A DNA stretch of 64,000 bases, from NCBI GenBank assembly GCA_001695595.3, contig MBPM02000174.1:1-64000 (forward strand), in the 5' to 3' direction. The translations under genes were made by a program, and so were the position numbers. The notes under the pieces were generated by a model. It did no database searches, was not told the DNA's origin, and worked only from the letters and a program-made list of their open reading frames with translations. The DNA is from Plasmopara viticola. Its lineage: Eukaryota; Oomycota; Peronosporomycetes; Peronosporales; Peronosporaceae. Positions 1-64,000 of this stretch are shown here, piece after piece (position 1 is the first letter of the stretch; the number at the start of each line of letters is the position of its first letter).

Positions 1-533
1 ATTGATTCTGGAAATTGAGCTTATAACCATACTTTACTTTCAAAAACACTATGACGGGTGATGCCGTTGTCTTACTCAGTGCCTGTACTTCGATCTCCTT
101 TTTCTTGATGAAAAATTAGATTCTTTTAAGTATAGGATTTTCAAGTCCACTGCGTTTAGACTCTCAATAACTCATACAAGTGCTGCGAGAAAAAGCTGTC
201 CAGAAAGACACACCTTTATCATCATACATCCACTTTTTGCTATCAGCTTCCTTTTTTGTGTCAGTAAGTCTTGAATGTCGGTCGGGACATGTCAAAAGTC
301 ATATCCTGTACTTAATTATACGGTCAGTATTCGTTGATTATGACCTTCGATATTTCATTTACTTAAATTGTTTTCACTACTAAACACCTATATAATCAGG
401 AGAAAGGAATCAGGGCAAAACAATAATTCTATCCCAACTGCAGTAACAACAACTCGTAAAAGCATAGATCAACAACTACGACAAAAGACCTTCGAATTGA
501 CAAACTTTATTCTTTAAAACGGAAACGACAGCA

Positions 534-869
534 TCAACAGCAGCGTGGTGTCATATCTAGTAGTAGATGAAATCCGAGCATCAAATAATTGAGTGAGGGT
601 ACGATATTGTAAGTCGGATACGTCGACCCAGATCTACCACCAGCCTCCACCCAGCCACCACCTAAGCCCCCGCCCCAGCCACCACCCCATCCGAGTCCAC
701 CCCAAGGCCCTCCCCAGCCCCAGAATTCCTTCTTATTACCTTCTGGACCCTTACCTGCAGCAGGTGCTGCCTCTGTAGGCATAGCTGCTGACCGCAGTGC
801 ATTTTGGTCAGCAGCGGCATAGTTTGCAACGGCAATTGCAGCAGCGACGGCGAAAGCAGTAAACTTCAT
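534..869 (-). pseudogene. Copy 1: GW-rich secreted protein gene with frameshifted tail
   Basis: The start codon at 869 and signal peptide match the intact copies. The tail has lost one 12-bp GGGW repeat plus one further base near 650-660, so the frame misses the normal stop (634-636) and runs into the former 3' untranslated region, giving 111 residues. The new C-terminus has a long non-GW stretch. A one-base deletion also lies just upstream of the start (GTCTATCG instead of GTCGTATCG). This edge copy is probably decaying, though a secreted variant product cannot be excluded. Confidence 0.8.
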
Positions 870-1751
870 GGTCTATCGAGGAGTAGACAACCAAGCAAAG
901 TTGTTTTCAAAGTCTCGAAGCAAGTTGCGTTGTGATGAATATGTATGCCGTGTCTCCTCTTCGAGCGGTAAATCCTGTCATTTTCTTGAATTTTTACCAG
1001 CATCCAAATCCATCGCGAATTTGATGGCACCTCAGTAGCTGAAAATTACACTTTCTTGTCATTTGTGATGTGTTTGTATCTGACGGATTCGTTCATTAAA
1101 GCCACTATGTAAAACCTATAATTTAATGATCAATGAGCAAAACAATGGAATTTTTGCGTCCTACCATATAAAGTTGCGGTCCTGACCAGTACTTATCCAT
1201 CTAAATATGATTGATTCTGGAAATTGAGCTTATAACCATACTTTACTTTCAAAAACACTATGACGGGTGATGCCGTTGTCTTACTCAGTGCCTGTACTTC
1301 GATCTCCTTTTTCTTGATGAAAAGTTAGATTCTTTTAAGTATAGGATTTTCAAGTCCAATGCGTTTAGACTCTCAATAACTCATACAAGTGCTGCGAGAA
1401 AAAGCTGTCCAGAAAGACACACCTTTATCATCATACATCCACTTTTTGCTATCAGCTTCCTTTTTTTGTCAGTAAGTCTTGAATGTCGGTCGGGACATGT
1501 CAAAAGTCATATCCTGTACTTAATTATACGGTCAGTATTCGTTGATATGACCTTCGATATTCATTCACTTAAATTGTTTTCACTACTAAACACCTATATA
1601 ATCAGGAGAAAGGAATCAGGGCAAAACAATAATTCTATCCCAACTGCAGTAACAACAAACTCGTAAAAGCATAGATCAACAACTACGACAAAAGACCTTC
1701 GAATTGACAAACTTTATTCTTTAAAACACCCAGCCTCCACCCCAGCCACAC

Positions 1752-1958
1752 CTAAGCCTCCGCCCCAGCCACCACCCCATCCGAGTCCACCCAAGGCCCT
1801 CCCCAGCCCCAGAATTCCTTCTTATTACCTTCTGGACCCTTACCTGCAGCAGGTGCTGCCTCTGTAGGCATAGCTGCTGACCGCAGTGCATTTTGGTCAG
1901 CAGCGGCATAGTTTGCAACGGCAATTGCAGCAGCGACGGCGAAAGCAGTAAACTTCAT
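1752..1958 (-). pseudogene. Copy 2: GW-rich gene lacking its 3' end
   Basis: The start at 1958 and signal peptide are intact. One C is missing in the CCGAGTCCACCC region near 1783-1790, shifting the frame after the GGPW motif so that it ends at 1752. A deletion has also joined the poly(A)-signal region (about 1727) directly to the middle of the Gly/Trp tail, removing the normal stop codon and most of the 3' untranslated region. The distance between starts of copies 1 and 2 is 1089 bp instead of about 1220, which matches this loss. Confidence 0.85.
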
Positions 1959-2798
1959 GGTCGTATCGAGGAGTAGACAACCAAGCAAAGTTGATTTCAA
2001 AGTCTCGAAGCAAGTTGCGTTGTGATGAATATGTATGCCGTGTCTCCTCTTCGAGCGGTAAATCCTGTCATTTTCTTGAATTTTTACCAGCATCCAAATC
2101 CATCGCGAATTTGATGGCACCTCAGTAGCTGAAAATTACACTTTCTTGTCATTTGTGATGTGTTTGTATCTGACGGATTCCGTTCATTAACGCCACTATG
2201 TAAAACCTAAAATTTAATGATGAGCAAAACAATGATATTTTGCTTCGTCCTGCCATATAAAGTTGCGGTCTGACCAGTACTTATCCATCTAAATATGATT
2301 GATTCTGGAAATTGAGCTTATATACTATTACTTTCAAAAACACTATGACGGGTGATGCCGTTGTCTTACTCAGTGCCTGTACTTCGATCTTTTTTCTTGA
2401 TGAAAAGTTAGATTCTTTTAAGTATAGGATTCTCAAGTCCACTGCGTTTAGACTCTCAATAACTCATACAAGTGCTGCGAGAAAAAGCTGTCCAGAAAGA
2501 CACACCTTTATCATCATACATCCACTTTTTGCTATCAGCTTCCTTTTTTGTGTCAGTAAGTCTTGAATGTCGGTCGGGACATGTCAAAAGTCATATCCTG
2601 TACTTAATTATACGGTCAGTATTCGTTGATATGACCTTCGATAATTCATTCACTTAAATTGTTTTCACCACTAAACACCTATATAATCAGGAGAAAGGAA
2701 TCAGGGCAAAACAATAATTCTATCCCAACTGCAGTAACAACAGACTCGTAAAAAGCATAGATCAACAACTACGACAAAAGACCTTCGAATTGACAAAC

Positions 2799-2804
2799 TT
2801 TATT
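2799..2804 (-). terminator. Poly(A) signal AATAAA of copy 3
   Basis: AATAAA on the minus strand, 121 nt past the stop of copy 3, inside an AAAGAATAAAGT context that recurs in most units. Copies 7, 8, 21 and 35 lack the hexamer because of local indels. Function is inferred from the canonical eukaryotic signal. Confidence 0.5.
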
Positions 2805-2925
2805 CTTTAAAACGGAAACGACAGCATCAGAGCAGCGTGGTGTCATATCTAGTAGTAGATGAATTCCGAGCATCAAATAATTGAGTGAGGGTACGATATT
2901 GTAAGTCGGATACGTCGACCCAGAT

Positions 2926-3174
2926 CTACCACCAGCCTCCACCCCAGCCTCCACCCCAGCCACCACCTAAGCCTCCGCCCCAGCCACCACCCCATCCGAG
3001 TCCACCCCAAGGCCCTCCCCAGCCCCAGAATTCCTTCTTATTACCTTCTGGACCCTTACCTGCAGCAGGTGCTGCCTCTGTAGGCATAGCTGCTGACCGC
3101 AGTGCATTTTGGTCAGCAGCGGCATAGTTTGCAACGGCAATTGCAGCAGCGACGGCGAAAGCAGTAAACTTCAT
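2926..3174 (-). CDS. Copy 3: small secreted Gly/Trp-rich protein (reference copy)
   Basis: This 82-residue protein is the reference for the array. Residues 1-20 are a typical signal peptide (Lys2, then a hydrophobic Ala/Val/Ile core, ending Ala-Ala-Ala before Asp21). Residues 21-48 form a hydrophilic Ala/Pro/Glu/Lys linker. Residues 49-82 are almost only Gly and Trp, with nine Trp (50, 52, 56, 61, 65, 73, 77, 81, 82) and Leu at 59 and 69; from 61 to 81 a Trp or Leu occurs every fourth residue with Gly-Gly-Gly between. There is no Cys and no RXLR motif. I chose the start at 3174 because it opens the signal peptide and sits in a good ACCATGA context. The frame extends upstream by 54 codons, but that extension begins at GTG, would bury the signal peptide and is not conserved in all copies. 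Likely exported to the wall, matrix or host interface. The exact function is unknown; glycine-rich wall or adhesive proteins are the closest analogy. Confidence 0.85.
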   Translation of the reverse strand: MKFTAFAVAAAIAVANYAAADQNALRSAAMPTEAAPAAGKGPEGNKKEFWGWGGPWGGLGWGGGWGGGLGGGWGGGWGGGWW

Positions 3175-3427
3175 GGTCGTATCGAGGAGTAGACAACCAA
3201 GCAAAGTTGATTTCAAAGTCTCAAAGCAAGTTGCGTTGTGATGAATATGTATGCCGTGTCTCCTCTTCGAGCGGTAAATCCTGTCATTTTCTTGAATTTT
3301 TACCAGCATCCAAATCCATCGCGAATTTGATGGCACCTCAGTAGCTGAAAATTACACTTTCTTGTCATTTGTGATGTGTTTGTATCTGACGGATTCCGTT
3401 CATTAACGCCACTATGTAAAACCTAAA

Positions 3428-3479
3428 ATTTAATGATCAATGAGCAAAACAATGGAATTTTTGCGTCCTACCATATAAA
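3428..3479 (-). promoter_or_regulatory. Candidate core promoter of the array gene (copy 3 as example)
   Basis: On the minus strand a TTTATAT stretch (3473-3479) lies about 30 bp upstream of GCTCATT (3439-3445), which is followed by CATTAA and then an AT-rich run. Known oomycete initiators resemble GCTCATT-YYN-CAWTTT; this site matches the first seven positions and the following CA. It would give a leader of about 270 nt containing upstream ATGs, long for an oomycete, so a second start nearer the gene (TTCATCACAACGC, about 70-80 bp from the ATG) is an alternative. The arrangement recurs in nearly every unit; copy 12 has lost the TATA-like part. Confidence 0.35.
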
Positions 3480-4149
3480 GTTGCGGTCCTGACCAGTACT
3501 TATCCATCTAAATATGATTGATTCTGGAAATTGAGCTTATAACCATACTTTACTTTCAAAAACACTATGACGGGTGATGCCGTTGTCTTACTCAGTGCCT
3601 GTACTTCGATCTCCTTTTTCTTGATGAAAAGTTAGATTCTTTTAAGTATAGGATTCTCAAGTCCACTGCGTTTAGACTCTCAATAACTCATACAAGTGCT
3701 GCGAGAAAAAGCTGTCCAGAAAGACACACCTTTATCATCATACATCCACTTTTTGCTATCAGCTTCCTTTTTTGTGTCAGTAAGTCTTGAATGTCGGTCG
3801 GGACATGTCAAAAGTCATATCCTGTACTTAATTATACGGTCAGTATTCGTTGATATGACCTTCGATATTTCATTTACTTAAATTGTTTTCACTACTAAAC
3901 ACCTATATAATCAGGAGAAAGGAATCAGGGCAAAACAATAATTCTATCCCAACTGCAGTAACAACAAACTCGTAAAATGCATAGATCAACAACTACGACA
4001 AAAGACCTTCGAATTGACAAACTTTATTCTTTAAAACGGAAACGACAGCATCAGCAGCAGCGTGGTGTCATATCTAGTAGTAGATGAATCCGAGCATCAA
4101 ATAATTGAGTGAGGGTACGATATTGTAAGTCGGATACGTCGACCCAGAT

Positions 4150-4398
4150 CTACCACCAGCCTCCACCCCAGCCTCCACCCCAGCCACCACCTAAGCCTCC
4201 GCCCCAGCCACCACCCCATCCGAGTCCACCCCAAGGCCCTCCCCAGCCCCAGAATTCCTTCTTATTACCTTCTGGACCCTTACCTGCAGCAGGTGCTGCC
4301 TCTGTAGGCATAGCTGCTGACCGCAGTGCATTTTGGTCAGCAGCGGCATAGTTTGCAACGGCAATTGCAGCAGCGACGGCGAAAGCAGTAAACTTCAT
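4150..4398 (-). CDS. Copy 4: GW-rich secreted protein
   Basis: Encodes exactly the reference 82 residues described at copy 3. Start codon 1224 bp from that of copy 3. The upstream spacer has a small deletion in the AATTTAATGATCAATGAG part (about 4650-4660), so the GCTCATT motif is altered in this unit. AATAAA is present downstream. Confidence 0.85.
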   Translation of the reverse strand: MKFTAFAVAAAIAVANYAAADQNALRSAAMPTEAAPAAGKGPEGNKKEFWGWGGPWGGLGWGGGWGGGLGGGWGGGWGGGWW

Positions 4399-5365
4399 GG
4401 TCGTATCGAGGAGTAGACAACCAAGCAAAGTTGATTTCAAAGTCTCGAAGCAAGTTGCGTTGTGATGAATATGTATGCCGTGTCTCCTCTTCGAGCGGTA
4501 AATCCTGTCATTTTCTTGAATTTTTACCAGCATCCAAATCCATCGCGAATTTGATGGCACCTCAGTAGCTGAAAATTACACTTTCTTGTCATTTGTGATG
4601 TGTTTGTATCTGACGGATTCCGTCCATTAACGCCACTATGTAAAACCTAAATTTAAATGAGCAAAACAATGGAATTTTTGCGTCCTGCCATATAAAGTTG
4701 CGGTTCTGACCAGTACTTATCCATCTAAATATGATTGATTCTGGAAATTGAGCGTATAACCATACTTTACTTTCAAAAACACTATGACGGGTGATGCCGT
4801 TGTCTTACTCAGTGCCTGTACTTCGATCTTTTTTTTCTTGATAAAAAGTTAGATTCTTTTGAGTATAGGATTCTCAAGTCCACTGCGTTTAGACTCTCAA
4901 TAACTCATACAAGTGCTGCGAGAAAAAGCTGTCCAGAAAGACACACCTTTCTCATCATACATCCACTTTTTGCTATCAGCTTCCTTTTTTGTGTCAGTAA
5001 GTCTTGAATGTCGGTCGGGACATGTCAAAAGTCATATCCTGTACTTAATTACACGGTCAGTATTCGTTGATATGACCTTCGATAATTCATTCACTTAAAT
5101 TGTTTTCACCACTAAACACCTATATAATCAGGAGAAAGGAATCAGGGCAAAACAATAATTCCATCCCAACTGCAGTAACAACAGACTCGTAAAAGCATAG
5201 ATCAACAACTACGACAAAAGACCTTCGAATTGACTAATTTTATTCTTTAAAACGGAAACGACAGCATCAGAAGCAGCGTGGTGTCATATCTAGTAGTAGA
5301 TGAATCCGAGCATCAAATAATTGAGTGAGGGTACGATATTGTAAGTCGGATACGTCGACCCAGAT

Positions 5366-5614
5366 CTACCACCAGCCTCCACCCCAGCCTCCACCCCAGC
5401 CACCACCTAAGCCTCCGCCCCAGCCACCACCCCATCCGAGTCCACCCCAAGGCCCTCCCCAGCCCCAGAATTCCTTCTTATTACCTTCTGGACCCTTACC
5501 TGCAGCAGGTGCTGCCTCTGTAGGCATAGCTGCTGACCGCAGTGCATTTTGGTCAGCAGCGGCATAGTTTGCAACGGCAATTGCAGCAGCGACGGCGAAA
5601 GCAGTAAACTTCAT
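5366..5614 (-). CDS. Copy 5: GW-rich secreted protein
   Basis: Same 82 residues as the reference copy. The 3' region carries a variant (GACTAATTTTATT on the plus strand) that keeps AATAAA but changes its flank. The same variant appears near copy 25 and at copy 37 on the plus strand, suggesting exchange between blocks. Confidence 0.85.
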   Translation of the reverse strand: MKFTAFAVAAAIAVANYAAADQNALRSAAMPTEAAPAAGKGPEGNKKEFWGWGGPWGGLGWGGGWGGGLGGGWGGGWGGGWW

Positions 5615-6589
5615 GGTCGTATCGAGGAGTAGACAACCAAGCAAAGTTGATTTCAAAGTCTCGAAGCAAGTTGCGTTGTGATGAATATGTATGCCGTGTC
5701 TCCTCTTCGAGCGGTAAATCCTGTCATTTTCTTGAATTTTTACCAGCATCCAAATCCATCGCGAATTTGATGGCACCTCAGTAGCTGAAAATTACACTTT
5801 TTTGTCATTTGTGATGTGTTTGTATCTGACGGATTCCGTCCATTAACGCCACTATGTAAAACCTAAAATTTAATTATCAATGAGCAAAACAATAAATATT
5901 TTTGCGTCCTGCCATATAAAGTTGCGGTCCTGATCAGTACTTATCCATCTAAATATGATTGATTCTGGAAATTGAGCTTATAACCATACTTTACTTTCAA
6001 AAACACTATGACGGGTGATGCCGTTGTCTTACTCAGTGCCTGTACTTCGATCTCCTTTTTCTTGATGAAAAGTTAGATTCTTTTAAGTATAGGATTCTCA
6101 AGTCCACTGCGTTTAGACTCTCAATAACTCATACAAGTGCTGCGAGAAAAAGCTGTCCAGAAAGACACACCTTTATCATCATACATCCACTTTTTGCTAT
6201 CAGCTTCCTTTTTTGTGTCAGTAAGTCTTGAATGTCGGTCGGGACATGTCAAAAGTCATATCCTGTACTTAATTATACGGTCAGTATTCGTTGATATGAC
6301 CTTCGATATTCATTCACTTAAATTGTTTTCACCACTAAACACCTATATAATCAGGAGAAAGGAATCAGGGCAAAACAATAATTCTATCCCAACTGCAGTA
6401 ACAACAAACTCGTAAAAGCATAGATCAACAACTACGACAAAAGACCTTCGAATTGACAAACTTTATTCTTTAAAACGGAAACGACAGCATCAGAAGCAGC
6501 GTGGTGTCATATTTAGTAGTAGATGAATTCCGAGCATCAAATAATTGAGTGAGGGTACGATATTGTAAGTCGGATACGTCGACCCAGAT

Positions 6590-6838
6590 CTACCACCAGC
6601 CTCCACCCCAGCCTCCACCCCAGCCACCACCTAAGCCTCCGCCCCAGCCACCACCCCATCCGAGTCCACCCCAAGGCCCTCCCCAGCCCCAGAATTCCTT
6701 CTTATTACCTTCTGGACCCTTACCTGCAGCAGGTGCTGCCTCTGTAGGCATAGCTGCTGACCGCAGTGCATTTTGGTCAGCAGCGGCATAGTTTGCAACG
6801 GCAATTGCAGCAGCGACGGCGAAAGCAGTAAACTTCAT
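6590..6838 (-). CDS. Copy 6: GW-rich secreted protein
   Basis: Same 82 residues as the reference. Spacing to copy 5 is 1224 bp. The candidate core promoter and AATAAA are both kept, so this is a typical full unit. Confidence 0.85.
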   Translation of the reverse strand: MKFTAFAVAAAIAVANYAAADQNALRSAAMPTEAAPAAGKGPEGNKKEFWGWGGPWGGLGWGGGWGGGLGGGWGGGWGGGWW

Positions 6839-7803
6839 GGTCGTATCGAGGAGTAGACAACCAAGCAAAGTTGATTTCAAAGTCTCGAAGCAAGTTGCGT
6901 TGTGATGAATATGTATGCCGTGTCTCCTCTTCGAGCGGTAAATCCTGTCATTTTCTTGAATTTTTACCAGCATCCAAATCCATCGCGAATTTGATGGCAC
7001 CTCAGTAGCTGAAAATTACACTTTCTTGTCATTTGTGATGTGTTTGTATCTGACGGATTCGTTCATTAACGCCACTATGTAAAACCTAAAATTTAATGAT
7101 CAATGAGCAAAACAATGGAATTTTTGCGTCCTACCATATAAAGTTGCGGTCCTGACCAGTACTTATCCATCTAAATATGATTGATTCTGGAAATTGAGCT
7201 TATAACCATACTTTACTTCCAAAAACACTATGACGGGTGATGCCGTTGTCTTACTCAGTGCCTGTACTTCGATCTCCTTTTTCTTGATGAAAAGTTAGAT
7301 TCTTTTAAGTATAGGATTCTCAAATCCACTGCGTTAAGACTCTCAATAACTCATACAAGTGCTGCGAGAAAAAGCTGTCCAGAAAGACACACCTTTATCA
7401 TCATACATCCACTTTTTGCTATCAGCTTCCTTTTTTGTGTCAGTAAGTCTTGAATGTCGGTCGGGACATGTCAAAAGTCATATCCTGTACTTAATTATAC
7501 AGTCAGTATTCGTTGATATGACCTTCGATATTCATTCACTTAAATTGTTTTCACCACTAAACACCTATATAATCAGGAGAAAGGAATCAGGGCAAAAAAT
7601 AGTTCTATCCCAACTGCAGTAACAACAAACTCGTATAGATCAACAACTACGACAAAAGACCTTCGAATTGACAAACTTAATTTTTAAAACGGAAACGACA
7701 GCATCAACAGCAGCGTGGTGTCATATCTAGTAGTAGATGAATTCCGAGCATCAAATAATTGAGTGAGGGTACGATATTGTAAGTCGGATACGTCGACCCA
7801 GAT

Positions 7804-8052
7804 CTACCACCAGCCTCCACCCCAGCCTCCACCCCAGCCACCACCTAAGCCTCCGCCCCAGCCACCACCCCATCCGAGTCCACCCCAAGGCCCTCCCCAG
7901 CCCCAGAATTCCTTCTTATTACCTTCTGGACCCTTACCTGCAGCAGGTGCTGCCTCTGTAGGCATAGCTGCTGACCGCAGTGCATTTTGGTCAGCAGCGG
8001 CATAGTCTGCAACGGCAATTGCAGCAGCGACGGCGAAAGCAGTAAACTTCAT
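7804..8052 (-). CDS. Copy 7: GW-rich secreted protein, N16D
   Basis: One replacement against the reference: Asn16 to Asp in the last part of the signal peptide, also found in copies 22, 31, 33 and 34. The AATAAA hexamer is lost (the plus strand reads AACTTAATTTTTAAAA near 7674-7688), so 3'-end formation may use another signal. Confidence 0.85.
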   Translation of the reverse strand: MKFTAFAVAAAIAVADYAAADQNALRSAAMPTEAAPAAGKGPEGNKKEFWGWGGPWGGLGWGGGWGGGLGGGWGGGWGGGWW

Positions 8053-9025
8053 GGTCGTATCGAGGAGTAGACAACCAAGCAAAGTTGATTTCAAAGTCTC
8101 GAAGCAAGTTGCGTTGTGATGAATATGTATGCCGTGTCTCCTCTTCGAGCGGTAAATCCTGTCATTTTCTTGAATTTTTACCAGCATCCAAATCCATCGC
8201 GAATTTGATGGCACCTCAGTAGCTGAAAATTACACTTTCTTGTCATTTGTGATGTGTTTGTATCTGACGGATTCCGTTCATTAACGCCACTATGTAAAAC
8301 CTAAAATTTAATGATCAATGAGCAAAACAATGGAATTTTTGCGTCCTACCATATAAAGTTGCGGTCCTGACCAGTACTTATCCATCTAAATATGATTGAT
8401 TCTGGAAATTGAGCTTATAACCATACTTTACTTTCAAAAACACTATGACGGGTGATGCCGTTGTCTTACTCAGTGCCTGTACTTCGATCTCCTTTTTCTT
8501 GATGAAAAGTTAGATTCTTTTAAGTATAGGATTCTCAAGTCCACTGCGTTTAGACTCTCAATAACTCATACAAGTGCTGCGAGAAAAAGCTGTCCAGAAA
8601 GACACACCTTTATCATCATACATCCACTTTTTGCTATCAGCTTCCTTTTTTGTGTCAGTAAGTCTTAAATGTCGGTCGGGACATGTCAAAAGTCATATCC
8701 TGTACTTAATTATACGGTCAGTATTCGTTGATATGACCTTCGATATTCATTTACTTAAATTGTTTTCACTACTAAACACCTATATAATCAGGAGAAAGGA
8801 ATCAGGGCAAAACAATAATTCTATCCCAACTGCAGTAACAACAAACTCGTAAAATGCATAGATCAACAACTACGACAAAAGACCTTCGAATTGACAAACT
8901 TTTTTTTAAAACGGAAACGACAGCATCAGCAGCAGCGTGGTGTCATATCTAGTAGTAGATGAAATCCGAGCATCAAATAATTGAGTGAGGGTACGATATT
9001 GTAAGTCGGATACGTCGACCCAGAT

Positions 9026-9274
9026 CTACCACCAGCCTCCACCCCAGCCTCCACCCCAGCCACCACCTAAGCCTCCGCCCCAGCCACCACCCCATCCGAG
9101 TCCACCCCAAGGCCCTCCCCAGCCCCAGAATTCCTTCTTATTACCTTCTGGACCCTTACCTGCAGCAGGTGCTGCCTCTGTAGGCATAGCTGCTGACCGC
9201 AGTGCATTTTGGTCAGCAGCGGCATAGTTTGCAACGGCAATTGCAGCAGCGACGGCGAAAGCAGTAAACTTCAT
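9026..9274 (-). CDS. Copy 8: GW-rich secreted protein
   Basis: Same 82 residues as the reference. The downstream poly(A) hexamer is destroyed by a small deletion that leaves a run of eight T (plus strand, about 8900-8907). The upstream spacer is typical. Confidence 0.85.
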   Translation of the reverse strand: MKFTAFAVAAAIAVANYAAADQNALRSAAMPTEAAPAAGKGPEGNKKEFWGWGGPWGGLGWGGGWGGGLGGGWGGGWGGGWW

Positions 9275-10247
9275 GGTCGTATCGAGGAGTAGACAACCAA
9301 GCAAAGTTGATTTCAAAGTCTCGAAGCAAGTTGCGTTGTGATGAATATGTATGCCGTGTCTCCTCTTCGAGCGGTAAATCCTGTCATTTTCTTGAATTTT
9401 TACCAGCATCCAAATCCATCGCGAATTTGATGGCACCTCAGTAGCTGAAAATTACACTTTCTTGTCATTTGTGATGTGTTTGTATCTGACGGATTCGTTC
9501 ATTAACGCCACTATGTAAAACCTAAAATTTAATGATCAATGAGCAAAACAATGAATTTTTGCGTCCTACCATATAAAGTTGCGGTCCTGACCAGTACTTA
9601 TCCATCTAAATATGATTGATTCTGGAAATTGAGCTTATAACCATACTTTACTTTCAAAAACACTATGACGGGTGATGCCGTTGTCTTACTCAGTGCCTGT
9701 ACTTCGATCTCCTTTTTCTTGATGAAAAGTTAGATTCTTTTAAGTATAGGATTCTCAAGTCCACTGCGTTTAGACTCTCAATAACTCATACAAGTGCTGC
9801 GAGAAAAAGCTGTCCAGAAAGACACACCTTTATCATCATACATCCACTTTTTGCTATCAGCTTCCTTTTTTGTGTCAGTAAGTCTTGAATGTCGGTCGGG
9901 ACATGTCAAAAGTCATATCCTGTACTTAATTATACGGTCAGTATTCGTTGATATGACCTTCGATAATTTATTCGGTAAAACTGTTTTCACCACTAAACAC
10001 CTATATAATCAGGAGAAAGGAATCAGGGCAAAACAATAATTCTATCCCAACTGCAGTAACAACAAACTCGTAAAAGCATAGATCAACAACTACGACAAAA
10101 GACCTTCGAATTGACAAACTTTATTTTTTAAAACGGAAACGACAGCATCATCAGCAGCGTGGTGTCATATCTAGTAGTAGATGAAATCCGAGCATCAAAT
10201 AATTGAGTGAGGGTACGATATTGTAAGTCGGATACGTCGACCCAGAT

Positions 10248-10496
10248 CTACCACCAGCCTCCACCCCAGCCTCCACCCCAGCCACCACCTAAGCCTCCGC
10301 CCCAGCCACCACCCCATCCGAGTCCACCCCAAGGCCCTCCCCAGCCCCAGAATTCCTTCTTATTACCTTCTGGACCCTTACCTGCAGCAGGTGCTGCCTC
10401 TGTAGGCATAGCTGCTGACCGCAGTGCATTTTGGTCAGCAGCGGCATAGTTTGCAACGGCAATTGCAGCAGCGACGGCGAAAGCAGTAAACTTCAT
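10248..10496 (-). CDS. Copy 9: GW-rich secreted protein
   Basis: Same 82 residues as the reference. The 3' region has a longer A-run before AATAAA, which is kept. Upstream, the spacer reads ACGTTCATTAAGCC with a one-base deletion compared with neighbours. Confidence 0.85.
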   Translation of the reverse strand: MKFTAFAVAAAIAVANYAAADQNALRSAAMPTEAAPAAGKGPEGNKKEFWGWGGPWGGLGWGGGWGGGLGGGWGGGWGGGWW

Positions 10497-11466
10497 GGTC
10501 GTATCGAGGAGTAGACAACCAAGCAAAGTTGATTTCAAAGTCTCGAAGCAAGTTGCGTTGTGATGAATATGTATGCCGTGTCTCCTCTTCGAGCGGTAAA
10601 TCCTGTCATTTTCTTGAATTTTTACCAGCATCCAAATCCATCGCGAATTTGATGGCACCTCAGTAGCTGAAAATTACACTTTCTTGTCATTTGTGATGTG
10701 TTTGTATCTGACGGATTACGTTCATTAAGCCACTATGTAAAACCTAAAATTTAATGATCAATGAGCAAAACAATGGAATTTTTGCGTCCTACCATATAAA
10801 GTTGCGGTCCTGACCAGTACTTATCCATCTAAATATGATTGATTCTGGAAATTGAGCTTATAACCATACTTTACTTTCAAAAACACTATGACGGGTGATG
10901 CCGTTGTCTTACTCAATGCCTGTACTTCGATCTCCTTTTTCTTGATGAAAAGTTAGATTCTTTTAAGTATAGGATTCTCAAGTCCACTGCGTTTAGACTC
11001 TCAATAACTCATACAAGTGCTGCGAGAAAAAGCTGTCCAGAAAGACACACCTTTATCATCATACATCCACTTTTTGCTATCAGCTTCCTTTTTTGTGTCA
11101 GTAAGTCTTGAATGTCGGTCGGGACATGTCAAAAGTCATATCCTGTACTTAATTATACGGTCAGTATTCGTTGATATGACCTTCGATATTTCATTCTTAA
11201 ATTGTTTTCACCACTAAACACCTATATAATCAGAGAAAGGAATCAGGGCAAAACAATAAATCTATCCCAACTGCAGTAACAACAAACTCGTAAAAGCATA
11301 GATCAACAACTACGACAAAAGACCTTCGAATTGACAAACTTTATTTTTAAAACGGAAACGACAGCATCATCAGCAGCGTGGTGTCATATCTAGTAGTAGA
11401 TGAAATCCGAGCATCAAATAATTGAGTGAGGGTACGATATTGTAAGTCGGATACGTCGACCCAGAT

Positions 11467-11715
11467 CTACCACCAGCCTCCACCCCAGCCTCCACCCCAG
11501 CCACCACCTAAGCCTCCGCCCCAGCCACCACCCCATCCGAGTCCACCCCAAGGCCCTCCCCAGCCCCAGAATTCCTTCTTATTGCCTTCTGGACCCTTAC
11601 CTGCAGCAGGTGCTGCCTCTGTAGGCATAGCTGCTGACCGCAGTGCATTTTGGTCAGCAGCGGCATAGTTTGCAACGGCAATTGCAGCAGCGACGGCGAA
11701 AGCAGTAAACTTCAT
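11467..11715 (-). CDS. Copy 10: GW-rich secreted protein
   Basis: Same 82 residues as the reference, with one silent change in the Gly-Asn-Lys region (plus strand TTATTGCC instead of TTATTACC near 11580). AATAAA is kept in a shortened context. Confidence 0.85.
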   Translation of the reverse strand: MKFTAFAVAAAIAVANYAAADQNALRSAAMPTEAAPAAGKGPEGNKKEFWGWGGPWGGLGWGGGWGGGLGGGWGGGWGGGWW

Positions 11716-12687
11716 GGTCGTATCGAGGAGTAGACAACCAAGCAAAGTTGATTTCAAAGTCTCGAAGCAAGTTGCGTTGTGATGAATATGTATGCCGTGT
11801 CTCCTCTTCGAGCGGTAAATCCTGTCATTTTCTTGAATTTTTACCAGCATCCAAATCCATCGCGAATTTGATGGCACCTCAGTAGCTGAAAATTACACTT
11901 TCTTGTCATTTGTGATGTGTTTGTATCTGACGGATTTCGTTCATTAACGCCACTATGTAAAACCTAAATTTAATGATCAATGAGCAAAACAATGATATTT
12001 TTGCGTCCTACCATATAAAGTTGCGGTCCTGACCAGTACTATCCATCTAAATATGATTGATTCTGGAAATTGAGCTTATAACCATACTTTACTTTCAAAA
12101 ACACTATGACGGGTGATGCCGTTGTCTTACTCAGTGCCTGTACTTCGATCTCCTTTTTCTTGATGAAAAGTTAGATTCTTTTGAGTATAGGATTCTCAAG
12201 TCCACTGCGTTTAGACTCTCAATAACTCATACAAGTGCTGCGAGAAAAAGCTGTCCAGAAAGACACACCTTTATCATCATACATCCACTTTTTGCTATCA
12301 GCTTCCTTTTTTGTGTCAGTAAGTCTTGAATGTCGGTCGGGACATGTCAAAAGTCATATCCTGTACTTAATTATACGGTCAGTATTCGTTGATATGACCT
12401 TCGATATTCATTTACTTAAATTGTTTTCACCACTAAACACCTATATAATCAGGAGAAAGGAATCAGGGCAAAACAATAATTCTATCCCAACTGCAGTAAC
12501 AACAAACTCGTAAAATGCATAGATCAACAACTACGACAAAAGACCTTCGAATTGACAAACTTTATTCTTCAAAACGGAAACGACAGCATCACAGCAGCGT
12601 GGTGTCATATCTAGTAGTAGATGAATTCCGAGCATCAAATAATTGAGTGAGGGTACGATATTGTAAGTCGGATACGTCGACCCAGAT

Positions 12688-12936
12688 CTACCACCAGCCT
12701 CCACCCCAGCCTCCACCCCAGCCACCACCTAAGCCTCCGCCCCAGCCACCACCCCATCCGAGTCCACCCCAAGGCCCTCCCCAGCCCCAGAATTCCTTCT
12801 TATTACCTTCTGGACCCTTACCTGCAGCAGGTGCTGCCTCTGTAGGCATAGCTGCTGACCGCAGTGCATTTTGGTCAGCAGCGGCATAGTTTGCAACGGC
12901 AATTGCAGCAGCGACGGCGAAAGCAGTAAACTTCAT
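12688..12936 (-). CDS. Copy 11: GW-rich secreted protein
   Basis: Same 82 residues as the reference. The 3' region has a C in place of T just before the poly(A) signal, which itself is kept. The spacer on the upstream side reads GTTGCAATCCTGATCAG, a minor variant. Confidence 0.85.
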   Translation of the reverse strand: MKFTAFAVAAAIAVANYAAADQNALRSAAMPTEAAPAAGKGPEGNKKEFWGWGGPWGGLGWGGGWGGGLGGGWGGGWGGGWW

Positions 12937-13909
12937 GGTCGTATCGAGGAGTAGACAACCAAGCAAAGTTGATTTCAAAGTCTCGAAGCAAGTTGCGTTG
13001 TGATGAATATGTATGCCGTGTCTCCTCTTCGAGCGGTAAATCCTGTCATTTTCTTGAATTTTTACCAGCATCCAAATCCATCGCGAATTTGATGGCACCT
13101 CAGTAGCTGAAAATTACACTTTCTTGTCATTTGTGATGTGTTTGTATCTGACGGATTCCGTTCATTAACGCCACTATGTAAAACCTAAAATTTAATGATC
13201 AATGAGCAAAACAATGAAATTTTTGCGTCCTGCCATATAAAGTTGCAATCCTGATCAGTACTTATCCATCTAAATATGATTGATTCTGGAAATTGAGCTT
13301 ATAACCATACTTTACTTTCAAAAACACTATGACGGGTGATGCCGTTGTCTTACTCAGTGCCTGTACTTCGATCTCCTTTTTCTTGATGAAAAGTTAGATT
13401 CTTTTAAGTATAGGATTCTCAAGTCCACTGCGTTTAGACTCTCAATAACTCATACAAGTGCTGCGAGAAAAAGCTGTCCAGAAAGACACACCTTTATCAT
13501 CATACATCCACTTTTTGCTATCAGCTTCCTTTTTTGTGTCAGTAAGTCTTGAATGTCGGTCGGGACATGTCAAAAGTCATATCCTGTACTTAATTATACG
13601 GTCAGTATTCGTTGTATGACCTTCGATATTTCATTTACTTACATTGTTTTCACTACTAAACACCTATATAATCAGCAGAAAGGAATCAGGGCAAAACAAT
13701 AATTCTATCCCAACTGCAGTAACAACAAACTCGTAAAATGCATAGATCAACAACTACGACAAAAGACCTTCGAATTGACAAACTTTATTCTTTAAAACGG
13801 AAACGACAGCATCACAGCAGCGTGGTGTCATATCTAGTAGTAGATGAATCCGAGCATCAAATAATTGAGTGAGGGTACGATATTGTAAGTCGCATACGTC
13901 GACCCAGAT

Positions 13910-14158
13910 CTACCACCAGCCTCCACCCCAGCCTCCACCCCAGCCACCACCTAAGCCTCCGCCCCAGCCACCACCCCATCCGAGTCCACCCCAAGGCCCT
14001 CCCCAGCCCCAGAATTCCTTCTTATTACCTTCTGGACCCTTACCTGCAGCAGGTGCTGCCTCTGTAGGCATAGCTGCTGACCGCAGTGCATTTTGGTCAG
14101 CAGCGGCATAGTTTGCAACGGCAATTGCAGCAGCGACGGCGAAAGCAGTAAACTTCAT
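13910..14158 (-). CDS. Copy 12: GW-rich secreted protein, promoter-side deletion
   Basis: Same 82 residues as the reference. Upstream, a 25-bp deletion at about 14440 removes the TATA-like stretch while keeping GCTCATT. If the candidate promoter is real, this copy should be weakly expressed or start elsewhere, which makes it a natural test of the promoter assignment. Confidence 0.85.
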   Translation of the reverse strand: MKFTAFAVAAAIAVANYAAADQNALRSAAMPTEAAPAAGKGPEGNKKEFWGWGGPWGGLGWGGGWGGGLGGGWGGGWGGGWW

Positions 14159-15109
14159 GGTCGTATCGAGGAGTAGACAACCAAGCAAAGTTGATTTCAA
14201 AGTCTCGAAGCAAGTTGTGTTGTGATGAATATGTATGCCGTGTCTCCTCTTCGAGCGGTAAATCCTGTCATTTTCTTGAATTTTTACCAGCATCCAAATC
14301 CATCGCGAATTTGATGGCACCTCAGTAGCTGAAAATTACACTTTCTTGTCATTTGTGATGTGTTTGTATTCTGACGGATTACGTTCATTAAAGCCACTAT
14401 GTAAAACCTATAATTTAATGATCAATGAGCAAAACAATGGTTGCAGTCCTGACCAGTACTTATCCATCTAAATATGATTGATTCTGGAAATTGAGCTTAT
14501 AACCATACTTTACTTTCAAAAACACTATGACGGGTGATGCCGTTGTCTTACTCAGTGCCTGTACTTCGATCTCCTTTTTCTTGATAAAAAATTAGATTCT
14601 TTTAAGTATAGGATTTTCAAGTCCACTGCGTTTAGACTCTCAATAACTCATACAAGTGCTGCGAGAAAAAGCTGTCCAGAAAGACACACCTTTATCATCA
14701 TACATCCACTTTTTGCTATCAGCTTCCTTTTTTGTGTCAGTAAGTCTTGAATGTCGGTCGGGACGTGTCAAAAGTCATATCCTGTACTTAATTATACGGT
14801 CAGTATTCGTTGATATAACCTTCGATAATTCATTCACTTAAATTGTTTTCACCACTAAACACCTATATAATCAGGAGAAAGGAATCAGGGCAAAACAATA
14901 ATTCTATCCCAACTGCAGAAACAACAAACTCGTAAAATGCATAGATCAACAACTACGACAAAAGACCTTCGAGTTGACAAACTTTATTCTTTAAAACGGA
15001 AACGACAGCATCAGCAGCAGCGTGGTGTCATATCTAGTAGTAGATGAATCCGAGCATCAAATAATTGAGTGAGGGTACGATATTGTAAGTCGCATACGTC
15101 GACCCAGAT

Positions 15110-15358
15110 CTACCACCAGCCTCCACCCCAGCCTCCACCCCAGCCACCACCTAAGCCTCCGCCCCAGCCACCACCCCATCCGAGTCCACCCCAAGGCCCT
15201 CCCCAGCCCCAGAATTCCTTCTTATTACCTTCTGGACCCTTACCTGCAGCAGGTGCTGCCTCTGTAGGCATAGCTGCTGACCGCAGTGCATTTTGGTCAG
15301 CAGCGGCATAGTTTGCAACGGCAATTGCAGCAGCGACGGCGAAAGCAGTAAACTTCAT
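15110..15358 (-). CDS. Copy 13: GW-rich secreted protein
   Basis: Same 82 residues as the reference. It starts only 1200 bp from copy 12 because of the 25-bp deletion in the spacer between them. It shares with copy 12 a G-to-C change just past the stop (plus strand GTCGCATACG), marking the two as sister units. Confidence 0.85.
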   Translation of the reverse strand: MKFTAFAVAAAIAVANYAAADQNALRSAAMPTEAAPAAGKGPEGNKKEFWGWGGPWGGLGWGGGWGGGLGGGWGGGWGGGWW

Positions 15359-16334
15359 GGTCGTATCGAGGAGTAGACAACCAAGCAAAGTTGATTTCAA
15401 AGTCTCGAAGCAAGTTGCGTTGTGATGAATATGTATGCCGTGTCTCCTCTTCGAGCGGTAAATCCTGTCATTTTCTTGAATTTTTACCAGCATCCAAATC
15501 CATCGCGAATTTGATGGCACCTCAGTAGCTGAAAATTACACTTTCTTGTCATTTGTGATGTGTTTGTATCTGACGGATTCCGTTCATTAACGCCACTATG
15601 TAAAACCTAAAATTTAATGATCAATGAGCAAAACAATGGAATTTTTGCGTCCTACCATATAAAGTTGCGGTCCTGACCAGTAGCTATCCATCTAAATATG
15701 ATTGATTCTGGAAATTGAGCTTATAACCATACTTTACTTTCAAAAACACTATGACGGGTGATGCCGTTGTCTTACTCAGTGCCTGTACTTCGATCTCCTT
15801 TTTCTTGATGAAAAGTTAGATTCTTTTAAGTATAGGATTCTCAAGTCCACTGCGTTTAGACTCTCAATAACTCATACAAGTGCTGCGAGAAAAAGCTGTC
15901 CAGAAAGACACACCTTTATCATCATACATCCACTTTTTGCTATCAGCTTCCTTTTTTGTGTCAGTAAGTCTTGAATGTCGGTCGGGACATGTCAAAAGTC
16001 ATATCCTGTACTTAATTATACGGTCAGTATTCGTTGATATGACCTTCGATAATTCATTCACTTAAATTGTTTTCACCACTAAACACCTATATAATCAGGA
16101 GAAAGGAATCAGGGCAAAACAATAATTCTATCCCAACTGCAGTAACAACAAACTCGTAAAATGCATAGATCAACAACTACGACAAAAGACCTTCGAATTG
16201 ACAAACTTTATTCTTTAAAACGGAAACGACAGCATCAGAAGCAGCGTGGTGTCATATCTAGTAGTAGATGAATTCCGAGCATCAAATAATTGAGTGAGGG
16301 TACGATATTGTAAGTCGGATACGTCGACCCAGAT

Positions 16335-16583
16335 CTACCACCAGCCTCCACCCCAGCCTCCACCCCAGCCACCACCTAAGCCTCCGCCCCAGCCACCACC
16401 CCATCCGAGTCCACCCCAAGGCCCTCCCCAGCCCCAGAATTCCTTCTTATTACCTTCTGGACCCTTACCTGCAGCAGGTGCTGCCTCTGTAGGCATAGCT
16501 GCTGACCGCAGTGCATTTTGGTCAGCAGCGGCATAGTTTGCAACGGCAATTGCAGCAGCGACGGCGAAAGCAGTAAACTTCAT
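16335..16583 (-). CDS. Copy 14: GW-rich secreted protein, cut off from its promoter by Copia-1
   Basis: The CDS is intact and encodes the reference 82 residues. Copia-1 is inserted in the leader: the TAGAC target site (16599-16603) lies 16-20 bp upstream of the ATG. The natural upstream region now resumes at 21297. The remaining leader is followed directly by the 5' LTR in opposite orientation, so any transcript would have to start in the LTR antisense direction. The CDS may therefore be silent although unmutated. Confidence 0.8.
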   Translation of the reverse strand: MKFTAFAVAAAIAVANYAAADQNALRSAAMPTEAAPAAGKGPEGNKKEFWGWGGPWGGLGWGGGWGGGLGGGWGGGWGGGWW

Positions 16584-16603
16584 GGTCGTATCGAGGAGTA
16601 GAC

Positions 16604-16783
16604 TGTAACGGCCTCTAATTGGGTGTCCCACAGTATGTGCCAACTTGACATATAAGAGAAATAGTCACATTCTAGAATATCGAGACAGAAGAACACGTGG
16701 CTACAAGTGAGTAAGAGCCGATAGTTTGCTTTATTCCTATGAATTTACTTTCCATTTTGCACTGCGACAATCACATTGTTATA
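16604..16783 (+). repeat. 5' LTR of Copia-1
   Basis: 180 bp, starting TGTAACGG and ending ATTGTTATA, so only the 5' end has the usual TG and the 3' end is not CA. The boundary is fixed by the matching 3' copy and the target duplication. Confidence 0.95.
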
Positions 16784-16795
16784 GGTTATGAGCCC
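16784..16795 (+). promoter_or_regulatory. Primer binding site overlapping the gag start codon
   Basis: GGTTATGAGCCC directly follows the 5' LTR. It is complementary to the anticodon arm of eukaryotic initiator tRNA-Met (GGGCUCAUAACC), the half-tRNA priming known from Drosophila copia. The ATG inside this site (16788-16790) is the gag start codon, so primer binding and translation initiation use the same bases. Confidence 0.7.
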
Positions 16796-17219
16796 AATAA
16801 CGAACCCGAACGAGATCCTCAGCGACGACAACTACTTCCTGTGGGAATTTAACGCCCGCATGGCATTGGCCAGGAAGGACCTCCTCGATCATCTCGAGGT
16901 GAAGCCAGAAGACGCAGTGAACGCCCCCACGCAATGGAAAGCCGCCGATGTGAAGGCGCTGGCTGTGGTGTCGAAGCTGTTGAGTCCAACGTACCAGATG
17001 ATGGTGAGAGAAGCCAATTCTGCATGGGAAGCATGGCAAATTCTGCGTGCATTTTTCATGAAGCAGAGTCTGCACAACCGTGTGCAGCTGCGCAAGCAAC
17101 TCCACGAGTTCGCGATGGCCAGTGGTGGGAGTCTCATGGAGCATCTGGTGCAGTTCGATGAATTGTGTGCGAAGTTGGCTGCGGTTGGTGACGCTCTGCC
17201 TGAAGAGAGAAGCTGGTGA
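16788..17219 (+). pseudogene. gag: Copia-1 gag, N-terminal part (frameshifted)
   Basis: 143 codons with the copia Gag (UBN2-type) pattern: LSDDNYFLWEFNARMALARK near the start, matching the same region of the minus-strand elements, then ALAVVSKLL, AWQILRAFF and LHNRVQLRKQLHEF blocks. The frame stops at 17217-17219 because an extra AG dinucleotide lies in GAGAGAAG at about 17204-17211; the Gag sequence continues in another frame (LLGSVPSEYD). The start is the ATG in the primer binding site. Gag forms the cytoplasmic virus-like particle. Confidence 0.8.
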
Positions 17220-17896
17220 TCCTCCTTGGTAGTGTGCCAAGTGAGTACGACGCGATGGTGCGGCTCATCGAAGTGCGCGACCGTGTGACACTTCTGGATG
17301 CGAAAGAGATGCTCCGACGCGAATATGAGATGATTCAGAAACGCGAGGTGAAGGAGCAAGCATTCAAGGCGACGGTGAGTGATAATGGTGGAAGGTTCCA
17401 GAATGGGCGTGGAGGCCGACGTGGACGAAATGCCAAGAGACACGGACGCAAAGGGCATAATGGTGGTGACAAGAAGGAGTTCAAGGGCCGATGCTATGAA
17501 TGCCACGAAGCTGGCCACAAGAAACAAGATTGCCCGAGGCTGAAGGGCAATGCCGGTGGTTCGGAGTTCGCGTTCTCCGCTATGACCGCTGGTGGTGAGC
17601 GATCGTCCACCTGGCTCCTTGATAGTGGAGCCAGCTCGCATATGACTACGGATCGGAATGATTTTTCGGAATACCGCCCGCTTACAGAACCAATCGAGAT
17701 CATGGTGGCAAATGGCCAGCGAGTTGCCGCCATAGGTATGGGTACCGTGCGAGTTAACTTTACCGGAGGCGTGCGGGTGAAGTTGACGGATGTTCTCCAC
17801 GTTCAGAAATTGGACCGAAAGCTACTGTCGGTTCCTGCACTCATGTCCAAGAATCTCGCTGTGCAGTTCGACAAGACCGGTGCCTCCATTCGCTGA
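17216..17896 (+). pseudogene. gag-pol: Copia-1 gag C-terminus, zinc knuckle and protease
   Basis: 226 codons in the frame after the first break. A CCHC zinc knuckle (CX2CX4HX4C) begins at residue 93, preceded by an Arg/Gly/Lys-rich nucleic-acid-binding stretch. The aspartic protease site is Asp-Ser-Gly with Asp at residue 136. The frame ends at 17896, where a shift breaks into the gag-pre-integrase region; the HARLGH zinc-binding motif and the later GCAQGKM motif lie downstream in different frames. The apparent initiator is internal, so this is a continuation and not a separate gene. Confidence 0.8.
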
Positions 17897-18212
17897 ATGG
17901 CCGTGTTATTGTTCGAGTCCCTCGGATTGGGAAACTGTACGCGTGTGAACTAAAGTACAGAACGGAAGGCAACGCGTATACGGCATTGATGGTGAGTCAA
18001 GTGATAAAGCCTACGAAGTCATTCACGCGCGCCTGGGGCACGTCTCCGATACCAAGCTAAAGCTAATTGCTCGCGTGCGATGGTGTCCCCCCTATGGCTT
18101 TGTTTCAATCGGATGGTGGTGTTGCGTGGCTGTGCGCAAGGAAAAATGACCACGAAGCTCGTACGCGCACCAATCGGGTAGCGAGATAAAGACAGGTCGC
18201 CCATTCGAGATT

Positions 18213-21131
18213 GTGCACACGGATGTGATGGGGCCAATAAAACCGAAGTCCAAGGGTGGTGCGGTATACATCGTGGTCTTCGTGGACGACTTCAGCCGAG
18301 TAGTGTTCGTCAACTTCATCAAGCAGAAGTCTCAAGTGTTCGATTGCTTCAAGGCATTCTGCACTCAGGTTAAGGTGCAACACGGCTGCAAGGTGATGTG
18401 TGTTCGTAGTGACAACGGTGGTGAATATGTGAGCAAGCGCTTCGGCAAGTTCTGTGCGTCCAAAGGGATCATTCACCAGACGAGTGCGCCATACAGCCCC
18501 CAGCAAAATGGGACCGCTGAGCGTATGAACCGGACACTAGCTGACATGGCCCGGTCGATGCTACACTACATGCGAGTGGACCGTGTGTGGTGGGCTGAAG
18601 CGTTTCGGACTGCAGCTTACATCGTCAACCGTATCCCGAATACTGCGCGACCGGATCAGAGCCCCCTCGAAGTATTAACCGGAAAGCGCCAGTCACTCGA
18701 AGACCTTCGTGTATTTGGTGCTCGTGGCTACGTACATGTTGACAAGCCAAACGTAGGCAAACTTGATCCTCGAGCTCACCGTTGCCTCTTCCTTGGATAC
18801 GCTGATGGTTCGAAAGCGTATCGTGTGTGGGATTACGACGACGAGCGCATCGTGATTTCGCGATCGGTGCATCTGAATGAGCGACCACCAGACACGTTCC
18901 AAGCCGTCAGTGATGACTCAAGTTGCTTTCCTTGGGTGGTTAGCATCAATGATCACGATTCCGTGAGTTATATTCCGCCACCGCGACCAGTGAATGAGAA
19001 CGACCATGATGCAACTGCGGATGTCGACGATGCCGCCGACGTTGAAATGGAAGAAGTGCCCCCTACCGATGCTCAAATCTCACCCGTTCCTACTGATGCT
19101 TTGGACAGGGGGAGTAACAGCCAGATGCAAGTTGTCCAGCGCATCAGTCCTTCCACTGCTACCGAAGATCAGCAGATGCAGCTCGCCCAGCGTCCTGATT
19201 GCGATATCGTCCCGCACTCACAACATCTAAGTCGGTCGATCGATCGCCCCGCCATCGTCCAGCATCTCAACCCGAGCCTTGACCTCGTCCGTGCTGCCGG
19301 ATGTGATCCGTGCGCACCGTCAGCAATAATCCCTCATGGTGAAGGTGTTGGCGTCGGCTTCGATGCATCAGAGAATCGCATAGTGTTCAGTGGTGGTTCC
19401 ATTCGCCCTCGATCGATCACGTATGAACAACCGCGTCTACTGACTGATGGAGATATGCCTTTGCATCTTGGTGGCGCTGAAAATGACGATGAGCCAGAAC
19501 CAGAAAGCAAGCGACCACGCCTGGATGAGTACGAAATTGCGTTGGCGGTGTCTGAGCTGCCTACATCATACGCTGAAGCAATGGCGGCCCCTGACGCTCC
19601 ACAATGGAAGGAAGCTATACGTGCTGAGATTCGGTCGCATGTGCGGAGCCACACGTGGGACATGGTGCGACGACCTCAAGGAAACAAGGTGATCGGATGC
19701 AAATGGGTATTCGCGAAGAAGTACGACGAGAATGGAGCGGTTAAGCGATACAAGGCACGTCTAGTCGCTCGAGGTTTCCTCCAGACTCGCGGCATAGACT
19801 ATACCCACACATACTCACCAGTGGCAAGCATGAACACGATCCGGGTCTTTCTCGCATTGTGCTGCTCTCGACGCCTCATGATTCGCCAGTTTGACATTGA
19901 GACCGCATTTCTAAATGGAAAGCTTGACGAAACAGTGTTTATGAATCCCCCTGAAGGAGTGAATGTGGCGCCGGAATTGGTTTGCAGACTCCGCCGCAGC
20001 CTCTATGGACTCAAGCAAGCTGCAGCTGTGTGGCACCGTACCATCCGCGACGTGTTCAAGCGTCTCGGTTTCAAACAGTGTCGAGCTGATCCTTGTCTCT
20101 TCGTTCGACGAGATGACAGTGACCCAGCGGCCGCGGTTTTTGTGGTGCTCTACGTAGACGATCTACTTGTTGGCTGCAAAACAGAGGAACAAGCGCGATC
20201 CGTGTGTACTGGTCTCGCGTCGCACTTCACGGTCAAATCACTCGGTGATGCTCGTTTCGTTCTCGGGATGGAAGTACTTCACGATCGGAAACGTGGTGAA
20301 ATGGTGGTGAAGCAATCTCAGTTTATAACCAAGTTGCTCGAGCGTTTTGGTCAAGTATCTGCTCATGGTGTCCGCAACCCAATGGTAATTGGTCAAGATC
20401 TCAGCCCATCCGACAAGCACGGTGTATGCACAGACAAAAATAAGTACCGCGAACTAATCGGATCAATGCTGTACGTTGCCAATGCCACACGTCCCGACAT
20501 TGGCTACGTGCTGTCGATACTCTCTCAGTACCTCGATACGCCGCGTGAGATGCATTGGAATGCTGCGCTACGTGTACTTCGCTACCTCAAGGCCACTCTT
20601 TCGATCGGCATCCACTACACGGCAAAGGGCAAGAATATCGTGACATACTGCGACGCGAACTGGGGTGGTGATAAGGAGACGCGACGCTCGACGTCTGGTG
20701 TGATGGTGAAGATGGCTGACGGTCCGGTCATCTACAAGAGCAAGCGTCAAGCGACCGTCGCATTATCAACTGCTGAAGCCGAGTACATGGCTCTCGCACT
20801 TACCGCTCAAGAAGTACTGTGGCTGCGTTTCCTCCTCACAGAGATGGGTGTAAACGTGTCGAGTGCGTCGACGATCTACATGGACAACCAGTCGGCGATT
20901 AGTATGGCAACTAACCACGGATACACCCCACGCGCCAAGCACATCGACCTCCGAGCTCACTTCGTCCGTGACTACGTCGAAAAGGGCACCATCAAGGTGG
21001 AGTACGTACCATCAGAGTCTCAGCTAGCGGATATGTTAACGAAGGCCATTCCGACGCCGCGCTTTGTGGAGCTTCGTGACGCATGCGGACTTGTGGACTG
21101 TCAAGTTGAGGGGGAGTGTAACGGCCTCTAA
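18213..21131 (+). pseudogene. pol: Copia-1 pol: integrase core, reverse transcriptase, RNase H
   Basis: 972 codons open without interruption. The integrase core has Asp4 (HTD), Asp67 (SDNGG) and Glu103 (AERMN), a D-35-E spacing. A variable acidic linker follows to about residue 460. Reverse transcriptase runs from about 467 (WVFAKKYDENG) through FDIETAFLNGKL near 560 to the catalytic YVDD at 647-650. RNase H shows YCDANWGG near 812, STAEAEYMAL and YMDNQSAI near 888. The stop (21129-21131) lies inside the 3' LTR, 13-15 bp from its start. The first Met is an internal codon; the true N-terminus lies upstream across several frameshifts, so the enzymes could only be made as part of a broken polyprotein. 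Confidence 0.85.
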
Positions 21132-21296
21132 TTGGGTGTCCCACAGTATGTGCCAACTTGACATATAAGAGAAATAGTCACATTCTAGAATATCGAGACA
21201 GAAGAACACGTGGCTACAAGTGAGTAAGAGCCGATAGTTTGCTTTATTCCTATGAATTTACTTTCCATTTTGCACTGCGACAATCACATTGTTATA
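21117..21296 (+). repeat. 3' LTR of Copia-1
   Basis: Identical to the 5' LTR over 180 bp and followed by TAGAC, the second copy of the target duplication. Confidence 0.95.
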
Positions 21297-22254
21297 TAGA
21301 CAACCAAGCAAAGTTGATTTCAAAGTCTCAAAGCAGGTTGCGTTGTGATGAATATGTATGCCGTGTCTCCTCTTCGAGCGGTAAATCCTGTCATTTTCTT
21401 GAATTTTTACCAGCATCCAAATCCATCGCGAATTTGATGGCACCTCAGTAGCTGAAAATTACACTTTCTTGTCATTTGTGATGTGTTTGTATCTGACGGA
21501 TTCCGTCCATTAACGCCACTATGTAAAACCTATAATTTAATGATCAATGAGCAAAACAATGGATTTTTTGCGTCCTACCATATAAAGTTGCAGTCCTGAC
21601 CAGTACTTATCCATCTAAATATGATTGATTCTGGAAATTGAGCTTATAACCATACTTTACTTTCAAAAACACTATGACGGGTGATGCCGTTGTCTTACTC
21701 AGTGCCTGTACTTCGATCTCCTTTTTCTTGATGAAAATTTAGATTCTTTTAAGTATAGGATTTTCAAGTCCACTGCGTTTAGACTCTCAATAACTCATAC
21801 AAGTGCTGCGAGAAAAAGCTGTCCAGAAAGACACACCTTTATCATCATACATCCACTTTTTGCTATCAGCTTCCTTTTTTGTGTCAGTAAGTCTTGAATG
21901 TCGGTCGGGACATGTCAAAAGTCATATCCTGTACTTAATTATACGGTCAGTATTCGTTGTTATGACCTTCGATATTTCATTTACTTAAATTGTTTTCACT
22001 ACTAAACACCTATATAATCAGGAGAAAGGAATCAGGGCAAAACAATAATTCTATCCCAACTGCAGTAACAACAGACTCGTAAAAGCATAGATCAACAACT
22101 ACGACAAAAGACCTTCGAATTGACTAACTTTATTCTTAAAACGGAAACGACAGCATCAGAAGCAGCGTGGTGTCATATTTAGTAGTAATGAAATCCGAGC
22201 ATCAAATAATTGAGTGAGGGTACGATATTGTAAGTCGGATACGTCGACCCAGAT

Positions 22255-22503
22255 CTACCACCAGCCTCCACCCCAGCCTCCACCCCAGCCACCACCTAAG
22301 CCTCCGCCCCAGCCACCACCCCATCCGAGTCCACCCCAAGGCCCTCCCCAGCCCCAGAATTCCTTCTTATTACCTTCTGGACCCTTACCTGCAGCAGGTG
22401 CTGCCTCTGTAGGCATAGCTGCTGACCGCAGTGCATTTTGGTCAGCAGCGGCATAGTTTGCAACGGCAATTGCAGCAGCGACGGCGAAAGCAGTAAACTT
22501 CAT
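22255..22503 (-). CDS. Copy 15: GW-rich secreted protein
   Basis: Same 82 residues as the reference (copy 3). First complete gene after Copia-1. The 3' region has lost one or two T before the poly(A) signal, which remains. Confidence 0.85.
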   Translation of the reverse strand: MKFTAFAVAAAIAVANYAAADQNALRSAAMPTEAAPAAGKGPEGNKKEFWGWGGPWGGLGWGGGWGGGLGGGWGGGWGGGWW

Positions 22504-23469
22504 GGTCGTATCGAGGAGTAGACAACCAAGCAAAGTTGATTTCAAAGTCTCGAAGCAAGTTGCGTTGTGATGAATATGTATGCCGTGTCTCCTCTTCGAG
22601 CGGTAAATCCTGTCATTTTCTTGAATTTTTACCAGCATCCAAATCCATCGCGAATTTGATGGCACCTCAGTAGCTGAAAATTACACTTTCTTGTCATTTG
22701 TGATGTGTTTGTATCTGACGGATTCGTTCATTAACGCCACTATGTAAAACCTAAAATTTAATGATCAATGAGCAAAACAATGGAATTTTTGCGTCCTACC
22801 ATATAAAGTTGCGGTCCTGACCAGTACTTATCCATCTAAATATGATTGATTCTGGAAATTGAGCTTATAACCATACTTTACTTTCAAAAACACTATGACG
22901 GGTGATGCCGTTGTCTTACTCAGTGCCTGTACTTCGATCTCCTTTTTCTTGATGAAAAGTTAGATTCTTTTAAGTATAGGATTCTCAAGTCCACTGCGTT
23001 TAGACTCTCAATAACTCATACAAGTGCTGCGAGAAAAAGCTGTCCAGAAAGACACACCTTTATCATCATACATCCACTTTTTGCTATCAGCTTCCTTTTT
23101 TGTGTCAGTAAGTCTTGAATGTCGGTCGGGACATGTCAAAAGTCATATCCTGTACTTAATTATACGGTCAGTATTCGTTGATATGACCTTCGATATTTCA
23201 TTTAAATTGTTTTCACCACTAAACACCTATATAATCAGGAGAAAGGAATCAGGGCAAAACAATAATTCTATCCCAACTGCAGTAACAACAAACTCGTAAA
23301 AGCATAGATCAACAACTACGACAAAAGACCTTCGAATTGACAAACTTTATTCTTAAAACGGAAACGACAGCATCAGAGCAGCGTGGTGTCATATTAGTAG
23401 TAGATGAATCCGAGCATCAAATAATTGAGTGAGGGTACGATATTGTAAGTCGGATACGTCGACCCAGAT

Positions 23470-23718
23470 CTACCACCAGCCTCCACCCCAGCCTCCACCC
23501 CAGCCACCACCTAAGCCTCCGCCCCAGCCACCACCCCATCCGAGTCCACCCCAAGGCCCTCCCCAGCCCCAGAATTCCTTCTTATTACCTTCTGGACCCT
23601 TACCTGCAGCAGGTGCTGCCTCTGTAGGCATAGCTGCTGACCGCAGTGCATTTTGGTCAGCAGCGGCATAGTTTGCAACGGCAATTGCAGCAGCGACGGC
23701 GAAAGCAGTAAACTTCAT
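23470..23718 (-). CDS. Copy 16: GW-rich secreted protein
   Basis: Same 82 residues as the reference. The neighbouring spacer to the left has a small deletion (TTTCATTTAAATTG near 23200). AATAAA present. Confidence 0.85.
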   Translation of the reverse strand: MKFTAFAVAAAIAVANYAAADQNALRSAAMPTEAAPAAGKGPEGNKKEFWGWGGPWGGLGWGGGWGGGLGGGWGGGWGGGWW

Positions 23719-24688
23719 GGTCGTATCGAGGAGTAGACAACCAAGCAAAGTTGATTTCAAAGTCTCGAAGCAAGTTGCGTTGTGATGAATATGTATGCCG
23801 TGTCTCCTCTTCGAGCGGTAAATCCTGTCATTTTCTTGAATTTTTACCAGCATCCAAATCCATCGCGAATTTGATGGCACCTCAGTAGCTGAAAATTACA
23901 CTTTCTTGTCATTTGTGATGTGTTTGTATCTGACGGATTACGTTCATTAAAGCCACTATGTAAAACCTAAAATTTAATGATCAATGAGCAAAACAATGGA
24001 ATTTTTGCGTCCTACCATATAAAGTTGCGGTCCTGACCAGTACTTATCCATCTAAATATGATTGATTCTGGAAATTGAGCTTATAACCATACTTTACTTT
24101 CAAAAACACTATGACGGGTGATGCCGTTGTCTTACTCAGTGCCTGTACTTCGATCTCCTTTTTCTTGATGAAAAGTTAGATTCTTTTAAGTATAGGATTC
24201 TCAAGTCCACTGCGTTTAGACTCTCAATAACTCATACAAGTGCTGCGAGAAAAGCTGTCCAGAAAGACACACCTTTATCATCATACATCCACTTTTTGCT
24301 ATCAGCTTCCTTTTTTGTGTCAGTAAGTCTTGAATGTCGGTCGGGACATGTCAAAAGTCATATCCTGTACTTAATTATACGGTCAGTATTCGTTGATATG
24401 ACCTTCGATATTCATTCACTTAAATTGTTTTCACCACTAAACACCTATATAATCAGGAGAAAGGAATCAGGGCAAAACAATAATTCTATCCCAACTGCAG
24501 TAACAACAAACTCGTAAAAGCATAGATCAACAACTACGACAAAAGACCTTCGAATTGACAAACTTTATTCTTTAAAACGGAAACGACAGCATCAGCAGCG
24601 TGGTGTCATATCTAGTAGTAGATGAATTCCGAGCATCAAATAATTGAGTGAGGGTACGATATTGTAAGTCGGATACGTCGACCCAGAT

Positions 24689-24937
24689 CTACCACCAGCC
24701 TCCACCCCAGCCTCCACCCCAGCCACCACCTAAGCCTCCGCCCCAGCCACCACCCCATCCGAGTCCACCCCAAGGCCCTCCCCAGCCCCAGAATTCCTTC
24801 TTATTACCTTCTGGACCCTTACCTGCAGCAGGTGCTGCCTCTGTAGGCATAGCTGCTGACCGCAGTGCATTTTGGTCAGCAGCGGCATAGTTTGCAACGG
24901 CAATTGCAGCAGCGACGGCGAAAGCAGTAAACTTCAT
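24689..24937 (-). CDS. Copy 17: GW-rich secreted protein
   Basis: Same 82 residues as the reference. The upstream spacer shares the ACGTTCATTAAAGCC variant with copies 16, 19 and 20. A full unit with AATAAA. Confidence 0.85.
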   Translation of the reverse strand: MKFTAFAVAAAIAVANYAAADQNALRSAAMPTEAAPAAGKGPEGNKKEFWGWGGPWGGLGWGGGWGGGLGGGWGGGWGGGWW

Positions 24938-25900
24938 GGTCGTATCGAGGAGTAGACAACCAAGCAAAGTTGATTTCAAAGTCTCGAAGCAAGTTGCGTT
25001 GTGATGAATATGTATGCCGTGTCTCCTCTTCGAGCGGTAAATCCTGTCATTTTCTTGAATTTTTACCAGCATCCAAATCCATCGCGAATTTGATGGCACC
25101 TCAGTAGCTGAAAATTACACTTTCTTGTCATTTGTGATGTGTTTGTATCTGACGGATTACGTTCATTAAAGCCACTATGTAAAACCTAAAATTTAATGAT
25201 CAATGAGCAAAACAATGGAATTTTTGCGTCCTACCATATAAAGTTGCGGTCCTGACCAGTAGCTATCCATCTAAATATGATTGATTCTGGAAATTGAGCT
25301 TATAACCATACTTTACTTTCAAAAACACTATGACGGGTGATGCCGTTGTCTTACTCAGTGCCTGTACTTCGATCTCCTTTTTCTTGATGAAAAGTTAGAT
25401 TCTTTTAAGTATAGGATTCTCAAGTCCACTGCGTTTAGACTCTCAATAACTCATACAAGTGCTGCGAGAAAAGCTGTCCAGAAAGACACACCTTTATCAT
25501 CATACATCCACTTTTTGCTATCAGCTTCCTTTTTTGTGTCAGTAAGTCTTGAATGTCGGTCGGGACATGTCAAAAGTCATATCCTGTACTTAATTATACG
25601 GTCAGTATTCGTTGATATGACTTCGATATTCATTCACTTAAATTGTTTTCACCACTAAACACCTATATAATCATGAGAAAGGGCAAAACCATAATTCTAT
25701 CCCAACTGCAGTAACAACAACTCGTAAAAGCATAGATCAACAACTACGACAAAAGACCTTCGAATTGACAACTTTATTCTTAAAACGGAAACGACAGCAT
25801 CAGAAGCAGCGTGGTGTCATATTTAGTAGTAGAATGAAATCCGAGCATCAAATAATTGAGTGAGGGTACGATATTGTAAGTCGGATACGTCGACCCAGAT

Positions 25901-26149
25901 CTACCACCAGCCTCCACCCCAGCCTCCACCCCAGCCACCACCTAAGCCTCCGCCCCAGCCACCACCCCATCCGAGTCCACCCCAAGGCCCTCCCCAGCCC
26001 CAGAATTCCTTCTTATTACCTTCTGGACCCTTACCTGCAGCAGGTGCTGCCTCTGTAGGCATAGCTGCTGACCGCAGTGCATTTTGGTCAGCAGCGGCAT
26101 AGTTTGCAACGGCAATTGCAGCAGCGACGGCGAAAGCAGTAAACTTCAT
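25901..26149 (-). CDS. Copy 18: GW-rich secreted protein
   Basis: Same 82 residues as the reference. The spacer to its left is shortened (ATCATGAGAAAGGGCAAAACC near 25670-25690), the same variant seen beside diverged copies 29-32, a sign of exchange between distant units. Confidence 0.85.
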   Translation of the reverse strand: MKFTAFAVAAAIAVANYAAADQNALRSAAMPTEAAPAAGKGPEGNKKEFWGWGGPWGGLGWGGGWGGGLGGGWGGGWGGGWW

Positions 26150-27120
26150 GGTCGTATCGAGGAGTAGACAACCAAGCAAAGTTGATTTCAAAGTCTCGAA
26201 GCAAGTTGCGTTGTGATGAATATGTATGCCGTGTCTCCTCTTCGAGCGGTAAATCCTGTCATTTTCTTGAATTTTTACCAGCATCCAAATCCATCGCGAA
26301 TTTGATGGCACCTCAGTAGCTGAAAATTACACTTTCTTGTCATTTGTGATGTGTTTGTATCTGACGGATTCGTTCATTAAAGCCACTATGTAAAACCTAA
26401 AATTTAATGATCAATGAGCAAAACAATGGAATTTTTGCGTCCTACCATATAAAGTTGCGGTCCTGACCAGTACTTATCCATCTAAATATGATTGATTCTG
26501 GAAATTGAGCTTATAACCATACTTTACTTTCAAAAACACTATGACGGGTGATGCCGTTGTCTTACTCAGTGCCTGTACTTCGATCTCCTTTTTCTTGATG
26601 AAAAGTTAGATTCTTTTAAGTATAGGATTCTCAAGTCCACTGCGTTTAGACTCTCAATAACTCATACAAGTGCTGCGAGAAAAAGCTGTCCAGAAAGACA
26701 CACCTTTATCATCATACATCCACTTTTTGCTATCAGCTTCCTTTTTTGTGTCAGTAAGTCTTGAATGTCGGTCGGGACATGTCAAAAGTCATATCCTGTA
26801 CTTAATTATACGGTCAGTATTCGTTGATATGACCTTCGATATTCATTCACTTAAATTGTTTTCACCACTAAACACCTATATAATCAGGAGAAAGGAATCA
26901 GGGCAAAACAATAATTCTATCCCAACTGCAGTAACAACAAACTCGTAAAAGCATAGATCAACAACTACGACAAAAGACCTTCGAATTGACAAACTTTATT
27001 CTTAAAACGGAAACGACAGCATCAGAGCAGCGTGGTGTCATATCTAGTAGTAGATGAAATCCGAGCATCAAATAATTGAGTGAGGGTACGATATTGTAAG
27101 TCGGATACGTCGACCCAGAT

Positions 27121-27369
27121 CTACCACCAGCCTCCACCCCAGCCTCCACCCCAGCCACCACCTAAGCCTCCGCCCCAGCCACCACCCCATCCGAGTCCAC
27201 CCCAAGGCCCTCCCCAGCCCCAGAATTCCTTCTTATTACCTTCTGGACCCTTACCTGCAGCAGGTGCTGCCTCTGTAGGCATAGCTGCTGACCGCAGTGC
27301 ATTTTGGTCAGCAGCGGCATAGTTTGCAACGGCAATTGCAGCAGCGACGGCGAAAGCAGTAAACTTCAT
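27121..27369 (-). CDS. Copy 19: GW-rich secreted protein
   Basis: Same 82 residues as the reference. Poly(A) hexamer kept in a shortened T-run context. Spacing to copy 18 is 1220 bp. Confidence 0.85.
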   Translation of the reverse strand: MKFTAFAVAAAIAVANYAAADQNALRSAAMPTEAAPAAGKGPEGNKKEFWGWGGPWGGLGWGGGWGGGLGGGWGGGWGGGWW

Positions 27370-28337
27370 GGTCGTATCGAGGAGTAGACAACCAAGCAAA
27401 GTTGATTTCAAAGTCTCGAAGCAAGTTGCGTTGTGATGAATATGTATGCCGTGTCTCCTCTTCGAGCGGTAAATCCTGTCATTTTCTTGAATTTTTACCA
27501 GCATCCAAATCCATCGCGAATTTGATGGCACCTCAGTAGCTGAAAATTACACTTTCTTGTCATTTGTGATGTGTTTGTATCTGACGGATTACGTTCATTA
27601 AAGCCACTATGTAAAACCTAAAATTTAATGATCAATGAGCAAAACAATGGAATTTTTGCGTCCTACCATATAAAGTTGCGGTCCTGACCAGTACTTATCC
27701 ATCTAAATATGATTGATTCTGGAAATTGAGCTTATAACCATACTTTACTTTCAAAAACACTATGACGGGTGATGCCGTTGTCTTACTCAGTGCCTGTACT
27801 TCGATCTCCTTTTTCTTGATGAAAAGTTAGATTCTTTTAAGTATAGGATTCTCAAGTCCACTGCGTTTAGACTCTCAATAACTCATACAAGTGCTGCGAG
27901 AAAAAGCTGTCCAGAAAGACACACCTTTATCATCATACATCCACTTTTTGCTATCAGCTTCCTTTTTTGTGTCAGTAAGTCTTGAATGTCGGTCGGGACA
28001 TGTCAAAAGTCATATCCTGTACTTAATTATACGGTCAGTATTCGTTGATATGACCTTCGATATTCATTCACTTAAATTGTTTTCACCACTAAACACCTAT
28101 ATAATCAGGAGGAATCAGGGCAAAACAATAATTCTATCCCAACTGCAGTAACAACAAACTCGTAAAAAGCATAGATCAACAACTACGACAAAAGACCTTC
28201 GAATTGACAAACTTTATTCTTAAAACGGAAACGACAGCATCAGAGCAGCGTGGTGTCATATTAGTAGTAGATGAAATCCGAGCATCAAATAATTGAGTGA
28301 GGGTACGATATTGTAAGTCGGATACGTCGACCCAGAT

Positions 28338-28586
28338 CTACCACCAGCCTCCACCCCAGCCTCCACCCCAGCCACCACCTAAGCCTCCGCCCCAGCCACC
28401 ACCCCATCCGAGTCCACCCCAAGGCCCTCCCCAGCCCCAGAATTCCTTCTTATTACCTTCTGGACCCTTACCTGCAGCAGGTGCTGCCTCTGTAGGCATA
28501 GCTGCTGACCGCAGTGCATTTTGGTCAGCAGCGGCATAGTTTGCAACGGCAATTGCAGCAGCGACGGCGAAAGCAGTAAACTTCAT
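28338..28586 (-). CDS. Copy 20: GW-rich secreted protein
   Basis: Same 82 residues as the reference. The spacer to its left has lost several bases in the AATCAGGAGAAAGG stretch (near 28108). AATAAA present. Confidence 0.85.
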   Translation of the reverse strand: MKFTAFAVAAAIAVANYAAADQNALRSAAMPTEAAPAAGKGPEGNKKEFWGWGGPWGGLGWGGGWGGGLGGGWGGGWGGGWW

Positions 28587-29557
28587 GGTCGTATCGAGGA
28601 GTAGACAACCAAGCAAAGTTGATTTCAAAGTCTCGAAGCAAGTTGCGTTGTGATGAATATGTATGCCGTGTCTCCTCTTCGAGCGGTAAATCCTGTCATT
28701 TTCTTGAATTTTTACCAGCATCCAAATCCATCGCGAATTTGATGGCACCTCAGTAGCTGAAAATTACACTTTCTTGTCATTTGTGATGTGTTTGTATCTG
28801 ACGGATTACGTTCATTAAAGCCACTATGTAAAACCTAAAATTTAATGATCAATGAGCAAAACAATGGAATTTTTGCGTCCTACCATATAAAGTTGCGGTC
28901 CTGACCAGTACTTATCCATCTAAATATGATTGATTCTGGAAATTGAGCTTATAACCATACTTTACTTTCAAAAACACTATGACGGGTGATGCCGTTGTCT
29001 TACTCAGTGCCTGTACTTCGATCTCCTTTTCTTGATGAAAAGTTAGATTCTTTTAAGTATAGGATTCTCAAGTCCACTGCGTTTAGACTCTCAATAACTC
29101 ATACAAGTGCTGCGAGAAAAAGCTGTCCAGAAAGACACACCTTTATCATCATACATCCACTTTTTGCTATCAGCTTCCTTTTTTGTGTCAGTAAGTCTTG
29201 AATGTCGGTCGGGACATGTCAAAAGTCATATCCTGTACTTAATTATACGGTCAGTATTCGTTGATATGACCTTCGATATTCATTCACTTAAATTGTTTTC
29301 ACCACTAAACACCTATATAATCAGGAGAAAGGAATCAGGGCAAAACAATAATTCTATCCCAACTGCAGTAACAACAACTCGTAAAAGCATAGATCAACAA
29401 CTACGACAAAAGACCTTCGAATTGACAAACTTAATTTTTAAAACGGAAACGACAGCATCAGAAGCAGCGTGGTGTCATATCTAGTAGTAGATGAATTCCG
29501 AGCATCAAATAATTGAGTGAGGGTACGATATTGTAAGTCGGATACGTCGACCCAGAT

Positions 29558-29806
29558 CTACCACCAGCCTCCACCCCAGCCTCCACCCCAGCCACCACCT
29601 AAGCCTCCGCCCCAGCCACCACCCCATCCGAGTCCACCCCAAGGCCCTCCCCAGCCCCAGAATTCCTTCTTATTACCTTCTGGACCCTTACCTGCAGCAG
29701 GTGCTGCCTCTGTAGGCATAGCTGCTGACCGCAGTGCATTTTGGTCAGCAGCGGCATAGTTTGCAACGGCAATTGCAGCAGCGACGGCGAAAGCAGTAAA
29801 CTTCAT
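29558..29806 (-). CDS. Copy 21: GW-rich secreted protein
   Basis: Same 82 residues as the reference. The poly(A) hexamer is replaced by AAAATTAAG (minus strand), the same change as in copy 7, so the two share a 3' variant. Confidence 0.85.
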   Translation of the reverse strand: MKFTAFAVAAAIAVANYAAADQNALRSAAMPTEAAPAAGKGPEGNKKEFWGWGGPWGGLGWGGGWGGGLGGGWGGGWGGGWW

Positions 29807-30773
29807 GGTCGTATCGAGGAGTAGACAACCAAGCAAAGTTGATTTCAAAGTCTCGAAGCAAGTTGCGTTGTGATGAATATGTATGCCGTGTCTCCTCTTC
29901 GAGCGGTAAATCCTGTCATTTTCTTGAATTTTTACCAGCATCCAAATCCATCGCGAATTTGATGGCACCTCAGTAGCTGAAAATTACACTTTCTTGTCAT
30001 TTGTGATGTGTTTGTATCTGACGGATTACGTTCATTAAGCCACTATGTAAAACCTAAAATTTAATGATCAATGAGCAAAACAATGGAATTTTTGCGTCCT
30101 ACCATATAAAGTTGCGGTCCTGACCAGTACTTATCCATCTAAATATGATTGATTCTGGAAATTGAGCTTATAACCATACTTTACTTTCAAAAACACTATG
30201 ACGGGTGATGCCGTTGTCTTACTCAGTGCCTGTACTTCGATCTCCTTTTTCTTGATGAAAAGTTAGATTCTTTTAAGTATAGGATTCTCAAGTCCACTGC
30301 GTTTAGACTCTCAATAACTCATACAAGTGCTGCGAGAAAAGCTGTCCAGAAAGACACACCTTTATCATCATACATCCACTTTTTGCTATCAGCTTCCTTT
30401 TTTGTGTCAGTAAGTCTTGAATGTCGGTCGGGACATGTCAAAAGTCATATCCTGTACTTAATTATACGGTCAGTATTCGTTGATATGACTTCGATATTCA
30501 TTCACTTAAATTGTTTTCACCACTAAACACCTATATATTCAGAAGAAAGGAATCAGGGCAAAACAATAATTCTATCCCAACTGCAGTAACAACAACTCGT
30601 AAAAGCATAGATCAACAACTACGACAAAAGACCTTCGAATTGACAAACTTTATTCTTAAAACGGAAACGACAGCATCAGAGCAGCGTGGTGTCATATTAG
30701 TAGTAGATGAAATCCGAGCATCAAATAATTGAGTGAGGGTACGATATTGTAAGTCGGATACGTCGACCCAGAT

Positions 30774-31022
30774 CTACCACCAGCCTCCACCCCAGCCTCC
30801 ACCCCAGCCACCACCTAAGCCTCCGCCCCAGCCACCACCCCATCCGAGTCCACCCCAAGGCCCTCCCCAGCCCCAGAATTCCTTCTTATTACCTTCTGGA
30901 CCCTTACCTGCAGCAGGTGCTGCCTCTGTAGGCATAGCTGCTGACCGCAGTGCATTTTGGTCAGCAGCGGCATAGTCTGCAACGGCAATTGCAGCAGCGA
31001 CGGCGAAAGCAGTAAACTTCAT
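30774..31022 (-). CDS. Copy 22: GW-rich secreted protein, N16D
   Basis: Carries the Asn16-to-Asp signal peptide variant of copy 7. The upstream spacer has a local rearrangement (GACGGAGTACGGGCC near 31238) removing about 8 bp. Confidence 0.85.
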   Translation of the reverse strand: MKFTAFAVAAAIAVADYAAADQNALRSAAMPTEAAPAAGKGPEGNKKEFWGWGGPWGGLGWGGGWGGGLGGGWGGGWGGGWW

Positions 31023-31990
31023 GGTCGTATCGAGGAGTAGACAACCAAGCAAAGTTGATTTCAAAGTCTCGAAGCAAGTTGCGTTGTGATGAATATGTAT
31101 GCCGTGTCTCCTCTTCGAGCGGTAAATCCTGTCATTTTCTTGAATTTTTACCAGCATCCAAATCCATCGCGAATTTGATGGCACCTCAGTAGCTGAAAAT
31201 TACACTTTCTTGTCATTTGTGATGTGTTTGTACCTGACGGAGTACGGGCCACTATGTAAAACCTAAAATTTAATGATCAATGAGCAAAACAATGATACTT
31301 TTGCGTCCTGCCATATAAAGTTGCGGTCCTGACCAGTACTTATCCATCTAAATATGATTGATTCTGGAAATTGAGCTTATAACCATACTTTACTTTCAAA
31401 AACACTATGACGGGTGATGCCGTTGTCTTACTCAGTGCCTGTACTTCGATCTCCTTTTTCTTGATGAAAAGTTAGATTCTTTTAAGTATAGGATTCTCAA
31501 GTCCACTGCGTTTAGACTCTCAATAACTCATACAAGTGCTGCGAGAAAAAGCTGTCCAGAAAGACACACCTTTATCATCATACATCCACTTTTTGCTATC
31601 AGCTTCCTTTTTTGTGTCAGTAAGTCTTGAATGTCGGTCGGGACATGTCAAAAGTCATATCCTGTACTTAATTATACGGTCAGTATTCGTTGATATGACC
31701 TTCGATAATTCATTCACTTAAATTGTTTTCACCACTAAACACCTATATAATCAGGAGAAAGGAATCAGGGCAAAACAATAATTCTATCCCAACTGCATTA
31801 ACAACAAACTCCTAAAATGCATAAATCAACAACTACGACAAAAGACCTTCGAATTGACAAACTTTATTCTTTAAAACGGAAACGACAGCATCAGAAGCAG
31901 CGTGGTGTCATATCTAGTAGTAGATGAAATCCGAGCATCAAATAATTGAGTGAGGGTACGATATTGTAAGTCGGATACGTCGACCCAGAT

Positions 31991-32239
31991 CTACCACCAG
32001 CCTCCACCCCAGCCTCCACCCCAGCCACCACCTAAGCCTCCGCCCCAGCCACCACCCCATCCGAGTCCACCCCAAGGCCCTCCCCAGCCCCAGAATTCCT
32101 TCTTATTACCTTCTGGACCCTTACCTGCAGCAGGTGCTGCCTCTGTAGGCATAGCTGCTGACCGCAGTGCATTTTGGTCAGCAGCGGCATAGTTTGCAAC
32201 GGCAATTGCAGCAGCGACGGCGAAAGCAGTAAACTTCAT
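31991..32239 (-). CDS. Copy 23: GW-rich secreted protein
   Basis: Same 82 residues as the reference; normal leader and AATAAA. Spacing to copy 22 is 1217 bp. Confidence 0.85.
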   Translation of the reverse strand: MKFTAFAVAAAIAVANYAAADQNALRSAAMPTEAAPAAGKGPEGNKKEFWGWGGPWGGLGWGGGWGGGLGGGWGGGWGGGWW

Positions 32240-33212
32240 GGTCGTATCGAGGAGTAGACAACCAAGCAAAGTTGATTTCAAAGTCTCGAAGCAAGTTGCG
32301 TTGTGATGAATATGTATGCCGTGTCTCCTCTTCGAGCGGTAAATCCTGTCATTTTCTTGAATTTTTACCAGCATCCAAATCCATCGCGAATTTGATGGCA
32401 CCTCAGTAGCTGAAAATTACACTTTCTTGTCATTTGTGATGTGTTTGTATCTGACGGATTACGTTCATTAAAGCCACTATGTAAAACCTAAAATTTAATG
32501 ATCAATGTGCAAAACAATGGAATTTTTGCGTCCTACCATATAAAGTTGCGGTCCTGACCAGTACTTATCCATCTAAATATGATTGATTCTGGAAATTGAG
32601 CTTATAACCATACTTTACTTTCAAAAACACTATGACGGGTGATGCCGTTGTCTTACTCAGTGCCTGTACTTCGATCTCCTTTTCCTTGATGGAAAGTTAG
32701 ATTCTTTTAAGTATAGGATTCTCAAGTCCACTGCGTTTAGACTCTCAATAACTCATACAAGTGCTGCGAGAAAAAGCTGTCCAGAAAGACACACCTTTAT
32801 CATCATACATCCACTTTTTGCTATCAGCTTCCTTTTTTGTGTCAGTAAGTCTTGAATGTCGGTCGGGACATGTCAAAAGTCATATCCTGTACTTAATTAT
32901 ACGGTCAGTATTCGTTGATATGACCTTCAATAATTTCTTCGGTAAAACTGTTTCACCACTAAACACCTATATAATCATGAGAAAAAAAGTAAAGCAAAAC
33001 AATAATTCTACTCCAACTGCAGTAACAACAAACTCGCAATAAGCAAAGATCAACAACTACGACGAAAGACCTTCGAATTGACAAACTTTATTTTTTAAAA
33101 CGGAAACGACAGCATCAGAAGCAGCGTGGTGTCATATTAGTAGTAGATGAATCCGAGCATCAAATAATTGAGTGAGGGTACGATATTGTAAGTCGGATAC
33201 GTCGACCCAGAT

Positions 33213-33461
33213 CTACCACCAGCCTCCACCCCAGCCTCCACCCCAGCCACCACCTAAGCCTCCGCCCCAGCCACCACCCCATCCGAGTCCACCCCAAGGC
33301 CCTCCCCAGCCCCAGAATTCCTTCTTATTACCTTCTGGACCCTTACCTGCAGCAGGTGCTGCCTCTGTAGGCATAGCTGCTGACCGCAGTGCATTTTGGT
33401 CAGCAGCGGCATAGTTTGCAACGGCAATTGCAGCAGCGACGGCGAAAGCAGTAAACTTCAT
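33213..33461 (-). CDS. Copy 24: GW-rich secreted protein next to the inversion
   Basis: Same 82 residues as the reference. The leader has small changes (GTGATAATTATG, GCGAATGTGATGG). Its upstream region runs into the palindrome formed with 34094-34514, so its promoter sequence exists here in both orientations. Confidence 0.85.
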   Translation of the reverse strand: MKFTAFAVAAAIAVANYAAADQNALRSAAMPTEAAPAAGKGPEGNKKEFWGWGGPWGGLGWGGGWGGGLGGGWGGGWGGGWW

Positions 33462-34093
33462 GGTCGTATCGAGGAGTAGACAACCAAGCAAAGTTGATTT
33501 CAAAGTCTCGAAGCAAGTTGCGTTGTGATAATTATGTATGCCGTGTCTCCTCTTCGAGCGGTAAATCCTGTCATTTTCTTGAATTTTTACCAGCATCCAA
33601 ATCCATCGCGAATGTGATGGCACCTCAGTAGCTGAAAATTACACTTTCTTGTCATTTGTGATGTGTTTGTATCTGACGGATTACGTTCATTAAAGCCACT
33701 ATGCAAAACCTAAAATTGAATGATCAATGAGCAAAACAATGGAGTTTTTTGCGTCCTACCATATAAAGTTGCGGTCCTGACCAGTACTTATCCATCTAAA
33801 TATGATTGATTCTGGAAATTGAGCTTATAACCATACTTTACTTTCAAAAACACTATGACGGGTGATGCCGTTGTCTTACTCAGTGCCTGTACTTCGATCT
33901 CCTTTTTCTTGATGAAAAGTTAGATTCTTTTAAGTATAGGATTCTCAAGTCCACTGCGTTTAGACTCTCATTCACTCATATCGCAGCTTCAAGTGCTGCG
34001 AGAAAAAGCTGTCCAGAAAGACACACCTTTATCATCATACATCCACTTTATGCTATCAGCTTCCTTTTTTGTGTCAGTAAGTCTTGAATGTCA

Positions 34094-34514
34094 CTTGAGA
34101 ATCCTATACTTAAAAGAGTCTAATTTTTCATCAAGAAAAAGGAGATCGAAGTACAGGCACTGAGTAAGACAACGGCATCACCCGTCATAGTGTTTTTTTT
34201 TGAAAGTAAAGTATGGTTATAAGCTCGATTTCCAGAATCAATCATATTTAGATGGACAAGTACTGGTCAGGACCGCAACTTTATATGGTAGGACGCAAAA
34301 ATTCCATTGTTTTGCTCATTGATCATTAAATTTTAGGTTTTACATAGTCGCTTTAATAACTGTAATCCGTCAGATACAAACACATCACAAATGACAAGAA
34401 AGTGTAATTTTCAGCTACTGAGGTGCCATCAAATTCGCGATGGATTTGGATGCTGGTAAAAATCCAAGAAAATGACAGGATTTACCGCTCGAAGAGGAGA
34501 CACGGCATAAATAT
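34094..34514 (+). repeat. Inverted array fragment forming a palindrome with the spacer of copy 24
   Basis: 421 bp of unit sequence in the opposite orientation: ACTTGAGAATCC at the left end through the leader up to CACGGCATAAATAT, ending at the LTR of Copia-2. It is the inverse complement of roughly 33536-33952, with a loop of about 140 bp between the arms. It contains promoter and leader sequence but no CDS. Confidence 0.85.
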
Positions 34515-34660
34515 TGTTGAGAAGAAAGTAAAAACCGAAGTGAATATATTTATCCTGACCAATGAACGGCTACCATATGTAATTACTAATTGTGACGTAC
34601 TTGTAATTACTGTGAAGCCATCCACCTGTTCAACATGCATTCAGCGGTGTAATGTTAACA
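34515..34660 (-). repeat. 3' LTR of Copia-2
   Basis: 146 bp, TGTTAACATTACACC to CTTCTCAACA on the minus strand, with TG...CA ends. A purine-rich tract (GGTGAGTGGGAG) borders it on the interior side. Confidence 0.9.
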
Positions 34661-34673
34661 CTCCCACTCACCG

Positions 34674-34964
34674 CTAATGCTGTGTGTCCTTTGTTGCTGA
34701 CTTGGTCTTGATTCCGGTGGCTTCGCGCAGATACTTAAGCATCTTGGTCCCAACTGCCTTCGTCAGCAACTCTGCAAGCTGACTCTTCGTGTCGATATAT
34801 TCGATCTTCAACAGTCCTTCTTGCACGTTCTCACGAATAAAGTGGTGCTTGATGTCCACATGCTTCGTCCTAGCATGGTATCCGGCGTTGTTGGCTAACA
34901 CAATCGCACCCTGGTTGTCTTCCCAAACCTGTGTGCCCGCGTCCAAAGAACTTCTTGTGTACAT
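34674..34964 (-). pseudogene. pol: Copia-2 RNase H C-terminal fragment
   Basis: 96 codons with the RNase H end motifs WEDNQGAI, RTKHVDIKHHFIRE and the copia-typical KSQLAELLTKAVGTKM. In Copia-4 and Copia-3 the same place reads SQLADMLTKA. It is separated from the rest of pol by a 37-bp deletion near 34930 that lies between GCC repeats (compare Copia-4 at about 58673-58709), which removes the helix after SAEAEYMAL and shifts the frame. Confidence 0.8.
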
Positions 34965-35182
34965 AAACTGAGAGCCATATACTCAGCTTCCGCTGAGCTC
35001 AGCGCAACTGTCCGCTGGTACTTCGACTTAAATACCACTGGTGCGCTTGCAATCATGACCATAATTCCCGAGACCGAGCGTCTGTCAACCGTGTTGCTGC
35101 CCCAATCTGCATCCGAGTATGCCTTGACCGTAACGCTATCGGATCCTCGGTAGACGATACCGATTTGACGCGTGGTCTTCAG

Positions 35183-35905
35183 TTACCGTACTACTCGAAT
35201 TGCTGCGCTCCAGTGTTGTAGTCCTGGGTTCTCCAGAAAACGTGATAGCTGCGTCACCACGTAAGCAATATCAGGCCGAGTGCATGTCGTTATGTACAGC
35301 AAGCATCCAATCAAAGAGCGATAAGGCTTTGATCGCATTGTCGACCGTCCCTCTTCCGTTGTGGGTGACTGCTTTGACGACAGCTTCAATCCCGATACGC
35401 AAGGGTTTTCAACACTTTTGGCATCTTGTTGACCGAATCGCTTGACCACGTCATCGATGTAGCGAGTCTGTTTGATCATCAATATTCCAGCTGACCTGTC
35501 GTGATCAATTTCCATACCCAAAATAAATTCCGCCTGACCAAGCTCCTTCATCTTGAAAGCATTCTTGAGTACTCCCTTTACTTGATTTAATTCTTTGCTG
35601 CTTCTTGCTGCGATAATCATGTCATCCACATATAGTCCAACGTAAGCAAAACCTTCTTTAGTTCTCTTGACATAAACACATTGATCTGCTCCGCAACTTT
35701 TAAAGCCATTCCTGACGAAGACACGATGTATTGTCTTGTTCCAGGCACTCCCTGCTTGCTTAAGTCCGTAAATAGCCTTGTTTAGTTGACATATGTATCC
35801 TTGAGCATTGTCGACACCAAGCGGAACTTCCATAAAAACGTTGTTCGTCAACACGCTATTAAGAAAGCCGTGTCGACGTCCAGCTGTTTCATTTGATAGC
35901 CACAT
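35183..35905 (-). pseudogene. pol: Copia-2 reverse transcriptase palm and connection
   Basis: Frame resuming after a one-base deletion near 35863. It holds the NSVLTNN-VFMEVPLG block, YGLKQAGSAW, the catalytic LYVDDMIIAAR and LIGCLLYITTCTRPDIAYV. It stops at 35183-35185 because a codon for Tyr in Copia-4 (TAT) is TAA here. The first codons before NSVL are an out-of-frame overlap with the upstream segment. Confidence 0.8.
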
Positions 35906-38730
35906 TCAACACATACCGCGAGAATTATTCGGATCGAATTCATGTTGGCAACCGGGGAATATGTCTCGAAAAAGTCAACGCCATACTTCTGCTTGAAACC
36001 TTTCGCGACTAGTCGTGCCTTGTATCGCACGATAGCGCCATTCTGATCACGCTTTTTGGCAAATACCCATCGTGATCCAATTGCGCGTCCAATTTTCCCT
36101 CGTGGCTGCAATGTCCACGTTTTATTCTCTTCGTGAGAGCGAAGCTCAGCATCCATTGCTTCACGCCATTTCATTGCATCGTCGCTTGCCATTGCTTGAG
36201 TATAAGTAGTCGGTGAGTCCAAATCATCGTCAATATTCACAGCGTAGGCAAGAAAGGCTTCCGCAATTAGTCCATCTTCGTCAATCCTAGCAGGCTTTGG
36301 AGTCGTTGGGCCCTCACTGCCTTCTGTTGACTTTCCACCATCGGAATCGTTTCTTAGCATTAGCACTGGCTCACGTCTTATTCGTGTTCGCTCCAATTCA
36401 GGCCGAAACACCAAACGATCTTCTTGTTGCACTTGGGAAGGTTGATGATACTCCGTTAGCTCAAGCCCGTTTCGTACAGGGCTCTCAGAAGGCATTAGCC
36501 GCTGTACAACTGCGCTTGGCGTACGATTTCCATCCTCCATATTGACATCCTCGACTGTCTCTTCGACAGCTCCCATGGGATCGTCCGGAACTGACTGTCG
36601 ATCCACTTGATGCTGAACATTGACTTCATCACCATCCTTAACTACTTGAACAATTGTTTTCGGCTTAAGCTCTTGCGTGTCGTAGATGCCGCCCACCTCA
36701 CGCTCATCCAACTTTACAGAGCGGGTCACTTTAATCTTGGCATTCTCCAAGTCAAACACGCGATAGCCCTTGACATTCTCTGCATAGCCAAGAAACATAC
36801 ACTTGAAACTCTTGGGTTCCAGTTTGGTCCGTTTCACATCGTCAATATGAGCGTAGCCTTGCGAACCAAATACGCGCAGGTGATCCATTCGAGGCTTCAT
36901 TTTGAAAACTAGCTCATACGGCGTGGTGTCAGGATGGACCGTATTGCTGGAGCGATTAATTAAATAAACCGCTGTATTTACCGCTTCCGCCCACCATTCC
37001 GTCGATACGCTCTTGTAGTGTAACATGCTGCGGGCTTTCTCCATAATTGTCCTGTTCATACGCTCCGCTACTCCGTTCTGCTGCGGGCTGTATGGGACGG
37101 AGCGCTGGTGTACAATGCCGTTCTCTTGACATATTCCTGCAATTTTCTTGTTTACGAACTCGGTTCCGTTGTCGGATCGCAAACATCTTAGTCGTGCACC
37201 CCACTGGTTTTCGTATAATGTCAGAAACTCCTTGAACTTGCCAGCCACTTCACTCTTGCTCTTGATCAGAAAAATTGCAACATATCGTGAAAAGTCATCC
37301 ACAAACGTGAGAATGTATTTGGCACCACCCTTCGAGATAGTTCGCATTGGCCCCATGACATCTGTGTGAACACGCTCCAACACACGTGTCGTCTTTGTCA
37401 TTGAACGAGACGGAAACACCGTGATCGTCTGCTTGCCCTTCAAACACCCGGCACACAATATTTCCACACTTTGCTTGATAATTGGGATACCATTAGTTAA
37501 TCGCTGTGTCCTGATCAGCGCATCCTTGCTGGGGTGCCCCATGCGTGCATGCCAAAGCTCCCACTGATTGTCAGCCCCGGTATATTCAACGAGACATGCT
37601 TCTTCTTGCTCACAGTCAAGAAAATACGACTTTCCAGCTTTTGTGCCCGACGCAATTGCTTGCTTCTTGTTCCAAATGACACATGACGAACGCGAGAATT
37701 CCACACTCATGCCACGCTCTGCCAACTTGCCAACTGACAGCAACCTTCTGTCGAGTCCGGGAATGTGCAGAACTTCAACCATGCGAATCCTCATTCCGTT
37801 CAAACCAGTCAATTTTACCGTGCCGGCTCCTTTGACAAGCAACTTCTTCCCGTCTGCAATCGTAACTTCGATGCTAGCTTCTAGGCCCTTGTAATCAAAC
37901 AAGTCCTTCCTGTGTGGGGTCATGTGGGAAGTTGCTCCAATGTCAATCAGCCATCCTGATGACTTCCCTTTACCAACAGCAAACACCGTGTCGTCGCTGT
38001 TGAATCTTTTACCGGCCGGGCAGTTCCGCTTCATGTGTCCAAACTGGTCACAGTTGAAGCACTTGCCCTTGAATCCGCCGTTATTGCGTGGAGGACCACC
38101 CTTTCGTCCATTGTCCCGTCCACCTTTAAATCTTCTAGCATTTCCATTTCCATTTACGCGAAACGCTTTCTCTGTAGCTTCTTTCCTCTGCAGCTTCTCC
38201 GACTCTTTGAGCAGCTTCTCCTTGACTTCTATCAACGAAATGTCCCTTGCATTTTCCACAATCGACGACATCAAGTCGTACTCCGAAGGTAGACTGCTGA
38301 GAAGTACCACCAGCTGGCGTGACTCATCAATTTGCTCTCCTGTAGTCTGTAGTCCCACTACTAGCTCGTCAAAAGAGTCCAGATGCTCTGCCATGCTTGT
38401 TCCACTTTCCATCTTGAACTCATGTAGTCGACGAGTCATCACAACACGATTGTGAAGAGTCGAGCGATTGTAGAAATCGCGGAGGGTTCCCCACGCCTCC
38501 ATAGCACGCGTAGCCGACCGAATCTTGGTCTGGTGCTGGATCTCAACGCCTTGAGCAATGATGCCTAGCGCCTTGGCATCATTAACCAGCCACGCCTCCG
38601 TGACGTCCTTCTCTTCCTTGACGGCCATGATGTGTCCCAGGAGACCCTTCCGCGCCAGGGTCATCCTCATGTTAAACTCCCAGTGGTAATAGTTACCACT
38701 TCCTAGGAGGACTTCGGTGCGCTTGTTCAT
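35848..38730 (-). pseudogene. gag-pol: Copia-2 gag-protease-integrase-RT N-terminal polyprotein
   Basis: 960 codons from the gag ATG, 42 bp past the 5' LTR. Domains: Gag (HWEFNMRMTLARKG, then AWGTLRDFYNRSTLHNRVV), CCHC zinc knuckle at residues 224-237, protease site at 263, gag-pre-integrase HARMGHP and CAGCLKGK, integrase Asp457, Asp520 and Glu556 (D-35-E), acidic linker, and the RT start WVFAKKRDQNGAIVRYKARLVAKG. The protease triad reads Asp-Ile-Gly instead of Asp-Ser-Gly. The frame breaks after LDVDTAFL through loss of one A in an A-run (about 35863). This is the longest unbroken frame in the window apart from Copia-1 pol. Confidence 0.85.
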
Positions 38731-38772
38731 ATTGGGCGAGAACGTTGCTTGAGCTTGTTGCGGCTGTTAACC

Positions 38773-38918
38773 TGTTGAGAAGAAAGTAAAAACCGAAGTG
38801 AATATATTTATCCTGACCAATGAACGGCTACCATATGTAATTACTAATTGTGACGTACTTGTAATTACTGTGAAGCCATCCACCTGTTCACCATGCACTC
38901 AACGGTGTAATGTTAACA
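38773..38918 (-). repeat. 5' LTR of Copia-2
   Basis: 146 bp; differs from the partner LTR at three sites clustered near the outer end (CCATGCACTCAACGG against ACATGCATTCAGCGG). Confidence 0.9.
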
Positions 38919-39750
38919 GATGTCGACCTCAGTAGCTGAAAATTACACTTTCTTGTCATTTGTGATGTGTTTGTATCTGACGGATTACGTTCATTAAGCC
39001 ACTATGTAAAATCTAAATTTTAATGACCAATGCGCAAAACAATGGAATTTTTGCGTCCTACCATATAAAGTTGCGGTCCTGACCAGTAGCTATCCATCTA
39101 AATATGATTGATTCTGGAAATTGAGCTTATAAGCAAACTCTACTTTCAAAAACACTATGACGGGTGATGCCGTTGTCTTACTCCGTGCCTGTACTTCGAT
39201 ATCTTTTGGCTCAATAAAAAAATTGATTCTTTCAAGTATAGGATGCTCAAGTCCACTGCGTTTAGAATCTCAATAACTCATATCGCAGCTACATGTGCTG
39301 TGAGATAAAGCCGTCCAGAAAGACAAACCTTAATCAGCATACATCGACTTTTTGCTGTTAGCATGCTTTTATGTGTCAGTGAAAGTCTTAAATGTCGGTC
39401 TTAACATGTCAAACGTCATATTTTATACTTAATTACACGGTCAGTATTCGTTGATATGAATTTCGATAACTCGTTCGGTTAAATTGTTTTCACTAATAAA
39501 CACCTATATAATTACGAGAAAGGAATTAGGGCAAAACAATAATTCTATCCCAACTGCAGTAACAACAGACTCTAAAAAGCATAGATCAACAACTACGACA
39601 AAAGACCTTCGAATTGACTAATTTTATTCTTAAAAACGGAAACGACAGCATCAGAAGCACCGTGGTGTCATATCTAGTAGTAGATGAATTCCGAGCATCA
39701 AATAATTGAGTGAGGGTACGATATTGTAAGTCGGATACGTCGACCCAGAT

Positions 39751-39999
39751 CTACCACCAGCCTCCACCCCAGCCTCCACCCCAGCCACCACCTAAGCCTC
39801 CGCCCCAGCCACCACCCCATCCGAGTCCACCCCAAGGCCCTCCCCAGCCCCAGAATTCCTTCTTATTACCTTCTGGACCCTTACCTGCAGCAGGTGCTGC
39901 CTCTGTAGGCATAGCTGCTGACCGCAGTGCATTTTGGTCAGCAGCGGCATAGTTTGCAACGGCAATTGCAGCAGCGACGGCGAAAGCAGTAAACTTCAT
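39751..39999 (-). CDS. Copy 25: GW-rich secreted protein with deleted upstream region
   Basis: Same 82 residues as the reference. The leader is present to CACCTCAGT, then a deletion of about 150 bp removes both the GCTCATT and TATA-like motifs and joins directly to TATCCATCTAAATATG (about 40167). The 3' region and AATAAA are kept with minor changes. The protein frame is intact but the promoter as I assign it is gone. Confidence 0.85.
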   Translation of the reverse strand: MKFTAFAVAAAIAVANYAAADQNALRSAAMPTEAAPAAGKGPEGNKKEFWGWGGPWGGLGWGGGWGGGLGGGWGGGWGGGWW

Positions 40000-40833
40000 G
40001 GTCGTATCGAGGAGTAGACAACCAAGCAAAGTTGATTTTAAAGTCTCGAAGCAAGTTGCGTTGTGATGAATATGTATGTCGTGTCTCCTCTTTGAGCGGT
40101 AAATCCTGTCATTTTCTTGAATTTTTACCAGCATCTAAATCCATCGCGAATTTGATGGCACCTCAGTTATCCATCTAAATATGATTGATTCTGGAAATTG
40201 AGCTTATAACCATACTTTACTTTCAAAAAAAAAAAACACTATGACGGGTGATGCCGTTGTCTTACTCAGTGCCTGTACTTCGATCTCCTTTTTCTTGATG
40301 AAAAATTAGATTCTTTTAAGTATAGGATTTTCAAGTCCACTGCGTTTAGACTCTCAATAACTCATACCACAACTACAAGTGCTGCGAGAAAAATCTGTCC
40401 AGAAAGACACACCTTTATCATCATACATCCACTTTTTGCTATCAGCTTTCTTTTTTGTGTCATTAAGTCTTGAATGTCGGTCGGGACATGTCAAAAGTCA
40501 TATCCTGTACTTAATTATACGGTCAGTATTCGTTGATATGACCTTCGATAATTCATTCACTTAGATTGTTTTCACCACTAAACACCTATATAATCAGGAG
40601 AAAGGAATCAGGGCAAAACAATAATTCTATCCCAACTGCATTAACAACAAACTCGTAAAATGCATAAATCAACAACTACGACAAAAGACCTTCGAATTGA
40701 CAAACTTTATTCTTTAAAACGGAAACGACAGCATCAGAAGCAGCGTGGTGTCATATCTAGTACTAGATAAATTCCGAGCATCAAATAATTGAGTGAGGGT
40801 ACGATATTGTAAGTCGGATACGTCGACCCAGAT

Positions 40834-41046
40834 CTACCACCAGCCTCCACCCCAGCCACCACCCCATCCGAGTCCACCCCAAGGCCCTCCCCAGCCCCAG
40901 AATTACTTCTTATTACCTTCTGGACCCTTACCTGCAGCAGGTGCTGCCTCTGTAGGCATAGCTGCTGACCGCAGTGCATTTTGGTCAGCAGCGGCAAAGT
41001 TTGCAACGGCAATTGCAGCAGCGATGGCGAAAGCAGTAAACTTCAT
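40834..41046 (-). pseudogene. Copy 26: GW-rich gene with early stop and shortened tail
   Basis: The start at 41046 and signal peptide are intact (Y17F, plus V8I and other changes near residue 8-10). Codon 48 is TAA instead of GAA (stop at 40903-40905), so only 47 residues are made, without any Gly/Trp tail. Past the stop, the tail region has lost 36 bp, equal to three GGGW repeats, in frame. The leader shows changes such as GTTTTATCGAGGGGGAG, and a deletion upstream joins CCTCAG to TCCACTGCG, removing the promoter region. Confidence 0.85.
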
Positions 41047-41581
41047 GGTTTTATCGAGGGGGAGACAACCAAGCAAAGTTGTTTTCAAAGACTCGAAGCA
41101 AGTTGCGTTGTGATGAATATGTATGTCGTGTCTCCTCTTCGAGCGGTAAATCCTGTCATTTTCTTGAATTTTTACCAGCATCCAAATCCATCGCGAATTT
41201 GATGGCACCTCAGTCCACTGCGTTTAGACTCTCAATAACTCATTAAAGTGCTGTTAGAAAAAGCTGTCCAGAAAGACACACCTTTATCATCATACATCCA
41301 CTCTTTGCTATCAGCTTCCTTTTTTGTGTCAGTAAGTCTTGAATGTCGGTCGGGACATGTCAAAAGTCATATCCTGTACTTAATTATACGGTCAGTATCC
41401 GTTTATATGACCTTCGATATTTCATTTACTTAAATTGTTTTCACCACTAAACACCTACATAATCAGGAGAAAGGAATCAGGGCAAAACAATAATTCTATC
41501 CCAACTGTAGTAACAACAAACTCGTAAAATGCATAGATCAACAACTACGACAAAAGACCTTCAAATTGACATACTTTATTC

Positions 41582-41727
41582 TGTTAAGAAGAAAGTAAAA
41601 ACCGAAGTGAATATATTTATCCTTACCAATGAATGGCTACCATATGTAATTACCAATTGTGACGTACTTGTAATTACTGTGAAGCCAACCACCTGTTCAA
41701 CATGCATTCAGCGGTGTAATATTAATA
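41582..41727 (-). repeat. 3' LTR of Copia-3
   Basis: 146 bp; its outer ends have mutated (TGTTAAG at the left, TTAATA at the interior side instead of TTAACA). Confidence 0.88.
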
Positions 41728-41734
41728 CTCCCAC

Positions 41735-42801
41735 TCACCGCTGATGCTGTGTGTCCTTTGTTGCTGACTTGGTTTTGATTCCGGAGGCTTCGCGCAGATA
41801 CTTCAGCATCTTGGTTCCAAGCGCCTTGGTTAGCATATCTGCAAGCTGACTCCTTGTACCAATGTAGCCAATCTTGAGTAATGCATGCTGAACGTTCTCT
41901 TGAATAAAGTGATGTCTGATGTCCACGTGCTTTGTACGTCTGTGGTAGCTCGCGTTGTTTGCCAAAGCTATCGCACCTTGATTGTCTTCCCATATTTGCG
42001 TGCCTCCCACTTGTTCTTGACCCATGTCCTTGAGCATTGCGCGCGCCCAAAGTACTTCTTGTGTGCACAAGCTGAGCGCCATATACTCTGCTTCTGCGGA
42101 ACTTAGTGCAACGGTTCTCTGATACTTGGACTTGAATACAACCGGAGCTTTACCAATGTTGATCAACACACCTGAGACAGACCGTCTGTCATCGGTGTTG
42201 CTACCCCAGTCAGCATCCGAAAAAGCTTCAACAATCACCTTCCTTGTTTCTCTTTGGTAAACGATCCCATGATGACGTGTCGAATTTAAGTAGGGCAATA
42301 CACGAAGTGCGGCGTTCCAATGTGGAAACCCCGGTTTTCCGAGAAATCGAGACAGTTGTGTCACGATGTATGCGACGTCCGGCCGAGTGCAAGTTGTAAC
42401 ATATAGCAGACATCCAATTAGTGAGCGGTATGGTCTTGACCGCATCTCCGAACGCTCAGCTTCTGTACTTGGTGACTGTGATGTTGACAGCTTGAGACCG
42501 GACGTACACGGATTGTCGACGTTCTTGGCGTTTTTTGTCCAAATCGCTCAGCCACGTCGCTAATGTAGCGTATTTGCTTGATCATTAGTGTGGAAGCTGC
42601 CATGTCGTGGTCGATCTCCATGCCCAAGATTAACTTCGCCATACCGAGATCCTTCATCTTGAAAACAATTTTAAGCATCCCCTTGACCTCTAGAATCTCG
42701 TCGCTCGTTTTGGCTGCAATGATCATATCATCGACATAAGACATACGTACACAAAACCTTCCACCACTTTCTTCACGTAGACGCATTGATCCGCTCCACA
42801 A
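41735..42801 (-). pseudogene. pol: Copia-3 RT C-terminal part and RNase H (two frames)
   Basis: Two overlapping frames. One (42801-42418) has the RT catalytic YVDDMIIAAKTS and ILGMEIDHD. The other (42445-41735, 236 codons) has LIGCLLYVTTCTRPDVAYI, SDADWGSNTDDRRS, SSAEAEYMAL, WEDNQGAIALAN and the copia end SQLADMLTKALGTKM. A frameshift near 42430-42540 separates them. The stop lies next to the polypurine tract. Confidence 0.8.
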
Positions 42802-44162
42802 CTTTTAGAATCGTTCTTCTTGAAGACGTGGTCGATCGTCTTGTTCCAAGCGCTTGCAGCTTGCTTAAGAGCATATATAGCTTTGTTCAGCTGACACGCA
42901 AATTCTTGAGCTCCCTTAACACCAATTGGAACTTCCATGTGAACACGATCCGACAGTACACTGTTGAGAAAGGCGGCGTCGACGTCCAGCTGTTCCATTT
43001 TGTAGCCTAATACCGCACACACTGCGAGTACAAGTCGAATTGAGTTCATGTTGGCCACTGGAGAGTAAGTCTCGAAGAAATCCACGCCGTATTTCTGCTT
43101 CAAACCTTTAGCTACCAACTGTGCTTTGCAGCGCACAACATATCCATTCTGGTAAAGCTTCTTAGCAAAGACCCAGCGGCATGCAATCGCACGTCCAATT
43201 GATTCTCGTGGAACGAGTGTCCATGTTTTGTTTTTGTGATGCGACTGTAATTCGGCGTCCATTGCTTGTCGCCACTGTTCTGCCTCGTCACTAGACATTG
43301 CCTGCGCATACGTGGTAGGCAAGTCTAATTCTTCACCAACACTCATAGCGTAAGCTAGAATAGCTTCAGCTATCAGGCCGTCTTCATCAATCCTTGCACG
43401 CTTTGGAGACGGTGGTCCTTCGCTTCCTCCCAGACTTTCATCGGCATCTGATCCGTTTTCCAGCAACAACATTGGTTCATATGTACGCCTTGAACGTTCC
43501 ACTTGCGGTCGAAATACCAATCGATCTTCCTGTGCATCCAGTGTAGGAGTTCTGTACTCTGTCAGTTCAAAGTGTACTGAGGTCGGTAATCGAAGCATCT
43601 CGACCCTTAACGCATTTGTGTCGGACTCCTCCTCATTCGTTGGAGCATCTGGAATTTCATCTTCTCCTTCACACTCCATAAGTTCATCTTTATCTTGTTG
43701 GTGTTCCGTCGGCCCGGACACAGCACTTTCATCGTTGTCTTTGGTAACGTGTATCACTTTTATTTGTTTGGGCGGGTGTGTCTCATAAATGCCGCCCACT
43801 ACACGCTCGTCCAGCTTCACCGACCGGGATACTGATATCTTGTCTTTCTCCAAATCGAAAACTCGGTATCCCTTGGTGTCTTTGGCATAACCAAGGAACA
43901 TGCACTTGAAGCTTTTGGCTTCGAGCTTCGTCCTCTTCACTTGATCAACGTGAGCATATCCATGAGACCCAAACACCCTAAGATGATTAATCCGAGGCTT
44001 CATCTCAAATCCAAGTTCATATGGGGTGTTATTCGGGTGCATCGTATTAGGAGAGCGGTTGATCAAGTACACCGCAGTGCTTACTGCCTCTGCCCACCAA
44101 CATGTCGAAACACACTTGTAGTGTAGCATGCTACGTGCCTTTTCCATTATCGTTCGGTTCAT
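42723..44162 (-). pseudogene. pol: Copia-3 integrase C-terminus and RT N-terminus
   Basis: 479 codons starting just after the integrase Glu (MNRTIMEKARSMLHYK), through WWAEAVSTAVYLINRSPNT, the acidic linker, WVFAKKLYQNGYVVRC, YSPVANMNSIRLV, LDVDAAFLNSVL and YALKQAASAWNKT. The frame shifts just before YVDD (about 42735), so the catalytic motif is in the next frame. The apparent Met is internal. Confidence 0.8.
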
Positions 44163-44249
44163 TCGTTCTGCAATTCCATTTTGTTGGGGACTGTATGGTA
44201 CTGTACGCTGATGTATGATACCGTTCCGCTGACATAAATCCGTAACTGT

Positions 44250-45343
44250 CTAGTTGACAAACTCCGTTCCGTTGTCCGAACGCAGGCACTTGATACGGGT
44301 TCCCCACTGATTCTCATGCAGTGCTTTGAATATCTTGATCTTGTCGGCAACTTCACTCTTCTTTGCCAGAAAGTAAGCCACCACATATCGTGAATAATCA
44401 TCCACAAACGTCAAAATGTAAATAGCACCTCCTTTTGAAAGTGTCTTCATGGGTCCCATCACGTCTGTGTGAACTAATTCCAATACACGTGACGTCTTTG
44501 TCATGGAACGTCCTGGAAAAGCTTCGATCGTCTACTTGCCCTTCATGCATCCACCACACAGGGTCTTGATACCTTGTTTTAGCGCAGAAATACCTTCTGT
44601 GGATCGCATAGTCTTCACGAAAACGTCGTCACTTGGCTGTCCCATACGAGCGTGCCATAACTCCCACTGACTATCAACTCCCGAGTATTGCACCATTTGT
44701 GCCTCCTCTTGCTGACAAACCAGTGTGTAAGTTTTCCCATTTCTTATCCCAGTTGCCAAAGCATCGTTCTTGTCCCAAATGATGCACGAAGCACGCTGAA
44801 ATTTTACACTTAGTCCACGTTCGGCAAGCTTTTCCCACCGACAGTAGACGTCTGTCAAGTCCAGGGATAAGCAGCACTTCCATCATCGATATGCGTCTTC
44901 CATCTAAGCCGATAAGCTTCACCGTTCCAGCTCCTTCGATGCGTAACTTTCTGCCATCTGCAATTGTTACCTTGATGTCGTCTTTAAGTTGCTTGAAGTC
45001 GACCAAGTCACATCGGTGAGGGGTCATGTGTGACTTCGCACCACTGTCGATCAGCCAGCTTACTGATTGCTCATCCCCCACAGCAAACACTGCATCATTA
45101 CCGCTATAACGGTTTCTGGAACTGTTCTCAGCAGCTGGGCAGTCCCGTTTCATATGACCAGTCTGGTCACAATTGAAGCATTTTCCCCGAAAACCACCGC
45201 CCTTGCGTGGCGCGTAAATCTTGCGGCCACTTCCTCGTCTGTCTTAATCCGTCCATCATTGCCTGTGGCTCGAAACGCTTTCTCACTTGCTTCCTTCTTC
45301 TGTAGTCTGTCTGACTCCTTCAACAGCTTCTCCTTGACTTCGA
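44250..45343 (-). pseudogene. gag-pol: Copia-3 nucleocapsid, protease and integrase N-terminal part
   Basis: Several short frames: zinc knuckle ending HMKRDCPAAE near 45140-45195, protease WLIDSGAKSHMTPHR near 45050, LIPGLDRRLLSVGK, HARMGQP (His-zinc motif), CGGCMKGK, HTDVMGPMKTLSKGG and SDNGTEFVN. Stop codons at 44532-44534 and 44250-44252 and frameshifts near 44850 and 45240 interrupt it. The protease triad is intact even though the frame is not. Confidence 0.75.
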
Positions 45344-45823
45344 TCAGAGTGATGTCATTGGTATTTCATATTCCGCCGGCAAGCTGCTCAGAAGCACCAC
45401 TAGCTGTCTTAATTCATCCACCGGCTCTCCCGTCATCTGGAGTCCCACCACCAGCTTATCGAACGCGTCCAGATGTTCCACCATGCGAGTGCCACTCTCC
45501 ATCTTAAACTCATGAAGGCGCCGTGTCATCGTGACACGGTTGTGTAGAGTGGAACGATGGTAGAAATCGCGAAGCGTTCCCCATGCCTCCAAGGAACGAG
45601 TAGCAGACCGTATCTTGGTCTGGTGTTGTATCTCGACGCCCTGGGCAAATATACCCAATGCCTTGGCGTCATTCTCGAGCCACGTCTCCGTTATTTCGCA
45701 CTCGCCCTTCGCGCCCATAATGTGTCCCAGAAGCCCTTTTCTTGCGAGGGCGATTCTCATGTTGAACTCCCAATGGTAGTAGTGACCATCTCCTAGGAGG
45801 ACTTTGGTGCGCTTGGTAGTCAT
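45344..45823 (-). pseudogene. gag: Copia-3 gag fragment
   Basis: 159 codons with the family Gag pattern (HYYHWEFNMRIALARKG, AWGTLRDFYHRSTLHNRV, LHEFKMESGTRMVEHLDAFDKLV). It ends in a short deletion after SLPAEYE that removes part of the region matching SIVENARDISLIEVKE in Copia-2/4. The start matches those elements in position relative to the LTR. Confidence 0.8.
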
Positions 45824-45871
45824 GGCGGTGACGTTGTGGTGATGCGAGGCTGTTGTTTGCGGCTGTTAAGT

Positions 45872-46017
45872 TGTTGAGAAGGAAGTAGAAACCGAAGTGA
45901 ATATATTTATCCTGACCAATGAACGGCTACCATATGTAATTATTAATTGTGACGTACTTGTAATTACTGTGAAGCCATCCACCTGTTCAACATGCATTCA
46001 GCGGTGTAATGTTAACA
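45872..46017 (-). repeat. 5' LTR of Copia-3
   Basis: 146 bp, TG...CA ends kept (TGTTGAG on the left, GTTAACA on the right); about ten differences from the partner. Confidence 0.88.
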
Positions 46018-46175
46018 ATATCGCAGCTACAAGTGCTGTAATAAAGCCGTCGAGAAAGACAAACCTTAATCAGCATACATTGACTTTTTGCTGTTAGCAT
46101 GCTTTAATGTGTCAGTGAAACTTAAATGTCGGTCGGAACATGTCAAACGTCATATTTTATACTTGGTTATACGGT

Positions 46176-46470
46176 GAAGCTTGGAAAAGGTTGGGGTGGC
46201 GCCCTCCTTCCAAGCGGGGGCTAAATGCTCGCGCGCTTCGGGCAGATGCTCTCGGGCGTCTGCAGGTCTCTAACGAGTCTCACCCTCGACGCGACGGTGT
46301 CTAGCACCGGGCGCCACCTGGGCTCTTACCAAGTCAGACTTAAGCAAAATAATGGAAGACCCTCACGACCTCGGTGCTGGCTGCACTGCCCGCCGAACGA
46401 GACCCGACGTATGCGGACACCGCTCTATGTAGTGGACTAGCCAGACTGAGCCTAGCACGTGCATAACTGT
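46176..46470 (+). other. GC-rich 295-bp insertion of unknown origin
   Basis: Interrupts the unit between TATACGGT and CAGTATTCGTTG, which are adjacent in all other units. It is clearly GC-richer than its surroundings. Near the left end a stem can form between GCTTGGAA and TTCCAAGC. I see no terminal inverted repeats, no target duplication longer than 2 bp (GT) and no tRNA-like A/B boxes. A 71-codon ATG frame (46225-46440) lies inside but resembles nothing I recognise. It could be a solo LTR or SINE-like fragment, or filler captured during repair. Confidence 0.6.
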
Positions 46471-46780
46471 CAGTATTCGTTGATATGAACATCGATTATT
46501 CATTTACTTAAATTGTTTTCACTAATAAATACCTATATCATCAGGAGAAAGAAATTAGGGCAAAACAATAATTCTATCCCAACTGCAGTAACAACAGACT
46601 CGTAATAAGCATAGATCAACAACTACGACAAAAGACCTTCGAATTGACTAACTTTATTCGTAAAATCGGAAACGACAGCATCAGAAGCAGCGTGGTGTCA
46701 TATTCAGTAGAAAATGAAATCCGAGCATCAAATAATTGAGTGAGGGTACGGTATTGTAAGTCGGATACGTCGACCCAGAT

Positions 46781-47029
46781 CTACCACCAGCCTCCACCCC
46801 AGCCTCCACCCCAGCCACCACCTAAGCCTCCGCCCCAGCCACCACCCCATCCGGGTCCACCCCAAGGCCCTCCCCAGCCCCAGAATTCCTTCTTATTACC
46901 TTCTGGACCCTTACCTGCAGCAGGTGCTGCCTCTGTAGGTATAGCTGCTGACCGCAGTGCATTTTGGTCAGCAGCGGCAAAGTTTGCAACAGCAATTGCA
47001 GCAACGACGGCGAAAGCAGTAAACTTCAT
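46781..47029 (-). CDS. Copy 27: GW-rich secreted protein, diverged
   Basis: 82 residues with A9V, Y17F, M30I and L59P against the reference. L59P puts a proline inside the Gly/Trp tail. The leader end reads GTCTTATCG (Lys-type codon before the ATG), shared with copies 28-30 and 32. The upstream spacer is type A (GGAAATTACAC, GTTTGGATCTGACGGAGTACG). Confidence 0.83.
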   Translation of the reverse strand: MKFTAFAVVAAIAVANFAAADQNALRSAAIPTEAAPAAGKGPEGNKKEFWGWGGPWGGPGWGGGWGGGLGGGWGGGWGGGWW

Positions 47030-48014
47030 GGTCTTATCGAGGAGTAGACAACCAAGCAAAGTTGATTTCAAAGTCTCGAAGCAAGTTGCGTTGTGATGAA
47101 TATGTATGCCGTGTCTCCTCTTCGAGCGGTAAATCCTGTCATTTTCTTGGATTTTTACCAGCATCCAAATTTATCGCGAATTTGATGGCACCTCAGTAGC
47201 TGGAAATTACACTTTCTTGTCATTTGTGATGTGTTTGGATCTGACGGAGTACGTTCATCAAAGCCACTATGTAAAACCCAAAATTTAATGATCAATGAGC
47301 AAAACAATGGAATTTTTGCGTCCTACCATATAAAGTTGCGGTCCTGACCAGTAGCTATCCATCTAAATATGATTGATTCTGGAAATTGAGCCTTTAAGCA
47401 AACTCTACTTTCAAAAACACTATGACGGGTGATGCCGTTGTCTTACTCAGTGCCTGTACTTTGGTAGCTTTTGGCTTAATAAAAAATTTGATTCTTTCAA
47501 GTATAGGATGCTCAAGTCCACTGCGTTAAGAATCTTAAAGACTCATATCGCAGCTACATGTGCTGTGAGATAAAGCCGTCCAGAAAGACAAACCTTAATC
47601 AGAATACATCGACTTTTTGCTGTTAGCATGCTTTTATGTGTCAGTGAGTCTTAAATGTCGGTCGGAACATGTCAAAAGTCATATCCTGTACTTAATCATA
47701 CGGTCAGTATTCGTTGATATGAACTTCGATCATTCATTCACTTAAGTTGTTTTCACCAATATACACCTATACAATCAAGAGATAGAAATTAGGGCAAAAC
47801 AATAATTCTATCCCAACTGCAGTAACAACAGACTCGTAATAAGCATAGATCAACAACTACGACAAAAGACCTTCGAATTGACTAACTTTATTCTTAAAAA
47901 CGGAAACGACAGCATCAGAAGCAGCGTGGTGTCATATTCAGTAGAAAATGAAATTCGAGCATCAAATAATTGGGTGAGGGTACGGTATTGTAAGTCGGAT
48001 ACGTCGACCCAGAT

Positions 48015-48263
48015 CTACCACCAGCCTCCACCCCAGCCTCCACCCCAGCCACCACCTAAGCCTCCGCCCCAGCCACCACCCCATCCGAGTCCACCCCAAG
48101 GCCCTCCCCAGCCCCAGAATTCCTTCTTATTACCTTCTGGACCCTTACCTGCAGCAGGTGCTGCCTCTGTAGGCATAGCTGCTGACCGCAGTGCATTTTG
48201 GCCAGCAGCGGCAAAGTTTGCAACAGCAATTGCAGCAACGACGGCGAAAGCAGTAAACTTCAT
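48015..48263 (-). CDS. Copy 28: GW-rich secreted protein, diverged
   Basis: 82 residues with A9V, Y17F and D21G; the last change sits at the predicted signal peptidase site and replaces the first mature residue. The upstream spacer is type B: TTGACATTTGTG, then CCATTAACGGGG joined to TGATGCCGTTG (about 48500), a deletion that removes the candidate promoter. Confidence 0.83.
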   Translation of the reverse strand: MKFTAFAVVAAIAVANFAAAGQNALRSAAMPTEAAPAAGKGPEGNKKEFWGWGGPWGGLGWGGGWGGGLGGGWGGGWGGGWW

Positions 48264-49076
48264 GGTCTTATCGAGGAGTAGACGACCAAGCAAAGTTGTT
48301 TTCAAAGTCTCGAAGCAAGTTGCGTTGTGATGAATATGTATGCCGTGTCTCCTCTTCGAGCGGTAAATCCTGTCATTTTCTTGGATTTTTACCAGCATCC
48401 AAATCCATCGCGAATTTGATGGCACCTCAGTAGCTGAAAATTACACTTTCTTGACATTTGTGATGTGTTTGTATCTGACGGGTTCCGTCCATTAACGGGG
48501 TGATGCCGTTGTCTTACTCAGTGCCTGTACTTCGATCTCCTTTTCTTGATGAAAACTTAGATTCTTTTAAGTATAGGATTCTCAAGTCCACTGCGTTTAG
48601 ACTCTCAATAACTCATACCACAACTACAAGTGCTGCGAGATAAAGCCGTTCAGAAAGACACACCTTTATCATCATACATTCACTTTTTGCTATAAGCTTG
48701 CTTTTATGTGTCAGTAAGTCTTAAATGTTGGTCGAGACATGTCAAAAGTCATATCCTGTACTTAATCATACGGTCAGTATTCGTTGATATGAACTTCGAT
48801 CATTCATTCACTTAAATCGTTTTCACCACTAAACACCTATATAATAATGAGAAAGGGCAAAACCACAATTCTATCTTAACTGCAGTAACAACAGACTCGT
48901 AATAAGCATAGATCAACAACTACGACAAAAGACCCTCGAATTGAAAAACTTTATTTTAAAAACGAAAACGACACCATTAGGAGCAGCGTGGTGTCAAATT
49001 TAGTAGAAAATGAAATCCGAGCATCAAATAATTGAGTGAGGGTACGGTATTGTAAGTCGGATACGTCGACCCAGAT

Positions 49077-49325
49077 CTACCACCAGCCTCCACCCCAGCC
49101 TCCACCCCAGCCATCACCTATGCCTCCGCCCCAGCCACCACCCCATCCGAGTCCACCCCAAGGCCCTCCCCAGCCCCAGAATTCCTTCTTATTACCTTCT
49201 GGACCCTTACCTGCAGCAGGTGCTGCCTCTGTAGGCATAGCTGCTGACCGCAGTGCATTTTGGTCAGAAGCGGCAAAGTTTGCAACAGCTATTGCAGCAG
49301 CGACGGCGAAAGCAGTAAACTTCAT
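49077..49325 (-). CDS. Copy 29: GW-rich secreted protein, diverged
   Basis: 82 residues with Y17F, A20S, L69I and G71D. A20S changes the residue before the cleavage site. The leader has a small deletion just upstream (GAGTACAAACAAG), which breaks the long upstream reading frame seen in other copies and so argues against its use as coding sequence. The upstream spacer is of the common type with GCTCATT present. Confidence 0.83.
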   Translation of the reverse strand: MKFTAFAVAAAIAVANFAASDQNALRSAAMPTEAAPAAGKGPEGNKKEFWGWGGPWGGLGWGGGWGGGIGDGWGGGWGGGWW

Positions 49326-50300
49326 GGTCTTATCGAGGAGTACAAACAAGTAAAGTTGATATCAAAGTCTCGAAGCAAGTTGAGTTGTGATGAATATGTA
49401 TGCCGTGTCTCCTCTTCGAGCGGTAAATCCTGTCATTTTCTTGGATTTTTACCAGCATCCAAATCCATCGCGAATGTGATGGCACCTCAGTAGCTGAAAA
49501 TTACACTTTCTTGTCATTTGTGATGTGTTTGTATCTGACGGATTACGTTCATTAAAGCCACTATGTAAAACCTATAATTTAATGATCAATGAGCAAAACA
49601 ATGGAATTTTTTGCGTCCTACCATATAAAGTTGCGGTCCTGACCTGTACTTATCCATCTAAATATGATTGATTCTGGAAATTGAGCGTATAACCATACTT
49701 TACTTTCAAAAACACTATGACGGGTGATGCCGTTGTCTTACTCAGTGCCTGTACTTCGATCTCCTTTTTCTTGATGAAAAGTTAGATTCTTTTAAGTATA
49801 GGATTCTCAAGTCCACTGCGTTTAGACTCTCAATAACTCATATCACAACTACAAGTGCTGCGAGATAAATCCGTTCAGAAAGACACACCTTTATCATCAT
49901 ACATTCACTTTTTGCTACAAGCTTGCTTTATGTGTCAGTAAGTCTTAAATGTTGGTCGAGACATGTCAAAAGTCATATCCTGTACTTAATCATACGGTCA
50001 GTATTCGTTGATATGAACTTCGATCATTCATTCACTTAAATCGTTTTCACCACTAAACACCTATATAATCATGAGAAAGGGCAAAACCACAATTCTATCT
50101 TAACTGCAGTAACAACAGACTCGTAATAAGCATAGATCAACAACTACGACAAAAGACCCTCGAATTGAAAAACTTTATTTTAAAAACGAAAACGACACCA
50201 TTAGGAGCAGCGTGGTGTCATATTTAGTAGAAAATGAAATCCGAGCATCAAATAATTGAGTGAGGGTACGGTATTGTAAGTCGGATACGTCGACCCAGAT

Positions 50301-50549
50301 CTACCACCAGCCTCCACCCCAGCCTCCACCCCAGCCACCACCTATGCCTCCGCCCCAGCCACCACCCCATCCGAGTCCACCCCAAGGCCCTCCCCAGCCC
50401 CAGAATTCCTTCTTATTACCTTCTGGACCCTTACCTGCAGCAGGTGCTGCCTCTGTAGGCATAGCTGCTGACCGCAGTGCATTTTGGTCAGCAGCGGCAA
50501 AGTTTGCAACAGCAATTGCAGCAGCGACGGCGAAAGCAGTAAACTTCAT
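50301..50549 (-). CDS. Copy 30: GW-rich secreted protein, diverged
   Basis: 82 residues with Y17F and L69I. L69I is shared with copy 29. The upstream spacer is type A, as in copies 27 and 32. Confidence 0.83.
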   Translation of the reverse strand: MKFTAFAVAAAIAVANFAAADQNALRSAAMPTEAAPAAGKGPEGNKKEFWGWGGPWGGLGWGGGWGGGIGGGWGGGWGGGWW

Positions 50550-51533
50550 GGTCTTATCGAGGAGTAGACAACCAAGCAAAGTTGTTTTCAAAGTCTCGAA
50601 GCAAGTTGCGTTGTGATGAATATGTATGCCGTGTCTCCTCTTCGAGCGGTAAATCCTGTCATTTTCTTGGATTTTTACCAGCATCCAAATCCATCGCGAA
50701 TTTGATGGCACCTCAGTAGCTGGAAATTACACTTTCTTGTCATTTGTGATGTGTTTGGATCTGACGGAGTACGTTCATCAAAGCCACTATGTAAAACCCA
50801 AAATTTAATGATCAATGAGCAAAACAATGGAATTTTTGCGTCCTACCATATAAAGTTGCGGTCCTGACCAGTAGCTATCCATCTAAATATGATTGATTCT
50901 GGAAATTGAGCTTATAACCATACTTTACTTTCAAAAAAAAAACACTATGACGGGTGATGCCGTTGTCTTACTCAGTGCCTGTACTTCGATCTCCTTTTTC
51001 TTGATGAAAACTTAGATTCTTTTAAGTATAGGATTCTCAAGTCCACTGCGTTTAGACTCTCAATAACTCATATCACAGCTACAAGTGCTGCGAGATAAAG
51101 CCGTTCAGAAAGACACACCTTTATCATCATACATCCACTTTTTGCTATAAGCTTGCTTTTATGTGTCAGTAAGTCTTAAATGTTGGTCGAGACATGTCAA
51201 AAGTCATATCCTGTACTTAATCATACGGTCAGTATTCGTTGATATGAACTTCGATCATTCATTCACTCAAATCGTTTTCACCACTAAACACCTATATAAT
51301 CATGAGAAAGTGGCAAAACCATAATTTTATCCCAACTGCAGTAACAACAGACTCGTAATAAGCATAGATCAACAACTACGACAAAAGACCCTCGAATTGA
51401 CAAACTTTATTTTTAAAAACGGAAACGACAGCATTAGGAGCAGCGTGGTGTCATATTTAGTAGAAAATGAAATCCGAGCATCGAATAATTGAGTGAGGGT
51501 ACGGTATTGTAAGTCGGTTACGTCGACCCAGAT

Positions 51534-51782
51534 CTACCACCAGCCTCCACCCCAGCCTCCACCCCAGCCACCACCTAAGCCTCCGCCCCAGCCACCACCC
51601 CATCCGAGTCCACCCCAAGGCCCTCCCCAGCCCCAGAATTCCTTCTTATTACCTTCTGGACCCTTACCTGCAGCAGGTGCTGCCTCTGTAGGCATAGCTG
51701 CTGACCGCAGTGCATTTTGGTCAGCAGCGGCATAGTCTGCAACGGCAATTGCAGCAGCGACGGCGAAAGCAGTAAACTTCAT
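51534..51782 (-). CDS. Copy 31: GW-rich secreted protein, N16D
   Basis: Only N16D against the reference, so its CDS groups with the homogenised copies while its spacer is type B (same deletion junction as copy 28, about 51980). The leader lacks about 30 bp (GTAGACAAGTTACG). This mosaic pattern suggests gene conversion of the CDS. Confidence 0.83.
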   Translation of the reverse strand: MKFTAFAVAAAIAVADYAAADQNALRSAAMPTEAAPAAGKGPEGNKKEFWGWGGPWGGLGWGGGWGGGLGGGWGGGWGGGWW

Positions 51783-52564
51783 GGTCGTATCGAGGAGTAG
51801 ACAAGTTACGTTGTGATGAATATGTATGCCGTGTCTCCTCTTCGAGCGGTAAATCCTGTCATTTTCTTGGATTTTTACCAGCATCCAAATCCATCGCGAA
51901 TTTGATGGCACCTCAGTAGCTGAAAATTACACTTTCTTGACATTTGTGATGTGTTTGTATCTGACGGGTTCCGTCCATTAACGGGGTGATGCCGTTGTCT
52001 TACTCAGTGCCTGTACTTCGATCTCCTTTTTCTTGATGAAAAGTTAGATTCTTTTAAGTATAGGATTCTCAAGTCCACTGCGTTTAGACTCTCAATAACT
52101 CATACCACAACTACAAGTGCTGCGAGATAAAGCCGTTCAGAAAGACACACCTTTATCATCATACATCCACTTTTTGCTATAAGCTTGCTTTTATGTGTCA
52201 GTAAGTCTTAAATGTTGGTCGAGACATGTCAAAAGTCATATCCTGTACTTAATCATACGGTCAGTATTCGTTGATATGAACTTCGATCATTCATTCACTT
52301 AAATCGTTTTCACCACTAAACACCTATATAATCATGAGAAAGGGCAAAACCACAATTCTATCTTAACTGCAGTAACAACAGACTCGTAATAAGCATAGAT
52401 CAACAACTACGACAAAAGACCTTCGAATTATCTAACTTTATTCTTAAAATCGGAAACGACAGCATCAGAAGCAGCGTGGTGTCATATTCAGTAGAAAATG
52501 AAATCCGAGCATCAAATAATTGAGTGAGGGTACGGTATTGTAAGTCGGATACGTCGACCCAGAT

Positions 52565-52813
52565 CTACCACCAGCCTCCACCCCAGCCTCCACCCCAGCC
52601 ACCACCTAAGCCTCCGCCCCAGCCACCACCCCATCCGAGTCCACCCCAAGGCCCTCCCCAGCCCCAAAATTCCTTCTTATTACCTTCTGGACCCTTACCT
52701 GCAGCAGGTGCTGCCTCTGTAGGCATAGCTGCTGACCGCAGTGCATTTTGGTCAGCAGCGGCAAAGTTTGCAACAGCAATTGCAGCAGCGACGGCGAAAG
52801 CAGTAAACTTCAT
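52565..52813 (-). CDS. Copy 32: GW-rich secreted protein, last minus-strand copy
   Basis: 82 residues with Y17F only. The upstream spacer is type A, with an expanded A-run near 53200. It is the left partner of a head-to-head pair: copy 33 starts 844 bp away on the other strand. Confidence 0.83.
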   Translation of the reverse strand: MKFTAFAVAAAIAVANFAAADQNALRSAAMPTEAAPAAGKGPEGNKKEFWGWGGPWGGLGWGGGWGGGLGGGWGGGWGGGWW

Positions 52814-53432
52814 GGTCTTATCGAGGAGTAGACAACCAAGCAAAGTTGTTTTCAAAGTCTCGAAGCAAGTTGCGTTGTGATGAATATGTATGCCGTGTCT
52901 CCTCTTCGAGCGGTAAATCCTGTCATTTTCTTGGATTTTTACCAGCATCCAAATCCATCGCGAATTAGATGGCACCTCAGTAGCTGGAAATTACACTTTC
53001 TTGTCATTTGTGATGTGTTTGGATCTGACGGAGTACGTTCATCAAAGCCACTATGTAAAACCAAAAATTTAATGATCAATGAGCAAAACAATGGAATTTT
53101 TGCGTCCTACCATATAAAGTTGCGGTCCTGACCAGTAGCTATCCATCTAAATATGATTAATTCTGGAAATTGAGCTTATAACCATACTTGACTTTCAAAA
53201 AAAAAAACACTATGACGGGTGATGCCGTTGTCTTACTCAGTGCCTGTACTTCGATCTCCTTTTTCTTGATGAAAACTTAGATTCTTTTAAGTATAGGATT
53301 CTCAAGTCCACTGCGTTTAGACTCTCAATAACTCATATCACAACTACAAGTGCTGCGAGATAAAGCCGTTCAGAAAGACACACCTTTATCATCATACATC
53401 CACTTTTTGCTATAAGCTTGCTTTTATGTGTC

Positions 53433-53602
53433 CGAGTGGGCGCGCGAGCGGCTGAAACACCACATTTTAACTTCGTTCTGTATTGAGGACGAAGCGCAAG
53501 GACTGTGTATTAAGGCCACATCCTTTGTACAATGTGAGGGCGAAGCTAAGGTAAGTATGGTGGTTCAGGTCGAGAAGGCAGAGCTGAAAAAATGCCTCGT
53601 TG
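53433..53602 (+). other. Exon-like foreign fragment at the head-to-head inversion
   Basis: 170 bp unrelated to the array unit, open on the plus strand in the frame that starts at 53437 (EWARERLKHHILT, then FCIEDEAQGLCIKATSFV and AKVSMVVQVEKAELKKC). The residue pattern, codon use and GC content look like real coding sequence, and the frame continues without a stop into the leader of copy 33. I cannot name the parent protein. It also contains AAG-GTAAGTATG, a good splice donor match. It is most likely a piece of a host gene captured when the inversion formed. Confidence 0.55.
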
Positions 53603-53656
53603 TGCTTCGAGACTTTGAAATCAACTTTGCTTGGTTGTCTACTCCTCGATACGACC

Positions 53657-53905
53657 ATGAAGTTTACTGCTTTCGCCGTCGCTGCTGCAATTGCCGTTGC
53701 AGACTATGCCGCTGCTGACCAAAATGCACTGCGGTCAGCAGCTATGCCTACAGAGGCAGCACCTGCTGCAGGTAAGGGTCCAGAAGGCAATAAGAAGGAA
53801 TTCTGGGGCTGGGGAGGGCCTTGGGGTGGACTCGGATGGGGTGGTGGCTGGGGCGGAGGCTTAGGTGGTGGCTGGGGTCGAGGCTGGGGTGGAGGCTGGT
53901 GGTAG
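53657..53905 (+). CDS. Copy 33: GW-rich secreted protein, first plus-strand copy
   Basis: 82 residues with N16D and G75R, the latter adding a charge to the Gly/Trp tail. Only 54 bp of native leader remain; everything further upstream is the foreign fragment and the divergent unit of copy 32. Expression would need a start within those 54 bp or a borrowed promoter. Confidence 0.83.
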   Translation: MKFTAFAVAAAIAVADYAAADQNALRSAAMPTEAAPAAGKGPEGNKKEFWGWGGPWGGLGWGGGWGGGLGGGWGRGWGGGWW

Positions 53906-54882
53906 ATCTGGGTCGACGTATCCGACTTACAATATCGTACCCTCACTCAATTAATTGATGCTCGGAATTCATCTACTACTAGATATGACACCACGCTGCT
54001 GCTGATGCTGTCGTTTCCGTTTTAAAGAATAAAGTTTGTCAATTCGAAGGTCTTTTGTCGTAGTTGTTGATCTATGCTTTTTACGAGTTTGTTGTTACTG
54101 CAGTTGGGATAGAATTATTGTTTGTGCCCTGATTCCTTTCTCCTGATTATATAGGTGTTTAGTGGTGAAAACAATTTAAGTGAATGAATTATCGAAGGTC
54201 ATATCAACGAATACTGACCGTATAATTAAGTACAGGATATGACATTTGACATGTCCCGACCGACATTCAAGACTTACTGACACAAAAATGGAAGCTGATA
54301 GCAAAAAGTGGATGTATGATGATAAAGGTGTGTCTTTCTGGACAGCTTTTTCTCGCAGCGCTTGTATGAGTTATTGAGAGTCTTAACGCAGTGGACTTGA
54401 GAATCCTATACTCAAAAGAATCTAACTTTTCATCAAGAAAAAGGAGATCGAAGTACAGGCACTGAGTAAGACAACGGCATCACCCGTCATAGTGTTTTTG
54501 AAAGTAAAGTATGGTTATAAGCTCAATTTCCAGAATCAATCATATTTAGATGGATAAGTACTGGTCAAGACCGCAACTTTATATGACAGGACGCAAAAAT
54601 ATCATTGTTTTGCTCATTGATCATTAAATTTTAGGTTTTACATAGTGGCGTTAATGAACGGAATCCGTCAGATACAAACACATCACAAATGACAAGAAAG
54701 TGTAATTTTCAGCTACTGAGGTGCCATCAAATTCGCGATGGATTTGGATGCTGGTAAAAATTCAAGAAAATGACAGGATTTACCGCTCGAAGAGGAGACA
54801 CGGCATACATATTTATCACAACGCAACCTGCTTAGAGACTTTGAAATCAACTTTGCTTGGTTGTCTACTCCTCGATACGACC

Positions 54883-55131
54883 ATGAAGTTTACTGCTTTC
54901 GCCGTCGCTGCTGCAATTGCCGTTGCAGACTATGCCGCTGCTGACCAAAATGCACTGCGGTCAGCAGCTATGCCTACAGAGGCAGCACCTGCTGCAGGTA
55001 AGGGTCCAGAAGGTAATAAGAAGGAATTCTGGGGCTGGGGAGGGCCTTGGGGTGGACTCGGATGGGGTGGTGGCTGGGACGGAGGCTTAGGTGGTGGCTG
55101 GGGTGGAGGCTGGGGTGGAGGCTGGTGGTAG
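54883..55131 (+). CDS. Copy 34: GW-rich secreted protein
   Basis: 82 residues with N16D and G66D (an acidic residue in the first GGGW repeat after Trp65). The candidate promoter, leader and AATAAA are present in normal order. Confidence 0.83.
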   Translation: MKFTAFAVAAAIAVADYAAADQNALRSAAMPTEAAPAAGKGPEGNKKEFWGWGGPWGGLGWGGGWDGGLGGGWGGGWGGGWW

Positions 55132-56106
55132 ATCTGGGTCGACGTATCCGACTTACAATATCGTACCCTCACTCAAATATTTGATGCTCGGAATTCATCT
55201 ACTACTAGATATGACACCACGCTGCTGCTGATGCTGTCGTTTCCGTTTTGAAGAATAAAGTTTGTCAATTCGAAGGTCTTTTGTCGTAGTTGTTGATCTA
55301 TGCTTTTTACGAGTCTGTTGTTACTGCAGTTGGGATAGAATTATTGTTTTGCCCTGATTCCTTTCTCCTGATTATATAGGTGTTTAGTGGTGAAAACAAT
55401 TTAAGTGAATGAATTATCGAAGGTCATAACAACGAATACTGACCGTATAATTAAGTACAGGATATGACTTTTCACATGTCCCGACCGACATTCAAGACTT
55501 ACTGACACAAAAAAGGAAGCTGATAGCAAAAAGTGGATGTATGATGATAAAGGTGTGTCTTTCTGGACAGCTTTTTCTCGCAGCACTTGTATGAGTTATT
55601 GAGAGTCTTAACGCAGTGGATTTGAGAATCCTATACTCAAAAGAATCTAAATTTTCATCAAGAAAAAGGAGATCGAAGTACAGGCACTGAGTAAGACAAC
55701 GGCATCACCCGTCATAGTGTTTTTGAAAGTAAAGTATGGTTATAAGCTCAATTTCCAGAATCAATCATATTTAGATGGATAAGTACTGGTCAGGACCGCA
55801 ACTTTATATGGTAGGACGCAAAAATTCCATTGTTTTGCTCATTGATCATTAAATTTTAGGTTTTACATAGTGGCGTTAATGAACGGAATCCGTCAGATAC
55901 AAACACATCACAAATGACAAGAAAGTGTAATTTTCAGCTACTGAGGTGCCATCACATTCGCGATGGATTTGGATGCTGGTAAAATTCAAGAAAATGACAG
56001 GATTTACCGCTCGAAGAGGAAACACGGCATAAATATTCATCACAACGCAACTTGCTTCGAGACTTTGAAATCAACTTTGCTTGGTTGTCTACTCCTCGAT
56101 ACGACC

Positions 56107-56355
56107 ATGAAGTTTACTGCTTTCGCCGTCGCTGCTGCAATTGCCGTTGCAAACTATGCCGCTGCTGACCAAAATGCACTGCGGTCAGCAGCTATGCCTA
56201 CAGAGGCAGCACCTGCTGCAGGTAAGGGTCCGGAAGGTAACAAGAAGGAATTCTGGGGCAGGGGAGGACCTTGGGGTGGACTCGGATGGGGTGGTGGCTG
56301 GGGCGGAGGCTTAGGTGGTGGCTGGGGTGGAGGCTGGGGTGGAGGCTGGTGGTAG
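56107..56355 (+). CDS. Copy 35: GW-rich secreted protein, W52R
   Basis: 82 residues with W52R, replacing one of the nine Trp. The leader has one base less, so the long upstream frame is broken here. The 3' region has a deletion (CCGTTTTTGTCGTAG near 56468-56482) that removes the AATAAA signal. Confidence 0.83.
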   Translation: MKFTAFAVAAAIAVANYAAADQNALRSAAMPTEAAPAAGKGPEGNKKEFWGRGGPWGGLGWGGGWGGGLGGGWGGGWGGGWW

Positions 56356-57299
56356 ATCTGGGTCGACGTATCCGACTTACAATATCGTACCCTCACTCAA
56401 TTATTTGATGCTCGGAATTCATCTACTACTAAATATGACACCACGCTGCTTCTGATGCTGTCGTTTCCGTTTTTGTCGTAGTTGTTGATCTATGCTTTTT
56501 ACGAGTCTGTTGTTACTGCAGTTGGGATGGAATTATTGTTTTGCCCTGATTCCTTTCTCCTGATTATATAGGTGTTTAGTGGTGAAAACAATTTAACCGA
56601 ATGAGTTATCGAAATTCATATCAACGAATACTGACCGTGTAATTATGTATAAAATATGACTTTTGACATGTCCCGACCGACATTCAAGACTTACTGACAC
56701 AAAAAAGGAAGCTGATAGCAAAAAGTGGATGTATGATGATAAAGGTGTGTCTTTCTGGACAGCTTTTTCTCGCAGCACTTGTATGAGTTATTGAGAGTCT
56801 AAACGCAGTGGACTTGAGAATCCTATACTCAAAAGGATCTAACTTTTTATCAAGAAAAAAAAGATCGAAGTACAGGCACTGAGTAAGACAACGGCATCAC
56901 CCGTCATAGTGTTTTTGAAAGTAAAGTATGGTTATACGCTCAATTTCTAGAATCAATCATATTTAGATGGATAAGTACTGGTCAGGACCGCAACTTTATA
57001 TGGCAGGACGCAAAAATTCCATTGTTTTGCTCATTGATAAATTAATTTTAGGTTTTACATAGTGGCGTTAAAAAACGGAATCCGTCAGACACAAACACAT
57101 CACAAATGACAAGAAAGTGCAATTTTCAGCTACTGAGGTGCCATCAAATTCGCGATGGATTTGGATGCTGATAAAAATTCAAGAAAATGACAGGATTTAC
57201 CGCTCGAAGAGGAGACACGGCATACATATTCATCACAACGCAACTTGCTTCGAGACTTTGAAATCAACTTTGCTTGGTTGTCTACTCCTCGATATGACC

Positions 57300-57548
57300 A
57301 TGAAGTTTACTGCTTTCGCCGTCGCTGCTGCAATTGCCGTTGCAAACTATGCCGCTGCTGACCAAAATGCACTGCGGTCAGCAGCTATGCCTACAGAGGC
57401 AGCACCTGCTGCAGGTAAGGGTCCAGAAGGCAATAAGAAGGAATTCTGGGGCTGGGGAGGGCCTTGGGATGGACTCGGATGGGGTGGTGGCTGGGGCGGA
57501 GGCTTAGGTGGTGGCTGGGGTGGAGGCTGGGGTGGAGGCTGGTGGTAG
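57300..57548 (+). CDS. Copy 36: GW-rich secreted protein, G57D
   Basis: 82 residues with G57D after Trp56. AATAAA is present. The spacer downstream has small deletions (GGGATAGAAGTTTTGCCC near 57748). Confidence 0.83.
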   Translation: MKFTAFAVAAAIAVANYAAADQNALRSAAMPTEAAPAAGKGPEGNKKEFWGWGGPWDGLGWGGGWGGGLGGGWGGGWGGGWW

Positions 57549-58248
57549 ATCTGGGTCGACGTATCCGACTTACAATATCGTACCCTCACTCAATTATTTG
57601 ATGCTCGGAATTCATCTACTACTAATATGACACCACGCTGCTTCTGATGCTGTCGCTTCCGTTTTAAAGAATAAAGTTTGTCAATTCGAAGGTCTTTTGT
57701 CGTAGTTGTTGATCTATGCTTTTTACGAGTCTGTTGTTACTGCAATTGGGATAGAAGTTTTGCCCTGATACCTTTCTCGTGATTATATAGGTGTTTAGTG
57801 GTGAAAACAATTTAAGTAAATGAAATATCGAAGGTCATATCAACGAATACTGACCGTATAACTAAGTAAAGGATATGACTTTTGACATGTCCCGACCGAC
57901 ATTCAAGACTTACTGACACAAAAAAGGAAGCTGATAGCAAAAAGTGGATGTATGATGATAAAGGTGTGTCTTTCTGGACAGCTTTTTCTCGCAGCACTTG
58001 TATGAGTTATTGAGAGTCTAAACGCAGTGGACTTGAGAATCCTATACTCAAAAGAATCTAACTTTTCATCAAGAAAAAAAAGATCGAAGTACAGGCACTG
58101 AGTAAGACAACGGCATCACCCGTCATAGTGTTTTTGAAAGTAAAGTATGGTTATAAGCTCAATTTCCAGAATCAATCATATTTAGATGGATAAGTACTGG
58201 TCAGGACCGCAACTTTATATGGTAGGACGCAAAAAATTCCATTGTTTT

Positions 58249-58394
58249 TGTTGAGAAGAAAGTAAAAACCGAAGTGATTATATTTATCCTGACCAATGAA
58301 CGGCTACCATATGTAATTACTAATTGTGACGTACTTGTAATTACTGTGAAGCCATCCACCTGTTCAACATGCATTCAGCGGTGTAATGTTAACA
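58249..58394 (-). repeat. 3' LTR of Copia-4
   Basis: 146 bp with TG...CA ends, bordered inside by the purine-rich GGTGAGTGGGAG tract. GTGATTATATTTATCC distinguishes both Copia-4 LTRs from those of Copia-2. Confidence 0.92.
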
Positions 58395-58407
58395 CTCCCA
58401 CTCACCG

Positions 58408-60822
58408 CTAATGCTGTGTGTCCTTTGTTGCTGACTTGGTCTTGATTCCGGTGGCTTCGCGCAGATACTTAAGCATCTTGGTCCCAACTGCCTTCGTCAG
58501 CATATCTGCAAGCTGACTCTTCGTGTCGATATATTCGATCTTCAACAGTCCTTCTTGAACGTTCTCACGAATAAAGTGGTGCTTGATGTCCACATGCTTC
58601 GTCCTAGCATGGTATCCGGCGTTATTGGCTAACGCAATCGCACCCTGGTTGTCTTCCCAAACCTGTGTGCCTTCAACTTGCTCGTGACCCATGTCCTTTA
58701 GCATTGCCCGCGTCCAAAGAACTTCTTGTGTGCATAAGCTAAGAGCCATATACTCAGCTTCCGCTGAGCTCAGCGCAACTGTCCGCTGGTACTTCGACTT
58801 GAATATTACTGGTGCGCTTGCAATCATGACCATAATTCCCGAGACCGAGCGTCTGTCATCCGTGTTGCTGCCCCAATCTGCATCCTTGATCGTAACGCTT
58901 CTAGTTCCTCGGTAGACGATACCGATTTGACGCGTGGTCTTCAGATACCGTACTACTCGAATTGCTGCGCTCCAATGTTGTAGTCCTGGGTTCTCCAGAA
59001 AACGTGATAGCTGCGTCACCACGTAAGCAATATCAGGCCGAGTGCATGTCGTTATGTACAGCAAGCATCCAATCAAAGAGCGATAAGGCTTTGATCGCAT
59101 TGTCGACCGTCCCTCTTCCGTTGTGGGTGACTGCTTTGACGACAGCTTCAATCCTGATACGCAAGGGTTTTCAACACTTTTGGCATCTTGTTGACCGAAT
59201 CGCTTGACCACGTCATCGATGTAGCGAGTCTGTTTGATCATCAAAATTCCAGCTGACCTGTCGTGATCAATTTCCATACCCAAAATAAATTCCGCCTGAC
59301 CAAGCTCCTTCATCTTGAAAGCATTCTTGAGTACTCCCTTTACTTGATTTAATTCTTTGCTGCTTCTTGCTGCGATAATCATGTCGTCCACATATAGTCC
59401 AACGTAAGCAAAACCTTCTTTAGTTCTCTTGACATAAACACATTGATCTGCTCCGCAACTCTTAAAGCCATTCCTGATGAAGACACGATGTATTGTCGTG
59501 TTCCAGGCACTCCCTGCTTGCTTAAGTCCGTAAATAGCCTTGTTTAGTTGACATATGTTTCCTTGAGCATTGTCGACACCAAGCGGAACTTCCATAAAAA
59601 TGTTGTCCGTCAACACGCTATTAAGAAAAGCCGTGTCGACGTCCAGCTGTTCCATTTGATAGCCACATTCAACACATACCGCGAGAATTATTCGGATCGA
59701 ATTCATGTTGGCAACCGGGGAATATGTCTCGAAAAAATCAACGCCATACTTCTGCTTGAAACCTTTCGCGACTAGTCGTGCCTTGTATCGCACGATAGCG
59801 CCATTCTGATCACGCTTTTTGGCAAATACCCATCGTGATCCAATTGTGCGTCCAGTCTCCCCTCGTGGCTGCAATGTCCACGTTTTATTCTCTTCGTGAG
59901 AACGAAGCTCAGCATCCATTGCTTCACGCCATTTCATTGCATCGTCGCTTGCCATTGCTTGAGTATAAGTAGTCGGTGAGTCCAAATCATCGTCAATATT
60001 CACAGCGTAGGCAAGAAAGGCTTCCGCAATTAGTCCATCTTCGTCAATCCTAGCACGCTTTGGAGTCGGTGGGCCCTCACTTCCTTCTGTTGACTCTCCA
60101 CCATCGGAACCGTTTCTTAGCATTAGCACTGGCTCACGTCTTACTCGTGTTCGCTCCAATTCAGGCCGAAACACCAAACGATCTTCTTGTTGCACTTGGG
60201 AAGGTTGATGATACTCCGTTAGCTCAAGCCCGTTTCGTACAGGGCTCTCAGAAGGCATTAGCCGCTGTACAACGGCGCTTGGCGTACGATTTACATCCTC
60301 CATATTGACATCCTCGACTGTCTCTTCGACAGCTCCCATGGGATCGTCCGGAACTGACTGTCGATCCACTTGATGCTGAACATTGACTTCATCACCATCC
60401 TTAACTACTTGAACAATTGTTTTCGGCTTAAGCTCTTGCGTGTCGTAGATGCCGCCCACCTCACGCTCATCCAACTTTACAGAGCGGGTCACTTTAATCT
60501 TAGCATTTTCCAAGTCAAACACGCGATAGCCCTTGACATTCTCTGCATAGCCAAGAAACATACACTTGAAACTCTTGGGTTCCAGTTTGGTCCGTTTCAC
60601 ATCGTCAATATGAGCGTAGCCTTGCGAACCAAATACGCGCAGGTGATCCATTCGAGGCTTCATTTTGAAAACTAGCTCATACGGCGTGGTGTCAGGATGG
60701 ACCGTATTGCTGGAGCGATTAATTAAATAAACCGCTGTATTTACCGCTTCCGCCCACCATTCCGTCGATACGCTCTTGTAGTGTAACATGCTGCGGGCTT
60801 TCTCCATAATTGTCCTGTTCAT
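58408..60822 (-). pseudogene. pol: Copia-4 pol: integrase C-terminus, RT and RNase H
   Basis: 804 codons open to the natural stop. It begins at MNRTIMEKARSM just after the integrase Glu, so the first Met is internal. It then has WWAEAVNTAVYLINRSSNT, the acidic linker, WVFAKKRDQNGAIVRYKARL, LDVDTAFLNSVLTDN, YGLKQAGSAWN and the catalytic YVDD at 477-480. RNase H follows with DADWGSNTDDRRS, SSAEAEYMAL and WEDNQGAIALAN, then SQLADMLTKAVGTKM. A short in-frame deletion shortens the stretch just before DADWG compared with Copia-3. RT and RNase H motifs all look functional. Confidence 0.87.
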
Positions 60823-61010
60823 ACGCTCCGCTACTCCGTTCTGCTGCGGGCTGTATGGGACGGAGCGCTGGTGTCATATTCCTGCCATTTTCTTGTTTAC
60901 GAACTCGGTTCCGTTGTCGGATCGCAAACATCTTAGTCGTGCACCCCACTGGTTTTCGTATAATGTCAGAAACTCCTTGAACTTGCCAGCAACTTCACTC
61001 TTGCTCTTGA

Positions 61011-62474
61011 TCAGAAAAATTGCAACATATCGTGAAAGTCATCCACAAACGTGAGAATGTATTTGGCACCACCCTTCGAGATAGTTCGCATTGGCCCCAT
61101 GACATCTGTGTGAACACGCTCCAACACACGTGTCGTCTTTGTCATTGAACGAGACGGAAACACCGTGATCGTCTGCTTGCCCTTCAAACACCCGGCACAC
61201 AATTTTTCCACACTTTGCTTGATAATTGGGATACCATTAGTCAATCGCTGTGTCCTGATCAGCGCATCCTTGATGGGGTGCCCCATGCGTGCATGCCAAA
61301 GCTCCCACTGATTGTCAGCCCCGGTACATTCAACGAGACATGCTTCTTCTTGCTCACAGTCAAGAAAATACGACTTTCCAACTTTTGTGCCCGACGCAAT
61401 TGCTTGCTTCTTGTTCCAAATGACACATGACGAACGCGAGAATTCCACACTCATGCCACGCTCTGCCAACTTGCCAACTGACAGCAACCTTCTGTCGAGT
61501 CCGGGAATGTGCAGAACTTCAACCATGCGAATCCTCATTCCGTTCAAACCAGTCAATTTTACCGTGCCGGCTCCTTTGACAAACAACTTCTTCCCGTCTG
61601 CAATCGTAACTTCGATGCTAGCTTCTAGGCCCTTGTAATCAAACAAGTCCTTCCTGTGTGGGGTCATGTGGGAAGTTGCTCCACTGTCAATCAGCCATCC
61701 TGATGACTTCCCTTCACCAACAGCAAACACCGTGTCGTCGCTGTTGAATCTTTTACCGGCCGGGCAGTTCCGCTTTATGTGTCCAAACTGGTCACAGTTG
61801 AAGCACTTGCCCTTGAATCCGCCGTTTTTGCGTGGAGGACCACCCTTTCGTCCATTGTCCCGTCCACCTTTTAATCTTCTAGCATTTCCATTTCCATTTA
61901 CGCGAAACGCTTTCTCTGTAGCTTCTTTCCTCTGCAGCTTCTCCGACTCTTTGAGCAGCTTCTCCTTGACTTCTATCAACGAAATGTCCCTTGCATTTTC
62001 AACAATCGACGAAATCAAGTCGTACTCCGAAGGTAGACTGCTGAGAAGTACCACCAGCTGGCGTGATTCATCAATTTGCTCTCCCGTAGTCTGTAGTCCC
62101 ACTACTAGCTCGTCAAAAGAGTCCAGATGCTCTGCCATGCTTGTTCCACTTTCCATCTTGAACTCATGTAGACGATGAGTCATCACAACACGATTGTGAA
62201 GAGTCGAGCGATTGTAGAAATCGCGGAGGGTTCCCCACGCCTCCATAGCACGCGTAGCCGACCGAATCTTGGTCTGGTGCTGGATCTCAACGCCTTGAGC
62301 AATGATGCCTAGCGCCTTGGCATCATTAACCAGCCACGCCTCCGTGACGTCCTTCTCTTCCTTGACGCCCATGATGTGTCCCAGGAGACCCTTCCGCGCC
62401 AGGGTCATCCTCATGTTAAACTCCCAGTGGTAATAGTTACCACTTCCTAGGAGGACTTCGGTGCGCTTGTTCAT
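61011..62474 (-). pseudogene. gag-pol: Copia-4 gag, protease and integrase N-terminus
   Basis: 487 codons from the gag ATG, 42 bp after the 5' LTR. Gag blocks as in Copia-2; CCHC zinc knuckle Cys224, Cys227, His232, Cys237; protease Asp-Ser-Gly with Asp263 intact; HARMGHP and CAGCLKGK; integrase HTDVMGPM. Loss of one A in an A-run at about 61035 shifts the frame after FVDDF. Between this point and the next frame (60823-61010) an 18-bp deletion at about 60874 shortens the integrase D-35-E spacing to D-29-E. Confidence 0.87.
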
Positions 62475-62516
62475 ATTGGGCGAGAACGTTGCTTGAGCTT
62501 GTTGCGGCTGTTAACC

Positions 62517-62662
62517 TGTTGAGAAGAAAGTAAAAACCGAAGTGATTATATTTATCCTGACCAATGAACGGCTACCATATGTAATTACTAATTGTGACGT
62601 ACTTGTAATTACTTTGAAGCCATCCACCTGTTCAACATGCATTCAGCGGTGTAATGTTAACA
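62517..62662 (-). repeat. 5' LTR of Copia-4
   Basis: 146 bp; one difference from the partner LTR (ATTACTTTGAAG against ATTACTGTGAAG). It is followed on the minus strand by GGTTAACAGCCGC, the place where a primer site should lie; it resembles the Copia-1 site only in part. Confidence 0.92.
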
Positions 62663-63837
62663 GTTTTGCTCATTGCTCATTAAATTATAGGTTTTACATA
62701 GTGGCGTTAATGAACGGAATCCGTCAGATACAAACACATCGCAAATGACAAGAAAGTGTAATTTTCAGCTACTGAGGTGCCATCAAATTCGCGATGGATT
62801 TGGATGCTGGTAAAAATTCAAGAAAATGACAGGATTTACCGCTCGAAGAGGAGACACCGCATACATATTCATCACAACGCAACTTGCTTCGAGACTTTGA
62901 AATCAACTTTGCTTGGTTGTCTACTCCTCGATAAGACCATGAAGTTTACTGCTTTCGCCGTCGCTGCTGCAATTGCCGTTGCAAACTATGCCGCTGCTGA
63001 CCAAAATGCACTGCGGTCAGCAGCTATGCCTACAGAGGCAGCACCTGCTGCAGGTAAGGGTCCAGAAGGCAATAAGAAGGAATTCTGGGGCTGGGGAGGG
63101 CCTTGGGGTAGACTCGGATGGGGTTGTGGCTGGGGCGGAGGCTTAGGTGGTGGCTGGGGTGGAGGCTGGGGTGGAGGCTGGTGGTAGATCTGGGTCGACG
63201 TATCCGACTTACAATATCGTACCCTCACTCAATTATTTGATGCTCGGATTTCATCTACTGCTAGATATGACACCACGCTGCTTCTGATGCTGTCGTTTCC
63301 GTTTTAAAGAATAAAATTAGTCAATTCGAAGGTCTTTTGTCGTAGTTGTTGATCTATGCTTTTTACGAGTCTGTTGTTACTGCAGTTGGGATAGAATTAT
63401 TGTTTTGCCCTGATTCCTTTCTCCTGATTGTATAGGTGTTTAGTAGTGAAAACAATTTAAGTAAATGAAATATCGAAGGTCATAACAGCGAATACTGACC
63501 GTAAAATTTAGTACAGGATATGACTTTTGACATGTCCCGACCGACATTCAAGACTTACTGACACAAAAAAGGAAGCTGATAGCAAAAAGTGGATGTATGA
63601 TGATAAAGGTGTGTCTTTCTGGACAGCTTTTTCTCACAGCACTTTAATGAGTTATTGAGAGTCTAAACGCAGTGGACTTGAGAATCCTATACTTAAAAGA
63701 ATCTAACTTTTCATCAAGAAAAAGGAGATCGAAGTACAGGCACTGAGTAAGACAACGCCATCACCCGTCATAGTGTTTTTGAAAGTAAAGTATGGTTATA
63801 AGCTCAATTTCCAGAATCAATCATATTTAGATGGATA
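62663..63837 (+). repeat. Tandem gene array, block C2 (copy 37)
   Basis: Continues block C1 after Copia-4. Copy 37 is followed by 3' region and spacer (63188-63837) with no gene, which ends abruptly at ATGGATAA where copia sequence begins. Confidence 0.93.
62939..63187 (+). CDS. Copy 37: GW-rich secreted protein with a cysteine
   Basis: 82 residues with G58R and G63C. This is the only copy with a Cys, placed in the Gly/Trp tail where it could form intermolecular disulfides. The leader ends ATAAGACCATG, like the diverged block B2 copies. Copia-4 lies about 275 bp upstream of the start, near the candidate initiator. AATAAA is present in a variant context (AATAAAATTAGTC). Confidence 0.83.
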   Translation: MKFTAFAVAAAIAVANYAAADQNALRSAAMPTEAAPAAGKGPEGNKKEFWGWGGPWGRLGWGCGWGGGLGGGWGGGWGGGWW

Positions 63838-64000
63838 ATACGTTGAAGCGATGGCGGCCCCCGACGCTCCACAATGGAAGGGAGCTATTCGTGCTGAGAT
63901 TCGGTCGCATGTGCGGAGCCACACGTGGAACATGGTGCGACGACCTCAAGGAAACAAGGTGATCGGATGCAAATGAATATTCGCGAAGAAGTACGACGAG
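63838..64000 (+). mobile_element. pol: Truncated relative of Copia-1 (RT fragment), runs off the window
   Basis: About 160 bp matching Copia-1 at roughly 19568-19730, the RT N-terminal region (EAMAAPDAPQWK to FAKKYDE), with about ten substitutions. One changes a conserved Trp codon (TGG) to TGA at 63974-63976. There is no LTR at this end; the fragment starts inside pol, joined directly to array spacer. The right end is outside the window. Confidence 0.8.

Follow-up and report, generated by a model that had tools for sequence, protein, structure and literature searches.

A large tandem array of genes for a small, apparently secreted Gly/Trp-rich protein in Plasmopara viticola

Introduction

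The M96 mating-specific gene family of Phytophthora was reportedly described by Cvitanich et al. in 2006. According to excerpts of a published account, M96 proteins have signal peptides and are glycine-rich and matrix-like, with a mature protein (median 271 residues) in which a His-rich N-terminal third is followed by a Gly/Ser/Tyr-rich part, and the genes are mating-induced by more than 100-fold and lie in tandem-repeat clusters in most species (PMC5999078). The same excerpts count 49 annotated M96 genes in P. infestans, of which nine have internal stops, read species-specific M96 groups as later expansion or concerted evolution, and list a secreted transglutaminase with the wall genes that P. 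infestans induces in mating (PMC5999078).

Excerpts of further reports on P. infestans describe IPIB (PF10290), secreted glycine-rich repeat proteins thought to be adhesive (PMC3091767); PiLLP, a loricrin-like protein of 308 residues without a signal peptide, with one homolog per oomycete genome, whose silencing blocks oospore wall formation (PMC5298957); and a tandem tRNA array of 271 copies with a 513-nt unit (PMC9584435).

Here, we analyzed a stretch of 64,000 nucleotides from Plasmopara viticola (contig MBPM02000174.1, hereafter the window), which carries a tandem array of 82-codon genes. The closest known kind of system is the tandem M96 family, which has the same logic and an unlike protein. 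Judged against the excerpted M96 account, both families form tandem clusters with copies more alike within a cluster than between clusters (here 37 copies in the window and 62 in a second array), whereas the mature part is far from the M96 median at 62 residues, is Gly/Trp-rich without His or Tyr, and the copy number is about three times higher. A preliminary description had cited ipiB as an example of known clusters; on the excerpted evidence, the nearest precedent is the tandemly arrayed M96 family rather than ipiB. The product resembles IPIB, as excerpted, in being a glycine-rich repeat protein of secreted type (secretion here being predicted) from a related oomycete. It shares glycine richness with PiLLP, as far as the excerpts describe the latter, but is multi-copy, 82 residues long, and has a signal-like start. 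Very many copies of one unit in tandem also recall the excerpted tRNA arrays of P. infestans, although the genes are protein genes here and tRNA genes there. No report of the array or gene family was found in the open-licence literature searched (family, species, and precedents).

Results and Discussion

Layout of the window array

BLASTN with one coding sequence located 37 copies of the gene between positions 640 and 63187, 32 on the minus strand (up to 52813) and five on the plus strand (from 53657). Frames were full-length in 34 copies and broken in three (ATG at 869, 1958, and 41046), and 21 of the 37 encoded one identical protein, all three counts agreeing with the preliminary description. 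The copies were mostly 95-99% alike over the unit and spaced 1,031-1,234 bp start to start (a period of about 1.22 kb), except at four places with copia-type retrotransposons between them. Chance is excluded as the source of the array. Scanning the window against Rfam and for tRNAs gave no match, so no known RNA gene accounts for the repeat unit. The homology of the repeat unit stops at 63838, one base from the end first assigned (63837). Gene copies, based on BLASTN and a frame check, are as follows.

640-869, minus: copy 1, frame broken near C-terminus
1729-1958, minus: copy 2, frame broken
2926-3174, minus: copy 3, intact, 82 aa
4150-4398, minus: copy 4, intact
5366-5614, minus: copy 5, intact
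6590-6838, minus: copy 6, intact
7804-8052, minus: copy 7, intact (N16D)
9026-9274, minus: copy 8, intact
10248-10496, minus: copy 9, intact
11467-11715, minus: copy 10, intact; reference copy
12688-12936, minus: copy 11, intact
13910-14158, minus: copy 12, intact
15110-15358, minus: copy 13, intact
16335-16583, minus: copy 14, frame intact; copia insertion separates ATG 16583 from promoter
22255-22503, minus: copy 15, intact
23470-23718, minus: copy 16, intact
24689-24937, minus: copy 17, intact
25901-26149, minus: copy 18, intact
27121-27369, minus: copy 19, intact
28338-28586, minus: copy 20, intact
29558-29806, minus: copy 21, intact
30774-31022, minus: copy 22, intact (N16D)
31991-32239, minus: copy 23, intact
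33213-33461, minus: copy 24, intact
39751-39999, minus: copy 25, intact
40836-41046, minus: copy 26, frame broken
46781-47029, minus: copy 27, intact variant
48015-48263, minus: copy 28, intact variant
49077-49325, minus: copy 29, intact variant
50301-50549, minus: copy 30, intact variant
51534-51782, minus: copy 31, intact (N16D)
52565-52813, minus: copy 32, intact variant
53657-53905, plus: copy 33, intact variant; at orientation switch, about 54 bp own upstream sequence remaining
54883-55131, plus: copy 34, intact variant
56107-56355, plus: copy 35, intact variant
57300-57548, plus: copy 36, intact variant
62939-63187, plus: copy 37, intact variant

The retrotransposons and the orientation switch, both additions to the preliminary description, lie at these positions.

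16601-21296, plus: copia-type element within the array, LTR pair 99.5% identical
34515-38918, minus: copia-type element, LTR pair 97.9% identical
41582-46015, minus: copia-type element, frames interrupted, LTR pair 93.8% identical
53433-53602, strand not applicable: head-to-head orientation switch, 170-bp stretch (sequence comparison)
58249-62662, minus: copia-type element, LTR pair 99.3% identical

The 170-bp stretch had no other match in the contig that holds the window or in the stretch of the second array compared.

Copies in the genome

The assembly (92.94 Mb, 358 scaffolds) contained about 157 gene copies, detected with a 38-mer at up to three mismatches (reversed control 0). The expectation that the array passes both window edges, with a higher true copy number, was confirmed: the array goes on outside the window to a total of 45 copies on its contig (C174, 82.9 kb), and this first array is spread over contigs C174, C36, C56, and C326. 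A second, diverged array on contig C8 contains 62 copies with a period of about 1.4-1.5 kb, which comprise two sequence types and are 80-89% alike to the window array in the coding part. The two subfamilies are about 15% apart, with far closer copies inside each. Forty-six C8 frames were of the type M...GWW, 45 of them with 66, 70, 74, 78, or 82 residues and one with 80, the length steps equalling one GGGW unit; by this criterion, frames were lost in 16 of the 62 copies.

Multiplication of one or a few genes by mis-assembly is a most improbable origin of these copies. Array pieces at contig ends (C36, C56) or filling small contigs (C174, C326) would fit such an artefact, as would a 2-kb match of 98.3% between C326 and C174, which may represent a second haplotype, but the copies differ by scattered variants and by copia insertions at different places, the 62 C8 copies are internal to a 1.73-Mb contig, and the assembly is long-read at 185x with redundancy removed (PMC6660063). 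The array is real, an unusually large case of an arrangement with precedent in a relative.

Anatomy of the repeat unit

The upstream part of the unit is represented by the block before the reference copy.

11716-11865, minus: conserved promoter or leader block of one copy (about -150 to -1), with the 18-mer ATTCATCACAACGCAACT

This 18-mer is present exactly upstream of 30 of the 37 window copies and in 127 exact copies genome-wide (reversed control 0). When one unit per subfamily was aligned, the gene region had 47-55 matches per 60 columns and the 120 bp before it 51/61 and 41/60, while other bins had 26-62% matches, bar one 3' patch (42/60) with AATAAA present in both units. By this anatomy, the array genes are protein-coding and mRNA-type, as read from the sequence. 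With the oomycete Inr and FPR core consensus motifs, the last 150 bp upstream in the window unit gave no match; the two motifs also gave a single FPR-like match in the window unit at -179 and, in the C8 unit, one Inr-like match at -35 that is not common to the window unit.

An in-frame upstream extension of 45 codons before the start would yield 127-codon ORFs in 29 of the 37 copies. We rejected this extension as coding, because the start falls on the methionine of MK..., or within two residues of it, in 14 of the 17 relatives aligned (three are predicted longer) and because small gaps shift its frame between subfamilies.

Selection and diversity

The dN/dS between subfamilies was 0.21 (NG86) and 0.31 (YN00) over 60 codons, 0.15 and 0.12 (NG86 and YN00) over residues 21-60, and 0.41 (YN00) over all 82 codons. 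Between subfamilies, 15 changes were synonymous and 13 nonsynonymous (binomial p = 0.001). Among 34 of the 45 C174 units, diversity was 0.009 in the coding part and 0.016 in the upstream block, 0.010 and 0.018 in the adjoining bins, and 0.026-0.097 in the other spacer bins. The 36 intact 82-codon C174 copies carried 15 nonsynonymous and seven synonymous variants, giving a within-array pN/pS of 0.70 that does not fall significantly below 1 (p = 0.28). Unit distance grew with separation as a weak trend (Mantel rho 0.21, a value that 2 of 2000 permutations attained). Because promoter and coding sequence are constrained, dosage is a likely reason for the array; to this extent the selection for very high dosage proposed in the preliminary description is a plausible reading of the sequence data, with the within-array pN/pS counting against it.

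It appears quite improbable that the array is a satellite-like selfish or structural tandem repeat, such as a small-RNA source, that contains its open frame by chance and requires no product. Tandem and inverted blocks, the four copia insertions in the window, the frames lost in 3 of 37 window and 16 of 62 C8 copies, and the pN/pS of 0.70 would suit such a repeat, and there is precedent in P. infestans, in which, according to an excerpted report, small RNAs arise strongly from tandem and inverted repeats and also come from four M96 genes (PMC3804510). However, promoter, coding, and short 3' parts are alike between subfamilies and spacers nearly unalignable, dN/dS between subfamilies is 0.2-0.3, and the protein is kept in two other genera.

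Properties of the protein

The first 20 residues form a hydrophobic N-terminal helix with AAA before D21 (by eye and in the structure model) and resemble a signal peptide that would export the product, Asp21 following an Ala-x-Ala site. The mature product has 62 residues, with 24 G, nine W, one S, no H, and no Y. Composition and signal-like start support the original characterization as a small, Gly/Trp-rich, apparently secreted protein. Apart from one N-terminal helix, the structure model was disordered (mean pLDDT 55.8) and offered no fold worth comparing. Taken by themselves, the GC3 of 0.44 and mixed Gly codons indicate no obvious codon optimisation. A secreted antimicrobial or competition peptide made in bulk is very improbable: the small size, apparent secretion, Trp richness, and very high copy number agree with it, but the computed charge of the mature product at pH 7 is nearly neutral (-0.2), not cationic, and no Pfam family matches the window protein.

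Relatives and genomic position

The proposed homologue search with the 82-residue protein found named relatives, all from oomycetes (UniRef names, 90% clustering). The relatives are apparently clustered in the genomes of Peronospora effusa and Phytophthora citrophthora. No named match from P. infestans, P. sojae, P. ramorum, Bremia, or Plasmopara halstedii was found in this 90%-clustered database, which suggests a less than universal role, provided that neither annotation nor the clustering conceals members. In a Pfam scan of 18 family members (E<=5), six families were matched by any member. PF07172 (glycine rich protein family) matched six of the 18 (best 8e-5) and not the window protein; PF10290, in contrast to IPIB, matched neither the window protein nor any of the 18.

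Across 88 aligned rows, Q22 (80/88), L25 (86/88), R26 (87/88), K47 (80/87), G51, and W56 were kept in at least 90%. We consider it unlikely that the product is a host-directed effector, apoplastic or haustorial, whose bulk production and amplification serve infection. The protein is short, apparently secreted, and oomycete-specific where named, its LR at 25-26 is nearly invariant, 'RxLR effector protein' is the UniRef name of four relatives (P0043, P0064, P0066, and P0079), and in an excerpted report repeated tandem duplication is likewise the presumed mode of evolution of an RXLR locus in P. viticola (PMC13048484). Nevertheless, position 23 is N in the window protein and P in 78 of 88 rows, so that LR is kept without the first R and there is no RxLR motif; the Pfam RXLR family was not among the six matched by the 18 members at E<=5; and 21 of 37 identical proteins together with the subfamily dN/dS of 0.2-0.3 are the opposite of the usual diversifying effector pattern.

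One neighbour gene per array was looked up in other species, using the best 120 of 177 matches. The RNase P gene adjoining the C56 array end has its Peronospora effusa counterpart (KXD40_009255) on a 2.37 Mb contig, with the family cluster on a 2.78 Mb contig, and, among these best 120 of 177, lies on contigs whose lengths differ from those carrying family members in P. citrophthora, P. belbahrii, and P. oleae. Within the same matches, the phosphatidyltransferase adjoining the C8 array is on contigs apart from family members in P. belbahrii and P. oleae, and no P. effusa or P. citrophthora match was among those listed. Synteny is therefore unsupported, although it may still exist if the contigs are pieces of one chromosome. 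The best named match of the gene adjoining the C8 array came from Plasmopara halstedii. On the C36 side, 50-63 kb contained no obvious flanking gene at the length cut-offs applied, only copia-like frames and one uncharacterised ORF.

Proposed function

We favour, with a probability of roughly 0.55, the view that the product is a disordered, apparently secreted Gly/Trp-rich protein of the wall or matrix, or an adhesive, produced in bulk via gene dosage, with its gene copies homogenised by unequal exchange. The wall or adhesive role is suggested by composition and analogy; composition by itself would also fit an effector or another secreted peptide. Sequence and conservation show that most units of about 1.22 kb bring their own conserved upstream block and 82-codon frame, and residues 1-20 would act as a signal peptide for export of the 62-residue product. 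The pattern of the copies suggests that unequal exchange or conversion expands, shrinks, and homogenises them, and selection probably maintains the collective product and promoter, with single copies expendable. The product may act in bulk outside the cell through its GGGW repeats, most likely as a stage-specific structural or adhesive component of the wall or extracellular matrix.

A more specific version, which we consider rather unlikely, is an extracellular glue or wall-hardening family with (GGGW)n behind a conserved N-terminal cassette, in which Gln22 and Lys47 would be cross-linked by a secreted transglutaminase, arrays of more than 100 genes would be a dosage dial set via unequal exchange, and repeat length would change via 12-bp slippage. 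The cross-linking is a guess from residue conservation, the secreted transglutaminase of P. infestans in the excerpted account, and general knowledge.

Conclusions

The high-copy array DNA could serve as a detection marker, and two diverged arrays in one genome offer material for studying the concerted evolution of protein genes. The stage at which the conserved upstream element (127 exact copies) is active would reveal where the protein is required. Provided that it is expressed, the array would be, to our knowledge, among the larger protein-coding tandem arrays in oomycetes, and would point to a major overlooked surface component of grapevine downy mildew and its relatives.

Gene copies and extent of the array

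The preliminary description had put the array at 37 copies of the 82-codon gene, 34 of them intact and 21 encoding an identical protein. A BLASTN search of the window with one copy matched exactly 37 copies (640-63187), and translation from each ATG confirmed full-length frames in 34/37 and the same protein in 21/37. Three copies, starting at 869, 1958, and 41046, are broken; those at 869 and 1958 are close to the end of the contig, where misassembly is a further possibility. All 34 intact window copies encode 82 residues, while the remainder of the contig (C174, whose bases 1-64000 make up the window) contains one 78-residue frame and one 86-residue frame. Additionally, in 29 of the 37 copies (2926-63187) the reading frame stays open for a further 45 codons before the start codon, although this extension lies within the promoter or leader block. 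Unit-like sequence in the window ends at 63838.

The Plasmopara viticola assembly (92,937,831 bases in 358 contigs) was searched for further copies. BLASTN found 45 copies on C174 (82,939 bp), and hand counts, with 150 of 187 candidates scored, gave at least 30 in the initial 50 kb of C36 (761 kb in total), at least 6 in the initial 22 kb of C56 (548 kb in total), and at least 16 throughout C326 (27 kb). A 38-mer of the coding sequence, allowing up to 3 mismatches, occurred 157 times, and its reversed control 0 times; the array pieces end at contig ends, and 157 is the count in the assembly as it stands. C326 may represent a second haplotype that the assembly retained, because its segment 22501-24500 (stretch L032) is 98.3% identical over 2 kb to the right end of C174 (76701-78696) and its last gene copies are laid out like those at that end. 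The total without C326 is about 140 copies. Near the array end on C56, a small ORF (7244-7537 of stretch L033), rich in Cys and signal-like at its start, was found beside an RNase P gene.

A second, diverged array of 62 copies was identified on C8 (1,192,059-1,317,321); its units repeat about every 1.4-1.5 kb and form blocks in both orientations. A frame running from M to GWW is present in 46 of the 62 copies, one of which has a foreign N-terminus. The encoded proteins comprise at least two sequence types, differ by about 15% from those of the window, and in 45 of the 46 frames measure 66, 70, 74, 78, or 82 residues, that is, steps of one GGGW repeat; the remaining frame has 80. A gene neighboring this array had its best named match in Plasmopara halstedii (82% over half of the joined query), and one further entry was 100% identical. 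Two reading frames in the right flank (L024:8182-9603 and L025:345-1676) appeared protein kinase-like by eye.

Mobile elements and a probable inversion

Within the window lie four copia-type elements, and identity between the two LTRs of each is 99.5, 97.9, 93.8, and 99.3%, respectively. The features concerned are as follows:

16599-21301, first copia-type element, LTRs 99.5% identical, inserted some 20 bp upstream of the start codon (16583) of copy 14
33533-34515, partial unit duplicated as an inverted repeat (95.5%), adjoining the second copia element
63839-65558 and 73784-76738 of C174, two pieces of a related copia-type element (from 64001 on in stretches L026 and L027)

The first element separates copy 14, which has an intact frame, from its own promoter, and is flanked by a TAGAC repeat, read by eye as an apparent 5-bp target duplication. 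The two pieces of the related element align, in opposite orientations, with neighboring parts of the first element, and the seven gene copies between them are oriented opposite to their neighbors. An inversion therefore seems to have cut through a copia-type element, with its breakpoint inside it. The partial unit duplicated as an inverted repeat could be a source of hairpin RNA.

Constraint between subfamilies and diversity within the array

When one unit from each subfamily was aligned, 47-55 of every 60 columns were identical in the gene region, and 41/60 and 51/61 in the 120 bp before the gene. Identity in the remaining bins fell to 26-62% of columns, with the exception of a 3' patch (42/60) that contains AATAAA in both units. 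The 18-mer ATTCATCACAACGCAACT of the upstream block had 127 exact occurrences in the genome (control, 0) and lies upstream of 30 of the 37 window copies, 27 of these with an intact frame. The coding sequence has been under constraint between the subfamilies: dN/dS was 0.21 (NG86) or 0.31 (YN00) for the first 60 codons, with 15 synonymous versus 13 nonsynonymous differences (p = 0.001), 0.15 or 0.12 for residues 21-60, and 0.20 or 0.41 for all 82 codons.

Within the array, diversity was calculated from 34 of the 45 units, 11 having been excluded in advance because their flanks were interrupted, short, or aligned poorly. The coding part had a pairwise diversity of 0.009 and the bin directly 3' of the gene one of 0.010; the value was 0.016 for the upstream block, 0.018 for the 50 bp preceding that block, and 0.026-0.097 for all remaining bins. 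Nevertheless, the 36 intact 82-codon copies of C174 carry 15 variants that are nonsynonymous and 7 that are synonymous (pN/pS 0.70, p = 0.28), which counts against selection as the explanation within the array; single copies look nearly free of constraint, as expected if they are redundant. The distance between units increased with their separation (rho 0.21, 2/2000 permutations), also among the 21 units before 34 kb (rho 0.18, 18/2000 permutations). This trend is weak but consistent with local exchange, the process that we infer.

Relatives in other oomycetes and likely role

Two protein searches returned 43 and 86 proteins, and every relative with an organism name was from an oomycete, including Phytophthora (idaei, cactorum, citrophthora, oleae, fragariae, rubi, lilii, cinnamomi, and others) and Peronospora (effusa, belbahrii, destructor, and matthiolae). 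The locus tags suggest gene clusters in two of them, since those of Peronospora effusa (KXD40_006815 to KXD40_006970) share a single 2.78-Mb contig and two of those of Phytophthora citrophthora (003941 and 003992) also share one contig. The contigs of several matches measure 1.1-1.25 kb, roughly the length of one unit, and may be collapsed arrays. Q22, L25, R26, K47, G51, and W56 were kept in at least 90% of the 88 aligned rows.

In the literature searched, no description of the family or the array was found, and the words "tandem" and "glycine" are absent from the main text of the P. viticola genome paper (PMC6660063). The predicted mature product of this putatively secreted protein has 62 residues, including 24 Gly and 9 Trp, with a charge of about zero, and is disordered in a structure model. 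An adhesion role has been thought likely for Gly-rich secreted repeat proteins of oomycetes (PMC3091767), and the mating-specific M96 genes of Phytophthora infestans form a tandem family of 49 annotated genes (PMC5999078). The present array has the same kind of arrangement as M96, whereas its protein differs and its copy number is about three times as high; it would thus be a further case of an M96-like arrangement. By analogy with these Gly-rich proteins and M96, the product is most likely a wall, matrix, or adhesive protein that gene dosage supplies in bulk, and selection would then have acted on that dosage.
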